Source: a virus. From it: 64,000 nt of DNA. The position numbers and the translations under genes were made by a program. The stretch spans positions 35,764 to 99,763 of IMG/VR virus record IMGVR_UViG_3300022939_000007; one strand, 5' to 3'. This document shows positions 1 through 64,000 of this stretch, piece by piece; position 1 is the stretch's first letter; each line of letters starts with the position of its first letter. The notes under the pieces are model-generated. The model did not search any database, was not told the DNA's origin, and saw nothing but the letters and a program-made list of their open reading frames with translations.

Positions 1-2
1 CA

Positions 3-617
3 TCAAAGGGTTTGTGGACTGCGAAGAAGAGATATATCTTAAATGTTCATGATAACGAAGGAGTCAGATATAAAACCCCAGAACTAAAAATTATGGGTAT
101 TGAGGCTGTTCGTTCTTCAACTCCGGCTGCGTGTAGAGATAAACTAAGAGAATCCTTTAAAGTTATAATGAAGGGTGATAATGATGAGTTGATTGAGTTT
201 ATTGATAAATTTAGAGAAGAATTTAAAACAATGGATGTACCAGACATTTCTTTTCCAAGAAGTGTTAATGGCCTAAAGAAATACTTTGATTCGAAAGATT
301 TATATACAAAAGGCACACCAATTCATGTGAAAGGTGTGATTCATTATAATAATTTGGTGCAAAAACACAAACTTGGAATGTCTTATCCTTTAATTAAGGA
401 AGGCGAAAAGATTAAGTTTGTATATTTGAAAGAGCCAAATCCGATAGGAAACAATACAATTGCAATTCAAGATTCTTTACCAGAAGAATTTGACTTGCAT
501 CGATATATTGACTACAACAAACAATTTGAAAAGGCGTTTCTTGACCCTATTCAAACTATCACAGACACAATTGGTTGGAAAACTGAAAAAATATTTACAA
601 TTGATGACTTTTTTTAA
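3..617 (+). CDS. 43: T4-like family B DNA polymerase gp43, C-terminal part (5' end outside window)
   Basis: The reading frame is open to the left edge, so only about the last 205 residues are present. They correspond to the palm/thumb region of T4 gp43: the stretch around AKKRYILNV and the PELKIMG...SSTP segment align with the T4 enzyme as I know it. The protein ends in TIDDFF, which fits the C-terminal sliding-clamp-binding tail of T4 gp43 (a short hydrophobic/aromatic motif that docks to gp45). The polymerase and exonuclease active sites would lie upstream, outside the window. The gene is followed after 12 nt by uvsX. A TTG at 12 is in frame but is not a credible start. Confidence 0.95.
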   Translation, partial: SKGLWTAKKRYILNVHDNEGVRYKTPELKIMGIEAVRSSTPAACRDKLRESFKVIMKGDNDELIEFIDKFREEFKTMDVPDISFPRSVNGLKKYFDSKDLYTKGTPIHVKGVIHYNNLVQKHKLGMSYPLIKEGEKIKFVYLKEPNPIGNNTIAIQDSLPEEFDLHRYIDYNKQFEKAFLDPIQTITDTIGWKTEKIFTIDDFF

Positions 618-629
618 TAGGAGAATAAT

Positions 630-1649
630 ATGACATCTGGACTAATGAGTAAGTTAAGAAAGAATACGTCTTTCAAAGATGGAAGAGTTAATACTTTATC
701 AGAATCGCCGTTTTTACATGAAAAGGATAATATTCCTACAAATATTCCAGCAATGAATGTTGCATTTTCTGGATCACTGGAAAAAGGATTTACTTCTGGT
801 TTGACAATGATTGCAGGTCCAAGTAAACACTTTAAAACGGCATTTGGTTTGATTATGATGAAATCGTATCTAGACAAATATCCAGATGCGGTTGCTCTTT
901 TTTATGACAGTGAATTTGGAACTCCACAGAACTATTTTGATGTATTTGAAATTGATACCACAAGAGTAGTTCACATTCCAGTTACTGATTTGGAAGAATT
1001 GAAATTTGATATGGTTTCTCAGCTAAAAGAAATAGAAACAGAAGATAAACTTTTTATCATGGTTGATTCTGTAGGAAACCTTGCATCGAAAAAAGAAGTA
1101 GAAGATGCGGAGAATCAAAAGTCTGCCGCTGATATGACAAGAGCAAAACAATTCAAATCTTTGTTTAGAATGGTAACACCACATCTAACAATGAAAGATA
1201 TTCCAATGGTTGCAATTAACCACACATATGACTCACAGGGGTTATATCCAACTAAGGTTGTATCTGGTGGCACTGGAATGTATTATAGTGCTGATACTAT
1301 TTGGATTATTGGTAGACAACAAGACAAGGTTGGTACAGAAATTCAAGGATATCATTTCGTAATCAATGTAGAGAAATCTAGATTTGTAAAAGAAAAATCT
1401 AAAATTCCAATTTCAGTTTCATGGGAAAATGGTATAGATAAAACTTCAGGTCTTCTTGACATGGCGGTAGATTATGGTGTAATATCCAAATCAGGTGGAT
1501 GGTATCAGATGGTTGATCCAGAAACTGGAGAAGTAGACGATAAAAAGTTTCGTGAAAAAGAAACACATAATATGGAATTTTGGGAAACTTTATTACAAGA
1601 TTCTAAATTTGATGGATTTTTGAAAAAGAAATATAGAGTAGGTAACTAA
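630..1649 (+). CDS. uvsX: UvsX RecA-like recombinase
   Basis: This 339-residue protein is the phage strand-exchange recombinase used in recombination-dependent replication and repair. The P-loop is the UvsX type, GPSKHFKT at residues 63-70, followed by the conserved YDSEFG and VDSVGNLASKKE (Walker B region) and the INHTYDSQ and GGTGMYYSADT segments known from T4 UvsX. It is somewhat shorter than T4 UvsX (about 390 residues), missing mainly acidic C-terminal tail sequence. An AGGAG ribosome site lies just before the ATG. It overlaps the next gene by one nucleotide (TAATG), which suggests translational coupling in a polymerase-recombinase-helicase operon. Confidence 0.97.
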   Translation: MTSGLMSKLRKNTSFKDGRVNTLSESPFLHEKDNIPTNIPAMNVAFSGSLEKGFTSGLTMIAGPSKHFKTAFGLIMMKSYLDKYPDAVALFYDSEFGTPQNYFDVFEIDTTRVVHIPVTDLEELKFDMVSQLKEIETEDKLFIMVDSVGNLASKKEVEDAENQKSAADMTRAKQFKSLFRMVTPHLTMKDIPMVAINHTYDSQGLYPTKVVSGGTGMYYSADTIWIIGRQQDKVGTEIQGYHFVINVEKSRFVKEKSKIPISVSWENGIDKTSGLLDMAVDYGVISKSGGWYQMVDPETGEVDDKKFREKETHNMEFWETLLQDSKFDGFLKKKYRVGN

Positions 1650-1975
1650 TGGCAATTTGGGCTTCTGATTTTATATATCAACAGAGAATGCAGATTTGTA
1701 ATTCTTGTGAAGAGTTTGTAAAAACATTAAAGGTATGTAAATCTTGTGGATGTTTTATGCCTGCCAAAGCTAAAATTGCTAATCTAAGATGTCCAAAAGA
1801 CAAATGGACAGAAGTTTATGGAACAGAAGATCAAGAACCAAAAACTTTGTCTTTACATAAAGGCTCAGATGATATAGAGAAAAAGAAAGAGTCTTTATTA
1901 AGACAGGCACAACATTTAAAAGATGAGTCCGATAGGTTGTTTAGAGAGGCTAAAAAATTAGATGGAACTAACTGA
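1649..1975 (+). CDS. small zinc-ribbon protein between uvsX and gp41
   Basis: A 108-residue protein. Its first half holds cysteines arranged as CNSC...CKSCGC...CP (residues about 17-50), which would form a zinc ribbon. The second half is charged and predicted helical (KKKESLLRQAQHLKDES). A small gene at this place, between the recombinase and the replicative helicase, is common in marine T4-like phages, but I know no established function. Its 3' end overlaps the gp41 start by 14 nt. The zinc site and operon position make nucleic-acid or replisome binding plausible; this is inference. Confidence 0.85.
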   Translation: MAIWASDFIYQQRMQICNSCEEFVKTLKVCKSCGCFMPAKAKIANLRCPKDKWTEVYGTEDQEPKTLSLHKGSDDIEKKKESLLRQAQHLKDESDRLFREAKKLDGTN

Positions 1976-3347
1976 ACAAGTTGTTATGAATTGTTTGTTT
2001 TCGGATGATGCTTATGTAAGAAAGGCATTGCCGTTTATAGAACGAGAATATTTTCAAACCGAATCCAATAAAATTATTTTTGATATGATTAAGAATCATA
2101 TCGAAAAATATAATGATTTGCCTACCAAAGAATCTTTATTGATTTCTTTAGACGATATAAATGTTTCTGAAAATATTTACACAGAATGTTCTCAGTTTAT
2201 AAATTATCTCCATAATCAAAGAGATGAACATAGAAATAGTGAATGGCAATTGGATGCAACTGAAAAGTGGTGTCAAGATAGAGCTATATATAATGCGGTG
2301 ATGAAATCTATCAATATCATTAATGAAGATTCTCCAGAAAAAGGAAACATGCCAAAGATTTTGAGTGAGGCTCTTGCAGTTTCATTTGATAGTAATATTG
2401 GTCATGATTTTATTGATGATTGGGAAGAACGATTTGACTTTTATCAGAGAGTTGAAGAAAAAATTCCATTTCATCTTGATATGTTAAATCGTATCACGAA
2501 GGGTGGACTTCCAAAGAAAACATTGAATGTTGCACTTGCTGGAACTGGTGTTGGTAAATCTCTGTTTATGTGTGATTGTGCAGCAAACCATCTTCTAATG
2601 GGATATGATGTTTTGTATATTACATGTGAAATGGCAGAAGAAAAGATTGCAGAAAGAATTGATGCAAATCTTTTAAACACCAGCATTCAAGATGTTTCTG
2701 CAATGGCAAGAGGTACATTTGATAAAAAGATTGATCGAATCAAGAAAAAGACAACTGGTAAAATGATTATCAAAGAGTATCCAACAGCTGTCGCAAATGC
2801 AAATCATTTCAGACACTTGTTGAATGAGTTATCTTTGAAGAAGAATTTTAGACCAAAAGTTATCTATATTGATTACCTAAATATATGTGCATCTGCAAGA
2901 ATTAAACCTGGCGCTGGTGCAAACTCATATACATTGATAAAATCAATTGCAGAAGAACTAAGAGGTCTTGCTGTTGAAAATGATGTGCCTATTGTGACTG
3001 CAACACAGACGACCAGAGGTGGTTATGCAAACAGTGATGTTGATTTGACTGACACATCTGAGAGTTTTGGTTTGCCTGCTACAGCAGATTTGATGTTTGC
3101 TCTAATATCAACAGAAGAACTTGAAGATATGGGACAGATATTGATTAAACAATTGAAGAATCGATATAATGATCCAAATGAAAATAAAAGATTTGTTGTT
3201 GGAATTGATAGACCAAAAATGAGGTTGTATGATGTTGAAGATGACGCACAGGATGAATTAATACAGGAAAGAACTGATAATACTTATAGAGAAACATTCT
3301 CTAATAAATCTAGCAAAAAGATAGGAAAAGTGGAGATTAAACTATGA
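1962..3347 (+). CDS. 41: gp41 replicative DNA helicase (DnaB family)
   Basis: A 461-residue protein, close to the 475 residues of T4 gp41. The RecA-like core has a Walker A AGTGVGKS at residues 193-200, then ITCEMAEEKIAER, a Walker B YIDYLN and a TQTTR segment typical of DnaB/gp41 hexameric helicases. The N-terminal roughly 150 residues match the helical DnaB-type N-domain. It would unwind the fork 5'-3' with the gp61 primase found at 16376. The start codon lies within the preceding gene, and the 3' end overlaps the next ATG by 4 nt (ATGA). Confidence 0.96.
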   Translation: MELTEQVVMNCLFSDDAYVRKALPFIEREYFQTESNKIIFDMIKNHIEKYNDLPTKESLLISLDDINVSENIYTECSQFINYLHNQRDEHRNSEWQLDATEKWCQDRAIYNAVMKSINIINEDSPEKGNMPKILSEALAVSFDSNIGHDFIDDWEERFDFYQRVEEKIPFHLDMLNRITKGGLPKKTLNVALAGTGVGKSLFMCDCAANHLLMGYDVLYITCEMAEEKIAERIDANLLNTSIQDVSAMARGTFDKKIDRIKKKTTGKMIIKEYPTAVANANHFRHLLNELSLKKNFRPKVIYIDYLNICASARIKPGAGANSYTLIKSIAEELRGLAVENDVPIVTATQTTRGGYANSDVDLTDTSESFGLPATADLMFALISTEELEDMGQILIKQLKNRYNDPNENKRFVVGIDRPKMRLYDVEDDAQDELIQERTDNTYRETFSNKSSKKIGKVEIKL

Positions 3348-3976
3348 CGGACGAAAAAGAAGTAGTAAATTTTGAGGTAGACCAAGAAACTTTTAGAGTT
3401 AAACCACCAGATGGTAACATGGCTTGGATTTCTGTATGGGACAATGTTTTGTCAGCAGAAAAGTGTGAAGAAATTATTGAAGAGTTTGAAAAGGCTTCTG
3501 AATATCATAAGAAAACAGAACATCCAGAATATAGAAGTTTTACTGAATTGAATTTTTTTGATCCAGCACTTCTTTCTGCAAATCCGAAGTTTGAAGAACT
3601 ATCAATGGAACTTTTAGGGAAAGTTTCCGAATATGTTGAGAGTTATAGACAACACAATAATATCGCATTTTTTCCTCAACAATGTCATAATGAAGAAGTG
3701 AGAATGAAAAAATATTTTGCTGGTTCTGAGGACGATTTCAAATACCATGCGGATGTTGGTGATTATGCTTCTGCAAGAAGATTTCTTGTGTGCTTCTTTT
3801 ATCTCAATACTGTAGAGGAAGGGGGAGAGACCGTATTTCCTGATTACAATACAAGTATCTCACCAGTACAGGGCAGACTCGCAGTGTTTCCGCCTTTTTG
3901 GACGCATCCACACCAAGCTCAGCCCGCTGTATCCAATGATAAGTACATTGTAGGTACATATCTACACTACATGTAA
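3344..3976 (+). CDS. 2OG-Fe(II) oxygenase, prolyl 4-hydroxylase-like
   Basis: A 210-residue single-domain enzyme. The Fe(II) triad is visible: H135 and D137 in YHADVGDY, and a distal His in THPHQAQP (most likely H190). K200, ten residues later in SNDKYIVGTY, would bind the C5 carboxylate of 2-oxoglutarate, as in collagen-type prolyl 4-hydroxylases. The GGETVFPDY and GRLAVFPPFW segments are typical of this family. Such genes are frequent in marine T4-like phages, but their substrates are unknown. It overlaps gp41 by 4 nt and is therefore co-expressed with replication genes. A protein substrate is more likely than a nucleic acid one by family (inference). Confidence 0.9.
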   Translation: MTDEKEVVNFEVDQETFRVKPPDGNMAWISVWDNVLSAEKCEEIIEEFEKASEYHKKTEHPEYRSFTELNFFDPALLSANPKFEELSMELLGKVSEYVESYRQHNNIAFFPQQCHNEEVRMKKYFAGSEDDFKYHADVGDYASARRFLVCFFYLNTVEEGGETVFPDYNTSISPVQGRLAVFPPFWTHPHQAQPAVSNDKYIVGTYLHYM

Positions 3977-3979
3977 AAT

Positions 3980-3987
3980 TATAAATA
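3980..3987 (+). promoter_or_regulatory. T4-type late promoter (TATAAATA)
   Basis: A perfect match to the T4 late promoter -10 box, used by the gp55/gp33 sigma-coactivator system. It lies directly after the oxygenase stop and 38 nt before the next ATG. It separates the early replication cluster from a block of probable virion-associated genes. Confidence 0.75.
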
Positions 3988-4025
3988 GTGGTATTAACTC
4001 AATATATAAAGGGTAATTCCATTTC

Positions 4026-5354
4026 ATGGCTTATAATTATAGACCAAAATCATCCCAAGATATAAAAGATCTTGGGGTGGTAATGAGTAAAGAAAAAGTT
4101 TTGGTTTCATTATTCGAAGAAATGAAATCGAACTTTGGAAAATCTTTTGATGAATTTATTACAATAGAGACAGGTAGCGCAGGATTCGGAAACGCAAAGA
4201 TTCTTAATGATTTTAAGAATATGGTCGATATAAATTCATATAAGAAAAAATATATAGGAATATCTCTTAAATTTGGAAATGGATCTAATCCAAGTAGTAA
4301 TGCTCCTACTACTCAACAACAAGAATTAATTACTCTTAAAATATTTGAAGAATTATTATCTAGTAAAACAAAAAATTACAAGAAATTCGACCAATTGCTT
4401 CCGACACTCTTAGAAATATATCCCAATCTTCCATATGAAAAGTCTTGGTATAATTCGTTTGAATTGCAATTTAATCAAATCGAAAAAGAAACCAAACTAC
4501 CCAATAGTACATTTGATGTTTATAATCGTGATGGTGGATTTATGGATTATATATCAAAATTAGTAAATAGTAAGTTTGATATTGCAAAGAAAGATTCGTG
4601 GAATCCTGCTGATATATGGCTTTTAAGGTCGTCTGCTTATAAAAAATACGAAGCGATGTTAAATGAAGCGGTTAGTATTCAAGAGTGTAATGCCATATTA
4701 GTTTCTGCGTATAATAATACAGACATTGTTGGTATTTCTTTGAAAAAGAATGATGGAAAAAAATTAAATTATGATTTAATAAATTTAAAATCTTCTACTA
4801 AAGAAAGTTCTGTAGACTATTCAAAGTTTCTTTTAAATATTCCATATAATGAAAAAACAAAGTCTTTTACTTCGGTTACTAGTCAATTAGAAGTAAAATA
4901 CCAAAACAAAACTTATCGTATGGGAGTAAAAAGCAATCAGGCTCAAATTGGAAACATCACATATGAGTTTGTTGGAACTGGAGCTGCTGCGTTTTTAGGA
5001 AAAGTTCCAAAAGATATGTTGAAACTTGAATTAAAAAAAGATGGATACTTGATGCCAGAACACACTCATTATATGAAGTTTGATAGGAAAGATTTTGAAA
5101 ATAAAATATCGGTTATAAAAAGAAATAAAACACTTTTTACAATTGATGGAAATTTAGATAAATTTGTAGACCAACTTGAAGAATCTTGGTCAAAAGGAAG
5201 AAGTAAAGATAATGTTGTTATATCTCAAATCGTATGTTTTGCATATATTATAGCAAATTTATCATTATCTAGAAGAAAAGAGTTTATAAGGGATTTATTT
5301 TTTATGGCACAGAAAAAAGGCCCAATGTTCGGCCCATTTGGAAAGTTATACTAA
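4026..5354 (+). CDS. conserved phage protein, possibly PD-(D/E)XK-like
   Basis: A 442-residue protein that I do not recognise as a named family. The N-terminal region holds EFITIETGSAGFGNAK and IGISLKFGNGS. In the middle, NPADIWLL (about residue 196) is followed some 40 residues later by DIVGISLKKNDG. An acidic residue, a beta hairpin and a (S/E)xK strand in this order resemble the PD-(D/E)XK nuclease core, but the match is weak. The C-terminal half is Lys-rich, with no membrane segment. It is the first gene behind the TATAAATA late promoter and overlaps the ligase-like gene by one nucleotide (TAATG), so a virion or late DNA-processing role is plausible. Confidence 0.8.
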   Translation: MAYNYRPKSSQDIKDLGVVMSKEKVLVSLFEEMKSNFGKSFDEFITIETGSAGFGNAKILNDFKNMVDINSYKKKYIGISLKFGNGSNPSSNAPTTQQQELITLKIFEELLSSKTKNYKKFDQLLPTLLEIYPNLPYEKSWYNSFELQFNQIEKETKLPNSTFDVYNRDGGFMDYISKLVNSKFDIAKKDSWNPADIWLLRSSAYKKYEAMLNEAVSIQECNAILVSAYNNTDIVGISLKKNDGKKLNYDLINLKSSTKESSVDYSKFLLNIPYNEKTKSFTSVTSQLEVKYQNKTYRMGVKSNQAQIGNITYEFVGTGAAAFLGKVPKDMLKLELKKDGYLMPEHTHYMKFDRKDFENKISVIKRNKTLFTIDGNLDKFVDQLEESWSKGRSKDNVVISQIVCFAYIIANLSLSRRKEFIRDLFFMAQKKGPMFGPFGKLY

Positions 5355-6610
5355 TGAAAAGTTTTAGAACACATTTAAACGAATCAAAAGAAGGTAAAAA
5401 TTTACACCTAGAACATCTTGAAGATGAAATTATTAATAATGGTATTAATGGTGCAAGAGGCGCAGTAAACTTTTTAAGAGCCCTTAGAGATATGTTATCT
5501 GGTTCTGCTACTTCTAAGATCAATATGACCGTAAAGTGGGACGGAGCTCCAGCAATTTTTGCTGGTACTGATCCTTCCGATGGTAAGTTTTTTGTCGCAA
5601 AAAAGTCTGTATTTAATGCAGTGCCATTGTTGTATAAAAGCATAGATGAAATTGAAACAACTTCCGACTTGTCGCCAAACCTAAAGTCAAAATTTAAAGT
5701 TGCATTTTCAGAGTTTTCCAAGTTGGGAATCAAAGATGTTATTCAGGGCGACCTGATGTATACTGATGAAAGAGAAGAAAAAACTTTGGATGGCAAAACT
5801 TATATTACATTTCAACCAAATACATTAGTATATGCTGTTCAAAAAGACTCTTCTATTGGAAAAGAAATTTCTGCATCTAAGGTTGGTGTTGTTTGGCATA
5901 CAACATATAAAGGAAAAGATTTGCAAGGAATGACAGCTTCATTTGGAGTTAATATTTCTGGGCTCAAGAAAACATCTTCAGTTTGGATGGATGATGCAAC
6001 ATTTAAAGATGTTTCTGGGACTGCTAAGTTTACTGCATCTGAATTGAAAACTCTTAATGGACAACTCTCATCTGTCGGTAGAAAATTCAAAAAAATCAAA
6101 GCAAATGAATTTAATTCATTTTTAGAAATTCAGAATAAAACATTGGTGAAAGGATTGTCTGGTGCAAGTTTCAAAACTTTCTTGAATGCATACATCAGAG
6201 AAGGAAAGAATATTTCGACAAAAAATTTGAAAAACTTTGATTATTCAATGTATGTCAAAAATTATTTTGATAATAAGATAATTTCCAAATTGAAAACAGA
6301 AAAATCACGTCAAATAAAAGAAGAATTAAGAGATGAATTGGTCAAAAAACTAATCAAGTTAGATTCGGTTGTATATGCGATAGTTGACTTTATGGAAGAA
6401 ATGATTGCAGCTAAAACTCTAATCGTAAATAAACTAAATAGTATTAAACAAATGACGGATATTTTTGTTAGAACTGATAATGGTTATAAAGTAACAAATC
6501 CAGAGGGATATGTTGCAATTGACCACACTGGAACTAATGCTGTGAAACTTGTAGATAGAATGGAATTTAGTTATAACAACTTTACCGCAGCAAAGGCATG
6601 GGACAAGTAA
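5354..6610 (+). CDS. ligase-like nucleotidyltransferase with capsid-targeting-like N-terminus
   Basis: A 418-residue protein with the signature order of covalent nucleotidyltransferases (DNA/RNA ligases, capping enzymes). Motif I is VKWDGAPA with candidate nucleotidyl-lysine K61 (KxDG). A motif III-like segment is IQGDLMY. Motif IV-like is PEGYV (E384), and motif V-like is AVKLVDR (K398) followed by MEFSYNNF. Similar proteins occur in marine T4-like phages as hypotheticals. The N-terminus MKSFRTHLNES resembles the T4 capsid-targeting sequence MKTYQEFIAEA, with a possible gp21 cleavage after LNE. It overlaps the previous gene and abuts the P-loop kinase gene, giving a ligase-kinase pair. Nucleotide-transfer activity is inferred from motifs only. 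Confidence 0.75.
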   Translation: MKSFRTHLNESKEGKNLHLEHLEDEIINNGINGARGAVNFLRALRDMLSGSATSKINMTVKWDGAPAIFAGTDPSDGKFFVAKKSVFNAVPLLYKSIDEIETTSDLSPNLKSKFKVAFSEFSKLGIKDVIQGDLMYTDEREEKTLDGKTYITFQPNTLVYAVQKDSSIGKEISASKVGVVWHTTYKGKDLQGMTASFGVNISGLKKTSSVWMDDATFKDVSGTAKFTASELKTLNGQLSSVGRKFKKIKANEFNSFLEIQNKTLVKGLSGASFKTFLNAYIREGKNISTKNLKNFDYSMYVKNYFDNKIISKLKTEKSRQIKEELRDELVKKLIKLDSVVYAIVDFMEEMIAAKTLIVNKLNSIKQMTDIFVRTDNGYKVTNPEGYVAIDHTGTNAVKLVDRMEFSYNNFTAAKAWDK

Positions 6611-7714
6611 ATGGACATAATAAGAATTATAGAAAGACTTAGATTGGAAGAAGGTGTTAACGATCCTTCTATTTTTAAAGCAGTATTTCTTGCCGGCGGG
6701 CCCGGTTCAGGAAAATCTTTTATTGTGGGAAAAACTGCACTTACTTCTCTTGGAATGAGAGTTGTAAATTCAGACCCAGCGTTTGAAAAGGCACTTGCAA
6801 AGGCTGGACTTGAAATGACACCAGACGATATTTGGTCTGATGCTGGTCAGACTGCCAGAGTTCGAGCAAAAAAAGTAACATCCAAACAACAATCTCTCTA
6901 TGTACAGGGTAGATTGGGATTGGTTATTGATGGTACGGGAAAAGATTATGAAAAGATTGCAAAACAAAAAGCTCAGTTAGAAAAACTTGGTTATGAAACT
7001 GCAATGATTTTTGTAAACACAAATTTAGAAACGGCCGTTGCTAGAGATGCCGCGAGAAGCAGGACGCTTGGTGCCGCCGAAGTTGGTAAGATGTGGAAAG
7101 GAGTTCAAGATAACATTGGAAAGTTCCAAAGAGCATTCAAATCAAAAATGTTCATTGTTGATAATTCTGATGGCGCAGATTTTGAAAGAGATGTTATGGC
7201 AACATATAGAGCAATTTCATCATGGGCAAAGAAAACTCCTGAAAATAAAGCTGCTCAAAAATGGATTTCTGGACAAAAGGCAAAAAGAAATATTAAAGAA
7301 GAAACTTTAGAGGAACAAAAGTTTTCGGACAAAGAAATCAAAATGGCTATAGGCGTTGCATCTGATAAGCGTTATAAAGATGGTAATATGACAGGCGCAG
7401 TTAAAGCAATTGATAAAATCAAAAAAGGTTTATCTGACCACCCACAAGTTAGGGCTGTTTTGCGGAGACAAAATGAAAATATTTCTGAAGAAAGAGATTT
7501 TGTGGGCGAGACTGCCGAAATGATGATGCGCGACATGATAATCATGCAAAACAAATTAGATGAACTTATAGATGCAATGGAAGAAGAGATGGGAAGACCT
7601 CAGATAGAGAAATTTGAAATCGAACCTTGGATTGTATCTAAAATTACAAAAGCCAAAGATTACATCGATTCCGTGTATGATTATAGTATAATGGATGATC
7701 TGGATTTTGAATGA
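6611..7714 (+). CDS. P-loop kinase (zeta-toxin/polynucleotide-kinase-like)
   Basis: A 367-residue protein with a Walker A GGPGSGKS at residues 29-36, followed by VVNSDPAFEKAL, the VIDGTGKDY strand and VNTNLETAVARDAARSR, which looks like the lid arginines of nucleoside/polynucleotide kinases and zeta toxins. The kinase domain covers about residues 22-200. The rest is a charged helical C-terminal region with many Met/Glu residues. The first 15 residues (MDIIRIIERLRLEEG) end in LEE|G, compatible with a phage prohead-protease site and removable without damage to the P-loop. It lies directly after the ligase-like gene. The substrate (RNA/DNA 5' end, nucleotide or peptide) cannot be told from sequence. 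Confidence 0.82.
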   Translation: MDIIRIIERLRLEEGVNDPSIFKAVFLAGGPGSGKSFIVGKTALTSLGMRVVNSDPAFEKALAKAGLEMTPDDIWSDAGQTARVRAKKVTSKQQSLYVQGRLGLVIDGTGKDYEKIAKQKAQLEKLGYETAMIFVNTNLETAVARDAARSRTLGAAEVGKMWKGVQDNIGKFQRAFKSKMFIVDNSDGADFERDVMATYRAISSWAKKTPENKAAQKWISGQKAKRNIKEETLEEQKFSDKEIKMAIGVASDKRYKDGNMTGAVKAIDKIKKGLSDHPQVRAVLRRQNENISEERDFVGETAEMMMRDMIIMQNKLDELIDAMEEEMGRPQIEKFEIEPWIVSKITKAKDYIDSVYDYSIMDDLDFE

Positions 7715-8007
7715 TGCAAAGCTTTGCTCAATTTTTGGACGAAGGAATTAAATTCAAGTTAATCCGTGGCAAAGACATGGATGTTTTAAAGATGTGGAAT
7801 AAAGGCGATAACAAATGGGTAGAATTAAGAGGCAAGCCTGGTTTTGAAACCAGATATGACCCTAAAGACCCATTACATAAAGCAATAACTGCGTTAGGAA
7901 AATCTGCTAACATATCAGATTTTATGAATGGAGATGAAGTAAGTATTAATCCAAAACATCCAGACGCTAAGAAGGCGTTGAAAACAATACAGGGTTTGAT
8001 GAAATGA
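7711..8007 (+). CDS. small protein with capsid-targeting-like N-terminus
   Basis: A 98-residue basic protein. It begins MMQSFAQFLDEGIKFK; the second Met (7714) may be the true start, giving MQSFAQFLDEG. This closely parallels the T4 capsid-targeting sequence MKTYQEFIAEA, and LDE|G fits the (L/I)xE cleavage rule of the gp21 protease. The remainder (about 85 residues) has a high Lys/Asp content and no recognisable domain. The ATG overlaps the kinase stop and the gene's own stop overlaps the next ATG (ATGA), so it belongs to one translationally coupled run. A head-packaged internal protein is the best guess. Confidence 0.7.
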   Translation: MMQSFAQFLDEGIKFKLIRGKDMDVLKMWNKGDNKWVELRGKPGFETRYDPKDPLHKAITALGKSANISDFMNGDEVSINPKHPDAKKALKTIQGLMK

Positions 8008-8540
8008 AAAGTTTTAGACAGTTTCAAAATATTGAAGAGATGGTAGAATATCATGTTATTAGTGAAATTCCATTATTAGATAATGTATTTCGTTTAGGAT
8101 CGAATGCATTTTTTGAAACTTTTAATATTGCAAGAAAAATGTATGAAGAAGGAAAACTAGAATTCGATTCATATGATATAGAAATTCTTGAAACAGATAT
8201 TGGAAAGTGGGAATTGTTTGAAAATGAACATGTCCCGCTCGATTGTCCTTTTTTGGTTGAGGAAGAAAAAGATGTAGAATTAAATTCTCCCAAAAGAGGC
8301 GGTAACAAGAAATACTATGTTTATGTGAAAAATGAAAAGGGAAATATTATAAAGGTTGAGTTTGGAGATACAACTGGATTGACTGCAAAAATTAATAACA
8401 AAGAAGCTGCTAGAAATTTTGCAGCAAGACATAATTGCGATCAGAAAAACGACAAAACAAAACCTGGCTACTGGGCATGTAGATTGCCTAGATATGCAAA
8501 ACAACTTGGATTGAGTGGAGGCGGAAGCTATTTTTGGTGA
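8004..8540 (+). CDS. protein with capsid-targeting-like N-terminus and conserved marine-phage C-terminal domain
   Basis: A 178-residue protein. The N-terminus MKSFRQFQNIEEMVEY resembles a T4-type capsid-targeting peptide, with a possible cleavage after IEE. Residues about 90-178 form a compact domain with NKKYYVYVKNEKGN, VEFGDTTGL, AARNFAARHNCDQK and GYWACRLPRYAKQLGL, ending GGGSYFW. I have seen this domain in many marine T4-like phage proteins without known function; its Cys/His residues (HNCD, YWAC) might bind metal. It is translationally coupled to its neighbours. A virion internal protein is inferred from the N-terminus and from the late promoter upstream at 3980. Confidence 0.78.
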   Translation: MKSFRQFQNIEEMVEYHVISEIPLLDNVFRLGSNAFFETFNIARKMYEEGKLEFDSYDIEILETDIGKWELFENEHVPLDCPFLVEEEKDVELNSPKRGGNKKYYVYVKNEKGNIIKVEFGDTTGLTAKINNKEAARNFAARHNCDQKNDKTKPGYWACRLPRYAKQLGLSGGGSYFW

Positions 8541-8544
8541 TACT

Positions 8545-8820
8545 ATGAGACCTTATATGGAATGGATGGAAGAAGAAAGCTGTATTTTAAGAGAATTTAA
8601 TGAGGATGTAGATAGTGAAGAATTGGTTTGGCATAGAGACAAAAATGATAGACTAGTTCGTATTATGGAATCTGATGGATGGTTTTTTCAATTTGAAGAT
8701 GAATTTCCTTTTGAGTTATTGAAAGGAATGTGGTTGAAGATAGATAACCACAGATATCATAGAGTAATAAAAGGCGATAACAATGGGAGTTTATTAATCA
8801 AAATTTACGAAGGGGGATAG
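8545..8820 (+). CDS. conserved small phage protein, cupin-like pattern
   Basis: A protein of 91 residues from the ATG at 8545. An in-frame GTG at 8515 would overlap the previous gene by 26 nt and is less convincing. The pattern LVWHRDKNDRLVRIME, then DGWFFQFEDEFPFEL, then KIDNHRYHRVIKGD recalls small cupin-like proteins of marine myoviruses, in which a WHR...WxFQ...YHR sequence builds a beta barrel. No catalytic function can be assigned. It is followed immediately by another small gene. Confidence 0.72.
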   Translation: MRPYMEWMEEESCILREFNEDVDSEELVWHRDKNDRLVRIMESDGWFFQFEDEFPFELLKGMWLKIDNHRYHRVIKGDNNGSLLIKIYEGG

Positions 8821-8821
8821 A

Positions 8822-9043
8822 ATGTTTCATCAGTTGCTTGATATTCATTTATCTAATATAAAAAAGTTTGATGATGTAATGAATACCAATTATTTACAAG
8901 AATATAAAAAAATAATGTGGCATGCCCTGAATGAATTTGAAAAACCGTTGATGAGTGCTGTTTTTACAAATGGTAGACAGTGGAGAAAACTCAAAGACCA
9001 ATTTTTGTATGTGCCAGAGGAAGGAACTAAAAATGACAGATGA
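8822..9043 (+). CDS. hypothetical protein, 73 aa
   Basis: A short helical protein (MFHQLLDIHLSNIKKFDD...) with no recognisable motif or membrane segment. The start follows the preceding stop after 1 nt, with a GGGGGATAG ribosome site in front. The 3' end overlaps the next start by 11 nt. The tight spacing and same direction support it as a real gene; its function is unknown. Confidence 0.62.
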   Translation: MFHQLLDIHLSNIKKFDDVMNTNYLQEYKKIMWHALNEFEKPLMSAVFTNGRQWRKLKDQFLYVPEEGTKNDR

Positions 9044-9413
9044 CATAGATTTTGGATTTACTGCCGTTGACGAAGAAGAGCTGAGAAGTATTGCACCTTC
9101 TCCGGCATCTAATGAAGTGTCAGAAAAACTTGAAAGCACTGGAGAAGGACTCAAGTTATTAGAATATAAAATGGACAATTTAGTTGATAAACTTGGTGAA
9201 ATGTTAGACGAAGTTGAAACGGTGAAGGAATTTTATAATAACGAAAAAGTAATTGTAAATTCTAAGTTGAAAGATGTTGAAAATCTAATTTTACCTCTAC
9301 TAAATAATTTGATGAAAAATAAAGAAAAAGAGTATATTTACTGGCCAAACCGCGAAGCAATTATCACTCAACAAATAAATCGTATAACGAATATAACAAG
9401 AGCAGAAGAATGA
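9033..9413 (+). CDS. conserved T4-like coiled-coil protein
   Basis: A protein of 126 residues from the ATG at 9033, preceded by AGAGGAAGGA. Residues about 35-100 form an acidic coiled coil (KLESTGEGLKLLEYKMDNLV...). The C-terminal segment KEKEYIYWPNREAII is a conserved signature that I recognise from a small protein of marine T4-like phages of unknown role. A small acidic coiled coil in a late block could be a scaffold or chaperone. The gene overlaps both neighbours (11 nt and 4 nt). Confidence 0.78.
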   Translation: MTDDIDFGFTAVDEEELRSIAPSPASNEVSEKLESTGEGLKLLEYKMDNLVDKLGEMLDEVETVKEFYNNEKVIVNSKLKDVENLILPLLNNLMKNKEKEYIYWPNREAIITQQINRITNITRAEE

Positions 9414-11875
9414 AAGATACTGTAGTTTTTACATTTGGTAGATTTAATCCACCAACAACTGGACATGAAAAACTAATAGAGAAAGTTGCTGCCGTCGCAA
9501 GAAGCGAAAAGGCGGATTTTATGGTATTTCCAAGTCAATCTACAAATCCTAAAAAAGACCCTCTAGATTTTAGAACAAAAGTTTCTTATATGAAGAAAAT
9601 GTTTCCAAAATATTCTAAGAATATCATGTCCAATAAAGATGCAAAATCTGCTTTTAATATCGTTCCTATGCTATATAAGATGGGATATGAAAGATGTATT
9701 ATGGTTGTAGGTGGCGATAGAGTTTCAGAATTTGAAACAATATTGAATAAGTACAATGGTGTTTCTGGTAGTCATGGTTTCTATGAGTTTGAAAATGGAG
9801 TTGAAATTGTTTCTGCCGGAGAAAGAGATGAAAATGCTACTGATGTAAGTGGTATGTCTGCATCTAAAATGAGAGCAGCTGCAGCTGCTAATAGATACGA
9901 AGATGAAAAGATTGGTGGAAAAATTCTTCAAGGATTCAAGAGTGGACTTCCAAGTAAATTTGAAAGAACGCATGGAAAGAAACTCTTTGCAGACCTAAGA
10001 AAAGCAATGAACCTCAGCGAAGAAATGATCGAATTTCTTAATTCCGTTGGAGATGATTTGCTAGAGTTTATGCAAACAGATTATATGGGATATGTAGACG
10101 ATGCAACTGATAACAACCTGTACAACGAGATATATGAAGAATTTTTTGCGGAAAGAAAGGTTGCTCAGGACAAAGATATCGAAGATAGAGAAGGTACACA
10201 ACCTAAAAAATACTACGCAAAAGATGCAGACGGCGATGAAATGTCAAAGTCAACAAAACAAGCTCGCGCAAGACATTTCGCAAAATATGGAAAAAAATCA
10301 GACGATTCAGACAGTTCTTACAAACCAGCACCTGGCGATGCGAATGCAAAAACAAAACCCTCAAAATACACCAACCTATATCATAAAATGTATGGAGAGG
10401 ATGTATCTCAAAAACAAATAGACGATTTGGAAAAATTTGCAGATAGAATGCTTGCAAAATATGATATTGATATTACATTTACAAGACATTTTGTTGATAG
10501 AATGAATGACAATAGAAACGATCCAGAGATCAAAGTTGCAGAACTTCAAAAGTTTTTCAAAAAGATTCAGAAGAAAAAAGGTTCTCAGATCAAGGCGAAC
10601 CCCGATATCGAAGCAGTTCTCAAAGACATGTCAACTAACTTAAATCTGCCTGTAGTTATCAACTATAAGAATGGTGAGTTTGAAGTTGTACATAAAACAA
10701 TCATGCGTAAGAAAAACTTCTCTACATCAAGTAAAGAATTAAAATACGAAGAGGTAGATATGAATATTGAAGAAAAACTTAACGAAATATCTAACATGCG
10801 CCGTTTGAAGCTTGTCAGCAAAATTAAGAATTCTGGTGTTGTAAAACAGGGTTCTATGTCTAAGGATAATAAAAAAGAAGCAGCAAATCCAGCTCAACAA
10901 GCTGCCATTGCTATTGCAAAGAAAAAATCGGGAAAATACGATGATGATGGAAATCTTAAAGAATTGACATCAGCAGAAAAAAAACTTATTGATAAAATGT
11001 ATGACAAAAAAGGTAACTTGACGCCATTGGGTAAAAAAGTTATGGAATATGGTAAGAAAAATGAAAAACTAGGCAAAGATGCTGATGCTGGTGATTACAT
11101 CGATGATTTTAGAAAATCAGATGCTCCGCAATTCAAAGGTAAGTCCGATGAAAAAATAAGACAAATGGCGGTTGCCGCATATCTTAAAGCAAAAGAAAAA
11201 AATGAAACTGTTGATGAAAAAATTGCAACCAATAAAGAAAGAATGAATATGGCTGCTCTTGATGCGTTAAAAAAATTGATTGCATCAAAAGGTGATAAAC
11301 AGTCTTTAAAATCATATGTATATACTATCGCTAAATCTTTCAGTGGAGTGTCGGGTAAAGATTTAGAGACTCTTTATAGAAATTCTATTAAAGAACAAGT
11401 TGAACTTGATGAAGAAAGATGGAAATATAAGGGCGACACAAATTACAAAGTAGGTGGTAATCTAAGATATGATGATAAGTTAGATTACAAACTTTCAAAG
11501 GCAGATGCTGATATTTTAAACAAATACATGAAACAAGCTAAAAATGATGCAGCACGTAGTAAAGTGTGGAATATGTTCTGGGATTCAAAAGAAACAGGTA
11601 ATACGGCCAAGGGCCCAGAAAAAGCGATCAAATTTGCCAAAAATTCTATCAAAGAAGAACTAGATGAACAAATCGAGGGACTTAAAAAGAAAGCAGAAAA
11701 GTCGGGTATTTCATATGGTATTCTAAAAAAGGTATATGACAGAGGTATGGCTGCTTGGAAAACAGGACATAGGCCAGGAACTACTCCACAACAGTGGGCA
11801 TTTGCTAGAGTCAATTCATTTATCACTGGCGGTGGCGCACGGAAGTCGGATGCAGACCTTTGGGCTGAAAGATAG
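9410..11875 (+). CDS. multidomain virion-type protein with N-terminal NMNAT/cytidylyltransferase-like domain
   Basis: An 821-residue protein. Residues 1-170 are an HxGH-family nucleotidyltransferase: FGRFNPPTTGH at 9-19 and a GMSASKMR segment at about 147 that matches the IS(S/T)xxxR motif of NMN adenylyltransferases and relatives. The rest is a Lys-rich mosaic of segments known from marine T4-like phages: YYAKDADGDEMSKSTK...KPAPGD near 270, AAIAIAKKKSGKY near 500, a SDAPQFKGKS segment near 570, and a final domain containing SYGILKKVYDRGMAAWKTGHRPGTT. Several LxE sites (KLNE|I, LDE|E, LDE|Q) lie between segments and could be prohead-protease sites. It overlaps its upstream neighbour by 4 nt. 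Nucleotidyl transfer is inferred from motifs; the polyprotein idea is inference. Confidence 0.8.
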   Translation: MKDTVVFTFGRFNPPTTGHEKLIEKVAAVARSEKADFMVFPSQSTNPKKDPLDFRTKVSYMKKMFPKYSKNIMSNKDAKSAFNIVPMLYKMGYERCIMVVGGDRVSEFETILNKYNGVSGSHGFYEFENGVEIVSAGERDENATDVSGMSASKMRAAAAANRYEDEKIGGKILQGFKSGLPSKFERTHGKKLFADLRKAMNLSEEMIEFLNSVGDDLLEFMQTDYMGYVDDATDNNLYNEIYEEFFAERKVAQDKDIEDREGTQPKKYYAKDADGDEMSKSTKQARARHFAKYGKKSDDSDSSYKPAPGDANAKTKPSKYTNLYHKMYGEDVSQKQIDDLEKFADRMLAKYDIDITFTRHFVDRMNDNRNDPEIKVAELQKFFKKIQKKKGSQIKANPDIEAVLKDMSTNLNLPVVINYKNGEFEVVHKTIMRKKNFSTSSKELKYEEVDMNIEEKLNEISNMRRLKLVSKIKNSGVVKQGSMSKDNKKEAANPAQQAAIAIAKKKSGKYDDDGNLKELTSAEKKLIDKMYDKKGNLTPLGKKVMEYGKKNEKLGKDADAGDYIDDFRKSDAPQFKGKSDEKIRQMAVAAYLKAKEKNETVDEKIATNKERMNMAALDALKKLIASKGDKQSLKSYVYTIAKSFSGVSGKDLETLYRNSIKEQVELDEERWKYKGDTNYKVGGNLRYDDKLDYKLSKADADILNKYMKQAKNDAARSKVWNMFWDSKETGNTAKGPEKAIKFAKNSIKEELDEQIEGLKKKAEKSGISYGILKKVYDRGMAAWKTGHRPGTTPQQWAFARVNSFITGGGARKSDADLWAER

Positions 11876-11882
11876 ATAAATA
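11875..11882 (+). promoter_or_regulatory. late promoter-like box (GATAAATA)
   Basis: A one-base variant of TATAAATA overlapping the stop codon of the preceding gene and 22 nt before the next ATG, which has its own GGAGA ribosome site. The spacing matches the other late boxes in this window. Confidence 0.55.
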
Positions 11883-11904
11883 GTAAAAAAACTGGAGAAC
11901 TCTC

Positions 11905-13863
11905 ATGACTAATAGGAAAAATATTCCCGAAGAAATTTTAGACGATGATGTAGCAGATTTCATCGGCGCAGCTTCTGCTGCGAAGGCGGCAGGAAAAAAG
12001 AAATTTAAATTTGGTGATAAAGAATATCCTGTCACAATTTCTGATAAAATTGCAAAGACTGTTAATAAAGAAGCCGTTGTTGGTATTATGCAAAACAAGG
12101 ACGATGAAAAGGTTTCCAAGGGTTCACAAAAAATGGGAAGTGCAAAAAATGAATCTTTAGATGGAAGAACTAAAGCATTTAAAGAAAAATTGCAAAAGCT
12201 TTCCTATTCAGAGAAGAAAAAAGATGACCTAGAAAACGAGAAGAATTTTGATGGCCGCGGCAAAGAGTTCAAAGAAAAACTAGTCAAACTTGGATATAAA
12301 AAGCCTACTATGGAAGAAAGACTTCTAGAAAAAATGGGCAAATCTTCAACTGGTTATGATTTGTATCACAAAGATTTTTCATCTGCAATGAAACATGCAT
12401 ACGAATTTGCAAAGAAAAAATATGGTATTGATATTGATCCAAAAGAAATTGATGATAAAGTTGCCACTGGGCCTCGCAAACCAACATCTGGTAAAACCAA
12501 TTCTTATCGTTTACTTGATAAAGATGGTAAAAAAGCAGTTCAAATTCAAGTATACAATATGGACAATAAGAAATATGAATTGAATATGTATAAAGAGGAA
12601 AAGGAATTTGAACCTCATATGATGTACGACCCAAAAACTGGTAAAGGTTATAAAGCCGAAAAACCAGAAGATCATGAACGTATGTCTAAGATGGGATATA
12701 CTCATGAAAAACCAAAAATGGAAGAATTTCATTTACATGAAGCATCAATTCAAATGGTAGCAAGAGATCTCGAATCATATGCTAAAAAAGATAAAAAGGG
12801 TATGGATTATGATGATTTCATGAAAGCAGCAAAAATGATGAAAGATAATCAATTGAAAGCTTTGATTTCATTTGTGAATGATTTGGACACAGAACCAAGA
12901 GAAAAAATCCTCATGATTGTTAAGAATGTTCTTGGTAAGAAAACTGCTGAGAAAATGTTTGGGGTAAGATTTTTTGATAGTAAAATTAATGAGATTAAAG
13001 AAATGAAACAGCCCTTCGTAGTTGTTGATACTGCTGATGGTAACAAAGTCGTAGGTATGGCTTCTGATGAAAAGGGAGCAAAATCAATTATTTCCACTTC
13101 TCAACTTCCACCAATGAAAATTAAAGACAAGAAAACTTTGAAGATTGTAAAGACAAGCAAAAAACAAGATATTGGATTTCCTGTGAAAGAAGATCAAGAG
13201 GTCGATGAAGTCTCTCAAGATACTTTACGTAATTATCATGGTAAAGCAGGTGCTCAACTTAATAAATTAAGAGATAAAAATGCTAAAGGAAAGTTAACTT
13301 TTGCTGATCTTAAAAAGGGCCAAAACAGAGCAAAAGGTCTTAATAGAGCTGCTAATAAGATGGAAGAGATTGAACTAAAAGAATTTGAAACAGAGATTGA
13401 TTTACAAGAAAAACTTTCTCCAGCCCAAATCAAAAAATTAAAAAGTGAATTTGAAGACCTGAGAGGAAAGAAAATCTCTGCACAGTCAGGAATGAAACTT
13501 TCCAAAGCTTTGGACAAATTGGACAAGGAACAAACGATTGCTCTTGTTAATTTAGATTTGCCATTCGTTTCTACTCTTGCTGTTAGCAAACTAATGATGA
13601 ATTTTAACATGTCTCCAAGCGAAGTCAATAAAATAATTGATGGAAAAGATGAATCATTTGATCCAAAACTCAAAGAAGAACTAAAAATTAAAGAATTGAT
13701 TGAAAGTTCTGATAAAAAAGATGCAGAGGAAATGAAAGAAATTGTTCTTGCAATGAACCCTAAATATAATAAAAAACAGGTTCAAAAAGAAGTTGAAAAA
13801 ATGGCGATGGAGAAATATGGAAATTCCTCTCGCGCTAAAAAGATTGCTAGCTACGTTAAATAA
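11905..13863 (+). CDS. large Lys-rich mosaic virion-type protein (possible polyprotein)
   Basis: A 652-residue, very Lys/Glu-rich protein without membrane segments. Repeated short pieces appear early: GRTKAFKEKLQKLSYSEKK (about 86) and GRGKEFKEKLVKLGYKK (about 113). Then come a domain of about 110 residues starting STGYDLYHKDFSSAMKHAY, a segment KMEEFHLHEASIQM near 273 that looks like an internal capsid-targeting/cleavage site (LHE|A), and a domain KQPFVVVDTADGNKVVGMAS near 370. This last domain is widespread in marine T4-like phage proteins without known function. A helical C-terminus follows. The mosaic build parallels the previous gene. A GATAAATA box precedes it. It is likely a head-internal or core protein; this is inference. 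Confidence 0.78.
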   Translation: MTNRKNIPEEILDDDVADFIGAASAAKAAGKKKFKFGDKEYPVTISDKIAKTVNKEAVVGIMQNKDDEKVSKGSQKMGSAKNESLDGRTKAFKEKLQKLSYSEKKKDDLENEKNFDGRGKEFKEKLVKLGYKKPTMEERLLEKMGKSSTGYDLYHKDFSSAMKHAYEFAKKKYGIDIDPKEIDDKVATGPRKPTSGKTNSYRLLDKDGKKAVQIQVYNMDNKKYELNMYKEEKEFEPHMMYDPKTGKGYKAEKPEDHERMSKMGYTHEKPKMEEFHLHEASIQMVARDLESYAKKDKKGMDYDDFMKAAKMMKDNQLKALISFVNDLDTEPREKILMIVKNVLGKKTAEKMFGVRFFDSKINEIKEMKQPFVVVDTADGNKVVGMASDEKGAKSIISTSQLPPMKIKDKKTLKIVKTSKKQDIGFPVKEDQEVDEVSQDTLRNYHGKAGAQLNKLRDKNAKGKLTFADLKKGQNRAKGLNRAANKMEEIELKEFETEIDLQEKLSPAQIKKLKSEFEDLRGKKISAQSGMKLSKALDKLDKEQTIALVNLDLPFVSTLAVSKLMMNFNMSPSEVNKIIDGKDESFDPKLKEELKIKELIESSDKKDAEEMKEIVLAMNPKYNKKQVQKEVEKMAMEKYGNSSRAKKIASYVK

Positions 13864-13873
13864 GGAGAAAAAA

Positions 13874-14191
13874 ATGGATTTACCAAGTTGGGCAAGGCCA
13901 AAAAACTGGATGAAGAATGCAGTTGCAACTAATCGCGGTTGGGTCAACGAAAAAACTGGAGAGATGTATAAAAAGCACTCAAATTTGAAAGACAAAATTG
14001 ATGCACTTGCGCCTGCAAAACCAGCACCAAAACCAAAACCAAAACCAACATCAGCACCGAAAGATGAAGGTGTAGATCTTTCAAGTATGACAAAGGACGA
14101 ATTGGAAGAGTTGGGTAGAGAACATGGAATTGAGTTGGACAAGAGAAAAACTAAAAAGGATTTAGTTGCTGAAATCAAAGACGTAATATAA
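13874..14191 (+). CDS. small protein with Pro/Lys linker and C-terminal SAP/HeH-like domain
   Basis: A protein of 105 residues starting at the ATG at 13874, which has an ideal AAGGAG site; a longer in-frame start would lie inside the previous gene. The N-terminal part, about 45 residues long, begins MDLPSWARPKNWM and continues GWVNEKTGEMYKK. It is followed by a linker of repeated Pro-Lys-Pro, then a helix-extended-helix unit (LSSMTKDELEELGREHGI...KTKKDLVAEI) like the SAP/HeH DNA-binding fold. A small DNA- or RNA-binding protein, possibly internal to the head, is plausible. Confidence 0.75.
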   Translation: MDLPSWARPKNWMKNAVATNRGWVNEKTGEMYKKHSNLKDKIDALAPAKPAPKPKPKPTSAPKDEGVDLSSMTKDELEELGREHGIELDKRKTKKDLVAEIKDVI

Positions 14192-14211
14192 TATTATAAA
14201 GAACAATAATA

Positions 14212-14607
14212 ATGGATCACTTTGAAATTTTGAATGAAAACAATGTTTTCAATTATCAGATGAAATCTTATGATAATCCTCAGTGTCATAGCATGGAAGA
14301 GTTTCTTGACGATATGAAACGTATCAAATATGTCAAGAGACTCTTTCACAAATATCACACTAAAGGTTTATTAAAAGAGAGATTGATAATAAATCATCTG
14401 GTAATTTTGTTTAATGTTTTGGGAAATGTTCCGTGTAGTAGAATTTTATTTTTGAAAATTGACAAAAATCAACACTACATCTTAGCAAGTTTTTTGCACT
14501 TTTTACACAAACTTCCAAAAGAAGTAAAAGGAATTGAGGGTAGAACTATAAATTTAGAAGAAATTGTTCTTGATAAATATATATTAGAAACATTAGGAAA
14601 AATTTAA
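14212..14607 (+). CDS. conserved T4-like protein of unknown function
   Basis: A 131-residue, mostly helical protein. The pattern NPQCHSMEEFLDDMKRIKYVKRLFHKY, then LLKERLIINHLVILFNVLGN and a C-terminal ILETLGKI, matches a family that I recognise from many marine T4-like phages, without known function. The N-terminus MDHFEILNEN also fits the (L/I)xE cleavage pattern (LNE|N) of the capsid-targeting-like peptides seen upstream, though less clearly. The gene is followed by another conserved myovirus gene after 1 nt. Confidence 0.8.
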   Translation: MDHFEILNENNVFNYQMKSYDNPQCHSMEEFLDDMKRIKYVKRLFHKYHTKGLLKERLIINHLVILFNVLGNVPCSRILFLKIDKNQHYILASFLHFLHKLPKEVKGIEGRTINLEEIVLDKYILETLGKI

Positions 14608-14608
14608 G

Positions 14609-15271
14609 ATGGCCTCAGTATTTAATGCATATCTAGCATATCAATTTATAAAAATTCTCACTACGCCGTGGGAAGAAACTGAAGCATATAAAAACGGCGT
14701 GGTTGATGCATCTGGAAAACAACTTAAAAAATCTGGTGATTTAAAAACGGATGCAGAAAAAAAATCTTTCACCATTTTTCATAAAATCATTTTCAATTTA
14801 AAAAGAATTCTTTCAAAGTTTCCAGGCGGAAAATCTAGAATTGCATCTTACGCAGCTGCTATGGCACTTCTTAGAGAAAATAATGAAAATCTAAAAGAAG
14901 AAGATTTAAATCTTCTTGAAAATCTTCTTATAGATTATATCAATAAACAAGAGGAAGAATTATATGAAAGTGGTATTCTTATCGAAGAGATGGGGTCGGG
15001 AGGAATAGCTAATTCGGTTGGTGATGGTTCGAAGTTAGGAAACTTTATAAACAATCCATATAAATTTTCTGGTATGCAAATTTTCAAAGTCGATCCAGAT
15101 AGTTTTGATAAATTTATGAAAGGTAAGAAAAAGTATTCTCGTTGGGATAATTTTATTCGCAGAGAAGATGCTTTACATATAAGAAAATATATAAAGAACA
15201 ACCCAACTAAAAGAGTTGTGTTGCAGGATTCACAAAACGGTTCTATGATTATCTTACACAGAGATTTGTAA
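14609..15271 (+). CDS. conserved T4-like virion-associated protein
   Basis: A 220-residue protein with a conserved N-terminal half (YLAYQFIKILTTPWEET...FHKIIFNLKRILSKFPGGKSRIA) and a C-terminal part containing MQIFKVDPDSFDKFMKGKKKYSRW and RVVLQDSQNGSMIIL. I recognise the architecture from marine T4-like phages, where it is usually annotated as hypothetical or structural. LLRENNENLKEED separates the halves. It overlaps the i-spanin start by one nucleotide. Its function is unknown. Confidence 0.8.
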   Translation: MASVFNAYLAYQFIKILTTPWEETEAYKNGVVDASGKQLKKSGDLKTDAEKKSFTIFHKIIFNLKRILSKFPGGKSRIASYAAAMALLRENNENLKEEDLNLLENLLIDYINKQEEELYESGILIEEMGSGGIANSVGDGSKLGNFINNPYKFSGMQIFKVDPDSFDKFMKGKKKYSRWDNFIRREDALHIRKYIKNNPTKRVVLQDSQNGSMIILHRDL

Positions 15272-15663
15272 TGTTTGGTATTTTCAGTACAGCAAAAATA
15301 GCGGTAGTAGTTGTCGCTCTCACAGTAGCCGGCGGGGGCTATTGGTATGTACAAAAACTACAAACTCAGGTAAAAACTCTAGAGGCAAACCAAGTTATCT
15401 TGAGTGGTGCTATGGAGTCAAAAGATTCAGAAATTGCAAGATTGAATGCAGATATTAAAGAAGTAAAAGAAATCAATAATCGAATTTCTACAGAAAGTAA
15501 AGTCTTGAACGGACAAGTCGATGAACTTAGGAGAAAACTTTCAGAACACGATTTGGGGTTCTTGGCAGAAAACAAACCTGGCCTTGTAGAAAAAATAATA
15601 AATAATGATATACAAAATACTTTGAAAAGTGATTTAGAAGATATTATGGAAACAGAAAAATGA
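15271..15663 (+). CDS. i-spanin-like inner-membrane lysis protein
   Basis: A 130-residue protein with an N-terminal membrane segment (residues about 8-26, IAVVVVALTVAGGGYW) followed by a periplasmic coiled coil (QVKTLEANQ...ELRRKLSEHDLGFLAENKPG). The EHDLGFLAENKPGLVEKIIN stretch matches a pattern common at the end of phage Rz-like spanins. The next gene encodes a lipoprotein whose ATG overlaps this stop (ATGA), the classic i-spanin/o-spanin arrangement. The pair would fuse the inner and outer membranes at the last step of lysis of a Gram-negative host. Confidence 0.8.
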   Translation: MFGIFSTAKIAVVVVALTVAGGGYWYVQKLQTQVKTLEANQVILSGAMESKDSEIARLNADIKEVKEINNRISTESKVLNGQVDELRRKLSEHDLGFLAENKPGLVEKIINNDIQNTLKSDLEDIMETEK

Positions 15664-16010
15664 ATAAATATATACAATTGACTCTTATATTATTTATTGG
15701 CTTGAGTATCACAGGATGTAGTAGTACACAGGAAAAGATTGTTACTGAAGAAGTTCTAGTAAACAAAGTTCCTCTTGATCTTGAAATGCCAAAACCAGTG
15801 ACATGGCAAAATTTTGAATTTGTTGTGGTTACTCCTGATAACTATCAGGAAACTGTTGATAAATTGAAATCCGGCGGTAAGAGTATTGCGCTGTTTGCAT
15901 TAGATGAAGATTCTTATAAGAATTTATCTATTGTAGTAAATGATATGAAAAGATATATGGGTGAACAGAAAATTATAATTTTAGAATATAAAAAATATTA
16001 TGAACAATAA
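15660..16010 (+). CDS. o-spanin-like outer-membrane lipoprotein
   Basis: A 116-residue protein with a type II signal peptide: basic start MNKYIQ, hydrophobic core, lipobox LSITGC with the modified Cys at residue 20. The mature part (about 97 residues) contains ALFALDEDSYKNLSIVVNDMKRYM and ends in a helix. Its overlap with the i-spanin gene by 4 nt and its lipoprotein nature identify it as the outer-membrane spanin partner. It is longer than lambda Rz1 and not embedded. Confidence 0.78.
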   Translation: MNKYIQLTLILFIGLSITGCSSTQEKIVTEEVLVNKVPLDLEMPKPVTWQNFEFVVVTPDNYQETVDKLKSGGKSIALFALDEDSYKNLSIVVNDMKRYMGEQKIIILEYKKYYEQ

Positions 16011-16033
16011 TAAAAATAATAAGGCGCAAACTA

Positions 16034-16315
16034 ATGACCGATTATGATTCTAGATTAGAAAGAATAGAAAGCAAGATTGATCAACTTGCAGATGCAATGA
16101 TATCTATGGCTCGGGCCGAAGAAAAAATGACTGCTTTACGAACCGACCATGAAAAAATGTATGAAAGAATAAACAAACTTTCTATAAAAATGGATGAATT
16201 AGATCGGATGGCGCGAGAAAACGCAAGAACAACTGCTATATTTTTGAAGGCATTTTGGATAGTTTTTGCTGCAGCTGTATCATCTGTCGCAGCACATTTT
16301 TATCTCTGGCAATAG
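16034..16315 (+). CDS. holin-like / XhlA-type membrane protein
   Basis: A 93-residue protein: a coiled coil over about residues 5-65 (RLERIESKIDQLADAM...) and one C-terminal hydrophobic segment (about 69-91, AIFLKAFWIVFAAAVSSVAA). This layout is that of the XhlA/haemolysin family associated with phage lysis. It directly follows the spanin pair, so a holin or holin-accessory role is likely. No endolysin gene is seen in the window. Confidence 0.65.
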   Translation: MTDYDSRLERIESKIDQLADAMISMARAEEKMTALRTDHEKMYERINKLSIKMDELDRMARENARTTAIFLKAFWIVFAAAVSSVAAHFYLWQ

Positions 16316-16323
16316 AATAATTA

Positions 16324-16350
16324 TTGACAACCCCTAAAAAATAGTATAAT
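16324..16350 (+). promoter_or_regulatory. sigma70-like early promoter for gp61 primase
   Basis: TTGACA at 16324-16329 and TATAAT at 16345-16350 with a 15-bp spacer, both hexamers perfect. It lies 25 nt before the primase ATG and marks the switch from the late lysis cassette to early genes. The spacer is shorter than the usual 17 bp. Confidence 0.7.
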
Positions 16351-16375
16351 ATGAACTTTACTTACATGTGGAGTT

Positions 16376-17401
16376 GTGATGATATATATTGATCGAGCAT
16401 ACATTCAGAGATTATCCCCACAATTAGAAGGTTTCGTACAGAAGAAAAATAATCTGTACAACTTCCGTTGTCCTATCTGTGGCGATTCTCAGAAAAAAAC
16501 CTACAAGATGCGTGGGTTTATTTACGAAAAAAAGAATAGTTTTAGATATATGTGTCATAATTGTGGCGCAAGTATGTCTTTTGCTAATTTCATAAAAGAA
16601 CAAAATCATTCTTTATATGAAGAATATGTAATGGAAAAGTGGAAAGAAGGACAAAACAAATCTGGCCCTACTCAAAATCTTCAAAACACAGAAAAAGATG
16701 TTAAGTATGATTTTGACTTCAAGCCTAAATTTTCTACGAAATGTGTTTTTGAATATGGAGAGAAAATATCCGATTTACATCCAACACATCCATCTAGAAT
16801 GTATTGTGAGAAAAGAAAACTTCCAAAACTAGATGTATTGTATCATACACCAGATTTCAAATTTGTAGTAGATAAGGTGGCAAAAGGATATAATATTCCT
16901 AAAAATGAAAAAAGAATAGTCATTCCATTCTTTAATGAGAAATGTGAACTGATTGCCTTACAAGGAAGGAGTATGGACCCTAAAAATCCTATGCGATATA
17001 TCACCATTAAGGTAAAAGATGTCCCAAAAGTATATGGATTGGATAGAATTGATCCAGCAAAAACTACATATGTAACAGAAGGCCCTTTTGATTCTCTTTT
17101 TCTTGATAACTGTCTTGCTATGGCAGGTAGTGATGTAGATAAAAAATATTTCAAATCATTTTCGGATATTGTTTTTATATACGATAATGAACCAAGAAAC
17201 AAAGAGATAGTGAAGAAAATGGAACGGACTATTGACTCAGGATTTTCTATTTTTATATGGCCAAAAAATATTAAAGAAAAAGATATTAATGATGTAATAT
17301 TGTCTGGAATGGACACTTTAGAATTACAATCACTTATAAGTATAAACACCTACAAAGACCTACAAGCAAAACTCACTTTTTCTGCTTGGAAAAAATGTTA
17401 A
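16376..17401 (+). CDS. 61: gp61 DNA primase
   Basis: A 341-residue protein, the same size as T4 gp61 (342). An N-terminal zinc-binding domain is formed by CPICGDS (about residue 32) and CHNCGAS (about 62). The catalytic TOPRIM-type core includes YVTEGPFDSLFLDN (about 234) and IFIYDNEPRN. It makes RNA primers for lagging-strand synthesis with gp41. It has its own sigma70-like promoter, unlike the helicase gene 14 kb upstream, and the next gene (RNR) follows after 35 nt. Confidence 0.95.
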   Translation: MMIYIDRAYIQRLSPQLEGFVQKKNNLYNFRCPICGDSQKKTYKMRGFIYEKKNSFRYMCHNCGASMSFANFIKEQNHSLYEEYVMEKWKEGQNKSGPTQNLQNTEKDVKYDFDFKPKFSTKCVFEYGEKISDLHPTHPSRMYCEKRKLPKLDVLYHTPDFKFVVDKVAKGYNIPKNEKRIVIPFFNEKCELIALQGRSMDPKNPMRYITIKVKDVPKVYGLDRIDPAKTTYVTEGPFDSLFLDNCLAMAGSDVDKKYFKSFSDIVFIYDNEPRNKEIVKKMERTIDSGFSIFIWPKNIKEKDINDVILSGMDTLELQSLISINTYKDLQAKLTFSAWKKC

Positions 17402-17436
17402 TTACCACCAAAAAATATCAAAAAAGAGGATAAGCT

Positions 17437-19662
17437 ATGTTGAAATTAGTCAATACACAAAAAGATTTGGATGCAAGAAAAATTATGTCTCAGGCAAAAT
17501 TTTATGAGTCATATTCTAGATGGATGGAAGATGAAGGAAGATATGAATCTTGGGATGAATCTGTAAAACGTGTAATGGATATGCACAGAGCATATTACAG
17601 TGACAAAATTTCTCCAGAACTTAATCTATTAATTGATGAAGCAGAATCTCTTTATAAATTACAATACACATTAGGCGCACAAAGAGCGCTTCAGTTTGGT
17701 GGTGAACAACTTCTGAAACATCAAATGCGTATGTATAACTGCACTTCTTCTTATGCAGATCGTGCTGCGTATTTCCAAGAGTTGTTTTACATTCTTCTTT
17801 GTGGTGCTGGAGCAGGATTTTCTGTACAGAAACATCATGTCGCAAAACTACCTGCTATAGCAGAGAGAAAGAAACAAGCGAAAGGTTGGAAAGTAGAAGA
17901 TTCTATAGAAGGCTGGGCAGATGCTCTAGGGGTGCTAATGTCCTCTTATTTTGTAGGTGGTGGAACTTTTCCAGATTTCGAAGGGCGTAGAGTATATTTT
18001 GACTTGTCAGAGATTAGACCTCAAGGTGCAGAGATTTCTGGTGGATTTAAGGCGCCAGGCCCAGAACCACTCAGGAAAGCATTAGATAAGATTGAACATC
18101 TTGTGCAATCTTTAATTCTCAGCGGCGAAACTACTCTCAGGCCAATTCATGTATATGATATTTCAATGCACGCTGCCGACGCGGTTCTGGCCGGTGGAGT
18201 TAGACGTTCTGCGACCATTGCATTGTTTTCGCATGATGATGAAGAGATGACCAAGGCTAAAACTGGAAATTGGTTTGTCGAAAATCCACAAAGAGGACGT
18301 AGCAACAATTCAGCAGTTTTAGTGAGAAGTGAAGTTACGAAAGAACAGTTTAAAGAATTGATGCAACCAATTAAAGAATTTGGTGAGCCTGGTTTTTATT
18401 TTGTAGACAATAAAGAACATACCACAAACCCATGTGTAGAAATTGGAATGTATCCTCAAATTGATGGAATATCTGGATGGCAGGGTTGTAATTTGACAGA
18501 AATCAATGGTGGCAAGTGTGTTTCCAAAGAAGAATTTTTTAAGGCGTGTCGTGCCGCCTCTATTCTTGGAACACTTCAAGCCGGTTACACAGATTTCAAA
18601 TATATATCAGAAGATTCTAAAAGAATTTTTGAGAGAGAAGCCTTGTTGGGAGTTTCTATCACAGGATGGATGAACAATCCAGAGATTCTTTTAGATGCAG
18701 ATATTCAACGAGAAGGAGCAGAAATTGTTAAAAGAGTTAATAAAGAAGTTGCTGCGCTTATTGGAATTAACCAAGCCGCGCGTACTACTTGTGTAAAACC
18801 ATCTGGTAATGCATCTGTTCTTCTGCAAACTGCCTCTGGTATTCATGCAGAACATTCACCAAAGTATATTCGTCATGTACAGATGAATAAAGACGCTGAA
18901 GTTGCACAACTGATTGCACAGACAAATCCATACATGGTCGAAGAGTCTGTCTGGTCAAGTAGTAGAACTGATTACTGTATCGGTTTCCCTGTCATCTCTC
19001 CAAAAGGTTCTCTTTACAAAGAAGATCTATTTGGAACCGATTTGTTGAAAAAAGTTCAACTCGTTCAACAGAATTGGGTCGAAGCGGGAACTAATGTAGA
19101 TTTGTGTGCAGACCCAACAGTTCGTCATAATGTTTCTAATACAGTAACTGTTGCATCGCATATGTGGAATGAGGTAGAAGATTTTCTTTATGAAAATAAA
19201 GACTACTTTGCTGGAGTTTCTTTCTTATCTGGCATGGGAGATAAGGATTTTCATCAAGCTCCAATGACAGAAGTATTAGATGAAACAGAAATTGTGAATA
19301 AGTACGGAAGAGGTGCAATGTTTGCTGCTGGATTGATTGTTGATACTAGAAAAGGGTTTAACAATCTATGGGAAGCATGTTCAATTGCACAAATGCCAAT
19401 TGAACACCAAGGAGAGATTTCTGATCTTCGAGCTGAATGGATTCGTAGGTTTAAGAAATTTGCCGATAATTACTTTTATGGTGATATGAAAGATGCAGAA
19501 TATTGTTTGAAGGATGTTTTCTTGTTGCATAAATGGACAAAAATTCAACAGAATTTGACACATATAGATTTTAATACGCAACTCGAAACTAAAAAATTCA
19601 CAGACATTGATACTATGGGCGCGATTGCGTGTCAAGGTGGTGCCTGTGAAATAACCTTTTGA
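17437..19662 (+). CDS. nrdJ: class II (adenosylcobalamin-dependent) ribonucleotide reductase NrdJ
   Basis: A 741-residue protein. The redox pair is C102 (YNCTSS) and C351 (QGCNLTE). The thiyl-radical cysteine is C333 in NPCVEIG. The C-terminal shuttle pair is C732/C737 (CQGGAC), spaced as C-x4-C exactly as in the monomeric Lactobacillus leichmannii enzyme. The loop GGVRRSATIALF and CVKPSGNASVLL are further family marks. No NrdB-type radical subunit is encoded nearby, which fits class II. It converts ribonucleotides to deoxyribonucleotides using B12 coenzyme taken from the host. An AGAGGA ribosome site lies upstream. Many T4-like phages instead carry class I NrdA/NrdB. Confidence 0.92.
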   Translation: MLKLVNTQKDLDARKIMSQAKFYESYSRWMEDEGRYESWDESVKRVMDMHRAYYSDKISPELNLLIDEAESLYKLQYTLGAQRALQFGGEQLLKHQMRMYNCTSSYADRAAYFQELFYILLCGAGAGFSVQKHHVAKLPAIAERKKQAKGWKVEDSIEGWADALGVLMSSYFVGGGTFPDFEGRRVYFDLSEIRPQGAEISGGFKAPGPEPLRKALDKIEHLVQSLILSGETTLRPIHVYDISMHAADAVLAGGVRRSATIALFSHDDEEMTKAKTGNWFVENPQRGRSNNSAVLVRSEVTKEQFKELMQPIKEFGEPGFYFVDNKEHTTNPCVEIGMYPQIDGISGWQGCNLTEINGGKCVSKEEFFKACRAASILGTLQAGYTDFKYISEDSKRIFEREALLGVSITGWMNNPEILLDADIQREGAEIVKRVNKEVAALIGINQAARTTCVKPSGNASVLLQTASGIHAEHSPKYIRHVQMNKDAEVAQLIAQTNPYMVEESVWSSSRTDYCIGFPVISPKGSLYKEDLFGTDLLKKVQLVQQNWVEAGTNVDLCADPTVRHNVSNTVTVASHMWNEVEDFLYENKDYFAGVSFLSGMGDKDFHQAPMTEVLDETEIVNKYGRGAMFAAGLIVDTRKGFNNLWEACSIAQMPIEHQGEISDLRAEWIRRFKKFADNYFYGDMKDAEYCLKDVFLLHKWTKIQQNLTHIDFNTQLETKKFTDIDTMGAIACQGGACEITF

Positions 19663-19710
19663 AAAAATACATAATTCTAAATAATAAAATATTTCAAAAG
19701 GGAGTAGTAA

Positions 19711-19875
19711 ATGGAGCATATTGGATGTACAGAATGTGCAGCGGAATTTTCCGTAGAAACTCATAATGAAGAAGTTGTAAGGTTTTGTCCCATCTGTGGA
19801 GAGGCTCTTGAAGATTGTATAAATATAATCAAAGAGTTCGACATGGAAGAGGATGAAGAGTGGTTAGAAGAATAG
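19711..19875 (+). CDS. small zinc-ribbon protein, 54 aa
   Basis: A 54-residue protein translated from the ATG at 19711, with GGGAG 6 nt upstream. Two cysteine pairs, CTEC (residues 6-9) and CPIC (26-29), form a probable zinc ribbon, followed by an acidic tail (MEEDEEWLEE). It overlaps the GTG start of the next gene by 16 nt. Its function is unknown; a small RNA-polymerase- or nucleic-acid-binding factor is possible. Confidence 0.7.
   Translation: MEHIGCTECAAEFSVETHNEEVVRFCPICGEALEDCINIIKEFDMEEDEEWLEE
19818..19825 (+). promoter_or_regulatory. T4-type late promoter (TATAAATA) before resolvase gene
   Basis: A perfect TATAAATA inside the small zinc-ribbon gene, 34 nt upstream of the resolvase start, at the same distance as other late boxes here. 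A late-expressed resolvase would mirror T4 gene 49. It may be a chance match in AT-rich coding sequence. Confidence 0.45.
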
Positions 19876-20420
19876 GTGGTATTGATTACAGCTTAACTTG
19901 CCCATCAGTGTGCATATATACAGGAGAGAAAGAAGATTTTAGTTTTGAAAAATGCTTAATCTTCTTTCTTTCAAATACAAAAAAATACGAAGATTTTCAA
20001 TATAAAAATATTGAAGGTTCGCAACAAATTCAAAATTGGCAGACAGCAGAGGAAAGATATGATTTTATCTCAGACTGGGCCTTAGACATTTTCATACATC
20101 ATAATATCGAAGAAATAGTCTTAGAGGACTATAGTTACGGATCGAAAGGAAAAGTGTTTCATATTGCCGAAAACACTGGAATTTTGAAGTGGAAACTGTG
20201 GAATTCAGAACTAGAATATCATGTAGTGCCTCCGACAGTGATAAAGAAGTTTGCCACTGGTAAAGGTAATGCTAATAAAGAAATGATGTACGAATCATTT
20301 TTAGAAGAAACTAATGTAAATTTGAACGAAAGTTTAGAAATAAAATCAGAAAAAATAGGAAACCCTGTTTCAGATATTGTAGATTCTTATTATATTTGTA
20401 AATTAGCCCTTGACTTATAG
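19860..20420 (+). CDS. RuvC-like Holliday junction resolvase
   Basis: A 186-residue protein with an RNase H-like fold pattern. The first acidic residue is in GGIDYSLTCPS (D9), the second in EIVLEDYSYGSKG (about residue 83), and the last acidic cluster in NPVSDIVDSYYICKLAL near the C-terminus. This order matches RuvC/poxvirus-type resolvases found in marine phages. It would cut branched DNA before packaging, the job done by endonuclease VII in T4. The GTG start at 19860 overlaps the preceding gene; no better start lies downstream before the first catalytic motif. Confidence 0.8.
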   Translation: MVRRIGGIDYSLTCPSVCIYTGEKEDFSFEKCLIFFLSNTKKYEDFQYKNIEGSQQIQNWQTAEERYDFISDWALDIFIHHNIEEIVLEDYSYGSKGKVFHIAENTGILKWKLWNSELEYHVVPPTVIKKFATGKGNANKEMMYESFLEETNVNLNESLEIKSEKIGNPVSDIVDSYYICKLALDL

Positions 20421-20438
20421 ACCTATAGTTGTTATATT
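20410..20438 (+). promoter_or_regulatory. sigma70-like promoter
   Basis: TTGACT at 20410-20415, 17-bp spacer, TATATT at 20433-20438. It lies over the 3' end of the resolvase gene and about 28 nt before the next start codon. Confidence 0.65.
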
Positions 20439-20466
20439 ATATGTGTATTAACAAATGGTAAATTCA

Positions 20467-21027
20467 ATGAACATTTTTGTACTAGATGAAAATCCAACTG
20501 TAGCCGCACAACTTCAATGCGACAAACATGTAGTAAAGATGATTGTCGAATCGGCACAAATGCTTTCTACGGCGCATAGAATGTTGGATGGTAAATATGA
20601 GAAACGACCATCTATCTCAGGAAAACGCATGGTCGACTATTGGGTTCATCCTAACCCAAACCTAGAGAAAACTCTTTACAAGGCTGTACACTTCACTCAT
20701 CCCTGCACAGAGTGGACCACCGAGTCTCTTGCAAATTATATCTGGCATTACAACCATTGGGTGGCTCTATGTGACGAATACACATACAGATATGGAAAAA
20801 TACATTCTACCGATGAATTATTGCGAGAGGTTTTGATCACACCTCCAATAAACATTGCAGAAGATGGACTCACTCCATTCAAACTTGCAATGAAAGATTC
20901 TCCTCAATGTCAATTTCCAGATGATCCTGTAAAGTCTTATCAGTTATTTTACCAAACAAAGCAAGAAAGGTTCAATATGGTATGGAGTAAACGGAACATT
21001 CCAGAATGGTTTCAAAAAACTCCTTGA
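20467..21027 (+). CDS. conserved marine-phage protein of unknown function
   Basis: A protein of 186 residues from the ATG at 20467. An in-frame ATG at 20455 adds MVNS but would leave almost no leader after the promoter. The conserved beginning MNIFVLDENPTVAAQLQCDK is followed by HVVKMIVESAQMLSTAHRML, HPCTEWTTESLANYIWHY and, near the end, YQTKQERFNMVWSKRNIPEW. I recognise this family from marine myoviruses but not its function. The His, Cys and Glu residues could form a metal or catalytic site. It is a single-gene unit with its own promoter. Confidence 0.78.
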   Translation: MNIFVLDENPTVAAQLQCDKHVVKMIVESAQMLSTAHRMLDGKYEKRPSISGKRMVDYWVHPNPNLEKTLYKAVHFTHPCTEWTTESLANYIWHYNHWVALCDEYTYRYGKIHSTDELLREVLITPPINIAEDGLTPFKLAMKDSPQCQFPDDPVKSYQLFYQTKQERFNMVWSKRNIPEWFQKTP

Positions 21028-21053
21028 CAGACTAGAATGAAATATGTTATAAG
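21024..21053 (+). promoter_or_regulatory. sigma70-like promoter for RNase H gene
   Basis: TTGACA at 21024-21029 and TATAAG at 21048-21053 with an 18-bp spacer. The TGA stop of the upstream gene (21025-21027) lies inside the -35 box. The next ATG is 33 nt downstream. Confidence 0.6.
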
Positions 21054-21086
21054 TAATAGTATGTAAAACAAAATAGAGACAAAATT

Positions 21087-21989
21087 ATGATTTTGATAGA
21101 TCTAAGTCAAGTTATCATTTCTAATCTCATGACTCAGGTAGGCCCCAATACTGAAGATATTGATGATGGCTTGATTCGACACATGATACTGAATAGTATT
21201 CTAAGAATTAAGAAAAAGTTTTCAGCAGAGTATGGAAATATCGTAATCTGTTGTGATAACAAAAATTATTGGAGAAAGGACATTTATCCATACTATAAAT
21301 TCTCTCGCAAAAAAGAGAGAGAAGATTCTGGTATTGATTGGAGTCTTATCTTCAACACAATGAATGAAGTAAAGACAGACCTCAAGGAAGTCTTTCCTTA
21401 CAAAATCATTGAACATGACCGTGTTGAAGCGGATGATATTATTGCAACCTTGACTCAGGCTTTTGCTCCTTATGAGAAAATCTTGATTATGTCTAGTGAT
21501 AAAGACTTCAAACAACTGCAAAAATATCCCAATGTTTCTCAATATAGTCCTATGCAAAAAAGATATCTCGTAGAGAAAAATCCTCAAAGATATTTAAGAG
21601 AGCATATTATTCGTGGTGATAAATCAGATGGAATACCTAACTTTTTGAGTGATGATGAAGTTTTTATAGAAAATCGTAGACAAAAACCCATCACAAAGAA
21701 AAACTTAGGAGATTGGCTTGATATGAGTCGTTGTCCAGAAGATTTCTGTGATGCAAATATGTTGAAACGATGGAAGAGAAACGAAGCACTTGTTGATCTT
21801 ACATTGGTTCCAGAAGATATCAGAACTAAAATACTTGAAAAATTTGAAAATGAACCAGAAGGAGATATGAAAAAGGTATTCAATTATTTTATCAAGAACC
21901 GTATGATGATGTTGATGGAAGAAATTGACGGATTCAAAGAAAGTAAATATAAAACCTATCATGAAGAAGATGTTATGAGGACAGCATGA
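21087..21989 (+). CDS. rnh: RNase H, T4 Rnh-type 5'-3' exonuclease
   Basis: A 300-residue protein of the FEN-1-like family, close to T4 RNase H (305). Metal-binding acidic residues are visible in MILIDLSQ (D4), VICCDNKNYWRKD, EHDRVEADDIIATL and LIMSSDKDFKQL, and the helix-hairpin region begins IRGDKSDGIPN. It removes RNA primers and adjacent DNA from Okazaki fragments. It has its own promoter; its stop overlaps the next small gene by 4 nt (ATGA). Confidence 0.93.
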   Translation: MILIDLSQVIISNLMTQVGPNTEDIDDGLIRHMILNSILRIKKKFSAEYGNIVICCDNKNYWRKDIYPYYKFSRKKEREDSGIDWSLIFNTMNEVKTDLKEVFPYKIIEHDRVEADDIIATLTQAFAPYEKILIMSSDKDFKQLQKYPNVSQYSPMQKRYLVEKNPQRYLREHIIRGDKSDGIPNFLSDDEVFIENRRQKPITKKNLGDWLDMSRCPEDFCDANMLKRWKRNEALVDLTLVPEDIRTKILEKFENEPEGDMKKVFNYFIKNRMMMLMEEIDGFKESKYKTYHEEDVMRTA

Positions 21990-22183
21990 AAGAGAAATCC
22001 AAAAATTACAAGTGTTACTCAAAGGTAACACCAATCGTCTTTGAAAACCATTGTTATGGTTTTGAAGTAAAGGTAACTGAGGTGAACAGTAAATGGTCAA
22101 GAGATGGTCGTTCAATTGTAACCAAAAAGTTTTTTATCGATGAAACTAAAGCCACAGAGTTTGCAGAAAGCGTTAGAGTGTAA
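21986..22183 (+). CDS. small conserved-looking protein, 65 aa
   Basis: A 65-residue protein beginning MKEKSKNYKCYSKVTPIVFENH and ending DETKATEFAESVRV. A beta-rich pattern with a central WSRDGRS turn suggests a small single domain. It is translationally coupled to rnh (4-nt overlap). No family is recognised. Confidence 0.65.
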   Translation: MKEKSKNYKCYSKVTPIVFENHCYGFEVKVTEVNSKWSRDGRSIVTKKFFIDETKATEFAESVRV

Positions 22184-22215
22184 TCAACGATTCCGTGGCG
22201 GAAATAGAGGAAAAA

Positions 22216-22710
22216 ATGAAAAGATTATTCGCTATATTAACAATGTCAATCCTATCAACAGCTGCATATGCTCAGAGTTATGCAGAAGGAACGATTGTTG
22301 ATGTACAAACAATCTATGGTTCTAATTCTTATAATGTTCCAAAAAGAATTTGTAGTGATGTAGATGTTCCTGTTTATCGAAATGGCAATAATTCAAATAA
22401 TATTATCACTGGTGCTATTATTGGTGGTGTTATTGGACATCAATTTGGTAAGGGGGATCAGAGAAAAGATAATAGAAATGCTGGTGCAATTATTGGTGGA
22501 TTGATTGGAAGTCAAAATCAGAATGGAAATGTTGTGCAATATCGCAGAGAAACGCAATGTAGAACTGAGTATCAGCGTCAAGAAGAAAGTTTTATTTCAC
22601 ATTATGTTGTTGTAATTAATGTGCATGGTAACACTATTCGTCAACAAACAGGAATTGCATATAATGTAGGAGATACGGTAAGATTGAGAGTTTCTTATTC
22701 TCTAAATTAA
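22216..22710 (+). CDS. secreted glycine-zipper (17-kDa antigen-like) envelope protein
   Basis: A protein of 164 residues from the ATG at 22216 (an upstream in-frame start adds 7 charged residues and spoils the signal peptide). Signal peptide: MKRLFAILTMSILSTAAYAQ with AYA|Q cleavage. Two glycine zippers, AIIGGVIGHQFGKG and AIIGGLIGSQ, form the 2TM glycine-zipper motif of the Rickettsia 17-kDa surface antigen/SlyB group, with two Cys (CSDVD, CRTEY) around them. In bacteria these proteins sit in the outer membrane or periplasm. In a phage it may modify the host envelope, for example superinfection exclusion; this is inference. The gene lacks the lipobox of true SlyB. Confidence 0.82.
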   Translation: MKRLFAILTMSILSTAAYAQSYAEGTIVDVQTIYGSNSYNVPKRICSDVDVPVYRNGNNSNNIITGAIIGGVIGHQFGKGDQRKDNRNAGAIIGGLIGSQNQNGNVVQYRRETQCRTEYQRQEESFISHYVVVINVHGNTIRQQTGIAYNVGDTVRLRVSYSLN

Positions 22711-22726
22711 TTGAAAAAAACTTAGC

Positions 22727-22763
22727 TCGGGCCCTTGACTTTTGGGCCCGAATCACTTATATT
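22727..22763 (+). promoter_or_regulatory. sigma70-like promoter with inverted repeat around the -35 box
   Basis: TTGACT at 22735-22740, 17-bp spacer, TATATT at 22758-22763. A perfect 8-bp inverted repeat (TCGGGCCC at 22727-22734, GGGCCCGA at 22744-22751) brackets the -35 box. The second arm overlaps a CCGAATC element also found in two other promoters of this region. There is no T-run after it, so an operator or RNA-hairpin role is more likely than a standard terminator. Confidence 0.65.
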
Positions 22764-22796
22764 ATATATGTAAGTTAAGAAAAAGAGAGAAACAAT

Positions 22797-23135
22797 ATGA
22801 TGAATACCGCCCTTGAAAATCTTCTTGAAAACATCAAAACTGACTATTACAACTGGACAAGTCGTAATGGTACTAAAGAGTTGACTCATATCAATCTAGA
22901 TATGATTGAAGAATTCAACAACGGATTGTCATGGACAGTTGGTAGTAAATATATCAAAATTATCTCAAACGGTGGTGTCTGGGGATTTGTTGTCAACACT
23001 GAAAATGACAAAAAATTCCGCATGGGTGATATCTTGAAAGCTGCTGGTTGGAACGCTCCTGCTCGAAATGCGGCGCGTGGAAATGTCTTTGAAGATTATG
23101 ATATTCGGTGGACTGGACCTAACTACTTGATATAG
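22797..23135 (+). CDS. hypothetical protein, 112 aa
   Basis: A 112-residue protein (an in-frame second ATG lies at 22800). Notable stretches are SWTVGSKYIKIISNGGVWGFVV, a beta hairpin, and FRMGDILKAAGWNAPARNAARGN, followed by WTGPNYLI at the end. It resembles small conserved proteins of marine myoviruses, but I cannot name a function. It has its own early promoter and is followed after 8 nt by another small gene. Confidence 0.72.
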   Translation: MMNTALENLLENIKTDYYNWTSRNGTKELTHINLDMIEEFNNGLSWTVGSKYIKIISNGGVWGFVVNTENDKKFRMGDILKAAGWNAPARNAARGNVFEDYDIRWTGPNYLI

Positions 23136-23143
23136 GAGTTACT

Positions 23144-23392
23144 ATGGAAGATATGATTGTAAGTTCTCTAGGCTATACAAAAGCGCAACTCACTGTTGCG
23201 TTTGACAAACTTACAGAAGGAATGGATAACTGGAAAATGCCAATCAGTTCTACCATTCATATTTCTGATTGGAATGTGATGTGTGAAGCATGTGCGTTTT
23301 TCACAGGTTCCGAACTTTATCAAACATATGACAATGGTGATGGGACCATGAATGTAAAAGCGGAGGGCTATTATAACGCAATTGGCCCTTGA
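23144..23392 (+). CDS. hypothetical protein, 82 aa
   Basis: An 82-residue protein without recognisable domain; it contains NVMCEACAFFTGSELY and a DNGDGTMNV turn. A TAGGAG site precedes the ATG. Its TGA stop lies inside the -35 box of the next promoter. It is probably co-transcribed with the preceding gene. Confidence 0.68.
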   Translation: MEDMIVSSLGYTKAQLTVAFDKLTEGMDNWKMPISSTIHISDWNVMCEACAFFTGSELYQTYDNGDGTMNVKAEGYYNAIGP

Positions 23393-23417
23393 CAATTCAA
23401 ACCGAATCGGTTATATT
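23389..23417 (+). promoter_or_regulatory. sigma70-like promoter with conserved CCGAATC spacer element
   Basis: TTGACA at 23389-23394, 17-bp spacer, TATATT at 23412-23417. The spacer is nearly identical (16 of 17 bases) to that of the promoter at 24736. It drives the nuclease-methyltransferase pair. Confidence 0.72.
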
Positions 23418-23444
23418 ATACCCCTAACAAAAAGAGATGATCCC

Positions 23445-24005
23445 ATGCAACTAACATCTGAACAAATATACAATGTGGCAAACTCAGCCGTAATTCAAAA
23501 CTACATTCAAGAAAATCTTTATGATCCTTGGATAGGTACTCCATTTGAGGGATATCGCTATATGGATAGTAAACAAAAAGGGGCGCTGGGCGAAATATAT
23601 GTCAGCCTTCTTTTTGAGGCTTGTGGATATGATGTGGAATTTGCTGAAACTTCTACGGCTGGTCACGATAGAGTTATAAACGGAATTCGCACTGAGATTA
23701 AATTTTCTCTTGCACACACCAACAACAAAAAAAGAATTCTAAAAGAAGATTGTTTTACTATGAATCATGTTGCTGTCGGTAAAGACTGGGAACGATTGAT
23801 CTTCCTTGCGATTAACGGTGATCCCAACAAAGTTCGCGCCATGTATATGACGAAGAAAGAATTCAAGCAGGCACTTGATACTAGTGAATATTTCTCTCAT
23901 CAACAAGGTGGCAAGAGCGGTGACAATGATGATTATATGATTGCATCTGGTAAAATCGTAAAACTAATGAACTCTGGATATATGAAGTCTCTTAGCGAAT
24001 GGTAA
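23445..24005 (+). CDS. PD-(D/E)XK endonuclease-like protein (probable restriction enzyme)
   Basis: A protein of 186 residues from the ATG at 23445, which follows a GAGATG ribosome site; an upstream GTG in frame lies within the promoter. The nuclease core is clear in order: helix with E50 (GALGEIYVSLLFEACGY), D75 in TAGHDRVI, and the E84-I-K86 strand in IRTEIKFS, giving D-x8-ExK. It directly precedes and overlaps (7 nt) a DNA methyltransferase gene, the usual layout of a type II restriction-modification pair. The target site cannot be predicted. A role in degrading host or rival phage DNA, or in protecting the phage, is inference. Confidence 0.75.
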   Translation: MQLTSEQIYNVANSAVIQNYIQENLYDPWIGTPFEGYRYMDSKQKGALGEIYVSLLFEACGYDVEFAETSTAGHDRVINGIRTEIKFSLAHTNNKKRILKEDCFTMNHVAVGKDWERLIFLAINGDPNKVRAMYMTKKEFKQALDTSEYFSHQQGGKSGDNDDYMIASGKIVKLMNSGYMKSLSEW

Positions 24006-24739
24006 AACTAGACTTATATAATGGTGATTGTTTGGAAATCATGAAGACTATTGAAGACAATAGTGTTGACATGATTATGGCCGATCTACCATATGGCACC
24101 ACAGCATGTAAATGGGATTCAATCATACCACTTGATGTGCTGTGGGAGCAATACAATCGTATTTGTAAGAAGAATGCTGCCATGGTGTTTACAGCAGCAC
24201 AGCCTTTTACTACGATTCTTGCTGCCTCTAATATTAAGAATCTTCGTTATGAATGGATATGGGAGAAGCCTCAGGGTACTAATCCTATGAATGCAAAGAT
24301 TATGCCTCTTAAATCGCATGAGAATATTCTTGTATTCTACAGAGAGAAGCCTACATATAATCCACAAATGTGGTATAGCACTCCATATTCTGGTTATAAG
24401 AGTGATACTGCAACGATTGGTGAGGTTTATGGTAATGCAAAATCAAAGCATCGTGATAATCCAGATGGATCACGATATCCCAAAACAATCATCAAACATA
24501 AACAAGAGAAAGGATTTCATCCAACTCAAAAGCCAGTTGGTCTTATGGAATATCTGATCAAGACTTATACAAATGAAGGAGATGTTGTTTTAGATAATAC
24601 TATGGGGTCTGGTACAACTGGTGTTGCTGCGCAAAACCTTTGTCGTGGGTTTATTGGGATTGAAATGGACGAAAATTATTTCAACATCGCCAAAGAAAGA
24701 ATTGAAAATAATTCTAATCTTTCTCGCTTTTTGTCTTGA
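23999..24739 (+). CDS. DNA methyltransferase, beta-class (N6-adenine or N4-cytosine)
   Basis: A 246-residue protein. The catalytic motif IV is DLPYG at residues 29-33, and the AdoMet-binding motif I is VVLDNTMGSGTTGVAA near residue 200. This order (IV before I) is that of the beta group. GFHPTQKPVGLMEYLI before motif I is the usual motif X-like helix. It overlaps the nuclease gene by 7 nt, so the two are translated together. It either protects phage DNA from the neighbouring nuclease or from host enzymes. No specificity can be read from the sequence. The stop is part of the next promoter's -35 box. Confidence 0.9.
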   Translation: MVKLDLYNGDCLEIMKTIEDNSVDMIMADLPYGTTACKWDSIIPLDVLWEQYNRICKKNAAMVFTAAQPFTTILAASNIKNLRYEWIWEKPQGTNPMNAKIMPLKSHENILVFYREKPTYNPQMWYSTPYSGYKSDTATIGEVYGNAKSKHRDNPDGSRYPKTIIKHKQEKGFHPTQKPVGLMEYLIKTYTNEGDVVLDNTMGSGTTGVAAQNLCRGFIGIEMDENYFNIAKERIENNSNLSRFLS

Positions 24740-24764
24740 CAATTCAAACCGAATCAGTTATATT
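24736..24764 (+). promoter_or_regulatory. sigma70-like promoter with conserved CCGAATC spacer element
   Basis: TTGACA at 24736-24741, 17-bp spacer, TATATT at 24759-24764. It shares 28 of 29 bases with the promoter at 23389, far more than sigma70 recognition requires. It drives the HAD phosphatase gene 25 nt downstream. Confidence 0.72.
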
Positions 24765-24789
24765 AATAATGTAATAAGAAAGACTGTTA

Positions 24790-25374
24790 ATGATTGCTAA
24801 AAAAGAAAAAACAATACTAGTAGACTGCGATGGCGTTCTCCTTGATTGGGAGTACGCCTTTGATTGTTGGATGACTCGGCATGGATATGAAGTTGTCCAA
24901 GAAGGCGAATACAAAATGGATTTGAAATATGGACTTGCACGGGCCGAAGCAAAACGGCTGGTACGAATGTTCAATGAATCTGCTTGGATTCGGAAATTGC
25001 CTCCTTTACGGGATGCGATCAAATATGTGAAAAAACTTCATGAAGAACATGGTTATATTTTCCACGCAATTACTAGTTTGAGTAACGATCAATATAGTCA
25101 ACATCTTCGGACTAAAAACCTTCGGGAGTTGTTTGGAGATAGTGTCTTTGAACGGTATGTCTATCTTGACACTGGTGCTGACAAAGACGAAGCTCTTTTG
25201 GAATACTCTGGTTGTGGATGTTTTTGGGTTGAAGATAAACCTGAGAACGCAGACCTTGGTTTGCGGATGGGTTTAGAAAGTCTTTTGGTTGCTCATGAAC
25301 ATAACTCTGGATACACTGGTAGTGCTCTTCGGGTTCAAAACTGGAAAGAAATCTATGGATTGATTACCGATTAA
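24790..25374 (+). CDS. HAD-family 5'(3')-deoxyribonucleotidase-like phosphatase
   Basis: A 194-residue HAD hydrolase. Motif I is VDCDGVLLDWEY (nucleophile D12, acid D14), followed by a small helical cap. Motif II lies at HAITSLSND, and the motif III/IV region includes DKDEALLEYSG and FWVEDKPENADLG. The DGVLxDW signature is shared with 5'(3')-deoxyribonucleotidases. It probably dephosphorylates nucleoside monophosphates and so shifts the dNTP pool, along with the class II RNR and ThyX. Its stop overlaps the convergent fibre gene's stop (shared TTAA). Confidence 0.82.
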   Translation: MIAKKEKTILVDCDGVLLDWEYAFDCWMTRHGYEVVQEGEYKMDLKYGLARAEAKRLVRMFNESAWIRKLPPLRDAIKYVKKLHEEHGYIFHAITSLSNDQYSQHLRTKNLRELFGDSVFERYVYLDTGADKDEALLEYSGCGCFWVEDKPENADLGLRMGLESLLVAHEHNSGYTGSALRVQNWKEIYGLITD

Positions 25375-27527
25375 CTCATTTCATATAACCAAATTTTTCC
25401 AACCCCTGTTACAATAAATCTTGTTGTTCCAGGCAGTACGTGAATACCTGTGGCGAGATATCCAATGCCGGTATTTGTTATTGAAGATATTACCGAATCC
25501 CACGTATTGTTTGAATAATTATAATTCCTAAGATTAATACTATCGTGGTCGGTATAAAGAAGTGTCAATTTTTGGTTTGTACTATCGTGAGAAATACAGG
25601 TAGCTGTAGTACATTCAAGAAGTCCTGTGTCTACTAACCCACTATCTCCTGAGTTCGCACTAAATCCTGCTGATTTCGACCCACCATAAGTAGCAGCATC
25701 AATGTTTGCTGACATATCTCTATAAAAAAGTTTATATTTTTCTGATGTTGCACTACCCGAATCCACTTCATTTGTAGTTACTATAAATGAATGAGGCCAT
25801 TGGGAGTGTACTGATCTTGATAAATCCCAAGAATTCGCAAAATCCTGACTAGTTCCACTTACTGTATTGAATTCACTCGTATAGGCGAAGTGTTGGTCTA
25901 TTAAATTTCTGTCTAGAGAATTGAAAGTATCAGTCGAAGATTGTTGATCATAATTGTCTACAACCCAGTGGCCAGTTCCGGCTGAAATATCCCAATCAAA
26001 AACTTCAATTTTGTGTCCTCTATATGTACCAGCGCTATGATGTTGATAAAATGACAGATAGTATGAACGTAATATATCACTTCCGCCAACACTGAGTTGA
26101 TGTTGTGCTAATAATTGTCCACGTTTAGTGCTATGTGTTGGATGAGTATTATGATTTCTATCCCCAGAAGGCAAATTCGGTTGTTGTTTTGGGTGGTTAC
26201 TTGATACAAACTTAAAATAAGTATCTGAAGTCACAGCCGATGTGTAGTACGTAGCATCATTGATGTATGATTCATTAAATTTTTTCATATAAAATTCTGT
26301 CGGCTGACCGCCACTATTGTAAGAGGTTCCTGGCACAACATTTAGATTGGACGAACGGGTTCCTGACTGATCTTTACCAACAAGTCCAATAACGTATTGA
26401 GAAGTATCCGGCGCCCCCATATATCTTGTAGTACCTTGGTCGGGTGACGCAAGTGAACCATATGCAGTTGCGTGTGATTTATGACCTAAAGTTTCTGTAC
26501 CACTCACCCAAATTATATGTTGGGGTGTACTATCGGGTGAAAACGAGGATCCGCTGTCTCCTATCATCATTGCATGATAGCCATATGGTTTAGTACCACC
26601 ACTATCTGTGACTTTACCTATACCTATTGTGCCATGTGTGTTAATTGACCAACCACCAGAGGCAGTTGGTGTATAATTACTGTTAGTTGGAGCTTCTGTG
26701 ATTTGTGCAGCCCCCGTTACTGCCCCCCAATCAACCGTTGGATAGAATATTGAAGGTTCGCCTGCGCTTCTATTTGAGTAACCACTAGTAATTACACGAG
26801 CTCTTGCTTCCTCTATTCTAGTAGGATATGCCAACAATCCAGAAGTTCTCATTCCACCACCACTATTAGTATATTCGTTGGTGACTTGAGAGGTTCCTTT
26901 TACGGCAACTAGAGAAAGAGATGAAACTGACTGTAATAAATCATAACTGGATTGTCCATATGAAGTGAATTCTAAACTCGCAAATGCAAGCGAGAAGTTT
27001 GCAGTTTTATTTACTGTATTGACACCTTCTGTCGCAGAAAATGTTAAATCGAAAGTACCTTCGTCCGCTGGGTCATTTGTGCCTGGAGTAACTGTGAATT
27101 GATTTGTATTTGCACCAGTTCCTTGTTGAACTGTCGCAGTAGTACCAAGAGAACCAGATGTGACTGCATAACTCCAAGTTAAAGGTATTCCTTCTGGGTC
27201 TGAAGAAACGGCAGTAACAACTGTAGGTGTTCCATCTACAGCAAGATCGTATGTTGCATCCACTCCAGTAATAGCTGTGGGACTTTCATTTACTAATGCA
27301 ACACTATACCAACCATTTCCATCATGGATATAAAAATGTCGTGTACTAGATACAAATGCCATGTCGCCAGTTGTATTTCCAGTTGAAGGCAAATTACTTA
27401 TCGTTGCATAAACAGTTACGCCTCCGCCACCAATTTCACTAGTGGTGCCAGAAGAATCAATCTGGGTGTCCAGTGAACCACCTTCGGACATCAATTGTGA
27501 TAATTTTCTTGCTCTAGATGCAGGCAT
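25371..27527 (-). CDS. tail-fibre/adhesin-like protein with Ig-like domain
   Basis: A 718-residue protein, the last gene of the minus-strand array. It lacks the MAINFPNSP head. It starts MPASRARKLSQLMSEGG, then a fibre linker (DMAFVSSTRHFYIHDGNGWY, residues about 52-72), a cadherin/Ig-like domain (about 78-185: SPTAITGVDATYDLAVDGTP...SDPEGIPLTWSY), and a long Ser/Thr/Gly-rich C-terminus of unknown fold with short repeated HxTHSTKRG-type stretches. The start overlaps the upstream thermonuclease stop (TAATG). It is a likely receptor-binding or decorating fibre; the receptor is unknown. Confidence 0.8.
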   Translation of the reverse strand: MPASRARKLSQLMSEGGSLDTQIDSSGTTSEIGGGGVTVYATISNLPSTGNTTGDMAFVSSTRHFYIHDGNGWYSVALVNESPTAITGVDATYDLAVDGTPTVVTAVSSDPEGIPLTWSYAVTSGSLGTTATVQQGTGANTNQFTVTPGTNDPADEGTFDLTFSATEGVNTVNKTANFSLAFASLEFTSYGQSSYDLLQSVSSLSLVAVKGTSQVTNEYTNSGGGMRTSGLLAYPTRIEEARARVITSGYSNRSAGEPSIFYPTVDWGAVTGAAQITEAPTNSNYTPTASGGWSINTHGTIGIGKVTDSGGTKPYGYHAMMIGDSGSSFSPDSTPQHIIWVSGTETLGHKSHATAYGSLASPDQGTTRYMGAPDTSQYVIGLVGKDQSGTRSSNLNVVPGTSYNSGGQPTEFYMKKFNESYINDATYYTSAVTSDTYFKFVSSNHPKQQPNLPSGDRNHNTHPTHSTKRGQLLAQHQLSVGGSDILRSYYLSFYQHHSAGTYRGHKIEVFDWDISAGTGHWVVDNYDQQSSTDTFNSLDRNLIDQHFAYTSEFNTVSGTSQDFANSWDLSRSVHSQWPHSFIVTTNEVDSGSATSEKYKLFYRDMSANIDAATYGGSKSAGFSANSGDSGLVDTGLLECTTATCISHDSTNQKLTLLYTDHDSINLRNYNYSNNTWDSVISSITNTGIGYLATGIHVLPGTTRFIVTGVGKIWLYEMS

Positions 27528-27967
27528 TAGATAAGACCTTTTTCTTTTAGTTTCTCTCTATTTATGAGATGCAATTCTACTAATTCTTCTTTACTTTGGC
27601 CTTTATATGGGACAGCATGATGATTTTCTAACATTAGTGAAGTAATACTTCTTCGTGAAAAGTTATTTTTAGAGTCTTTGTATTCAATTTCAAAATCTCC
27701 AAGAATTCTTCCAAATTTTCCTGTCTTGTCTTTTTGTGTTTTGATAGTTTGAATGGAACCAATTGGAAGCAATTCTTTTAGATATTCTTTTGCGGCCAGT
27801 CCATAAACTTTTTCTTCTTCGTTTTTCGTTCTGGATTCTGGTGTATCAATACCCATAATACGCACTCTTTCTCTATGCATCCAAATTCCGAATCCTAAAT
27901 CAATGTCCACGTCTACTGTATCACCATCCACAATTCTTAAAATTTTACAATTATACTCATATGCCAT
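27527..27967 (-). CDS. thermonuclease (staphylococcal nuclease-like)
   Basis: A protein of 146 residues from the ATG at 27967 (MAYEYNCKI), which has AAAGGA about 10 nt before it; a longer in-frame start runs into the upstream gene. SNase core: RIVDGDTVDVDIDLGFG, then RVRIMGIDTPES (first catalytic Arg, then Glu region) and GKFGRILGDFEI (second catalytic Arg). No signal peptide is visible. It sits inside the fibre operon, with 4 nt to the upstream gene and a one-base overlap downstream. It hydrolyses DNA/RNA by family; whether it acts in the virion, on host DNA or in the cytoplasm is unknown. Confidence 0.9.
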   Translation of the reverse strand: MAYEYNCKILRIVDGDTVDVDIDLGFGIWMHRERVRIMGIDTPESRTKNEEEKVYGLAAKEYLKELLPIGSIQTIKTQKDKTGKFGRILGDFEIEYKDSKNNFSRRSITSLMLENHHAVPYKGQSKEELVELHLINREKLKEKGLI

Positions 27968-27971
27968 TATA

Positions 27972-30512
27972 TTATCCTTTAAACGGTGCTGTTGGTATGT
28001 TTGTAGTTTCATCTTCTGCACTGTATCTTGCATAATTACTTATTCTTAGATCTTGAACATAACCATGATAAGGCCAATTAATACCTGTAGCACTAGAGTA
28101 TTCACCTCCAATTATTATATGGTCTTTATCATAAGTAGTTGTTTTAGTACCAGATTGAGTGCTTCGTACACCATCAATCCAAGCTCTAAAAACATTACTA
28201 GAATCTCTACACACCGCTATATGATACCAAGTTCCTGTGCTCATAGCACCTGCTGCTCTAGAGAAGTTTATGTATCCACTATCATATATATCTACTCCAG
28301 TTCCGTTTGAATTAATTCTCATTTCAAGTTGATAATTTTCTAAACACCAAACATATCCAGAATTGAACGTACTTGTATTAACCCAGCATTCTATTGTCAA
28401 TTCGCCTGGAAGATAAATTTGGCTGTAGTGTCTTATATGATTAGGATTTGAGCCGGGGAAATACATTGATTTTGTATTAGCAAACTTAGCTTCAGCTGAT
28501 GAACCTGTTGCAGTGCCAAAAACTTTCATATTGCCTGTTTGAGCTTTATCTATAACAGATGCGTCTGTGCCTTTAACATGTAATACAGAATTTGTAGTGC
28601 TCTGTGGTGCTGTAGGTACAGTAATAGTAGAAGCTGTAGCATCAAACTGACTCGTGCCGACCTCATACTTAAAATCTGCAATAGTTCCCATTGCTGAATT
28701 CATTGCGGTGCCTGTTGATTCTCCAGCATAACCTACATAAAAATTAGCTAAACCAGACGCTGATATATTAATATTAGAAGTTGTTGTATTACATCTTTTT
28801 CCGTTTAAATAGTAAGATAAAGAGCCTCCGCTTCTACAGAACGCAATGTGATTCCAAGCATTAACCTGAACAGTGCTGTTTGTTTTTCCAGAAGCCATAT
28901 CTGCATAATTTGGATATCCCCATCTTACATCTAATTGACTACCACTTTGATATAATATGTCCCAGCCAGGACAGTTTGTCGGATATGAAACATAATTAGC
29001 ATCTCCGACAAGTTGTCTAGTAGTGCCTGGAGATGTTGTTGGATAATACCAAAATGAAACACAGAATGGATCTGTGCCTGATGGTTTTAGTGTGCTGGAA
29101 TGTGGAACAGAAAGATAATCATTGTCATTGGGCATGGAGACAGACCCACCGTGATCGCTTGCTGAGTATTCTAAGTTGTCGTAAGGGCCGAATGGTTTTG
29201 TTGAAGTATTGCCGTTTACTGTGATTGAGAGAGCGCTAGAAGAACCATCTGCTATATATGGAAGGTGGCAAGCAAGAAGTTGTGTATTTGTAATTGCAGT
29301 TAAGTGTGCGGTTGGTGGAGTGAACGCAGCAGAATATACAGCGGCACCTTTAACAAATCTAAAATCAGCAATATAACCAGTGAAATGTCTATTTACGGTA
29401 GTATTTGAAGAAGCCCCAATACGGATATTACTACCTCCTGTGGTAGATGCAGTTATTGAGGATGTGTAATTCTGAACACCATCAACATAAGCTGTAACTG
29501 TTGTTCCACTGTTCGTAATTACCCAAGCAAGATGATGCCAATTACCATCATTTATTGTACTAACTCCTGTATTGGGTGGATTATTAATCCAACCGGCTGA
29601 GTTTGAATAAAAAACTTGATAGCCGTTGTATAATCCAACTTCCATTCCGTTGTAGGGAGAAGATGGATCAAAATTACTAAATATTGCAACGTGTCCAGTT
29701 ACTGTCGTATTTACCCACGCTTCGATTGTTGTGTTTGATGTTTCGGGGAGAAGGTTAGTTGCTGTGGCAGATAGCTGTAAATAATCTGATCCATCGAAGT
29801 AAGTGCTATATCCACCATGCCGATATGGACTAAACGTACCTGCATGAGCATCGCCGTTTGCTGTGATTGTATGGTTGTTAACTGAACTATCGGTTATATT
29901 GTTGTTGTCTGATGTATCTACTGCTGTTGCTAAAAGAGTTGTATAATTACTGTTTGCAATAAAAAATTCCAGAGTGATTGATGTATTTGCATTCACTGCT
30001 CCACTAACACCATCAGTTGCATTAATTGTAAGAGTAAATGTTCCGAAATTAGCTTCATCGGTGCTAGGTGTAATAGTAAATACATTATCCGTTTGACTTA
30101 TCGTAGCAATACTACCAAGTCCAGATGTTGAATAACTCCATGTCAAAGGGAATCCTTCAGGGTCTGTAGAAACCCCTGTGATTACAGTAGGTGTTCCATC
30201 TATAGCAAGCGAATAAGTTCCATCTACTCCAGTGATTGCACTTGGAGAATCGTTTTGAACAGTTGCCACTTTATACCAACCAGTACCAGAATAGATATAA
30301 AGATTATTGTTTGCTTGAACGAATACTTGGTCACCATCAGTCATTCCAGTTTTTGCAATCAGTGCAGCCATATCTGCAACAGTCGAAACTGATGAACTGC
30401 CAGCCGCCGCGGCCCTCCATACTGTTTTTGTTGCATTGTATGTATATGTAACACCATTCGCTACATGCGTATCACCGTCTACTGGACTATTTGGAAAATT
30501 TACTGCTGCCAT
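27972..30512 (-). CDS. tail-fibre/adhesin protein with three LamG-like lectin domains
   Basis: A protein of 846 residues from the ATG at 30512 (MAAVNFPNSP), preceded by GGGAG. Modules: N-terminal head (1-35), linker with VFVQANNNLYIYSGTGWYKV (about 65-90), Ig-like domain (about 93-185), then three concanavalin/LamG-type domains. Each carries a TIEAWVN- or SFWYYP-type strand and an (H)HLAWV/HIAFCR/HIAVCR strand followed by a YxDG or YLNG turn, near 225-400, 435-620 and 650-840. LamG folds bind glycans, so this is a probable carbohydrate-binding fibre. Two nucleotides separate it from the upstream fibre gene. Confidence 0.82.
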   Translation of the reverse strand: MAAVNFPNSPVDGDTHVANGVTYTYNATKTVWRAAAAGSSSVSTVADMAALIAKTGMTDGDQVFVQANNNLYIYSGTGWYKVATVQNDSPSAITGVDGTYSLAIDGTPTVITGVSTDPEGFPLTWSYSTSGLGSIATISQTDNVFTITPSTDEANFGTFTLTINATDGVSGAVNANTSITLEFFIANSNYTTLLATAVDTSDNNNITDSSVNNHTITANGDAHAGTFSPYRHGGYSTYFDGSDYLQLSATATNLLPETSNTTIEAWVNTTVTGHVAIFSNFDPSSPYNGMEVGLYNGYQVFYSNSAGWINNPPNTGVSTINDGNWHHLAWVITNSGTTVTAYVDGVQNYTSSITASTTGGSNIRIGASSNTTVNRHFTGYIADFRFVKGAAVYSAAFTPPTAHLTAITNTQLLACHLPYIADGSSSALSITVNGNTSTKPFGPYDNLEYSASDHGGSVSMPNDNDYLSVPHSSTLKPSGTDPFCVSFWYYPTTSPGTTRQLVGDANYVSYPTNCPGWDILYQSGSQLDVRWGYPNYADMASGKTNSTVQVNAWNHIAFCRSGGSLSYYLNGKRCNTTTSNINISASGLANFYVGYAGESTGTAMNSAMGTIADFKYEVGTSQFDATASTITVPTAPQSTTNSVLHVKGTDASVIDKAQTGNMKVFGTATGSSAEAKFANTKSMYFPGSNPNHIRHYSQIYLPGELTIECWVNTSTFNSGYVWCLENYQLEMRINSNGTGVDIYDSGYINFSRAAGAMSTGTWYHIAVCRDSSNVFRAWIDGVRSTQSGTKTTTYDKDHIIIGGEYSSATGINWPYHGYVQDLRISNYARYSAEDETTNIPTAPFKG

Positions 30513-30513
30513 G

Positions 30514-31299
30514 TTACGCTCCCAATTCCAATGCAATAATTGTACTGATATATCTTCCACCAGTAGCATTATCCTGATCGTTGTTTGATCTATTAAGATG
30601 AAATGCGAAATTATTATCGTTATTTACATATAATTGATATATAACCTCAGATGTAGTTGCTGGTTCATCGATAAACTGTAAAATAAATGAATTTGCTTGA
30701 TTTGCATCAGAAGCAAGAGCTAAAGGAATAGATGTCCTTTGCCGAGACCCTGCCGCATCACCTATGAATATATCTTGATATGCGCCACCATCAATACTTC
30801 TTTTAAACCACGCTTTATATGTTGTTCCTTGTGTTCCATATGAGATTTGTGCAGTGAGATAAATTTTATTTGATGCAGAACTTGGTGTTATTGTAACAGA
30901 CATACCAGTTACTGCCATTTCTGTTCCGTTTGCAGTTCCAACAAATGTATCAGTTTTTGATGTAAATTGAGACTGTATGATACCGCTTGCCCCATCTGCT
31001 CCATCCGCGCCTGCTGTTCCATCTGCTCCATCTGTTCCCGCTGGACCTGCTGGGCCCTGTGAATTATTTGAGATTACCCATTGAGAACTTGTTCCATCAT
31101 TATAATATACATATGTTTCCAGAACACTTGGATCAAACCACATATCACCTTCTTTTGGATTTGTCGGCGCAGTTTCAGATACGGTATATAGAGAACCACT
31201 AGCATCCCACGCTCCAGATGTAGAGTCGAATGTGTAGGTTGTGTTTCCTACTAGTATAGTGTCTCCGTTATTTGGATTGCTTGGAAAATTGATTGCCAT
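30514..31299 (-). CDS. short fibre protein with collagen-like stretch
   Basis: A 261-residue protein. Modules: MAINFPSNPNNGDT head (1-35), a DTAP-type linker (VSETAPTNPKEGDMWF, about 40-75), then a collagen-like Gly-X-Y run of about 8 triplets starting GPAGPAGTDGADG (about 83-107), and a C-terminal beta-rich domain (about 115-261) like a trimeric knob. Prolines occur only in the X position of the triplets. Collagen-like rods are common in phage fibres and form trimers. Confidence 0.82.
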   Translation of the reverse strand: MAINFPSNPNNGDTILVGNTTYTFDSTSGAWDASGSLYTVSETAPTNPKEGDMWFDPSVLETYVYYNDGTSSQWVISNNSQGPAGPAGTDGADGTAGADGADGASGIIQSQFTSKTDTFVGTANGTEMAVTGMSVTITPSSASNKIYLTAQISYGTQGTTYKAWFKRSIDGGAYQDIFIGDAAGSRQRTSIPLALASDANQANSFILQFIDEPATTSEVIYQLYVNNDNNFAFHLNRSNNDQDNATGGRYISTIIALELGA

Positions 31300-31312
31300 T
31301 TACTTTAGTTCC

Positions 31313-33064
31313 TTAAAATGTAATAGATCCTGATTGAGTAAATTGATATATATTATATGATCCGTCCGTAGTAATTGTTGGAGAGCCTGTAGTTGAGGTG
31401 GCGGTGTCAATTGAGCGAATGATTACAATACCATCTGCACCCGCTGTTGGCGTTCCGTGATTTGGCACCGCGCCGCCACCAGAGCCACCACCCCCCGAAC
31501 CCGTATTTGGCGTGGGGCTACCCGCTGCACCCGTTCCGGCACCACCGTTTCCTCCAACACCAGATCCACCAGCTGCGTTGCCGGCCGTGTTGTATGTGCC
31601 ACCGCCGCCACCCCCAGCATAGTAAAGTGCGGTTCCAGTTATACTATTTTGAAGACCTGCGCCTCCAGCACCTCCGATACTGCCAGCATTTGCACCAGCC
31701 CCGCCAGCGCCACCACCACCACCAGCATGGTATGGAGCGGATGTATGGCCTACGCCGCCATCGTTACCCTGTCCAACTGTGCCTGTTCCCGCTGTTACTC
31801 CATTATGTCCACCCCCGCCGCCAGATCCACCATCCAGAGCGGCGCCGGTTGTCCCTCCCCCACCACCACCAATAGCTGTTATTGTATTGAATGCTGTGCC
31901 GGAAATAGAACTATCGAGGCCGTTTGAACCTGGCGCTGATTGACCATTCCCGGCCGCCCCACCAGTTCCAACAACAATATTGTATGTAGTACCAATATTT
32001 AATGTTTGATTTGTAGAATAGATATAGCCGCCAGCACCGCCACCGCCGCCGTGACGCATACCTCCACCACCACCACCACCGACTACTAGATAATCAACGG
32101 TACTAATAAATGCCAATGAAAGAGTGCAAAATCGGGTTGTGGTTTTTGCGCCATCACTGGCACTTAATCTGACCTTTACGCTTCCAGCATCAGCAATATT
32201 TGTAGATGGAGTAAAAGTATATACTCCATTTGAATCTACAGATGCGGCACTCGACAGTAAGCTTGGCAAAGTATTGTTTGTTGTTCCATAAACAATACCA
32301 TATGATATATCAAATCCTTCTGGGTCTTCCGCAACCATTGTAACTGTACTTGTGGTTCCATTACTATTAAGAGTGTGTGTTGTTGGTGGTTCAGTAATAA
32401 TTATAGGACTTTCATCATTTCCAGAAGATATTCTATCCCATTCGGTTCCATCCCATACATATAATGCTTTGGTATCTTGTGCAAATGCGAAGTCACCTTC
32501 TGTAGTTCCATTTGCAAATGCAGCAAAGTTTGCATATGCAGTGACTGAAGAACCAGCTGCTCCCGCAGCCCCATCTGCACCATCCACTCCAAGAGGATTT
32601 GTTGCAACCCATTGTGCGCTTGAACCATCATCATAGTATACATATGTTTTTAAGTTTGCAGAATTGAACCACAAATCTCCGCTAGATGCGCCGCTTGGTG
32701 CTGTATCAGAGACACTATGTCTTGTTAGATTTGATGCTGTCGGTTGATGAAAGACAATATCAACTTCATCTGATAGTGACAATGCAGTATCAAAAGTGAT
32801 AGAGGTTCCGCTTGTAGCTGTCACATCTTGTGGGTTTAACATAACACCATTTACTGACACAATAACTGCTGCGGCCGGATCGTAGTTTACATTATGAACT
32901 GTTTGTCCTGCCGTTGCAACAAATGTGGAACGAGAAGTAGAGGCAACAATCTGCTCTTGTTTTTTGACTAGCCAATAACCTCTTGTGGAGTCAAAAACAA
33001 AGATTTGTCCATTTTCTGTATGAGTTTGTCCATTCACAGGACTTGCTGGAAATGATATGGCCAT
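31313..33064 (-). CDS. tail-fibre protein with glycine-rich tip
   Basis: A 583-residue protein. Modules: MAISFPASPVNGQT head, a beta-rich insert (SRSTFVATAGQTVHNVNYDP...), DTAP-type linker (about 119-155), AFAQDTKALYVWDGTEWDRI linker (about 193-212), Ig-like domain (about 218-325), then a glycine-rich domain from YLVVGGGGGGG (about 331) to IVIIRSID near 560. Such Gly-rich domains resemble the polyglycine sandwich of T4-like gp38-type adhesins, which carry receptor specificity; that relation is by composition, not by alignment. It is transcribed from the minus-strand half of a palindromic late promoter. Confidence 0.82.
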   Translation of the reverse strand: MAISFPASPVNGQTHTENGQIFVFDSTRGYWLVKKQEQIVASTSRSTFVATAGQTVHNVNYDPAAAVIVSVNGVMLNPQDVTATSGTSITFDTALSLSDEVDIVFHQPTASNLTRHSVSDTAPSGASSGDLWFNSANLKTYVYYDDGSSAQWVATNPLGVDGADGAAGAAGSSVTAYANFAAFANGTTEGDFAFAQDTKALYVWDGTEWDRISSGNDESPIIITEPPTTHTLNSNGTTSTVTMVAEDPEGFDISYGIVYGTTNNTLPSLLSSAASVDSNGVYTFTPSTNIADAGSVKVRLSASDGAKTTTRFCTLSLAFISTVDYLVVGGGGGGGMRHGGGGGAGGYIYSTNQTLNIGTTYNIVVGTGGAAGNGQSAPGSNGLDSSISGTAFNTITAIGGGGGGTTGAALDGGSGGGGGHNGVTAGTGTVGQGNDGGVGHTSAPYHAGGGGGAGGAGANAGSIGGAGGAGLQNSITGTALYYAGGGGGGTYNTAGNAAGGSGVGGNGGAGTGAAGSPTPNTGSGGGGSGGGAVPNHGTPTAGADGIVIIRSIDTATSTTGSPTITTDGSYNIYQFTQSGSITF

Positions 33065-33091
33065 GACTTACCTTTTATAATGCATTCGTTC

Positions 33092-33105
33092 TATTTATAT
33101 AAATA
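33092..33105. promoter_or_regulatory. palindromic, divergent pair of T4-type late promoters
   Basis: TATTTATATAAATA is a perfect 14-bp palindrome carrying TATAAATA on both strands: minus at 33092-33099 toward the fibre gene starting at 33064, plus at 33098-33105 toward the gene starting at 33137. Distances to the two start codons are 27 and 31 nt. The two boxes overlap by 2 bp, so simultaneous use of both would conflict. Confidence 0.75.
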
Positions 33106-33136
33106 AAACATACTATAATTTTTAGTGGAGAACTAA

Positions 33137-34408
33137 ATGATACTATCTGTAACTTTATTATTGGTCGCGATTGCATTATCTGTAGTCGCTGCATATTACT
33201 CCATTGCTGGATTGATTACAATCTTTGCAGCGGCAGTAATGCCAGTAATTGTTATGGCTTCTGTTTTAGAAGTTGCCAAGGTTTTAACGGCTGCTTGGTT
33301 GTCGCATAATTGGAAAAGAGTTAACTTTTTTCTAAAATCATACTTGACTCTTGCAGTTATTGTACTTATGTTTATAACCAGTTTAGGTATATTTGGATTT
33401 CTATCAAAGGCACATATTGAACAAACTGCTGGAAATAGAGAAAATGTTGCTCAAATTGAGATTGTAGAAAAGAATATTGCAAGATTAGAAGAGTCTATTA
33501 ATGAGTATGAACTTCAAATTGAAAAGATAGAAAATTCTGATATGAATAAGAATGCTGAAATCAATTCTGAAATATCAAAAGAAGAGAGCAGAGTCGAATC
33601 TGCAATTCGAAACTATCAATTATTAGTTGATGAACAAAATGAAATAATCTCATCCGCAAGTAAAAAACTAGAACTGATTGAAAAGTATATTGAAGAGAAT
33701 GATATTGTTTCTTTGCAGGCGCTTGTTGGTACAACTCCAGACGGAAGATATGGACCAAATACTGCATCAAAAGTAAATGACTTTAGAGAGAAAGAAGAGG
33801 ATCGTGTAGATACAATAATTTCATCTGCAAGAATTCGTATTAATGATTTGAGAGATTTGCAAGCAGCAGAAAGAACTCAAAGTAATGAGTTAATTGATAG
33901 ACTTCGTAGTAAAATAAAACTGGATGAATTGGATGAAAAAGATCGTGAAAGAATTGAAAATTTAAAGCAAAAAATTATTGACACAGAGAATGATTTGGGT
34001 GTATTAAGGAATGATAAATTTGAATTCGAAAAGGAAGTAAGAAAAATAGAAGCCGAAGTGGGACCAGTAAAATATGTCGCAGAAGTACTTTATGATAATG
34101 TAGATGAAGATATACTTGAGGATGCTGTCAGATTTGTGATTTTATGTTTAATTTTTGTTTTTGACCCACTTGCAATTCTTTTGGTTATTGCTAGCACATC
34201 ATCAATAGTATATTATAGAGAAATTAAAAAGGGAACAAATCTTACACATTTATCCGAAAAGGATTTTGAACAAGAAAGTGTTATTCCGCCACTTGGAATG
34301 GATATGTTAAAACCTAGAACGGAAGAAATAAAAAAAAAGCCTAACTTCAACGATCCGATTGAGAGATGGACAGAAGAGAGACTTGAAGACCACATTAGAT
34401 TAGAATAG
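33137..34408 (+). CDS. membrane protein with long coiled coil and peptidoglycan-binding-like motif
   Basis: A 423-residue protein. Hydrophobic segments lie at about residues 3-52 (two passes), 66-90 and 335-365. Between the third and fourth are about 240 residues of coiled coil. In the middle of the coil, at about 192-217, SLQALVGTTPDGRYGPNTAS-KVNDF reproduces the LQxLLG-xPDGxYGPxTxxAVxxFQ pattern of PG_binding_1 domains. I recognise this protein type from marine T4-like phages, but its function is unknown. It may act in the host envelope during lysis or entry. An upstream late promoter (33098) suggests late expression. Confidence 0.8.
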   Translation: MILSVTLLLVAIALSVVAAYYSIAGLITIFAAAVMPVIVMASVLEVAKVLTAAWLSHNWKRVNFFLKSYLTLAVIVLMFITSLGIFGFLSKAHIEQTAGNRENVAQIEIVEKNIARLEESINEYELQIEKIENSDMNKNAEINSEISKEESRVESAIRNYQLLVDEQNEIISSASKKLELIEKYIEENDIVSLQALVGTTPDGRYGPNTASKVNDFREKEEDRVDTIISSARIRINDLRDLQAAERTQSNELIDRLRSKIKLDELDEKDRERIENLKQKIIDTENDLGVLRNDKFEFEKEVRKIEAEVGPVKYVAEVLYDNVDEDILEDAVRFVILCLIFVFDPLAILLVIASTSSIVYYREIKKGTNLTHLSEKDFEQESVIPPLGMDMLKPRTEEIKKKPNFNDPIERWTEERLEDHIRLE

Positions 34409-34417
34409 GAGATTGAC

Positions 34418-35125
34418 TTGAAAGTTAAATTGATTAGTTACACTAAATCAGCAGAAGATTTGAGTGAAGAGGGAGTAGAAACTTTACAAGACTTGGTTGC
34501 ATATTGTGCAAAAGTTTCAAACCCATCAAATCAAATAAACAAGAAAACAAGCGATAAATTGATAAAATATCTTATCAAACATGCCCATTGGTCTCCATTA
34601 GAAATGGTGGATGTGACTTTGGAAATTGAAACAACAAGAGATATTGCTCATCAAATTGTTCGCCATCGTAGTTTTTCTTTTCAAGAGTTTTCGCAGAGAT
34701 ATGCAGAACCAAAAGAGATGGGCGAGTGGTTTGTAAAAAGAGAATGTAGACTTCAAGATACAAAAAACAGACAAAACAGCATTGAAATTGAAAATGATCC
34801 GAGTTTAGTAGAAAACAGAGAACATCAAGATTTGATTGCAGAATGGGGTCGTAGACAATCGGGCGTAATTGAAACTGCAAGAAAGGCCTATGAGTGGGCA
34901 ATTGAAAATGGAATTGCAAAAGAACAAGCTAGAGTTTTGCTTCCAGAAGGACTTACAAAAACAAGACTATATATGAAAGGAAGTTTGCGTAGTTGGCTAC
35001 ATTATATTGCTCTTAGAGGAGCAAACGGCACGCAAAAAGAGCATATGATAATAGCAAAACAATGTGCAGAAATCATTAGCGACATATTTCCCATGATTTG
35101 GGATCTCAATAATATAAATAGATAG
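34418..35125 (+). CDS. thyX: flavin-dependent thymidylate synthase ThyX
   Basis: A 235-residue protein with the ThyX signature RHRSFSFQEFS (RHR-x7-S), followed by QRYAEP and, near the end, RGANGTQKEHMIIAKQCAE. It methylates dUMP to dTMP using methylene-tetrahydrofolate and FAD. The start is TTG at 34418, chosen because AGGAG lies 6 nt upstream and the N-terminus MKVKLISYT fits the family. It sits in the plus-strand island between fibre operons. With NrdJ and the HAD nucleotidase it gives a phage-controlled dTTP supply. Confidence 0.96.
   Translation: MKVKLISYTKSAEDLSEEGVETLQDLVAYCAKVSNPSNQINKKTSDKLIKYLIKHAHWSPLEMVDVTLEIETTRDIAHQIVRHRSFSFQEFSQRYAEPKEMGEWFVKRECRLQDTKNRQNSIEIENDPSLVENREHQDLIAEWGRRQSGVIETARKAYEWAIENGIAKEQARVLLPEGLTKTRLYMKGSLRSWLHYIALRGANGTQKEHMIIAKQCAEIISDIFPMIWDLNNINR
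35113..35120 (+). promoter_or_regulatory. T4-type late promoter (TATAAATA)
   Basis: A perfect TATAAATA within the last codons of thyX, 86 nt before the next ATG. The intervening 81-nt gap is AT-rich and holds no other signal except an AGGAG ribosome site directly before the ATG at 35207. Confidence 0.6.
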
Positions 35126-35206
35126 AAAGCGATTGATATCGAGGTGAATATTTTTCTCATGTTTTAATATAATTTTTTATTATAAAAAAATAATTAGGAG
35201 AAAAAT

Positions 35207-35689
35207 ATGATTGACCCGATTACAGCAATTGGGGCAGCAACGGCTGCGTTCAATGGAGTTAAAAAGTTAGTCCATGCCGGAAGAGAGATAGAAGATGTTG
35301 TCGGTCAATTGGGCAAATGGTATGGGGCTGCAGCAGATTTAGGGCGTGCTGAAACGCAAAGAAAAAATCCACCAATATTTACTAAGCTTTTTAGTAGCGG
35401 TTCTGTTGAACAGGAAGCTTTAGAGATTCTTGTTCATAAGAAAAAATTACAAGAACAAGAGAAACAACTAGAAGAGATGTTAAATATTCGGTTTGGTTTT
35501 GGAACTTGGCGCGAAATGATTGAACTTCGTAGAAAAATTCGCAAAGAAAGAGAAGAAACAGTTTATAGGCAACAAGAAAGACGCAGAGCATTTTTAGAAG
35601 GAATTGCTGTTATTTTTCTTACAGTATTTCTATTTGGACTTATTGTGTTTATTATTTGGTTTCTTGGCACAGGAGCCAACTGGTGGTAA
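35207..35689 (+). CDS. conserved marine T4-like protein with C-terminal membrane anchor
   Basis: A 160-residue protein. The N-terminus MIDPITAIGAATAAFNGVKKL and the middle HKKKLQEQEKQLEEMLNIRF are a pattern that I recognise from marine T4-like phages. One membrane segment lies at about 131-153 (AVIFLTVFLFGLIVFIIWF), after a basic coiled coil rich in Arg. Its function is unknown. It is followed directly, without spacing, by the next ATG (TAA-ATG). Confidence 0.8.
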   Translation: MIDPITAIGAATAAFNGVKKLVHAGREIEDVVGQLGKWYGAAADLGRAETQRKNPPIFTKLFSSGSVEQEALEILVHKKKLQEQEKQLEEMLNIRFGFGTWREMIELRRKIRKEREETVYRQQERRRAFLEGIAVIFLTVFLFGLIVFIIWFLGTGANWW

Positions 35690-35908
35690 ATGACACATGT
35701 ATTTTTATTAGTTGTTATACTTGGATCAAAAACTATTAGCCAAGACATGTATTTTTGGGATATAAACCGTTGTAATTATTTTGCATCGCAGATTGTAAAA
35801 AGATACGGAAACTATAGATATTATCGTAGTGTTCCAGAAGAACATCGTGCAACAGCATATTGCAAACCAGTTCTAACTGATCCTAAAAAAATCAAAATAT
35901 ATGAATAA
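35690..35908 (+). CDS. small secreted-type protein, 72 aa
   Basis: A 72-residue protein with a short hydrophobic N-terminus (MTHVFLLVVILGSKTIS) that could be a weak signal peptide. The mature part contains two Cys (INRCNYFASQ, TAYCKPV) that could form a disulfide, and a basic Tyr-rich middle (RYGNYRYYRS). Similar small proteins follow the preceding gene in marine T4-like phages. It ends 15 nt from the stop of a convergent fibre gene, with no terminator between. Confidence 0.7.
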   Translation: MTHVFLLVVILGSKTISQDMYFWDINRCNYFASQIVKRYGNYRYYRSVPEEHRATAYCKPVLTDPKKIKIYE

Positions 35909-35923
35909 TTAGACCAAGAAATA

Positions 35924-38176
35924 CTAACTAATTGCTTTATAAACATGAAATGAACCTTTATGACTAAAGGACTGACCAGAGTGTGCAGTAGCCAAATATT
36001 CTCCAACTATGATGTGGTAGCCGTCCGCTGATATACCAATATCGGTTCCAAAATCTTCTTGGCTACTTGTTGGGTTTGGTTCTAAAACTTCTTTCCATTC
36101 CCAGTTACCGCTTGTAGTATTTTTTCTAAAAATGTAAACAGAGCCCATTCGACTAAGATAGCTAGCATAATATGACATTGCTGATGCTACTATTGTTTTG
36201 CCATCGCCATTAATTCCTACTGCTCTACCAAAGTAATATGAGTTGCCCCATGTTCCTTTTTCAGAGCTTGTTAGTTGAGACCAGCTGATAGTTTGTGTCG
36301 GTGTCATTGATTGTGAAGATGGAAGGGTTGTTATATCAAAAATGTTTATCTTACCATTGGTTGCAGCATTTGCTCCACCGGCGACAATAGTGTTTCCATC
36401 TGCGGAAATAGAGACATCCGCACCGTTCCACTCACCACTTTCTTGAAAATATTTAATTTGTGATGATGTATTAGACCAATTGGTTGAAGTATCAGGACGA
36501 GTTATTAAGTAAACCCTAGATTGTGTACTATTGTTGTAACTAGGACAACCTACCACTAATCGTGTGCCGATTTCATTCATTTCCATTGCACCTCTATAGT
36601 TAGATTTAGTGCCTCGTCCTCTTCCTAGATATGAGTTTGTGGAATTTAAACTGCTTATGTCGGTCATATTAAATGATTCAGTAAAGGTTGTATTTTTATC
36701 TGCTCTTGAGTAAAATTTTATTCCGCCTCTATTACTGTACCAAGTAGGTCTGGCAGCTGCTAATACTAATCCGTCACCTGAAATAGCAATAGAAAAGCCG
36801 AACTGCCCGCCGTCAGAAATAGTTTGATCTAGTGTCCAAGATGTTCCAGATCTTTTATAAATTTTTACTTCATTTCTGCCTGGGTCACCAATAGCTACTG
36901 TAACACCTTCGTCGTCGATGGCTAAATCGGTTCCAAAATCCCCACTTTGGCTAGTAAATTCTGCTTGCTTGGCCCAGCTACCGTTTCCTGTTGAATCATG
37001 CCATATTTGCACCCATTCCGTAGTGTTCTGATCATGGCCTGTTGAGATTACGGCGTAGGTGCCGTCTTTATTTATTTCAGTCATAGATCCCCATTCTCTA
37101 TTACTTTGATAATAGGGCATACTTTGAAGGTTATCAGCAGTTTTAGCATATGAATCCCACTCAGGGCTAGGAGCTACAAAAATCAAACTAAACACACTCG
37201 AAGCGGTTTCTTGATTTTCTCCATTGGACGCAATAAACGAAATTGTGAACTCCCCCGCATCCGCATTGTTTGTTGATGGAGTAATTGTAAATACATTACC
37301 TACATTAGTGATTGTGGTTTCGCCTAAGGTTCCGGCAGTAACTTGATGACTCCATTGCAAAGGAATTCCATCTGGGTCAGAACTTGAAAGTGTGATTGAT
37401 AAAGGGGTTCCATCATTTGCAAGTTCATATGTTGCTGCATTTCCAGTAACTGCTGTGATTGGATTGCTTATCAATGCAATATTATACCAACCTGTTCCAT
37501 TAAACAAATATAATTTATTGTTCTCTGCAACATATGCTTGTGTTCCAGTATTCACTCCAGATGTGGGTAATTGTGATAATAGATTATATGCGCTCATTGC
37601 TGGTGCTGAAGCTTGTTCTTGTGTTTCAATAGAATTATCAGAACTATCTAGAAACTGAATTGTGTTTCCAGCACCTCTTTTCATTTTAATAGGATTTCCT
37701 GTTCCATCATCAATAGTTACTTCTTTTGCTTTGATAGTTCTTGGATTTCCAGAAGTATCTCTGATATCAATACCAGTACCATCATCGGATATTTTACTGT
37801 CTCCGATAACAGCAGTATTTCCACTCAGATACAAATCTTTGAATCTATTTGTAGATGAACCTAAATCGTGTACAATATTTTGATCTGGTATCAAATCTCC
37901 AGTGATTGTGGAAAGAGTTGTGACTGTGATTGATGCAGGGTTTAGAACTTGTTTGATTGCTCCTGCAAGTCTTGCGACATCATCAGCTGATGCAGAACCA
38001 ACCAACGCATTTGCTCTTGCATTGATTGCATCTTCTAAAGACTTGTCTTCTCCAAGATTTAATGCCTTTACTGCTCTCGCAAGAGAAACTAACTCTGCAA
38101 CATTTGCAGTTGGAATTCCATTCTCAATTTTTGTTTTGAGTGCTGCAATTGATGTGGATAGATCGCTGTCTGCCAT
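35924..38176 (-). CDS. tail-fibre protein with Ig-like domain and FG-GAP-type beta-propeller
   Basis: A 750-residue protein. It belongs to the second head type: MADSDLSTSIAALKTKIENG (residues 1-75, helical), followed by a segment shared with the 38186 and 52087 genes (HDLGSSTNRFKDLYLSGNT). Then come a linker (AYVAENNKLYLFNGTGWYNI, about 223-242), an Ig-like domain (about 245-335), and a C-terminal domain of repeated blades with DGxxVAIGDP/SADGNTIVAGG/NGDGKTIVASA turns and VxIYKR/VYLITR strands, a beta-propeller of FG-GAP type (about 345-750). It is probably a trimeric fibre with a propeller head. Confidence 0.82.
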   Translation of the reverse strand: MADSDLSTSIAALKTKIENGIPTANVAELVSLARAVKALNLGEDKSLEDAINARANALVGSASADDVARLAGAIKQVLNPASITVTTLSTITGDLIPDQNIVHDLGSSTNRFKDLYLSGNTAVIGDSKISDDGTGIDIRDTSGNPRTIKAKEVTIDDGTGNPIKMKRGAGNTIQFLDSSDNSIETQEQASAPAMSAYNLLSQLPTSGVNTGTQAYVAENNKLYLFNGTGWYNIALISNPITAVTGNAATYELANDGTPLSITLSSSDPDGIPLQWSHQVTAGTLGETTITNVGNVFTITPSTNNADAGEFTISFIASNGENQETASSVFSLIFVAPSPEWDSYAKTADNLQSMPYYQSNREWGSMTEINKDGTYAVISTGHDQNTTEWVQIWHDSTGNGSWAKQAEFTSQSGDFGTDLAIDDEGVTVAIGDPGRNEVKIYKRSGTSWTLDQTISDGGQFGFSIAISGDGLVLAAARPTWYSNRGGIKFYSRADKNTTFTESFNMTDISSLNSTNSYLGRGRGTKSNYRGAMEMNEIGTRLVVGCPSYNNSTQSRVYLITRPDTSTNWSNTSSQIKYFQESGEWNGADVSISADGNTIVAGGANAATNGKINIFDITTLPSSQSMTPTQTISWSQLTSSEKGTWGNSYYFGRAVGINGDGKTIVASAMSYYASYLSRMGSVYIFRKNTTSGNWEWKEVLEPNPTSSQEDFGTDIGISADGYHIIVGEYLATAHSGQSFSHKGSFHVYKAIS

Positions 38177-38185
38177 GAGATTTCC

Positions 38186-40093
38186 TTATACTGTTGTTTC
38201 GCCTGCTGTCGAAGATGCCTGATCTACATTGGTTGATGGGAAAGATCTTCCATCTCCCCAAATGATCCGAACAACGCCTTGACCGGCAGTTTCCCCATTG
38301 TAGTTGCTATTAAAATTAAAGGATCCAGGCCCACCGGCGCCGTAATTTTTGTCGTTATTAGAATCTAATGGATCAATGCTCGTTCCACCAGAACCTGATC
38401 TTCCAGATGATGCGTTACCATTTCGGCCCTGACCATATACACCAACACCACCACCAGCAGTTCCATGAGCACTACCAAAAGCTTGCATTGTTTTTCCTCC
38501 CGCTCCAGAACCACCAGTACCATTTTGTCCTGAATTGGTGTCGGGAGATGCATCGCCGCCATTGCCAGAATATCCTCCAGCACCACCGCCCCCTCCGGCG
38601 GCCATTGATTGAGTACCTCTATCACCTTTTCCTCTACCACCTCCATGGCCACCAGTGGTCGCACTGCCCAATACAGTCGAGTTACCAAACACATTGGTTC
38701 CACCAGAAGCTTCGGGCGCGGGCCCGCCTGCAACACGATTGCCACCCGAACCACCGCCCGCTTGAAAGATGATGACTCCATCTTTACTTACAAAACTCGC
38801 CTCGCCGCTATTTCCGCTGTTATGGGTGCTTGCCCCGCCGGTTACGGGAGCGCCCCCTGCCCCCACTTTTACTGTATATTGTTCTCCAGCTGTGACTGAA
38901 AAATTATTAACATATGCAAGCGCTGCTCCACCACCACCAGTACCACTATTTTCTGGTTGATGTCCGACTACCGCACCACTTCCGCCTCCACCAACACCAA
39001 CCATAGATATACTAGTTACACCATCTGGCACAGTCCAAGTATGAGTTCCCACAGATGTAAAGAGAACGCCAGCTGGCGGCGGCGCAAATGCCAGTGAAAA
39101 ATCACTACTCGCAATAGATTGATTAACGCCATCAGATGCTGAGAATGTTAGAGTAAATGTTCCAGCATCAGCTTCTGTTGCACTTGGTGTGATGGTAAAT
39201 ACATTATCTGCTTGGGCCACTGTTGCGGTGGAACCTAATGCTCCAGTTGTTACCTGATAACTCCATGTTAAAGGAAGTCCTTCTGGATCGGTTGCATTCA
39301 AAGTTACAACAGTAGGAGTTCCATCAATTGCAAGATCATATGTTGCATTTGCTCCAGAGATCGCAGATGGAGTTTGATTGACAAGCGCAATATTATACCA
39401 ACCAGTTCCTGTCCATAAGAACAATTTATTATTTTCAGACACAAAGGCTTGAGTTCCAGCATCTACTCCAGTGAGTGGTAGTTCAGACATCAAAGAATAT
39501 GCACCAACTGTTGCTCCAGTAGATGCAGTTGAAACTGCTCCAGTATCATTTCCAGAATTATCTATTGTTCTAAAATCTAACTTACCCTGTGCATTTCTTT
39601 TTAACCGAATCTTTCCAGAACCATCGTCCAGATCAATCTCTTTAGCTTTCATTTTTCTTGGATTATCTGATGAGTCTAAGAATTTAAGTTCTGTTCCATC
39701 ATCTTGTATCTTAGTGTCTCCCAAGAACATTGTATTTCCGCTGATATACAAGTCTTTGAATCTATTAGATGCGCTACCTAAATCATATGCTTCATTAGTA
39801 TCTGGAATTAAATCTCCAGTTACTGATGTAAAATTGGTAACAGTGATTGCAGCAGGGTTTAGAAATTGTTTTATGACTGTTGCGAGTTTAGAAACTTCAT
39901 CACTTGTTGCAGTTGATGCCAGAGCATTTACTCTAGTGTTGATTGCTTGTTCCAGAGAAGAATCTTCTCCTAGATTCATACCTTTCGCAGACCTTGCAAT
40001 ACTTACCAGTTCATCTACAGTAGCAGTAGGAATTGCGTTCAAGAGTTCTGTTTTGAGAGCTGCTATTGAGGTGTCTAAATTGCTGTCCGCCAT
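38186..40093 (-). CDS. tail-fibre protein with Ig-like domain and glycine-rich tip
   Basis: A 635-residue protein. Head MADSNLDTSIAALKTELLNA is a paralogue of the 35924 head and of the giant fibre's. Then come the AYDLGSASNRFKDLYISGNT segment, a linker (AFVSENNKLFLWTGTGWYNI, about 215-235), an Ig-like domain (about 240-345), and a glycine-rich C-terminal domain starting ISMVGVGGGGSGA (about 366) and ending VVRIIWGDG near 615. The Gly-rich domain is of the same kind as in the 31313 and 62187 genes. A TATAAATA box on the minus strand lies 19 nt upstream of the ATG. Confidence 0.83.
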   Translation of the reverse strand: MADSNLDTSIAALKTELLNAIPTATVDELVSIARSAKGMNLGEDSSLEQAINTRVNALASTATSDEVSKLATVIKQFLNPAAITVTNFTSVTGDLIPDTNEAYDLGSASNRFKDLYISGNTMFLGDTKIQDDGTELKFLDSSDNPRKMKAKEIDLDDGSGKIRLKRNAQGKLDFRTIDNSGNDTGAVSTASTGATVGAYSLMSELPLTGVDAGTQAFVSENNKLFLWTGTGWYNIALVNQTPSAISGANATYDLAIDGTPTVVTLNATDPEGLPLTWSYQVTTGALGSTATVAQADNVFTITPSATEADAGTFTLTFSASDGVNQSIASSDFSLAFAPPPAGVLFTSVGTHTWTVPDGVTSISMVGVGGGGSGAVVGHQPENSGTGGGGAALAYVNNFSVTAGEQYTVKVGAGGAPVTGGASTHNSGNSGEASFVSKDGVIIFQAGGGSGGNRVAGGPAPEASGGTNVFGNSTVLGSATTGGHGGGRGKGDRGTQSMAAGGGGGAGGYSGNGGDASPDTNSGQNGTGGSGAGGKTMQAFGSAHGTAGGGVGVYGQGRNGNASSGRSGSGGTSIDPLDSNNDKNYGAGGPGSFNFNSNYNGETAGQGVVRIIWGDGRSFPSTNVDQASSTAGETTV

Positions 40094-40112
40094 TGTAAAT
40101 CCTTTTTAGTAT

Positions 40113-40120
40113 TATTTATA
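40113..40120 (-). promoter_or_regulatory. T4-type late promoter (TATAAATA on minus strand)
   Basis: A perfect late box, reverse complement TATTTATA, 19 nt upstream of the fibre gene starting at 40093 and just after the stop of the next fibre gene. It makes the 38186/35924 pair a separate late unit. Confidence 0.72.
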
Positions 40121-40147
40121 ATTAATTTTTATCTTTTGTTTATCCAA

Positions 40148-41644
40148 TTAAACTGTATATTTGTCTATTTGACTGTTTTGACGGTCAAAAACGAACATTG
40201 AAGTGCCATCGTTTAAGAAACAGGCACCTAATGGATTGACGTTTGCGGAAGCGTCACCACTACTTGAAAATTGTTTTGAGCCACCTGTCACAGTAGATAA
40301 ATTGTTTAAATCTAAAGGATTTGCTGGATCAAATTGTTTTTGGGTATATGTTCTTGAAAAATTGCCCGCTGAATAGATTAGGTATTTATCGTCAGGACTA
40401 AGTTGGACATCGTTGCATGGCGTACTTCCTGCAACCTGAACTTCTTGTGCTGGTGAAGTTCCTATAGTATTGATATCAAAGGGAGTAGAGAGATCCCAAC
40501 GAGCAATGTAGTTGTAGTTGACAGCACAGAGAAATAATTTTGTTCCATCACTAGACAAAGCTATTCCAGTAATATCAAAGCCAGGTTGGTTTGAAGGCCT
40601 ATTCCTAGTAACCGTACCAGTACAACTACTAGAGCCTACTGTTCCACTTAATCCGTTACCATTAGTATTTACTGTCGTATTTAAATTATAATTCCATTGA
40701 TAAAATTTTAAATTGCCGCCCCCAGAATTATGCTCCGCAGCAAATATTCTAGTACCGTCTTGGCTTGCAGTAATCGCCCAATAACCTCCAAGTGTACTAT
40801 TACCAGTACTACCTATATTGCGTTGTGTTGTAGTAGGACTTTTATGAGTGGTGTGTTCTAATACTACAGGATTGTAGGCGGCACTTACAAAAGAAAAATC
40901 TCCTTCGGGAGTACAATAATAATCATTGGCTTGACTTGGAACAGTTACAGACCCACTAGTAACACTACCACTAAGTGTATTTAAAATAGGATATTGTACC
41001 CCAAAAGTCAAAGAAAATTCACTACTTGCATTTACTGCTCCATTGATACCGTCAGTAGCACTAAATGTCAACTCAAATGTTCCAGCATCTGACTCTGTAG
41101 TGCTGGGTGTAATCGTGAAAACATTATCTACTTGTGATACGGTTGCTATTGTTCCTAAAGAACCAGATGTGACTGCATAACTCCATGTCAGAGGGAATCC
41201 TTCTGGGTCTGTAGACACCGCTGTGATTACAGTTGCCGTACCATCAGTTGCTAATTCATAGGTTCCATCTACTCCAGTAATCGCACTAGGAGAATCATTT
41301 TGTACTGTAGCAATCTTATACCAACCAGAACCATTATAAACGTATATATTATTTGTTGCGGTAACTAATCCAAAATCTCCATTAGACATACCAGTAGCGG
41401 CTATTAATGCTGCCATATCTGCGTAAATCGCCGCGCCGGCATTGCCCAATACTCCTCCAGTATCAGTTAAATCAGACACATCTGCTGGAATGAGACTTGT
41501 TGTATCTGTCAAATCTGATAGATCGGATATTGCACCAGAAGTTACTATTTTCCAAACTCCTGATGCTGAATTATATCTATATGTTCTTCCATTAGTGACA
41601 AATGTTTGGTTGTCACTTGGACTATTTGGAAAGTTTATCGCCAT
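40148..41644 (-). CDS. tail-fibre protein with Ig-like domain and beta-propeller
   Basis: A 498-residue protein. Modules: MAINFPNSPSDNQT head, a DISDLTDT-type linker, a linker with LVTATNNIYVYNGSGWYKI (about 92-112), an Ig-like domain (about 113-222), and a C-terminal propeller with blades SQDGTRIFAAEH, SSDGTKLFLCAV (followed by a WDLSTPFDINT strand) and SPDDKYLIYSAG. The first 220 residues are strikingly similar, also at the DNA level, to the next gene (41675), suggesting a duplication followed by exchange of the C-terminus. Confidence 0.82.
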   Translation of the reverse strand: MAINFPNSPSDNQTFVTNGRTYRYNSASGVWKIVTSGAISDLSDLTDTTSLIPADVSDLTDTGGVLGNAGAAIYADMAALIAATGMSNGDFGLVTATNNIYVYNGSGWYKIATVQNDSPSAITGVDGTYELATDGTATVITAVSTDPEGFPLTWSYAVTSGSLGTIATVSQVDNVFTITPSTTESDAGTFELTFSATDGINGAVNASSEFSLTFGVQYPILNTLSGSVTSGSVTVPSQANDYYCTPEGDFSFVSAAYNPVVLEHTTHKSPTTTQRNIGSTGNSTLGGYWAITASQDGTRIFAAEHNSGGGNLKFYQWNYNLNTTVNTNGNGLSGTVGSSSCTGTVTRNRPSNQPGFDITGIALSSDGTKLFLCAVNYNYIARWDLSTPFDINTIGTSPAQEVQVAGSTPCNDVQLSPDDKYLIYSAGNFSRTYTQKQFDPANPLDLNNLSTVTGGSKQFSSSGDASANVNPLGACFLNDGTSMFVFDRQNSQIDKYTV

Positions 41645-41674
41645 TTGTCTGTCCTTTAAGTTATCTCTTATGGT

Positions 41675-43147
41675 TTAAGGTTGTTGTCTCCAATATAATC
41701 TTACAGAGTTATCTTGCTGATCTCTAAGTCCGTAAACCCAATTTCCATCCCAAGAAATATGTGCCTTTTGAATATTCGCACCTACTCCAAAGCTTCCTCC
41801 AGTTGTGTAGGAACCTGCTGTTGATAAATCCCAAGCGGTAGTTAATGGAATAGTAGAAGCTGTTCCGCCATATGCAGAGACTACATATAAAACTGTTCCA
41901 AGAGGATTAAATTGTATTGAAGTAATAGTTCTCACTGAATTATTAGCATATGTACTCCAGAAATTAAATGTGTTTGCCAATGTACGAGATGATGTGTCAA
42001 AGGCCGCGCCTAAGTTATATGTTTTAACTTGATTGTCACTAGTTTGGTTGCCAGAAAGAACAAATAATTTCATTCCATCTGTAGAGAATTTTAAATCATA
42101 TATAATAGCCGACTCAGTAAATACACTTACTGTGCTTGCTTGGGTATTACTGTTGAATGCAGTATTTAAATTTGCATATTTTACTGTTTGCTGATCACCA
42201 TAGTATAATTTTGTTCCATCTTCAATATAATCTAAAGCATAAAGCGCTTTTATATTAATATCTCCTGTTTGAGCAAATGCAAGAGTGCTTGGATCATATG
42301 GAGTAGACATAGTAAAATCAACGGGCTTCCCGCCGCCAATTTGATCACTAATTGTCATTTTTGTACCATCTCTGCTTACAGATATTGCACCAGACCTATA
42401 CCACGTACTCCCTACTCCATTTGCAAACCCGCCATAAGTGCTCAATAAAACATTGGAAGTAGATCCCCAAGTACTGGTCATAGTTGAAAATGTAGTTGTC
42501 CAATTAGGTGTAAAGATTAGAGTTAAACTTGTATTCGCACTAACCGCACCATTAACACCATCAGTGGCACTAATTGTAAGAGTGAATGTCCCATCATTGG
42601 CACTATCAGTACTAGGTGTAATAGTAAATACATTATCCACTTGACTCACTGTAGCAATATTTCCCAAACCAGAAGTAGAATAAGTCCATGTAAGAGGAAA
42701 TCCATCTGGGTCTGTAGAAACTGCTGTAATAACTGTTGGAGTTCCATCAGTTGCTAGTTCATAGGTTCCATCTACTCCAGTGATTGCTGATGGAGAATCA
42801 TTCTGCACAGTTGCTATTTTATACCAACCAGAACCATTATAAACGTATATATTATTGTTTGCAGTGACTAATCCAAAATCTCCATTAGACATACCAGTTG
42901 CAGCTATTAGTGCTGCCATATCCGCATATACAGTAGCACCACCACTATCTAATAAACCAGTGTTGTCTGCCAAATCAGAAACATCTGCTGGAATGAGACT
43001 TGTTGTATCAGTTAGTTCAGAAATATCTGAACCTACACCAGCAGCTAATATTTTCCAGGCTCCTGTTGCTGAATTATATCTATATGTTCTTCCATTTGTA
43101 GTAAATGTTTGATTATCACTAGGACTATCTGGAAAGTTTACTGCCAC
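41675..43147 (-). CDS. tail-fibre protein with Ig-like domain and beta-propeller (GTG start)
   Basis: A 490-residue protein. The start codon is GTG at 43147 (MAVNFPDSPSDNQT), with AAGGG upstream; its paralogues use ATG. Modules match the 40148 gene for about 220 residues (head, DISELTDT linker, YVYNGSGWYKI linker, Ig-like domain), then a propeller with SRDGTKMTISDQ, STDGMKLFVLSG and AWDLSTAGSYT-type blades. Two nucleotides separate it from the upstream fibre gene. Confidence 0.82.
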   Translation of the reverse strand: MAVNFPDSPSDNQTFTTNGRTYRYNSATGAWKILAAGVGSDISELTDTTSLIPADVSDLADNTGLLDSGGATVYADMAALIAATGMSNGDFGLVTANNNIYVYNGSGWYKIATVQNDSPSAITGVDGTYELATDGTPTVITAVSTDPDGFPLTWTYSTSGLGNIATVSQVDNVFTITPSTDSANDGTFTLTISATDGVNGAVSANTSLTLIFTPNWTTTFSTMTSTWGSTSNVLLSTYGGFANGVGSTWYRSGAISVSRDGTKMTISDQIGGGKPVDFTMSTPYDPSTLAFAQTGDINIKALYALDYIEDGTKLYYGDQQTVKYANLNTAFNSNTQASTVSVFTESAIIYDLKFSTDGMKLFVLSGNQTSDNQVKTYNLGAAFDTSSRTLANTFNFWSTYANNSVRTITSIQFNPLGTVLYVVSAYGGTASTIPLTTAWDLSTAGSYTTGGSFGVGANIQKAHISWDGNWVYGLRDQQDNSVRLYWRQQP

Positions 43148-43148
43148 T

Positions 43149-46100
43149 TTAGATTACCCTTATCTTTAAGTTTTGTGCTGCAAGAGATTTGATTTTTACT
43201 TTATTTAGAGCCGGAAACTCTGCTTCATAATCAGTTCCATTGATTGCCTGTCTCACTAATGCTTCTGCCTGATATCCAATAGTAACACCATCCGATAGTG
43301 GAGATGCTCCAGATGTTGCATATGGTGCAATCATCAAGTCTAGTGTATCTCCAAGAACATAGTGGTTTGGATCTGTGACTGCTTGGAGTTGTGCTTTGTC
43401 CATTCTGTTAAATGACTGAGCCCCTAGTGCTTCTTGTAGTGTTGCATGTTCGTTGTTATTTGTGCCGTTAACCCAAGTTTCAGATGTGGAATAACCAACA
43501 GTAGTTGAGCCTGTAGAATATTGATAAATTGTGTCGTTGCCGTCATTACCCACAATATACATTTTCTGACCGCTATTACCAAAACATAACCCCTGTGAAT
43601 TGTTATCTTGTTCAAAAGTATCATATGATACTAATGGCGAAGATATAGAAGCTGTACTTATGTCAAAAGCAACACTTAAATTATGTAACTCAACTTTATC
43701 ATTGCCAGATATGTTAAGTATGAATAATTTTGTACCGTCACCATTAAAGGCAAAGCTTTCGCTGTATGCTGTATAAGTATATGCATCAACATAAGTTAAA
43801 TTAGTTATATCCCATGCTGTAGAGAGAGTATATTCATGAATTTTATATGCATTTCTATCCATGGCAAACAACTTAGTGCCGTTATTATTAAAGTTAAAAT
43901 CAAAGAGTCCCGTTTGAGCATTACTGCTGACAGTGGTTAAGGCAGTACTCGTTGTTCCTGAGCCTGCTGTTGAAAGATCATAAGCAGTACTAAGATCAAA
44001 ACTTTCAACTTTATATGTATTAGCGTCACAAGTAAACACTTTGTGACCTGTAGAGGAAAATCTACATCCTACAAGAGTTGTTCCATGAGGATCAATTTTA
44101 TTTACATAAGTGGCTGTACTTACATCAAAAGCAGTTGAAAGTGTAAAATAGTGGAGATCATCAACAAATGAACCAGCCACAATCAAGTGCAACCCATCAC
44201 TACTAATATCTACGGCCCGCGCCGTAGATTCGTATGCATTAACATCTAAACTTTTACTATCGTAAGATGCATTTGCAATATCAAATCCTACTGTAACAGT
44301 TGTTCCAGCATCATTATTATACTGCCAAGTTCCAGAGTTATTCTTAACAATCTTTCTTACGCCGTCACCATCTTTGATAACACTCCAAGATGTTCTGTCA
44401 TCTGTAGAAACTGCATAGAATACATCACCATCATTCTTGGTTTCATCTGCAACCATAGAATCGAGATCGACCCACGATGATGAATTGATTTGACCAGTAG
44501 AACCAGTTAGGACTGGAGAATATTGAGAGTATGGATGTGCTGATGAAGTTCCGCCCGTAATTTCAAAAATTTTCTTTGTTGACATATCACATAACCACAA
44601 CCTTTTTTTATCATAAGACATTAATGTTCTAGCAGCGTAAGCACTGACACCAGCATCGCCCGTAAGAGTTCTGAAATCAATGTTACCAATATTATTCAAG
44701 GAGCTGCTTCCTACACTAAAATAACTTGGCAATGTCAAACTATAGCCTAAACCAGCCGTGCCGCCTGAATATCCCCGTAGCACTGAAAGTCCATCCTCAG
44801 ATACTACGAAAGAATAAGGTATAGTTCCAGTTGTTACGTCTGCATACGATACATATGTCATTGTTGACATGTCATAAGCCGTGCTAAGTGTATATTCTGC
44901 AAGTCCGTCATAAGCACTATTGTCATAATATCCGACTAGAAGTTTTGTCCCATCAGAATTAAATTCGAAAGCATATGGTTGCAAGGTTGTTGTGCTTGGT
45001 GCTCCACCACCACCACTTGTACTGTTCCAAGATCCTCCACTATTGAAATAATAGTAACCAACGTAACTAGCTGTACTAGGATCCCAAGCAGTACTCATAG
45101 TAAAATATTTTATACGATTTGCGCCAGTGTCACTAATCCAAATTTTTGTACCGTCTGGATGAACCCACAGCCATTTCACACCTGAAGTCATTTCATTAGT
45201 ATTTACTTTTGTAGCATCTTCAGTTAATGTACTAAGATCAAATGGTATCGACAAATCATATCTAGTGAATTTATATCCAGTACTTAATCCCGCCACCATA
45301 ACTATTGCGATAGTACCCTCGCTATTAAATCCCACATGTACTATATTAGTTATTGCACTTGAAACATTATTATTATAATTCATTGTTGCTCCTACACCAT
45401 TACCACTCGTAGGAAATATGACAGGAGTAGAAGTAGAATAGCCACTCAATTCAATACCAGACCCATCAGCCTTACCTTCAGCACCAAATAGCTGCCAAGA
45501 AGAAATTGTAGAAGTATCTGCAAAAGCAGTAACTGACTTATATGCACCAGCAGTAGATGTAATAATAGCGGATCCAGAGTTACCTATAACTTTTTTACCT
45601 ACGTCAGATGAAGAGAAAGCAGATGGTATAGATGTTTGAGCAATACGAATAGGCGCGGCCGCCCCCGTTCCACCAATCATGTAAGTATTTCCCGAATTAT
45701 CTCTGGAAAATCTTGGATAGTATCCCCATCCATGCACGCCCGTTTCTTCTACATATACAGCAGTCGTAATATCAAATGCTGTTGATAAATTAAATTTATA
45801 TGCAAACTGTTGTGGATATGAATTGCCTCTTGCACTTACCAACAATAAAGTTCCGTCATTACTAAACATTGCATTATATAAATTGCCCCAATCTATAGTT
45901 ACCCCAGCAGCAGTCAATATGGTAGATAAATCTACTTCTTGCTTCGATCCAGCAGTAGTAATATCCCATGCAGTTGACATTGTGTATCTTGCTACATAGT
46001 TCCCATTGCAATATAAAATATAATCACCATTATTGGAAGGATTTGGAGGGCCTGCTTGCCAATTTGTTGTAGATGGAATACCGTTTCCGCTCGGTATAAA

Positions 46101-47006
46101 TGTTTTGTTTTGATAGGAAATTGTACTAGCATCCCAAGGAGTACTTAATTGGTATTGATGCGTTGTCTCTTTTCTATGAATATACATATAAGTACCACTT
46201 TCATCAATTCCAAAATTACTTGTTCTATGGTCACTTGTAGTGCCTCCTTGAGTCACATCAAAATAAGCAGATTGATTTGAATAATCTGCCACTGTAGTAC
46301 TATAAGCAACGGCAACATTAAATCCATGAATTCTTTGTTTATGTATTTGAGAGGTATGAACCTGCAATGTCAGAGCTTTGGTTCCGTCAGGACTCATAGC
46401 AAAAGTGTATAATTCTGGTGAACTCCCATCAGTGAGATTATTATTAATAAGTAAATTGCTTAAAGTAACCTCATATCCGGCCTCATTTCCATAATCTGGA
46501 ATGGTCGCCGCTATTTGGTGTGTTGAAATTATAGGATCGCTACTTGTAAAAGTACCATCGCCAGTTGCGCTTGGAGTTAAACTAATCGATGAATAAGAAA
46601 TAGGCTTTTCATCAAAGAAGTCATAATTGGTTGCGTTTGCGTTAACATCCCAATTTCCTTTGGATGTCAGTCCTCCTTGTGGGACTTCTTTGAACACACT
46701 TACATTTGGAACTGGAGAGATGTTTTCTGAGAGTGTTATTTCAGTTTCTTCGTTTTGTGTAAATGTTTTTGTGAGTGTGCCCAAAGCACCAGCAGTAGAT
46801 GAAGTTGGCGCTCCAGCAAGACTTGAATATTGGCCATCAAAGAGCAGATTGGTTGTATCTGTTAAATCTGATATATCTGCTGGAATAGGACTTGTTGCCT
46901 CTGGTCTTCTATTCCACACTCCAGTGGTTGAATTGTATTCATACGACTTTCCACCAGATGTAAAAATCTGTCCATTTGTCGGTGAATTTGGAAAATTGAT
47001 TGCCAT
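43149..47006 (-). CDS. large tail-fibre protein with about eleven propeller repeats
   Basis: A 1285-residue protein. MAINFPNSPTNGQI head, DISDLTDT linker, no Ig-like domain. The body consists of repeats of about 45-60 residues with the consensus DGTKxxxxxxxxxxxxxxYxLSTAWDISTATYV, for example MSTAWDITTAGSK, LSTAFDITTAVYV, MSTAWDPSTASYV and LSTAYDLSTAGSG; I count about eleven. This is the pattern of YVTN/lactonase-type beta-propellers. Two repeat clusters are split by a region near residues 850-950 containing SSWVDLDSMVADETKNDGDVF. The C-terminus (YHVLGDTLDLMIAPYA-like, then VKIKSLAAQNLKIRVI) resembles a chaperone/trimer end. Confidence 0.82.
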   Translation of the reverse strand: MAINFPNSPTNGQIFTSGGKSYEYNSTTGVWNRRPEATSPIPADISDLTDTTNLLFDGQYSSLAGAPTSSTAGALGTLTKTFTQNEETEITLSENISPVPNVSVFKEVPQGGLTSKGNWDVNANATNYDFFDEKPISYSSISLTPSATGDGTFTSSDPIISTHQIAATIPDYGNEAGYEVTLSNLLINNNLTDGSSPELYTFAMSPDGTKALTLQVHTSQIHKQRIHGFNVAVAYSTTVADYSNQSAYFDVTQGGTTSDHRTSNFGIDESGTYMYIHRKETTHQYQLSTPWDASTISYQNKTFIPSGNGIPSTTNWQAGPPNPSNNGDYILYCNGNYVARYTMSTAWDITTAGSKQEVDLSTILTAAGVTIDWGNLYNAMFSNDGTLLLVSARGNSYPQQFAYKFNLSTAFDITTAVYVEETGVHGWGYYPRFSRDNSGNTYMIGGTGAAAPIRIAQTSIPSAFSSSDVGKKVIGNSGSAIITSTAGAYKSVTAFADTSTISSWQLFGAEGKADGSGIELSGYSTSTPVIFPTSGNGVGATMNYNNNVSSAITNIVHVGFNSEGTIAIVMVAGLSTGYKFTRYDLSIPFDLSTLTEDATKVNTNEMTSGVKWLWVHPDGTKIWISDTGANRIKYFTMSTAWDPSTASYVGYYYFNSGGSWNSTSGGGGAPSTTTLQPYAFEFNSDGTKLLVGYYDNSAYDGLAEYTLSTAYDMSTMTYVSYADVTTGTIPYSFVVSEDGLSVLRGYSGGTAGLGYSLTLPSYFSVGSSSLNNIGNIDFRTLTGDAGVSAYAARTLMSYDKKRLWLCDMSTKKIFEITGGTSSAHPYSQYSPVLTGSTGQINSSSWVDLDSMVADETKNDGDVFYAVSTDDRTSWSVIKDGDGVRKIVKNNSGTWQYNNDAGTTVTVGFDIANASYDSKSLDVNAYESTARAVDISSDGLHLIVAGSFVDDLHYFTLSTAFDVSTATYVNKIDPHGTTLVGCRFSSTGHKVFTCDANTYKVESFDLSTAYDLSTAGSGTTSTALTTVSSNAQTGLFDFNFNNNGTKLFAMDRNAYKIHEYTLSTAWDITNLTYVDAYTYTAYSESFAFNGDGTKLFILNISGNDKVELHNLSVAFDISTASISSPLVSYDTFEQDNNSQGLCFGNSGQKMYIVGNDGNDTIYQYSTGSTTVGYSTSETWVNGTNNNEHATLQEALGAQSFNRMDKAQLQAVTDPNHYVLGDTLDLMIAPYATSGASPLSDGVTIGYQAEALVRQAINGTDYEAEFPALNKVKIKSLAAQNLKIRVI

Positions 47007-47017
47007 TTGTTTGTTCC

Positions 47018-48790
47018 TTATACTGGTGCAGTGATAGAGACTGTTGGAGTGCTATTAATACCTTTCATGTGTCCATATGTAGAACCATTGTCTGTATATG
47101 TATAATCAGTACCAAAAGACACACTCGTTTGATTCGTTCCATTAGCATTTACAGAACTATTATAACCACCGGCAAAAGCGCAGTCCGTAATTCTTACTCT
47201 ATTAAAGTCACCACTATAGTTAGTCAGCCATGAAGAATAATTTACAAACGAACAGTTTATAAATGAACCATATCTTGTTGATCCACTACCATAAACCCAC
47301 GAAACAGGGTTTCCATTTAAATCAACGATACAGTTTTGTACATATCCACCACCATCATCTCTTCTTAAAGCGCTTCTGTAACTATCGGCGGCCGGATTAG
47401 GGACCCCCAATCTAACTACTCTCATGTTGGCAAAATGGTGGTCATGATCTGTCGGAACTGTACCATTAGAGAAAATTGGTTTTTCTCTCGCGCCAGCATC
47501 TTTCAAATTTAAAACAACATCAGCAGGGTCTTTTGTTTTTCCTACAATCGCAATAGCTTTTCCCCTCCAGTTACTACTGTTATAACCATCCCAATTAGTA
47601 GGATCCAATTCATATACGCCGGGGTCTAATAATAATGCATCTCCATCACTGGCAGCATCTATGATAGAGTTTAAACTATCAGTCCCAGATCCCGAATAAC
47701 TTACAGTTGTTAAATTCCCACTTGTAAGTGCTAAATATTGAGATGCATATCCATTATAGAATGAAAGAGAAAATGTAGAAGTTCTTGAAGATACATGAGT
47801 TCCATCAGATGCTCTAAATCTTAAAGAAAAACTTCCTTCGTCACTAGAATTAGTTGATGGTGTAATGGTAAATGTACCACCACTATTTGTTATGGTTGCT
47901 TGGGTTTGGTTTGATGGATTTGTAACATGGTCATAAACTATTGGAAATCCTTCAGGATCAGATGCTGCGATTGCAACAGTAGTTGCTGTTCCAGTAGTAG
48001 CTAATTCATATTCACTCGCTGGTTCTGTACTAAAAATAGGACTTTCGTTTGTACCACTAGAAATCCTATCCCACTCAGTTCCATCCCAAATATACAATGC
48101 TTTAGTATCTTGTGCAAATGCAAAATCACCTTCAGTATTTCCAGTAGATGGAAATGCTGCTAAATTTGCATAAGCGGTAACGCCGCCACCCAATAAACCA
48201 GTGGTGTCAGTCAAATCAGAAACATCCGTAGGAACGGCTGTTGCCTCTGAATTCATCTGCACCCATTGATTAGATGAACCATCTGAATAGTAAACAAAGA
48301 GATTGAGATTTGCAGTATCAAACCAAAGTTGTCCTGTGGATGGACTTGTTGGTGCGGTATCAGATGCCGTCACTTGGACAGTTGTGGCTTGTCCGGCAAG
48401 GTCTAACCATTGCTGACTGTCTCCATCATCATAGTATGTATACCATGTGAGAGTGGAACTATCGAACCAAAAGTCTCCGTTTGCTGGAGAAGAAGGTGCG
48501 GTGTCAGAAACCGTTGCTCCCATTTGAGCATCATTTGAAGATAGCTCAATCCACTGTTGACTGTCTCCATCGTCATAATATGCATATAAATTTAGAGATG
48601 TGCTATTAAACCACATATCTCCATCAGAAGGACTTGAAGGGGCAGTATCAGAGATTGAGAGAGAACCCCCACCACTACTAGCAGATGATTGAACATTCCA
48701 AGTTCCAGTTGCTGAACTCCACACTAATGTTTTGTTTGCAAGAACTACGGTTTGTCCATTTGTTGGTGAATTTGGAAAATTAATTGCCAT
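47018..48790 (-). CDS. tail-fibre protein with triple linker repeat and beta-helix
   Basis: A 590-residue protein. MAINFPNSPTNGQT head, then three copies of a 48-residue-period DTAP linker (residues 47-83, 95-131, 143-179), an AFAQDTKALYIWDGTEW linker (about 221-237), an Ig-like domain (about 245-350), and a C-terminal domain beginning SYSGSGTDSLNSIIDAASDG. In that domain, DGDALLLDPGVYEL, IAIVGKTKDP, VQNCIVDLNGN, FINCSFVNYSS and VRITDCAFAGGYN are the rungs of a right-handed beta-helix (pectate-lyase-like). Such helices in phage fibres bind or cleave polysaccharides; no catalytic residues can be named with certainty. Confidence 0.83.
   Translation of the reverse strand: MAINFPNSPTNGQTVVLANKTLVWSSATGTWNVQSSASSGGGSLSISDTAPSSPSDGDMWFNSTSLNLYAYYDDGDSQQWIELSSNDAQMGATVSDTAPSSPANGDFWFDSSTLTWYTYYDDGDSQQWLDLAGQATTVQVTASDTAPTSPSTGQLWFDTANLNLFVYYSDGSSNQWVQMNSEATAVPTDVSDLTDTTGLLGGGVTAYANLAAFPSTGNTEGDFAFAQDTKALYIWDGTEWDRISSGTNESPIFSTEPASEYELATTGTATTVAIAASDPEGFPIVYDHVTNPSNQTQATITNSGGTFTITPSTNSSDEGSFSLRFRASDGTHVSSRTSTFSLSFYNGYASQYLALTSGNLTTVSYSGSGTDSLNSIIDAASDGDALLLDPGVYELDPTNWDGYNSSNWRGKAIAIVGKTKDPADVVLNLKDAGAREKPIFSNGTVPTDHDHHFANMRVVRLGVPNPAADSYRSALRRDDGGGYVQNCIVDLNGNPVSWVYGSGSTRYGSFINCSFVNYSSWLTNYSGDFNRVRITDCAFAGGYNSSVNANGTNQTSVSFGTDYTYTDNGSTYGHMKGINSTPTVSITAPV
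48250..48652 (-). repeat. three in-frame copies of a 144-bp (48-residue) linker module
   Basis: Within the 47018-48790 fibre gene the unit SDTAPSSPSDGDMWF...YDDGDSQQW occurs three times at an exact 48-residue period. Copies have diverged at the DNA level but keep the spacing. Single copies of the same unit are found in the genes at 30514 and 31313 and near the C-terminus of the giant fibre. Confidence 0.85.
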
Positions 48791-48820
48791 TTATTTTACC
48801 CTTATTTTATTTCATGTGCC

Positions 48821-51400
48821 TTATGTCATCATTTGTAGTTGAATGATACCAGGCCTTTTGTCATTTACTATATATAGATATCGCCCGTTTGAAGACCAAG
48901 TAAAATATGCAGGATTGTCTATACCTGTATATAATCTTTTTCCATCTGGAACCGTAAAAGTTCCAGTATTACCATTGTGTTGTATTGACCATCTACCGCC
49001 AGTATTAGCGTCAGTGTGGGTATAGTCAGTTATTAATTGCACTATACTTTTATCTTCAGGTCCAACATATATATTCTTACCTCTTCCATCATATCTAAAT
49101 CCATCAATTGAAGCAACTACTGGCATTTCTTCTCTATTATTTGCAGTAACAAGAACTCTAGTTGCAGTATTAAGATCCCAAGCAGTAGATAAATTCCACT
49201 GATGCATCCAACCACCACCAACCATAAATACTCTTGTTCCATCTAGTTTGAACTGAAGATCTGTAGGTTGTGAAAATGCTGGGGCGTCAGTTCCGCCAAA
49301 AGCAGCTGAATCGAAATCATAATATGAGTTATGAGTTAGTGTAGTAATATCGTATGGCGTTGTCATGTCAAACTCGTCAATACCATCTCCCACTGTTCCA
49401 CATACATACAGTTTTGTTCCGTCTGGTTTTAACGCAATCCCTCTAGCACTAGTTTCATATGTAAATATGCTTATACTACTTTTTCCATCATAGGTTGCTG
49501 TATTTACCATAAAGGGAGTAGCTAATGTGTATCCTATAATAACATATTCTCCACCCCAAACTAAGATATACATTTTTGTTCCATCTTCACTAATACACAT
49601 TGATTGAGTTTTAGTAGCTTTATCAACAAATACATTATCTATATCAACATGCATATAGTCATTAAAGTCTGGAAGATTTGCAGTATTTAAATCCCAAGCA
49701 GTAGATAAAGTATATCTAACAACAATATCTGATTGAGCGCCGACCTGATACATATAAACTCCGTCAGGACTAAATGTAATACCTTCTGGAGAACCTTCAT
49801 CCTGATAGCGTCCAAGATATACAGGCCTTATTGTATAGTCATAAACAGCAGTTGTAACATCCCAGGCAGTACCTAAATTGTATATGTCTATATCAGCACC
49901 TGTTCCCCCTTGTATATACATTATCGTTCCATCAGATTTAAATGCTAAATCATATGGATTAGCTTGTTGTCCAGAAACTGAGAAAGATCCTAGTTGAGTT
50001 GCTACAGATATTTCCCAAGGAGTTGGGCAGCTATAATTGTAGACAGTTTTATCGCCAGTCCCCACATAATACCAAGAAGACCCGTCTGGCTTAAAGAAAA
50101 GTCCGTGAGGATTTAGGCCAGGGCCTGGACCTACAGTCCTAGTTAAAGATGCAGTGCTAATATCCCAAGCAGTACTTAAAGTATATTGATGAAAAGTATC
50201 ATTTACATATCCAGTCATATAGAGTTCAGTGCCATCAGGTTTCCAAAAAGTAGCCTCTGGATTTGCCTCTTGAGAAGAAAAAGAAAATTCTTGAGTGTAG
50301 GTAACATTACTAAGATCCCATGCTGTAGCTAGGGTATACTCTCTTATTTTATCGCTATTCATCCCAGTAACATACATTTTCGTTCCATCTGTTTTAAATT
50401 TTACATCAGTAGGAACCAACTCCCTACCCCCAATAAAAGCGGCATTGGAAGTGCTCACAAAAGAAGCCGTAGAAATATCCCAAGCGGTTGATAGATTTAC
50501 TTCTATGATAGATTGAGTATTGTTACCTCGCGTAAAAAAAGAAGTACCATCAGGTTTGAAGAAAAGATCAGAAATACCTGAATCAAAATCAAAAGCACTC
50601 AAAATATACGTATCATGAGAAATAGTACTAATGTCCCACGCAGTTCCTAAAGTAAAAGAATTTACTTCATCATGCCCGGGCCCCGCCACATAAAGCTTTG
50701 TTCCATCAGGTTTAAAATCAAATGCATAGGGGTTAGTGTTATAAGAACTAAGTGAAATCTCTTGATTAAAAGTAGCAGTGCTTGTATCCCACGCAGTACT
50801 TAGATTATATTCAACCAATCTATCGCTGCTTCTTGATAATAGATACATTTTAGTTCCATCTGAACTCATACGCATACATACCTGAAGGTTAGCCATTTCT
50901 GCTTGAACATTAAGCGTTTTAGAAGAAGAACCAGAAGCGGTAGATATATCCCAGGCAGTACTCAACGTATAGTAATTAATTTCATCATTTCCTGTAGTGG
51001 GGTCGTTATTTCCACCAACGTACATTATCGTACCTTCTGGATTAAAGTAAATAGAGCGGCCGCCGTTATTTTGGTTTGTAGTTTCTTTTGTTTGATCAGG
51101 CACATAAGAAAGAGTCCTAACATCAAAGGGCACCCCAAAACTATACTTACGAACTATTTCATCATCGGCAAGAGTAAATAAATAATTACCATCATTTGAT
51201 ATATACAGATCTTCCCAGTCTACATCAAGTCTATGAATAGGAATACGACTACCTACATTATAAGGACCCTTTTCAATGCTAAACCCAATGTCATTGTTTG
51301 AAAAAACATTTAACTTAGTTTTTAAGAAATGCTCTTCTATATCAAATACCCCAGAAGTTCCTGTGATATTTTTGCCAATTATACCACCATTTGAGCTCAT
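48821..51400 (-). CDS. tail-fibre protein composed of about thirteen propeller repeats
   Basis: An 859-residue protein with its own N-terminus (MSSNGGIIGKNITGTSGVFD) rather than the MAINFPNSP head. From about residue 60 to the end it consists of about thirteen units of FxPDGTxxYxxGxxxDxIxxYxLSTAWDISTAT, for example KPDGTKLYVAGPG and LSTAWDISTASFV. Thirteen units could build two propellers of six or seven blades. The ATG overlaps the stop of the small structural gene upstream (ATGA). Confidence 0.82.
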   Translation of the reverse strand: MSSNGGIIGKNITGTSGVFDIEEHFLKTKLNVFSNNDIGFSIEKGPYNVGSRIPIHRLDVDWEDLYISNDGNYLFTLADDEIVRKYSFGVPFDVRTLSYVPDQTKETTNQNNGGRSIYFNPEGTIMYVGGNNDPTTGNDEINYYTLSTAWDISTASGSSSKTLNVQAEMANLQVCMRMSSDGTKMYLLSRSSDRLVEYNLSTAWDTSTATFNQEISLSSYNTNPYAFDFKPDGTKLYVAGPGHDEVNSFTLGTAWDISTISHDTYILSAFDFDSGISDLFFKPDGTSFFTRGNNTQSIIEVNLSTAWDISTASFVSTSNAAFIGGRELVPTDVKFKTDGTKMYVTGMNSDKIREYTLATAWDLSNVTYTQEFSFSSQEANPEATFWKPDGTELYMTGYVNDTFHQYTLSTAWDISTASLTRTVGPGPGLNPHGLFFKPDGSSWYYVGTGDKTVYNYSCPTPWEISVATQLGSFSVSGQQANPYDLAFKSDGTIMYIQGGTGADIDIYNLGTAWDVTTAVYDYTIRPVYLGRYQDEGSPEGITFSPDGVYMYQVGAQSDIVVRYTLSTAWDLNTANLPDFNDYMHVDIDNVFVDKATKTQSMCISEDGTKMYILVWGGEYVIIGYTLATPFMVNTATYDGKSSISIFTYETSARGIALKPDGTKLYVCGTVGDGIDEFDMTTPYDITTLTHNSYYDFDSAAFGGTDAPAFSQPTDLQFKLDGTRVFMVGGGWMHQWNLSTAWDLNTATRVLVTANNREEMPVVASIDGFRYDGRGKNIYVGPEDKSIVQLITDYTHTDANTGGRWSIQHNGNTGTFTVPDGKRLYTGIDNPAYFTWSSNGRYLYIVNDKRPGIIQLQMMT

Positions 51401-51753
51401 GATATTATCTCATACGAACAAACAAATTGAATTAAAGTGCTTCCAGCCTTAACTTGAATTTTTTCATCTTCACGAAGATAAATTCCATGATCTCTTGAAA
51501 TCGCCACTAACATTGCATTATATGGTATAGTAATTGCAGAACCTATAGCATAAGAATTTCCACCACTTACAAAGTTTACTGATATGTCTACATCATTTGC
51601 TAAATCCGTATTTGTAGCAATTAGGGAGTTAATTTTATATACTTTCCCACTGGATGCCGGATTTGATACTAAATCTGCAAAAGAAGTGGTTGCAACTGCC
51701 CCCACCGTTTCTCCAAGAATTGATGTTACAGTGACTATATTTGGATTAGCCAT
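51397..51753 (-). CDS. small conserved virion-type protein, 118 aa
   Basis: A 118-residue beta-rich protein starting MANPNIVTVTSILGETV, with KVYKINSLIATNTDLAND and LREDEKIQVKAGS. Proteins of this size and pattern accompany fibre genes in marine T4-like phages and are thought to be structural. It could be a fibre cap, connector or chaperone. It is translationally coupled to the propeller fibre gene downstream. A clear AAAGGAGAAAA ribosome site precedes the ATG. Confidence 0.78.
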   Translation of the reverse strand: MANPNIVTVTSILGETVGAVATTSFADLVSNPASSGKVYKINSLIATNTDLANDVDISVNFVSGGNSYAIGSAITIPYNAMLVAISRDHGIYLREDEKIQVKAGSTLIQFVCSYEIIS

Positions 51754-51765
51754 AGATTTTCTCCT

Positions 51766-52029
51766 TTATCTTCCAAATACAATAGACAGGGCTATTGCTT
51801 TATTTTCTGTTACTCCACTACCACCTAATAATCCACCAGTGTCAGTCAAATCTGATATATCTGCTGGAATAACACTCGTTGTATCAGTTAATTCGGATAC
51901 ATCAGTTACGGTTGCGATTGTGGTAGTTTTTCTGTCCCACACCCCTGAAGTTGAGTTATATACATATGTCTTTCCGCCAGAGCTGAAACTCTGTCCGTCT
52001 GTGGGTGAATTTGGAAAATTGATTGCCAT
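51766..52029 (-). CDS. stub fibre gene: N-terminal head and linker only
   Basis: An 87-residue protein: the complete MAINFPNSPTDGQSF head (1-36), the DVSELTDT/DISDLTDTGGLLG linker found in its long paralogues, then only about 15 further residues (TENKAIALSIVFGR). It may be a truncated fibre left after loss of the C-terminal part, or a deliberate capping or attachment subunit. It still has an intact start, a ribosome site, and a late-promoter-like AATAAATA box 24 nt upstream. Confidence 0.75.
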   Translation of the reverse strand: MAINFPNSPTDGQSFSSGGKTYVYNSTSGVWDRKTTTIATVTDVSELTDTTSVIPADISDLTDTGGLLGGSGVTENKAIALSIVFGR

Positions 52030-52053
52030 TTATCTATCCTATTTTCTTTCTAC

Positions 52054-52061
52054 TATTTATT
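52054..52061 (-). promoter_or_regulatory. late promoter-like box (AATAAATA on minus strand)
   Basis: The reverse complement of TATTTATT, a one-base variant of the late consensus, in the intergenic gap between the giant fibre gene and the stub fibre gene, 24 nt from the ATG at 52029. Confidence 0.55.
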
Positions 52062-52086
52062 ATAACATATGAATGGTTGCTAAATA

Positions 52087-55000
52087 TTATCCTATTTTCT
52101 TTATCGTTAATATTGCTTGTCCAATCCAATAGTCTCCACTTTGATCGCTTTCTAAAATATATCTAATCCAATTATTTGCAGGCGTAGCATCTTCAAACGT
52201 AACTATTATACTATCGGGTACAGTTACTCCATTAATGTTAAAAGAGCCAGTGCCTGGGCTTAACCAACCAGCAGAACTAAAAGCACCAGTGCTTGCTTCC
52301 CATCCATGATATCTTTGGCCTGCTGTACTATTTCTTTCATATACTTCCGGCTGTACTGATATTTCGTATGTACCATTCTGAACAAAGCCTGAGAATTTAT
52401 CTCCACTAAATGTAATGCCAGTTAGTGTAGGATCTCTGTCTGAGCTATCTGGTGATAATCCGGCTGTATTAGCAGCATTTGCAAATGTTGCTTCGTACCA
52501 AGTTCCTACATTTTGTCCTAGATATGAACTACTTGAAACAGTTGAACCAGGCTGACTTGCACTTAGATAAAATTTTGTAAATGGAGTTGTTGAAGAAGAA
52601 CTTGAAGAACCAGTTGTAGTACTAGCAGCAGCACCACCAACTTGTATCCATTGAGAACTATCAGCATCAGTGTAATACAAATACAAATCAGCTGAATCTG
52701 ATTTGAACCAGAACTCTCCAGCACTTGGTGAAGTTGGTGCAGTATCAGATGTGGTTGCACCACCAGCAACATCTGCCCAAGAATAATCAGAACCATTCCA
52801 AGACAATACTTGTCCCGTAGACGCTGAAGATTGATTGAGATGTGTATCTACCATACTATCTGAATATGGAGTCGGGGTTCCAGTAAGATCTGAATATGAA
52901 CCTGAGAAGTTTCCAACAACAGAACCGGCGCCCATTCCACTATGATTTGTACAATAATAATATAAATCTGGTGTTGCGTGTGTGATTGCAATTTCAGTAT
53001 ATGCACCGGCAGAACCAGCAGTTCCGTTTGTAGTAACTCCTACCGTATATTCAACACCGCTGGCATGAGTGCCATCAGAGGTTGTTGAGAATCTTAGTGG
53101 ATGTGATCCATTTGAGGCATCTGATTGATCAAAACGATAAGTTCTGCCAGGCTCAAATGAAAGAGTTGCTTGTTGAATTCCATCAATGTAGAAATATCCA
53201 CCAGATGCAGTCACTGTCACAGTACTATACGCATTTGCTTTTGAAGCAATTTGATTGGTGATAGTTGTTGCAAAGTTAGGATCATCTCCTAGTGCAGCAG
53301 CCAGTTCATTGAGTGTATCAAGTGTTGCTGGAGCAGAATCCACAAGGTTTGCTACAGAAGTATCTACATAAGTTTCAGTTGCATATCCAGTAAGAGATGG
53401 AATTTGTGATGCAACGTATGCTTTTGTTGCATATGTACCCAAATCTGCACTTGTAAGTTCATCAGCAAAATCTAGAGCAAGAGATGTTGCATTGATAGCA
53501 GTACCAAGTTTTGCAACACCGCTAGTTGAAATTCCACCGCCATCTGTTACAAAATATTTTGTTCCCGTAGTAAGTCCAGAAAGTCCTGTATGAATTCCAT
53601 ACTCTAATGTTACATCAATAGTTGTTCCTGCTGATGCTGCAACCCCATGTAATTTAGTTGCATCAAAGTTAGATTCACCATATGCACCTTGTGTCATAAC
53701 TACTTCTGGATAGTTGCTAGCTAATGTATATGCTGCTGTATCTCCATCATTGAAGGGACTTGAATAAATCCATTTGTTAATGTTTTGAGGAAAGTCATCA
53801 GGCCCATTGATCTGACTGTCATTGGAACTGACCAAGTTTCCAGAATTGTCAAAATGATAATATCTAGTTACTGGATAGGTATCATTTGTATTCCACCAAG
53901 GAATAATCAATGTGGGTGCATTTGGAGAACTTCCAGTATTGCTGCCCTTTGTCCAACAGATATTTCCACGAACCTTTCCGACTTGGACATTGGCGCCACC
54001 CTGTATTGTAATATTACCAGATACATTTGTTACATTTAGATTCGCATCTGCACTATATAGCGCCATCTTCAGTCTATAAGGAGCATCTCCACCACCATCA
54101 GCCGGAGTAGTTGTGACTGTAGCAAGTAGTCCGTTTGTTGGGTGGAATTCCTGATGGTTTTGAATTTCGCTTGCACCTACACTATGTGTTCCAGATCTTG
54201 TAAACAAATCTGTTTGCGGCCCAAGGACTATAGTACCAATATCCCAATCTACTGTCGCAAATTTAATAATACCTTTTCGTGTGGCGCCAGACCCTTCTTG
54301 TCTGTAAACAGCAATTCTTGTTGGGGTTGCTGGATCAACTGCTGTATGTTCCCATTCAAATACTTCTGAAGATGAAGTTTCAATTTCTGGATAACTAGTA
54401 TCGAAAGTTTCAGTTGCAAAATCATAAGTAAATTTTCTTAAAGCAGCTTTATTGTTTGAATTTGGAAATTTTGCATACAGAGTTAATACATCACCACTAA
54501 ATCCACCATGATAAAATAGGCATCTATTGCCGCTGTGCCCTATACTAACAGATCCATTTCCACCCGAAAGATTGGATAGTCCATTTACTGTTGTGCCTGT
54601 GATAGTACCTACTTTTAAAATAGAGTTTCCATTACTTGAAGCAGCAAGATAAATGAAAGTATCTTCGTATGTTCCTGCTGGTCCAAAAAATGCGTGTGGG
54701 TCTCTGATGGATAAATGGTTTCCGCTTGCGAAGGCAGTCCCAGCACTAATAGTAGAACCGCTTTTAATAAATGGAACAAGCATGTTGTTATCCGAATGCC
54801 CAGTGCCGCCCGGGAAAAGTAACATTGCTTTTTCTCTTGTGGAGTGGTGTGCAATCGTTCCAACATAGGAACTCGCACCCCCGAAACCACTTGTCATTTG
54901 AGCGTTGTTTGCAGAAACACGAACAAATGGATAGTTTGTGGGTTCAACTACAGTCACAGTTCCATCAGTATTCAGCATCACAACATCATTTACAGCAGCT

Positions 55001-58000
55001 GTATTTGTTGATGTATATTCTACAACACTAGGATTTGGTACATCAGATGCCGTAATATAACCAGCACCGTTAGTCAATTGATTGTTGTTTGTTGGAATTG
55101 TTGGTGTATTGGTTAAGTCATTATATGAACCAGATGTTGCAACTGTTGCAAGAGATGGTGTATTAGATAAGTCATTATAGTTACCAGATGTTGCTACTGC
55201 TGCAAAATCACTTACTGGTATGTCATATTGAAAAATTCTCCCCCCATAGGAGCCCTTATCAGACATAATGTATAGTTTTGTACCGTCTGGTTTGAAGAAT
55301 ATATCTGCTGGGCCATTACCACCATGAATAGATGCGGGCCATTGACTCCAAGAACTGGCTGTTGTTAAATCAAACGCTGTTGAGAAAGTTGTGTAGTAAA
55401 CAATATCGACACCATTTTTTATAAATGCGCCGGTTTTACCATCAGGGCTAATTGCAAATCTTGCCCCCGAATGTCCTGTGGTTGGAGTTGCTAGAGTTTG
55501 TACTGCACTCGCTGATGCTGTTGATAAATCCCAAGCAGTTGTTAAATCAAATCTTTGAATTTCATTTGGATCTGAGTTTCCAGTATTACTTTGAAATGTA
55601 AGATAGATTTTAGTTCCATCTTGCGAGAACCTAAAATCCCACAGAGGAAATTCGTTTGTGGTGTATGTATTAAATGGTTGATACCAAGCGTTGCCGGAAA
55701 CACCATCGTTGGGAGGCCTGATGATATTATTGAAGCCGGAACTTGAATATGTGTAAATTGCGCCGCTACTATTGTTTTGTGTATCTTGTCTATCAAGAAC
55801 AAACGCTTTGATTCCATCGTATGAAATTCTATATGTTGTGGGTTTGGCATCTGTACTTGCACTGCCATAATAATTACCACTTGTTGATGGTCTAATGTAC
55901 GAACTACCAACATGCGTCCATGTACTGCTCGTATCCCATGGCGTTGCTAATGTGTAATATATACCAGAACCAAACATTTCTGCTTGAAAACGTATTGCAG
56001 TACCAGCCGCATACATTAGATTTCCATTGATATCAAATGTATCTGTTTCGTTGATATGTAAACTTCCCTCGGACGATAGTAAATTAATATTCTGCGATTG
56101 CCCTTGGTCATTTGTTGCGTCCATATCGGCAAAACCACCTTCGATATTGATTTTCTCAGCTGGAGTGCTCCAAGCATAATCAGAACCATCCCACACAAGC
56201 ATTTGATCGGTTGTCGCTGTACTTTGATTTAGATGTAAATCTACACTTGCATCGCTATAACTACCAGCGGCTGTGATTTGATTGTTAACATAAGTTTCGG
56301 TTGCATATCCATTCAAATCGGATGCTTCTAGTTTATTTGCCAGTGAGTTAGTAATCGTTGTGGAGAAATTAGCGTCATCTCCTAGTGCAGCAGCCAGTTC
56401 ATTGAGTGTATCAAGTGTTGCTGGGGCAGAATCTACTAGGTTTGCTACAGAAGTGTCTACATATGCTTTTGTTGCATAGGTAGCAAGACTTGCATCAGTT
56501 AATTCATCTAAAAGATCAACAGCAAGTGTTGTGCTTGACATAGCAAGTCCAACTTTAGCATTGTTTGTATCTGGAGTTGCCGAAAGACTACCATCTGATA
56601 ATACATAATATTTTGACCCAGCTGTCAAACCAGAAAGTCCAGTATGAATACCTCCCTCTACAGTGACATCAATTGTTGTACCAGCAGACGCAGCAATACC
56701 ATGAATTTTAGATGCATCTAGATTGGATTCTGTATATACACCTTGAGTTGGTTGGGCAAACAATTTAACAACCAAACTGGTTGCATTTGTGTTGCCTGGC
56801 GCCGATATTGATCCTTTAGCACTCCTGAAAGGATCCATTTGTATTTTGCCTGGATATCCAAATCCAGTGTTCTTTGCATAAGAGTTGTTGCCGTGCGTAA
56901 CTCTACTTGTACCAATAACTATATTTAAAGATGAATTTACTGAGAAATGGGTTATGAACGAACCATCCTTACTGTTACTAGTATTGTTTAGATAATAATA
57001 CCCTGCGTTAGTTAGTGCAAACATATTACTGTTCTTGTAGAATGCCATATTTCCAGAAAGATGGCCATAAGTTCCACCTTGATTATAGCCTAGTGAGTAT
57101 TCTGAGCCTTCCGCCACTGCTGAATTTCCTGTTGTCGAAAATGCTCTAAGTTTTAGACTGTTACTTCCTCCACCAACACTCCAAGCAACAACAAAATGTT
57201 CACTAGAATCTCTCCATGCCACATGCGCTGGTGCGTCAGTACCAAAATTTGTGTTGAACGAAGTCAATCCATATGCTGTTCCGACAGTAATATTTCCTGT
57301 ACCCCAATCTATATCACCAATTCTGAGATTTCCAGAGGCATCAACTCCTGCAAATCTACCCTCTGTGAGTTTTGAGAAGTCCAATGATCTACTATCGATA
57401 GGATGTGGTATAGCAAAATCATCGCTATATTGGATTGTAGCATTTCCATCCCACGTAACTCTAAATATTCTACAATTACTAGAATTGTCTCTGTATGCGC
57501 CGATGATTTTGTAAGAACCGGCAGTACTTCCGGCATGGTCATAGTACCAATTAATATGATCGAGTCGAGAATTATAGGTAGGTCCGCTGTTAGAACTATT
57601 AGTTCCTGTATCACTCCAAGTGATTCCAACGCCACCCATTGTGCCTACGGCATGAATAATTAAATCTGATGATCCTCCATTCTTCTTCGGCCCTAAAATT
57701 AAAAATTTATCTGGATTGTCTGGACTTCCAATCACATACGGATTATCTGATGTAGCAAGTCCCAATGAGTTCCCCAATGAGGCAAGATCTTGATATTCGG
57801 TTCCATAAGTCCAAGTCTCAGTTGAACTATTATATTCAGCAGAAACAATTTTCATTTCAAAAATACTGCCAGGCGCCTCATCAAAGGCTACAGAGATGTA
57901 CTTGTTATCAGTTTGTGTTGGAAATAACCAATATCCAACATGAGCTGCGACCAAACCATTAGTATTACTAATAGTGTAGCCTTCATTATTTGGAAGAAGT

Positions 58001-61000
58001 TGTTGATATGACCCATTATAACCTTGATTTGTAAGTTGCTCTGGAGAAGTTGCAACTTCAACTGGAGTCACAGTTCCATCAGTATTTAACATTACAACAT
58101 CATTTACAGATGCAGAAGATGTAGATGTATATTCTACGATATTGGTGTTTGGAATATCGGCAGCGGTGATATATCCGGCACCATTAGCCAACTGATTATT
58201 ATCTGTTGGTTGTGCTACCCATTCATAATCTGTACCATTCCAGCTTAAAACTTCATTTGATGTCGCTGTACTTTGGTTTAGATGTAAATCTACACTTGCA
58301 TCGCTATAACTACCTGCCGCCGTGATTTGTTGACCGACATATGATTTTGTCGCATATGTACCTAAATCTGCACTTGTAAGTTCGTCAGTAAAATCTAATG
58401 CAAGAGATGTTGCATTGATAGCAACACCAAGTTTGGCATTTTTAGAGTCTGGTGCCGTCGCCAAAGTTCCATTGTCTATTACATAATATGTTGACCCAGT
58501 AGTAAGTCCAGAAAGTCCTGTATGAATTCCAAACTCCAAAGTTACATCAATAGTTGTTCCGGCAGTTGCTGCAATACCATGAACTTTAGATGCATCTAGG
58601 TTGGACTCTCCATAAGGAAACTGAAGATGTTTTACTCTATATTCATGTCTATAGTTTCCACTATCATATCTCCTATTTTTCCAAGAAATTGAAAACTGTC
58701 CCGATTGATGTGGATTATCAAATTGTAACGGAACTGAAGAATGACTCCATCCACTTGTTTGAACGGCCCCGGCAGTGTTTGTAATACTTGTCCCATTCAC
58801 ATCCCATATTTCATAAAAAGACTCTAAGGTATAGTTGCTTTTGTCATCGTATGAAACCATGAATGTACTAGATTTTTTGGCAAATTTAAGGTCGTATGGA
58901 GTACCGTTATAGCTATTTGCGGTAGTGTCCCATGTAACTGTACTTCCCACAGAAGTGAGAGTGTGATTACTATCAATGGAGAATTGTCGTAGATATGAGT
59001 TAGAATTTGGATAAAACGAGAGATTGACTCGATATGCCGCAACAGCATTTCCACTGATTGGATCAATTCCTACTGCTGTAGCAATTGAATTTAGATTGAA
59101 ACTACCACCAAAAGTTGCGGTTTGAGTATCCCAGTCAACAATACCTGCGACGATCGATGTAGTTCCATCTTTTGCAATAAACTTACCTTCAGTATTGTGG
59201 TCAAAAGAAAATCCTGATTTTCCAGTAACATCAACGGGATCGCCATATGTTAGTGTGGTTCCGTCCCATTCGATTCTAACGAGTTTTTTGTTTCCGCTAG
59301 CATCACTATATTCCATGATAAATTTGTCTGTTGTGCCTGGAGTACTTCCAGCATAATCGTATTGGAATCTTTGAGAGCCAGAAGAATAACCTTCGGTGTT
59401 GTAATCTGGATGTGTAATGTAAGTTCCATCCCAAGTAACAGCAGTTCCACTAACTGTACCCTGCAATGACATAACTTGGTGTCCAGTTGCAGATGTGGAC
59501 TTGCCTATAACTAAAATTCTATCTGGATCGACAGAACTAAAAAGAATATATGGTTCTTCTCCTTGAGTGGTACTTAATCCTCTAGTACCGTTAGCTGCAT
59601 TATAATCGCTAAAGAGGTATTCAGTACCATACGAAAAGGTTCCACTGTTGTTTATTTGAATACAACCATTCCATCCATTACTTTCTACCCACATTGTGAA
59701 ATATTTGTCTGGTGTTGAAGAACCCCCAACAATTGCAGATTCTCCAGATGCATTATTTTCAGTGCCTGCCGAGGTAATGTAATTTTCACCCTTATTCGCT
59801 ATAAATGGATAATTTGTAGGTTCAACTACAGTCACAGTTCCATCAGTATTCAACATTACAACATCATTTACAGCAGCTGTATTTGTTGAAGTATATTCTA
59901 CAACATTTCCACCAGAGACATTGTTTGCAACATAGTTTTGTACATATGTTTCTGTTGCAAGACCTGTTAAGTCTGCGTTTGCAACGGTTTCAATCCATCC
60001 TGTAGTTTTATAGATATAGAGTTTTTGTGTATCTTCAACAAATGCAATGTCACCAACTGTGTTTCCGACGGCTGGAAGATACGTTGCATCACTATAGATG
60101 TTGACAGATGCAACCAAAGATGTTCCATCTGGTGCAATCAGAGTTGCAGTACCAGCAACTTCTTTAATCTTATTCTCAAAACTTGGAGTATTTTCTACAT
60201 ATGTTGCCAAGTCTTGTGGTACAAACTTGTTTGTCGATGAATCATACACTAGACACATTTGTGATGTAAGTGTTGGTAGAGGACGAAGTTCAATTGTCTG
60301 TACATGTCCTTCTTGGTTGTGCTGGCCATATATTAAATAGTTGCCATTCGCGTTTGTTTCAACTGCCAAATCCTTAACGCGAATAATACCACGCATATTT
60401 GAATGATTTCCACACTGATAGTATAGAATATCTGGTGCGTTTGACGGCACAACAAATGTGATTGTTCCAGTTTCATTTCTAGAACCAGTAACACCAGAAG
60501 TCCACTCACCAAAATATGTTCCTGCTGAAAAATTGGTGCCGTTGTCGGTTGTAAAGTAGAATGGATGGCCAGTTGCATTGATATTGACAGTATATGTACC
60601 ACCACGATAAAACGGCCCAATCTCTGGATTGTTTCCACTAGCAGTACCACTAAACACATAAGCTCCTGTGGTAGAAGTGACATCATAAGAAACAGACGGA
60701 GCAACGAGTGTAGGTAGTGTGATAGAAGAAGGAACACTCACAGCAAGTCTTTGAACATCTTGTGCAGTCCCGCCGTTGATGTCTGGGTGACTATCATTTA
60801 CAATTGATGTAGTTACCCAAGGAACAAGGTTATCATCTCCAGCGCCCTCAATCCATTTCAATTTGAAATCGTGCCTTTGCGTCATTGATCCATGAACAGT
60901 ATGTGCAAAGTTATTGATTTGATATGTTCCCTCCAAATAAAGTGGAACAACGGTTTGTGGTGAATTTGTAATTGCAAGTCTGGCAAAAGGCAAAGCGGAT

Positions 61001-61560
61001 TGTGTCCAAGTCCACTGCCATGCCGTTCCGTGGCCTGCTGTTGGATCATCTACTTGAATTTCGAGTGTTTCTGGTGTTACAGAAAGATCAAAGTTCAGAA
61101 TATCATCTGAACTAAATGTTGTTTCTCCAAGATACAATGTGTTTGAACTCAGATATAAATCTCTAAATTTGTTCGTTGCAGAACCCAAATCAAGAGTTTC
61201 GTTAGTTGCAGGGATGATTGCAGAACCCAATGATTGCAGATTTGCATCTGACATATATTTGTTGGAAATTCCTTCTAGGATATCATCAGAGGTTACGGAA
61301 GGTGAAAGAGCAGATTGAGAAGTATTTCTAACTTGTTTTAGGGCCTGTGACAGTTTAATGACTTCATCCGTAGTTGCACCAGAAGATAGAGTTTGTGCTC
61401 TCGAATCAATTGCAGCTTCAATGTCAGTATCTTCAGTCAAACCAACTGATTTTGCCGCCCTTGCAAGTGCCAAAAGTTCATCTACAGTTGCTGTAGGAAT
61501 ATCATTTAATAATCTTGTACGAATTCCACTAATCGATGTTGAAAGATTGGTATCTGCCAT
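52087..61560 (-). CDS. giant tail-fibre protein (3157 aa) with cupredoxin-like domains
   Basis: Head MADTNLSTSISGIRTRLLND with the ETLDLGSATNKFRDLYLSSNT segment, as in the 35924 and 38186 genes. Near residues 290-395 and 2795-2885 lie two cupredoxin-like domains: GHPFYFTT...YYQCGNHSNMRG and SHPLRFST...YYYCTNHSGMGAG, each offering His, Cys, His and Met as in type 1 copper sites. Between them are several large repeats with VVEYTSTNTAAVNDVVMLNT, SKVHGIAATAGTTIDVTLEFGIHTGL and SAPATLDTLNELAAALGDD (typical T4-like fibre shaft). Each is followed by a long SPDGxT-type propeller-like region. A DTAP linker and a small C-terminal domain end the protein. It could span the length of a long tail fibre. 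Confidence 0.85.
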   Translation of the reverse strand: MADTNLSTSISGIRTRLLNDIPTATVDELLALARAAKSVGLTEDTDIEAAIDSRAQTLSSGATTDEVIKLSQALKQVRNTSQSALSPSVTSDDILEGISNKYMSDANLQSLGSAIIPATNETLDLGSATNKFRDLYLSSNTLYLGETTFSSDDILNFDLSVTPETLEIQVDDPTAGHGTAWQWTWTQSALPFARLAITNSPQTVVPLYLEGTYQINNFAHTVHGSMTQRHDFKLKWIEGAGDDNLVPWVTTSIVNDSHPDINGGTAQDVQRLAVSVPSSITLPTLVAPSVSYDVTSTTGAYVFSGTASGNNPEIGPFYRGGTYTVNINATGHPFYFTTDNGTNFSAGTYFGEWTSGVTGSRNETGTITFVVPSNAPDILYYQCGNHSNMRGIIRVKDLAVETNANGNYLIYGQHNQEGHVQTIELRPLPTLTSQMCLVYDSSTNKFVPQDLATYVENTPSFENKIKEVAGTATLIAPDGTSLVASVNIYSDATYLPAVGNTVGDIAFVEDTQKLYIYKTTGWIETVANADLTGLATETYVQNYVANNVSGGNVVEYTSTNTAAVNDVVMLNTDGTVTVVEPTNYPFIANKGENYITSAGTENNASGESAIVGGSSTPDKYFTMWVESNGWNGCIQINNSGTFSYGTEYLFSDYNAANGTRGLSTTQGEEPYILFSSVDPDRILVIGKSTSATGHQVMSLQGTVSGTAVTWDGTYITHPDYNTEGYSSGSQRFQYDYAGSTPGTTDKFIMEYSDASGNKKLVRIEWDGTTLTYGDPVDVTGKSGFSFDHNTEGKFIAKDGTTSIVAGIVDWDTQTATFGGSFNLNSIATAVGIDPISGNAVAAYRVNLSFYPNSNSYLRQFSIDSNHTLTSVGSTVTWDTTANSYNGTPYDLKFAKKSSTFMVSYDDKSNYTLESFYEIWDVNGTSITNTAGAVQTSGWSHSSVPLQFDNPHQSGQFSISWKNRRYDSGNYRHEYRVKHLQFPYGESNLDASKVHGIAATAGTTIDVTLEFGIHTGLSGLTTGSTYYVIDNGTLATAPDSKNAKLGVAINATSLALDFTDELTSADLGTYATKSYVGQQITAAGSYSDASVDLHLNQSTATSNEVLSWNGTDYEWVAQPTDNNQLANGAGYITAADIPNTNIVEYTSTSSASVNDVVMLNTDGTVTPVEVATSPEQLTNQGYNGSYQQLLPNNEGYTISNTNGLVAAHVGYWLFPTQTDNKYISVAFDEAPGSIFEMKIVSAEYNSSTETWTYGTEYQDLASLGNSLGLATSDNPYVIGSPDNPDKFLILGPKKNGGSSDLIIHAVGTMGGVGITWSDTGTNSSNSGPTYNSRLDHINWYYDHAGSTAGSYKIIGAYRDNSSNCRIFRVTWDGNATIQYSDDFAIPHPIDSRSLDFSKLTEGRFAGVDASGNLRIGDIDWGTGNITVGTAYGLTSFNTNFGTDAPAHVAWRDSSEHFVVAWSVGGGSNSLKLRAFSTTGNSAVAEGSEYSLGYNQGGTYGHLSGNMAFYKNSNMFALTNAGYYYLNNTSNSKDGSFITHFSVNSSLNIVIGTSRVTHGNNSYAKNTGFGYPGKIQMDPFRSAKGSISAPGNTNATSLVVKLFAQPTQGVYTESNLDASKIHGIAASAGTTIDVTVEGGIHTGLSGLTAGSKYYVLSDGSLSATPDTNNAKVGLAMSSTTLAVDLLDELTDASLATYATKAYVDTSVANLVDSAPATLDTLNELAAALGDDANFSTTITNSLANKLEASDLNGYATETYVNNQITAAGSYSDASVDLHLNQSTATTDQMLVWDGSDYAWSTPAEKINIEGGFADMDATNDQGQSQNINLLSSEGSLHINETDTFDINGNLMYAAGTAIRFQAEMFGSGIYYTLATPWDTSSTWTHVGSSYIRPSTSGNYYGSASTDAKPTTYRISYDGIKAFVLDRQDTQNNSSGAIYTYSSSGFNNIIRPPNDGVSGNAWYQPFNTYTTNEFPLWDFRFSQDGTKIYLTFQSNTGNSDPNEIQRFDLTTAWDLSTASASAVQTLATPTTGHSGARFAISPDGKTGAFIKNGVDIVYYTTFSTAFDLTTASSWSQWPASIHGGNGPADIFFKPDGTKLYIMSDKGSYGGRIFQYDIPVSDFAAVATSGNYNDLSNTPSLATVATSGSYNDLTNTPTIPTNNNQLTNGAGYITASDVPNPSVVEYTSTNTAAVNDVVMLNTDGTVTVVEPTNYPFVRVSANNAQMTSGFGGASSYVGTIAHHSTREKAMLLFPGGTGHSDNNMLVPFIKSGSTISAGTAFASGNHLSIRDPHAFFGPAGTYEDTFIYLAASSNGNSILKVGTITGTTVNGLSNLSGGNGSVSIGHSGNRCLFYHGGFSGDVLTLYAKFPNSNNKAALRKFTYDFATETFDTSYPEIETSSSEVFEWEHTAVDPATPTRIAVYRQEGSGATRKGIIKFATVDWDIGTIVLGPQTDLFTRSGTHSVGASEIQNHQEFHPTNGLLATVTTTPADGGGDAPYRLKMALYSADANLNVTNVSGNITIQGGANVQVGKVRGNICWTKGSNTGSSPNAPTLIIPWWNTNDTYPVTRYYHFDNSGNLVSSNDSQINGPDDFPQNINKWIYSSPFNDGDTAAYTLASNYPEVVMTQGAYGESNFDATKLHGVAASAGTTIDVTLEYGIHTGLSGLTTGTKYFVTDGGGISTSGVAKLGTAINATSLALDFADELTSADLGTYATKAYVASQIPSLTGYATETYVDTSVANLVDSAPATLDTLNELAAALGDDPNFATTITNQIASKANAYSTVTVTASGGYFYIDGIQQATLSFEPGRTYRFDQSDASNGSHPLRFSTTSDGTHASGVEYTVGVTTNGTAGSAGAYTEIAITHATPDLYYYCTNHSGMGAGSVVGNFSGSYSDLTGTPTPYSDSMVDTHLNQSSASTGQVLSWNGSDYSWADVAGGATTSDTAPTSPSAGEFWFKSDSADLYLYYTDADSSQWIQVGGAAASTTTGSSSSSSTTPFTKFYLSASQPGSTVSSSSYLGQNVGTWYEATFANAANTAGLSPDSSDRDPTLTGITFSGDKFSGFVQNGTYEISVQPEVYERNSTAGQRYHGWEASTGAFSSAGWLSPGTGSFNINGVTVPDSIIVTFEDATPANNWIRYILESDQSGDYWIGQAILTIKKIG

Positions 61561-61590
61561 CTCTTTTGCCCTTTTTGTAATGTTTTCTTC

Positions 61591-61598
61591 TATTTATT
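61591..61598 (-). promoter_or_regulatory. late promoter-like box (AATAAATA on minus strand)
   Basis: A one-base variant of TATAAATA, 30 nt upstream of the giant fibre ATG at 61560, overlapping the stop codon of the upstream gene. Confidence 0.58.
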
Positions 61599-62190
61599 AT
61601 TTGTGTGATTGGGGATTTATTAAAACCCTAACATAAGATTGATTTTTCAATACCTTTTTATAAACAATATAATCTATTCGATTATCATAACAAATTTTCA
61701 AAATTTCTTTCGGGCCCTTCCAATCAGAATCTTCCCCTAACAGTTCTGGTTCATCTGACGCAGCCTTTATATTTTTTGTACCCATTTGTTTCCATCGATC
61801 TATACTGATTCTATCTTCAATATTATTTTTGTATATCTTTGTTGTCCATATTCTGTCATTATTGTTTATATAATATCCTCTTCCAGTGATCGATTGATGT
61901 GAAACTCTATAAGCCTCTGAATCAACATCCTTCCACGTTGATTCAGTTGTATAAAATCTCTTCTTATTTGTGGATAAACTTTCCAGATCTACTCCATATT
62001 TTATTTCTTCATTTGGATTGTCTTTGAATATTCTTGGCACATTATCGATCCCAATTGCCTTTACAAGATTCTTATATCCTTTAACCATCAAACAAATTGA
62101 AAATTCTCCATTCCTATAAGAAAATATCAAGTCGGTGGCATCCGAATAGTCATATTCTGTTAAAAAAAATTTATTAAATAAATGTATCAT
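61597..62190 (-). CDS. unknown protein between fibre genes, 197 aa
   Basis: A 197-residue protein (MIHLFNKFFLTEYDYSDATD...) with a mixed charged composition unlike the Ser/Thr/Gly-rich fibres around it. WKDVDSEAYRVSHQSITGRG and RISIDRWKQMG are prominent stretches. There is no signal peptide, membrane segment or known motif. It overlaps the upstream adhesin gene by 4 nt, so it is expressed with it and could be a fibre assembly chaperone; this is inference. Confidence 0.68.
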   Translation of the reverse strand: MIHLFNKFFLTEYDYSDATDLIFSYRNGEFSICLMVKGYKNLVKAIGIDNVPRIFKDNPNEEIKYGVDLESLSTNKKRFYTTESTWKDVDSEAYRVSHQSITGRGYYINNNDRIWTTKIYKNNIEDRISIDRWKQMGTKNIKAASDEPELLGEDSDWKGPKEILKICYDNRIDYIVYKKVLKNQSYVRVLINPQSHK

Positions 62191-62996
62191 AATGTCACCG
62201 TATATTCCCCTTCGGCCGAGTATATATATTCGTTGCTGTTAATTGTAATTTTAACATATCCCCCAGCGCCATTTCCCCCATTTGTGCCACCGTCGACCCC
62301 ACCAAGGCCAGGAGCTCCAACTACTATTGTCATTATTGAACCGCTTGGAATTTCTATGGCATAATTTTCAGAACTCACTTCCCGAATAGCTGCATCGCCG
62401 CCCTCTCCTGCTGGGTCTCGATTGTATATTCCTCCGTATGAGTTCGTCTGGACGCGGCCGCCGCCTCCACCGCCCCCCGCGCCATAGCTTGTGCCCGGCG
62501 CACCGCCTCCATTGGACTTTAATCCTCCGCCAGCACCACCAGAGCCATAATAAGAGGCGTCACCAGTTCTGTCAGAAGATCCCCGATCAACCGAGCTCGC
62601 GATGCCTCCTTCGGCACCACTTGATGTTACTGATAAAATTGTAGTTACAACATCATTATCATCTGTATGTTCAATTACAATACTGCTATCGCCACCCGTT
62701 TCTCCGTCCGTAACGCCGACTGTAGTTTGGCCATTATTCATTCCTGATCCACCGCCTCCACCACCACCAATTAATTCATACTCAACTGGAATTGGAGATT
62801 CCGTTCCATAAAAATCATCAAAACTTATGGGATCTCCTTGGATTTCTGGGACCTCAGAATTCGCTGGCAAATCTTGAACATATCCAACTGTTCTATAATA
62901 ATCTTCGAATGAAACCCTCTGCCAAGTAGGTGAAGCTGAATTATGAACTAATTGGATATCTCGTATTGATATAGCTCCAGAAGATTGTATTGGCAT
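62187..62996 (-). CDS. glycine-rich adhesin (gp38-like composition)
   Basis: A 269-residue protein. The N-terminus (MPIQSSGAISIRDIQLVHNS) and ISFDDFYG are a module common at the start of marine phage tail proteins. From about residue 77 (YELIGGGGGGGSG) it is a glycine-rich domain with runs of 5-8 Gly separated by short variable loops, ending AGGYVKITIN near 250. This matches the layout of T4-like distal adhesins with polyglycine sandwiches, where the loops bind the receptor. Followed by a 4-nt overlap with an unknown gene that could encode its chaperone. Confidence 0.78.
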   Translation of the reverse strand: MPIQSSGAISIRDIQLVHNSASPTWQRVSFEDYYRTVGYVQDLPANSEVPEIQGDPISFDDFYGTESPIPVEYELIGGGGGGGSGMNNGQTTVGVTDGETGGDSSIVIEHTDDNDVVTTILSVTSSGAEGGIASSVDRGSSDRTGDASYYGSGGAGGGLKSNGGGAPGTSYGAGGGGGGGRVQTNSYGGIYNRDPAGEGGDAAIREVSSENYAIEIPSGSIMTIVVGAPGLGGVDGGTNGGNGAGGYVKITINSNEYIYSAEGEYTVTL

Positions 62997-63241
62997 TATG
63001 TCATATCCGAAAATGCAGTGAGATTGCCTCTGGTTTCAATATCACCAGTTGTTGATATTCTCATCATTAATGTGCCGTTATATGTAAATAGTAGTCTATT
63101 TGATGAGTCTTGTGAAACTGTCCAATTTTCCAATCCAAACTGATCTACAACCCATTTATCATCGGTTGCATTATATTCCCAAGTTTTGACACCAATTGTA
63201 TGTTTATCTCCATTAGAAGGATTTGTAGGAAACTCTGCCAT
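62996..63241 (-). CDS. short fibre-type protein, 81 aa
   Basis: An 81-residue protein: MAEFPTNPSNGDKHT is a shortened version of the MAINFPNSP head (ends KTWEYNATDDKWVVD), followed by a small beta domain (WTVSQDSSNRLLFTYNGTLMMRIS and DIETRGNLTAF), a pattern known at the C-terminus of marine phage fibre proteins. It looks like a complete mini-fibre rather than a decayed one. It overlaps the adhesin gene start by one base. A strong AAGGAGAAATA site precedes the ATG. Confidence 0.75.
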   Translation of the reverse strand: MAEFPTNPSNGDKHTIGVKTWEYNATDDKWVVDQFGLENWTVSQDSSNRLLFTYNGTLMMRISTTGDIETRGNLTAFSDMT

Positions 63242-63267
63242 TTATTTCTCCTTTTTCTATCTATCCT

Positions 63268-64000
63268 TTATGAATAATATATATTTGTGCTGTGGGTGGT
63301 GTTTTTATCACTACTTGTTGATTGTGCCTGAACTTGAATAGAAGTTACTGCACCAGAACCAACCCAAGCTGTGCCTGGCACCGTAACATTTCTACTATTG
63401 AGAAAATATGTTCCCGATCCAGTAGTGGCATCAATATAAATTAAATAATCAAAATCGATTACACTTCCATCGCCGTCGTTCTGCACTGATCCGGCCGCTC
63501 TTTGCGTGCCATTTACGAATAACCTTCCCTGACCTTGACTATTGTTTTGACTGCTTGTGCTTCCTTTTATTAGGATACCTTTAGTTCCAGATGGTATTGT
63601 TGCACTACTATTTGAGGTGCCATTATTACTACCTGTAGCACTTACGGTTTCGGTTGAACTCCACGCACCAAAGACAACGGAAGAAGAAGTGTCAATAAAA
63701 CTAAATGTTCCGCTTCCATCAGTTGATAAAACTTGACCATTAGTTCCATCTGTGATGCCTAAATCTGTAAGAGAAGTAGCAGTGTCAATAAAACTAAATG
63801 TTCCGCTTCCATCAGTTGATAAAACTTGACCATTAGTTCCATCTGTGATGCCTAAATCTGTAAGAGAAGTAGCAGTGTCAATAAAACTAAATGTTCCGCT
63901 TCCATCAGTTGATAAAACTTGACCATTAGTTCCATCTGTGATGCCTAAATCTGTAAGAGAAGTAGCAGTGTCAATAAAACTAAATGTTCCGCTTCCATCA
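63268..64000 (-). CDS. tail-fibre protein, C-terminal part (5' end outside window)
   Basis: The frame is open from the stop at 63268 to the window's right edge (about 244 codons). The upstream part is a 31-residue repeat, TDLGITDGTNGQVLSTDG plus SGTFSFIDTATSL. This is followed by SSSVVFGAWSSTETVSA, a GTKGILIKGSTSS...RLFVNGTQRAAG segment and a C-terminal VQAQSTSSDKNTTH region. DGTNGQVLSTDG-type repeats are well known in shafts of T4-like marine phage fibres. A GTG at 63486 could be mistaken for a start, but the coding sequence clearly continues upstream. Confidence 0.82.
   Translation of the reverse strand, partial: DGSGTFSFIDTATSLTDLGITDGTNGQVLSTDGSGTFSFIDTATSLTDLGITDGTNGQVLSTDGSGTFSFIDTATSLTDLGITDGTNGQVLSTDGSGTFSFIDTSSSVVFGAWSSTETVSATGSNNGTSNSSATIPSGTKGILIKGSTSSQNNSQGQGRLFVNGTQRAAGSVQNDGDGSVIDFDYLIYIDATTGSGTYFLNSRNVTVPGTAWVGSGAVTSIQVQAQSTSSDKNTTHSTNIYYS
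63691..64000 (-). repeat. perfect 93-bp tandem repeat in fibre gene (at least 3.3 copies)
   Basis: The 93-bp unit starting gtcaataaaactaaatgttc begins at 63691, 63784, 63877 and 63970; the last copy is cut by the window end. All complete copies are identical base for base, and the unit keeps the reading frame (31 residues). Perfect identity implies recent amplification or continuing copy-number change. Confidence 0.95.

Follow-up and report, generated by a model that had tools for sequence, protein, structure and literature searches.

Probable exchange of tip cassettes in a row of tail-fibre genes of an uncultured T4-type phage

Why should one phage carry a row of some 16 putative tail-fibre or adhesin genes, and how do genes that begin so alike come to end so differently? 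In the window, by which we mean the whole 64,000-nucleotide stretch analysed, most of these genes appear to consist of a conserved head, linkers and a C-terminal tip, and eight have one Ig-like domain (Table 1; proteins are named by the first coordinate of their genes). We consider it probable that the tips are exchangeable cassettes, moved by homologous recombination and displayed in parallel. An earlier reading of the sequence, the first-pass annotation, had described an adhesin array of about 36 kb from 25371 to 64000. The row of genes is there, with 15 fibre-like genes up to 63241 (summed length 33.4 kb), all on one strand, but its continuity is not, as a nuclease gene and three genes on the + strand interrupt it.

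Table 1. Genes of the array and its flanks in the window
Feature	Coordinates	Strand	Composition and remarks
phrog_420 gene, function unknown	24790..25374	+	converges on slot 1; anchor for slot comparison
Slot-1 fibre	25371..27527	-	linker, Ig-like (aa 34-173), C-terminal part (aa ~175-718) replaced in relatives
Nuclease-like (SNase), non-fibre	27527..28033	-	between fibre slots; conserved in relatives
Fibre	27972..30512	-	head A, linker, Ig, LamG x3; listed ORF reaches 30569, but head begins at ~30512
Fibre	30514..31299	-	head A, linker 2, collagen-like stretch, knob like phrog_6942 tail fibre
Fibre	31313..33064	-	head A, second N-terminal module, linkers, Ig, Gly-rich C-terminus
Three non-fibre genes dividing the array	33137..35689	+	33137 membrane-protein-like (by eye); 34418 thymidylate synthase ThyX; 35207 without assigned function
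Fibre	35924..38176	-	head B, linker, Ig, FG-GAP-like C-terminus
Fibre	38186..40093	-	head B, linker, Ig, Gly-rich C-terminus
Fibre	40148..41644	-	head A, linker, Ig, C-terminus with weak propeller-like match
Fibre	41675..43147	-	head A, linker, Ig, predicted propeller-like C-terminal half
Fibre	43149..47006	-	head A, long repeats related to 48821 (BLASTP E 4e-33); no Ig
Fibre	47018..48790	-	head A, linker-2 repeats x3, linker, Ig (Pfam Big_9), unassigned C-terminus
Propeller protein (Pfam Lactonase)	48821..51400	-	no head, no Ig
Small protein within array	51397..51753	-	no family
Head A with short tail only	51766..52029	-	87 aa
Fibre, 3157 aa	52087..61560	-	head B, internal repeats, propeller-related stretch, tail-fibre PHROG modules; no Ig
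Small protein within array	61597..62190	-	no family
Gly-rich protein within array	62187..62996	-	no Pfam or PHROG family; weakly related to Gly-rich part of 31313 (BLASTP E 3e-9)
Short head A protein	62996..63241	-	81 aa
3' part of further fibre gene	63268..64000	-	cut by record end inside 93-bp tandem repeat

The source of the array is an uncultured myovirus of bacteria in the T4 superfamily, with PHROG matches to the T4-type terminase (E 3e-64), sheath (5e-111), portal (1e-196), scaffold (2e-69), major head (5e-148) and baseplate wedge (3e-163). Its major head protein is about 56% identical to those of Melnitz, HTVC008M and cyanophages. It also carries a late sigma factor (phrog_234, 1.2e-63), a UvsX-like recombinase (phrog_97, 2.8e-85), an SbcC-like subunit and a DNA helicase (phrog_16), which we take to be UvsW-like. 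Megablast of window positions 30000-50000 against 50,697 phage records gave no match, and a search for close isolates of protein 40148 found none, while 47018, 27972 and 38186 match mainly cyanophages, through their linker, LamG or head parts. The best LamG match, phage DSL-LC04, has a single large lectin-like gene in a 61.5-kb circular genome and no comparable array. Two matches in cellular genomes, returned by a search for the host, are one contig binned in two unrelated MAGs. The sequences compared below are metagenome assemblies (IMG/VR records).

The shared modules hold up under systematic comparison. Full profiles detect head A (MAINFPNSP-type) in exactly the nine frames and head B (MADSNLSTS) in the three that the first-pass annotation had named, and the Ig-like domain, also said to be reused, in exactly eight (25371, 27972, 31313, 35924, 38186, 40148, 41675 and 47018). 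Because these profiles were built from the same sequences that they detect, we also scored every segment of the heads, Ig and linker 2 with a profile from which that segment had been left out (Z=1000). E-values were 1e-22 to 5e-10 for head A (weakest in 62996), 6e-28 or better for head B and 7e-19 or better for Ig, whereas one shuffle of each of 248 frames gave best values of 0.5 to 3.4. Translation, all-against-all BLASTP and the profile tests agree, and module sharing within 25371-63241 is real and far above chance.

The varied C-termini that had been read from the sequence fared less evenly. Our profiles for LamG (from 27972), Gly-rich (31313, 38186, 62187), FG-GAP (35924) and propeller modules (48821, 43149, 52087, 41675) were made from window sequences and therefore detect those sequences by construction. 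Pfam finds LamG x3 in 27972, Gly_rich_2 in 31313 and 38186, FG-GAP_2 in 35924 (barely over the cut-off) and a Lactonase-type propeller in 48821; the C-terminal half of 41675 is propeller-like by prediction. In 30514, collagen-like Gly-X-X repeats are visible, but the Pfam Collagen score lies under the cut-off (19.8 vs 27.2 bits), and no beta-helix could be confirmed in 47018. Tail-fibre PHROGs are matched by 30514, 47018 and 52087, with no such match for 25371, 35924, 40148, 41675, 43149 and others. For the slot-1 protein, 25371, neither Pfam nor PHROG yielded a family match, and structure prediction gave no usable model (pLDDT 39.7).

The clearest view of exchange comes from slot 1, which we compared in 80 loci anchored on the phrog_420 gene. 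The window and locus L208 share 99.4% DNA identity over a 10.4-kb flank up to the fibre stop codon, where homology ends; it resumes at codon 175, where the Ig domain ends, and the tip between has no DNA match. The slot is occupied in 22 of the 80 loci and empty in three. It holds seven tip types in complete genes and two further end types in cut genes, plus the empty state; seven of the 22 occupied slots have no detected linker or Ig module. The types of L222 and L226 each occur in one of the 80 loci, the former also in L065, a record cut before the anchor gene. A pairwise test covered the window and 13 loci from the set of 80, with near-duplicates and unresolved slots left out. Among the 91 pairs of these 14 sequences, 19 had a flank piece reaching the stop codon with at least 95% identity, and these comprised 4 with the same tip, 12 with different tips and 3 of occupied against empty, although some flank pieces span no more than about 600 bp and the pairs are not independent. 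The reciprocal case also exists, as L218 and L223 have a common tip (continuous 95% DNA identity) and a different linker and Ig.

Further comparisons point the same way. Around the fibre genes of L056, L060 and L061 the DNA is 93-99% identical and the tips have no match; the breaks coincide with stop codons and with aa ~19, ~142, ~182 or ~329. The C-terminus of 35924 is replaced in relatives after aa ~329-335, and in relative G004 the N-terminus of 31313 carries LamG x3. An inversion between two LamG genes is a possible source of the differing gene order in G004, whose LamG tip is about equally close to both candidates (41% and 43% identity). In a second clade, the same tip type (grouping by single linkage at 60% identity and 60% coverage) can be met in different positions and joined to different types of N-terminus. 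Where tips are at least 70% identical, stems are lower by more than 15 points in 13 of 39 pairs; L065 and L068, for example, have tips 99% identical in protein and replaced stems. Conversely, a similar C-part is kept in only 27 of 274 fibre pairs with N-parts at least 70% identical, compared to 485 of 493 pairs of non-fibre ORFs from the same loci. A caveat to these counts is that fibres were cut at the Ig end and control ORFs at mid-length, that only exact duplicate proteins were removed, and that pairs are not independent.

Stems thus stay the same among near-identical relatives while the tips differ, and this suggests that the phages trade their host-recognising parts. The C-terminal swapping that the first-pass annotation proposed is directly supported, at module borders, by the near-identical relatives. 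The conserved head is presumably the end that binds the virion, and the tip, judging by its fold types, should touch the host surface. The comparisons show the tip behaving like an interchangeable cassette, with the stop codon as one border and, as the other, the Ig end, a linker border or a point among the first ~19-33 codons. As a pattern, they show cassettes swapped among related phages within one slot and recurring across slots and N-terminal types. The cassettes probably move by ordinary homologous recombination, within the conserved stems and the genes beside the array, when phages co-infect a cell, and the phage's own recombination genes may serve this route.

Could the same pattern arise without exchange? 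An array grown by duplication, whose host-contacting tips then lose homology through fast divergence, would share stems in this way, and duplication is visible in the N-terminal halves of 40148 and 41675 (78% DNA identity across 625 bp). Many LamG tips scored as differing still have the same fold and 33-40% identity, often beside stems above 85%, and therefore some pairs may represent fast divergence and not exchange. We nevertheless find divergence unlikely as the general explanation, since it must place tips without any DNA match beside the nearly unchanged slot-1 flanks and a single tip type in different positions and on N-termini of different types, and it was already weakened by the stem replacements in L218/L223 and L065/L068. 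An assembler might instead have joined the tips of different phages at repeated modules. Conserved stems are plausible misjoin points, the window's record breaks off within a fibre gene, in a tandem repeat, and both this record and G001 start within a LamG gene. However, five slot-1 types each recur in three or four IMG/VR records (some cut, some copies of one phage), breaks fall at stop codons and module borders, and three records have the empty slot with intact flanks, which makes such an artefact very unlikely.

Programmed variation within one phage, by invertible fibre genes, a shufflon or a diversity-generating retroelement, would give the switchable host range that had been offered as one possibility, and the repeated modules might act as its recombination sites. 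We searched eight records, some of them fragments and one of 203.8 kb, and found neither a reverse transcriptase (RVT_1, PF00078) nor a site-specific recombinase of the resolvase (PF00239) or phage-integrase (PF00589) family in any. The fibre genes of the window share one orientation, and the array is unchanged in four further records of the same phage, 99.94-100% identical over the compared parts (a comparison that includes L121/L206). The lack of these families in the eight records, and of variation in the compared parts of same-phage records, makes a programmed switch highly improbable, and the idea of alternative fibres is not borne out.

Exchange between phages, as we prefer, leaves the question of how one virus uses so many tips. 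Five of 17 array starts, and likewise 5 of 14 core genes, have the motif ATAAATA no more than 60 nt upstream, in an uncorrected test chosen post hoc, after viewing the upstream sequences. The 8-base T4-type late promoter TATAAATA is not enriched in the whole window (6 observed vs 7.15 expected), but is in the capsid-gene stretch L002 (7 observed vs 1.99 expected, reached by 2 of 200 shuffles); sigma-70 and terminator scans of 25000-44900 were at chance level. These motifs suggest that the array genes may be expressed jointly, late in infection. The parallel attachment sites on the virion proposed earlier, which might also give the broad host range suggested with them, would fit the close gene spacing and the late-promoter-like motifs, and the tips are probably produced together and displayed side by side, not switched. 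More tentatively, it is possible that the array is a standing deck of adhesins, with many tips per virion at once and a common tip pool that moves, by way of the shared Ig stem, among slots, head types and related phages. In host recognition, what is inherited as a unit would then be the tip cassette rather than a whole fibre gene or phage.

Swapping of fibre tips is already known, and the multi-gene, cross-slot form seen here is one variant of it. In T4-type phages the C-terminal part of the long tail fibre gp37 and the adhesin gp38 are shuffled while the core genome diverges vertically (cited in PMC3797505). As here, host-specificity tips of the T4 superfamily are shuffled as modules, but that system is a long-tail-fibre locus plus adhesin and not a row of ~16 genes, and the available part of its description has neither an Ig module common to paralogues nor movement across slots. 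The host recognition cluster of pelagimyophages and cyanomyophages, described at gene level between VrlC and gp14, is likewise a large hypervariable region of marine T4-like phages; it holds several tail fibres, and the structural genes of these phages include lectin and collagen domains as well (PMC7029224). Compared to that cluster, as far as the account extends, the variable unit here is each gene's tip, and the array adjoins DNA-metabolism genes, with the phrog_420 gene and ThyX as neighbours. Metaviromic islands, shown by read recruitment for pelagiphage fibres with a T7-like N-terminus, also distinguish near-identical genomes by their host-recognition genes, and fibre C-terminal parts are more variable than N-terminal ones; an array with a reused module does not figure in the part of that report available (PMC3909814). 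A general survey of receptor-binding proteins finds recent domain mosaicism in tail fibres across phages, where we map break points and slots in one array (PMC10684548). Klebsiella phage phiKp24 similarly combines many receptor-binding proteins (fourteen putative fibres in a hyperbranched system) and structural attachment modules in one myovirus; the depolymerase tips and T4 gp10-like docking domains in the available description of phiKp24 are not among the Pfam or PHROG results for our array proteins (PMC9700779).

Host recognition determines which cells a phage can kill. Near-identical phages with different tips in one slot are natural matched pairs for finding a tip's ligand and the rate of tip mobility, and for asking whether one virus can hold many receptor specificities together. 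In such groups, host prediction by similarity of the phage backbone may fail.

Two gene boundaries can be refined from other records. The true start of the SNase-like gene is probably nearer 27967 than 28033, because relatives match from residue 23, and the fibre gene whose 3' part occupies 63268-64000 is complete in record G001, where it encodes 866 aa.

The array proteins of this phage are built from a shared set of modules, as the first-pass annotation had proposed. Nine carry the MAINFPNSP-type N-terminus (head A), three the MADSNLSTS N-terminus (head B) and eight the Ig-like domain; all are recovered by leave-one-out profiles at E ≤5e-10, whereas no match in their control, 248 shuffled frames, was better than E 0.5. 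Linkers are likewise reused across the array, and the C-termini, or tips, are of several distinct types (see table). In the predicted model of 41675 (pLDDT 73, pTM 0.63), the C-terminal half is propeller-like. It has 1776 matches; of the 50 listed, the majority are titled as WD40, YncE or other propeller proteins, but the matches are weak by TM-score over query length (0.20-0.36). The head-only mini-protein at 51766-52029 is followed by a small gene and then by the headless propeller protein 48821, with which it may form a split fibre. The tandem repeat at the record's end lies inside a fibre gene, and its copy number is apparently lower in G001, a 203,815-bp record of the same phage.

Features of the array and of related loci (window coordinates unless a handle is given; array genes are named by start coordinate)
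Feature	Position	Strand	Description
Anchor gene of slot 1	24790-25374	+	converges on first fibre gene
27972	27972		three LamG C-terminus
31313	31313		Gly-rich C-terminus
35924	35924		FG-GAP-like C-terminus
38186	38186		Gly-rich C-terminus
48821	48821		propeller
Mini-protein	51766-52029		head only
Mini-protein	62996-63241		head only
Tandem repeat	63680-64000		93 bp, 3.5 copies, 99% matches
LamG fibre	L061:7113-9929		before block leading to terminase gene
LamG fibre	L002:2-940		before block leading to terminase gene
Curli-type operon	L007:6647-12415		between ThyX and head-B fibre
Large-protein stretch, G001 (L047-L050)	G001:142341-203815	+	~60 kb, proteins ≤2321 aa

At slot 1, the position of the first fibre gene, relatives carry many different tips. 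We surveyed 80 of the 345 loci matched by the anchor gene, taking the adjoining minus-strand ORF as the fibre. A fibre occupies the slot in 22 of the loci listed (linker or Ig module detected in 15), 3 are empty, with the nuclease gene coming next, 7 offer no more than a short minus-strand ORF, and the remaining 48 either lack one there or end before it. Among the occupied slots, complete genes account for seven C-terminal types, and cut genes add two more end types. Of 91 pairs from 14 sequences, we counted the 19 whose flank piece reaching the stop codon (~600 bp to 10.6 kb) is at least 95% identical: the tip is shared in 4, different in 12, and an occupied slot faces an empty one in 3.

One such comparison, with the related locus L208, locates the break. 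Identity to the window is 99.4% over 10.4 kb, as far as the fibre stop codon; the tips (~1630 vs ~830 bp) give no blastn match at E 1e-8, and identity resumes at codon 175 in both, directly past the Ig domain's final strand. This second match reaches 24 nt into the 3' end of fibre gene 27972, stopping at window 27996. Because L208 runs 560 bases further, its tip at that position probably differs as well.

Other loci break at these and at further borders. In L056, L060 and L061, the flanks are 93-99% identical in DNA, and homology stops at fibre stop codons and resumes at the Ig end (aa ~329), the linker/Ig border (aa ~182), the linker start (aa ~142) or near aa 19. The reciprocal case is L218 vs L223, where the tip is the same, within continuous 95.1% identity, and linker and Ig differ. 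Between L211 and L218, linker plus Ig are 94.5% identical and the flanks 80.7%, which suggests that the module itself was transferred. In the related record G004, one mosaic gene joins the N-terminal module of 31313, a linker and Ig nearest 41675 (70%) and three LamG (~43% to 27972); it takes the place that 31313, 30514 and 27972 occupy in the window, next to the same plus-strand gene, and its far-side flank is unlike the window's. Tip types also recur across positions in another clade, made up of four records (G005, G006, G007 and L015; median backbone identity 87-98%, L015 by one protein only), where they reappear at other places, with the gene of N-terminal type N2 as the reference point, and on other N-terminal types. 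G005 and G007 both have tip C2 on N2 itself, whereas G006 has it on N0, four genes further along. C1 sits on N3, two genes along, in G005, but G006 and L015 have it on N0. The N2 gene is followed by C6 in G005 and preceded by it in G007. At the level of sequence, these relatives support the C-terminal swapping at module borders that had been proposed, with breaks there and at stop codons, reciprocal exchange, and slot gain or loss.

A LamG fibre lies before the block leading to the terminase gene in G004, in L068/L069 and at the beginning of the window's record. Its other neighbour in G004 is a 33137 homologue, which makes rearrangement between fibre loci possible.

Fast evolution of tips could also produce conserved stems with dissimilar ends. 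We compared 180 complete Ig-bearing fibres with 539 halved non-fibre ORFs of the same loci. Among fibre pairs, which are non-independent, with N-parts at least 70% identical, C-part identity was higher than that of the N-part, or no more than 15 points below it, in 27 of 274, against 485 of 493 control pairs. Divergence may account for part of the contrast, since many LamG tips scored as lower retain 33-40% identity. However, of 39 pairs whose tips are at least 70% identical, 13 had stems more than 15 points lower (in one, tips 99% and stems 73%), a pattern that fast tip evolution alone would not yield. Exchange would proceed during co-infection, through homologous recombination within conserved stems and flanks, with heads presumably binding the virion and tips the host; a visible break marks the end of similarity, not necessarily the crossover site. 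The phage encodes a UvsX-like recombinase, an SbcC-like subunit and a phrog_16 DNA helicase, which we take to be UvsW-like. The switchable fibres also suggested in the annotation found no such backing: a search of eight records for reverse transcriptase, resolvase and integrase families found none, and over the compared parts, 28189-50093 and 16671-30375, four more records of the phage show 99.94-100% identity, making a programmed switch unlikely.

Joint late expression of the array is favoured by short gaps and a shared motif. Gaps between successive minus-strand genes are all below 60 bp, bar the one holding plus-strand genes, and ATAAATA, a motif picked after inspecting the sequences, precedes, by ≤60 nt, 5 of 17 array starts (P 5e-7 against a background of 0.0097 per 60-mer) and 5 of 14 core genes.

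The window is the final 64 kb of a 99,763-bp record, and its phage, judged by core genes, is a member of the T4 superfamily. These include terminase, sheath, portal, scaffold, major head and baseplate proteins, the UvsX-like recombinase and a late sigma factor; the major head protein is ~56% identical to those of the isolates nearest by this protein, Methylophilales phage Melnitz, Pelagibacter phage HTVC008M and cyanophages. Fibre-tip swapping is already known; among top-ranked open-licence papers we found no report of a multi-gene array with both a shared Ig stem and cross-slot tips. The large-protein stretch of G001 encodes many very large proteins, baseplate-type and further fibre-like proteins among them, and four match one tail-sheath PHROG (phrog_12249), amounting to another large genomic investment in tail structures.

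The curli-type operon of close relatives, also present by DNA identity in L056 and L060, is absent from the corresponding place in the window. By Pfam, in L007 only, it encodes CsgG (2.6e-49), CsgF (3e-14), two proteins with curlin repeats, a FecR-domain protein and a CHASE2 plus class III nucleotide cyclase protein. In pelagimyophages, CsgF and CsgG are reported and CsgA and CsgB are missing, according to PMC7029224. Two contigs of one name, MHASMcontig_807657 (L285 and L286, both 55,371 bp, each with the Ig module), are binned in unrelated Neomarinimicrobiota and Flavobacteriales MAGs, likely as phage contamination; the IMG/VR record of L148 (2785511447_000001) is likewise 55,371 bp.

What the first reader, a model, noticed from the sequence alone, without database searches (positions are those of the whole stretch)
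52087..61560. Cupredoxin-like domains with full copper-ligand sets in a giant tail fibre
Seen: GHPFYFTT...YYQCGNHSNMRG (encoded near 60390-60580) and SHPLRFST...YYYCTNHSGMGAG (near 52930-53110), offering His, Cys, His, Met as in plastocyanin/azurin-type sites. Known: these residues make type 1 copper centres. Inference: the fibre binds copper for stability, for redox or for docking to a host copper protein.
Basis: partly seen in the sequence, partly recalled or inferred. Interest (0 to 1): 0.66.

Follow-up and report, generated by a model that had tools for sequence, protein, structure and literature searches.

The report
Copper-site domains in marine phage fibres
A giant tail fibre of a T4-like aquatic phage carries two small domains that look like blue-copper proteins, and the four residues that would hold the copper are among the most conserved in a domain family found in hundreds of aquatic viruses, so many virus particles may carry copper in their attachment apparatus; no metal has been measured yet.

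Summary
ORF 52087-61560 (-), 3157 aa, holds two domains, each with one His...Cys-x2-His-x2-Met set (H332/C383/H386/M389 and H2820/C2870/H2873/M2876). Chance gives about 0.001 such C..H..M motifs in this protein. The two domains belong to one family, widespread in T4-like cyanophages, pelagiphages, OM43 phages and uncultured viruses. With a profile in which the four ligands were masked, 205 of 222 non-redundant (90%) domains keep all four. In a sample whose seed peptides contained no ligand, 55 of 55 readable domains keep them. Cys and the second His are always lost together (12 of 12); the axial Met is the only ligand lost alone. AlphaFold models are confident (pLDDT 95 and 88) and their best PDB matches are almost all cupredoxins. 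Masking the ligands removes the sequence match to solved copper proteins, so fold and ligand set, not overall sequence, link them to cupredoxins. The C-terminal domain of gp9 of cyanophages Syn9, S-SM1 and S-RIM14 has the full site. A conserved mononuclear copper-type site is well supported; metal identity, geometry and role are untested. A structural or adhesive role seems likelier than electron transfer. I found no report of it in the open papers searched.

The parts
52087..61560 (-). giant tail-fibre-type protein, 3157 aa
   Evidence: ORF; PHROG tail fibre/tail protein matches up to 2e-40
60361..60726 (-). cupredoxin-like domain D1 (protein residues about 279-400)
   Evidence: family alignment A1; AlphaFold pLDDT 95.2, pTM 0.86; Foldseek PDB top hits cupredoxins
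60565..60567 (-). D1 ligand His332
   Evidence: invariant column H54 of A1
60394..60414 (-). D1 ligand loop C383-x2-H386-x2-M389
52912..53259 (-). cupredoxin-like domain D2 (protein residues about 2768-2883)
   Evidence: alignment A2; AlphaFold pLDDT 87.7, pTM 0.81; Foldseek PDB top hits rusticyanins
53101..53103 (-). D2 ligand His2820
   Evidence: invariant column H53 of A2
52933..52953 (-). D2 ligand loop C2870-x2-H2873-x2-M2876

Best explanation
Each domain is a small eight-stranded cupredoxin-type beta-sandwich built into the fibre as a module. A His just before one strand and a Cys-x2-His-x2-Met loop between the last two strands form one mononuclear His2-Cys-Met site that binds copper in the assembled virion. 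SHOWN: motif, family, conservation under ligand masking, joint loss of Cys and His, predicted fold. INFERRED: that metal is bound, that it is copper, and what it does. The most likely role is to pin the C-terminal loop and strand so that a short module exposed in sea or lake water is stiff and stable, and possibly to present the metal-capped face to a partner (host surface or neighbouring fibre protein). Long-range electron transfer is less likely.
For: Ligand columns H, C, H are invariant and M at least 90% in 65 sequences with mean column identity 32%. With ligands masked in the search profile, 205/222 nr90 domains keep all four, and the ligand columns are four of the five most conserved columns. 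Seeds without any ligand residue give 55/55. His and Cys codons alternate CAT/CAC and TGT/TGC with the amino acid kept. Losses are joint (C and H2 both lost in 12/12 cases) or hit only the axial Met (to E, Q, D), the ligand that varies most in type 1 sites (last point from general knowledge). Confident all-beta models; PDB fold hits are AcoP, pseudoazurin with amicyanin loop, rusticyanin, laccases, Cu nitrite reductases. Unmasked profile vs PDB: best hits are Cu nitrite reductase 2.9e-5 and plastocyanin 1.2e-3; the plastocyanin alignment matches ligand to ligand. C-x2-H-x2-M is the amicyanin loop spacing (CTPHPFM, printed for 2vmj), and 11/65 members hit the NCBIfam amicyanin model, best 3.1e-6. 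Full site also in the gp9 C-terminal domain of Syn9, S-SM1 and S-RIM14.
Against: No metal measurement. Ligand distances not measured. TM-scores to solved cupredoxins are only 0.4-0.6. With ligands masked the sequence profile no longer finds blue copper proteins in the PDB beyond one weak copper oxidase match at E 1.6, so sequence homology outside the site is not shown. The residue after the first His is Pro (199/222) rather than the Asn/Ser usual in small blue proteins (general knowledge). Neither window domain reaches the Pfam Copper-bind cut-off.
Confidence: 0.66

Rival explanations
1. Cupredoxin-derived fold in which the four residues are kept for packing and hydrogen bonding, without any metal in the virion.
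For: No metal data exist; the domain is used as a generic beta-sandwich building block in fibres, collagen-like fibres, gp9 and subtilisin-like proteins; ligand-less relatives persist.
Against: If packing were the reason, single replacements of Cys or His would be expected; instead Cys and His are lost together and otherwise fixed. Ligand-less copies suggest that the fold does not need these residues.
Confidence: 0.17
2. A metal site of the same residues that holds another metal in nature (zinc or iron) and serves structure alone.
For: The ligand set can bind several metals (general knowledge); HxH motifs proposed to bind iron are reported in a marine phage fibre (PMC11705849).
Against: His2CysMet with amicyanin spacing on a cupredoxin fold is the signature of mononuclear copper sites; fold hits are copper proteins.
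Confidence: 0.1
3. Redox-active blue copper centre that exchanges electrons with a host surface or periplasmic protein during adsorption.
For: Ligand set and fold as in electron carriers; cyanophages also carry petE plastocyanin as a separate metabolic gene (PMC3037559).
Against: The domain is one piece of a large structural protein expected outside the cell; the residue next to the Cys, a Tyr in plastocyanin's electron path (general knowledge), is variable here; near relatives of this phage lack psbA, and G001 lacks a Pfam Copper-bind gene.
Confidence: 0.06

Closest known systems
Amicyanin and plastocyanin/azurin (type 1 blue copper proteins; NCBIfam TIGR02657, Pfam PF00127)
   Same: Predicted fold, order and spacing of ligands (H...C-x2-H-x2-M), ligand topology
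   Different: Module inside a virion fibre, not a free electron carrier; Pro after the first His; window domains below curated cut-offs
Rusticyanin and AcoP
   Same: Best fold matches in the PDB
   Different: Free periplasmic electron-transfer proteins; 14-19% identity
At5g54830-like domain (Pfam PF25489)
   Same: 21 of 65 phage family members match at E < 0.1, best 6.8e-7
   Different: Named after a plant protein; the window's D1 and D2 do not match it
Iron-binding HxH fibre motifs (T4 long fibre tip, from general knowledge; Alteromonas phage R22Y, PMC11705849)
   Same: Proposed metal in a phage tail fibre
   Different: His-only motifs for iron; here one mononuclear site inside each globular domain with a Cys and a Met
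T4 gp9-type baseplate wedge/tail fibre connector of cyanophages (PHROG 677)
   Same: Carries a D1-like domain at its C terminus with the full ligand set
   Different: A protein of about 410 aa that shares no more than this domain with the giant fibre

Membership tests
cupredoxin fold superfamily | eight-stranded Greek-key beta-sandwich | tested here: met
   8 strands in each model, pLDDT 95.2 and 87.7; PDB fold hits almost all cupredoxins, though TM only 0.4-0.6; strand connectivity itself not inspected
type 1 copper site | His, Cys, His (plus axial Met) in the order H...C-x(2-4)-H-x(2-5)-M | tested here: met
   both domains, 205 of 222 family members
type 1 copper site | first His next to a strand; C-H-M at the end of one strand and in the loop before the last strand | tested here: met
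   DSSP of D1: H54 before E56-59, C105 ends E100-105, M111 before E112-118
type 1 copper site | ligand atoms within bonding distance of one point | not testable with these tools
   no coordinates released
type 1 copper site | copper bound, about 600 nm band, EPR signal | not testable with these tools
   needs protein
small blue copper proteins | Asn or Ser after the first His | tested here: not met
   Pro in both domains and in 199 of 222
Pfam PF00127 Copper-bind | score over gathering cut-off | tested here: not met
   D2 13.3 bits against 21.2; D1 none
NCBIfam TIGR02657 amicyanin | match to the model | tested here: not met
   window D1 none; D2 not listed on its own; 11 of 65 family members match at E < 0.1
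blue copper proteins | sequence similarity outside the ligands | tested here: not met
   masked profile finds none in the PDB with significance
virion tail fibre protein | homology to tail fibre families | tested here: met
   PHROG tail fibre families

The most novel reading that the evidence does not exclude
Many marine T4-like phages are copper-carrying particles: conserved cupredoxin modules in gp9 and long fibres hold copper that is needed for adsorption, a copper counterpart of the iron 'Ferrojan horse' idea, linking phage infectivity to copper supply in the ocean.
Probability: 0.12. Interest if true: 0.85.

Novelty: new variant of a known kind. Interest (0 to 1): 0.6.

Why it matters
A complete and selected copper-type site in the attachment apparatus of very abundant viruses would make their virions metalloproteins of a kind I found no report of in the papers searched, with consequences for adsorption, particle stability and trace-metal budgets. 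It is directly testable with cultured cyanophages (Syn9, S-SM1, S-RIM14, P-SSM2) and small recombinant domains.

Tried and rejected
Chance: rejected. Ordinary Ig-like sandwich: rejected as the main reading because Foldseek lists cupredoxins ahead of almost everything else, although a few antibody chains appear lower down. Disulphide role of the Cys: unlikely, one Cys per window domain and 7 in the whole protein. Seed bias (search peptides containing the motif): tested with queries cut before the Cys loop and with a ligand-masked profile. Overall sequence homology to blue copper proteins: not shown after masking (a smaller alignment than that). A scan for cellular relatives in genomes gave one Marinoscillum MAG only, but it rested on one peptide pattern (NATGHPFY) and is not a census. 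Search for a photosystem gene to point to the host: none in three relatives, so the host stays open. Paper searches for cupredoxin or copper-binding in phage tails found no report; the library holds open-access papers only. Supplementary proteomics tables of PMC3037559 could not be read, so detection of gp9 in the S-SM1 virion was not checked.

Full report
OBSERVATION. The ORF at 52087-61560 (-) encodes 3157 aa. The protein has 7 Cys in all; a C-x2-H-x2-M motif is expected about 0.001 times per shuffled protein and two were never seen in 2000 shuffles. The protein is a tail-fibre type by PHROG matches, in a T4-like genome (UvsX, DnaB-like helicase, exonuclease, ribonucleotide reductase, thymidylate synthase) whose helicase is 58-62% identical to that of cyanomyoviruses. 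The record is a virus contig of 99763 bases; a near-identical relative is 203815 bases long. No psbA was found in three relatives, so a cyanobacterial host is not indicated.

FAMILY. D1 and D2 are 26-27% identical to each other, and each iterated profile finds the other domain. By tblastn the domains occur in 113 and 270 phage records, mostly T4-like cyanophages, also Pelagibacter and Methylophilales phages and a Prochlorococcus podovirus. The eleven cultured phages checked have 1-5 matches per genome, some of them ligand-less. Carrier proteins include gp9-type baseplate/tail-fibre connectors (C-terminal end), proximal long tail fibres, a collagen-like fibre of P-SSM2 with one domain set between collagen repeats, and a subtilisin-like protein.

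LIGAND TEST. In 65 aligned domains (mean column identity 32%) the invariant columns are the first His, a Tyr two before the Cys, the Cys and the second His; the Met is at least 90%. Because some seed peptides held the motif, I repeated the search with queries cut before the Cys loop and with a profile in which the four ligand columns were masked. Of 222 nr90 domains 205 keep H, C, H, M. The set, whose seed peptides contain none of the ligands, has 55 of 55 readable cases. The five most conserved columns are Y(-2), H1, H2, M and C. All 12 domains that lost the Cys also lost the second His; the only ligand lost alone is Met (to E, Q, D). Relatedness was not corrected for, so this is a pattern, not a P value. 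His and Cys codons alternate between their synonymous forms, so the residues are held by selection. Ligand-less copies exist, for example in the close relative G001 (L166) and in the gp10-like neighbours of Syn9 and S-SM1 gp9, which suggests that the fold can do without the residues.

FOLD. AlphaFold models: D1 pLDDT 95.2, pTM 0.86; D2 pLDDT 87.7, pTM 0.81; both all-beta or nearly so, with eight strands. Best PDB fold matches for D1: AcoP (6e-5), pseudoazurin with an engineered amicyanin loop (2.7e-4), rusticyanin (4e-4), laccases and copper nitrite reductases; for D2: rusticyanins (1.4e-3 and weaker), then copper nitrite reductase. TM-scores are moderate (0.4-0.6). The unmasked sequence profile also finds copper proteins first and aligns ligand to ligand with plastocyanin, but the masked profile does not: the sequence link rests on the ligand motif, the fold link is a separate line of evidence. 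The spacing C-x2-H-x2-M equals the amicyanin loop CTPHPFM, as printed for entry 2vmj, and 11 of 65 members match the amicyanin model.

MECHANISM. I take the domains to be cupredoxin-type modules with a working mononuclear copper-type site (confidence about 0.66). That metal is bound, and that it is copper, is inferred from ligand set, topology and selection. The role is inference: the metal would tie the last loop and strand to the sandwich and stiffen a small exposed module; it may also take part in docking. Electron transfer is less likely: the protein is structural and expected outside the cell, and the residue beside the Cys that serves as electron path in plastocyanin (general knowledge) is variable here. 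Metal in phage fibres has a proposed precedent with iron (PMC11705849).

NOVELTY. The fold and site are a known kind; their place in phage virions, at this scale and with this conservation, was not found in any open paper searched, and the Pfam and PHROG libraries do not name the window's two domains as copper domains. I file it as a new variant of a known kind.

Noticed in passing
63680-64000 (-): Near-perfect tandem array of a 93-base unit (31 aa, DGSGTFSFIDTATSLTDLGITDGTNGQVLST) running off the window end in a fibre-like ORF.
   Followed up: no
48821-51400 (-): 859-aa protein with lactonase-type beta-propeller repeats (Pfam 2e-15), related to residues 1868-2114 of the giant fibre.
   Followed up: partly
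27972-30569 (-): 865-aa protein with laminin-G/lectin domains (2.6e-43, three stretches), in the same run of fibre-like genes.
   Followed up: no
L406 3560-5239 (P-SSM2_028): Collagen-like phage fibre with a single cupredoxin-type domain with full ligands set between the collagen repeats.
   Followed up: no
L408 2357-4363 (S-H9-1): Subtilisin-like protein with a C-terminal cupredoxin-type domain with full ligands; similar S8 proteins in other cyanophages match by fold.
   Followed up: no
L166; L441; L442: Ligand-less relatives of the domain in the near-identical phage G001 and in gp10-like proteins of Syn9 and S-SM1, next to gp9 with the full site.
   Followed up: partly
L170: Marinoscillum MAG protein with two successive domains of this family, both with H, C, H, M; cellular or prophage origin not settled.
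   Followed up: no
BFVD A0A481Z6J5, A0A481YVH3: Structural matches in giant viruses (Pithovirus, Marseillevirus) named only 'Beta-sandwich protein'; ligands not checked.
   Followed up: no
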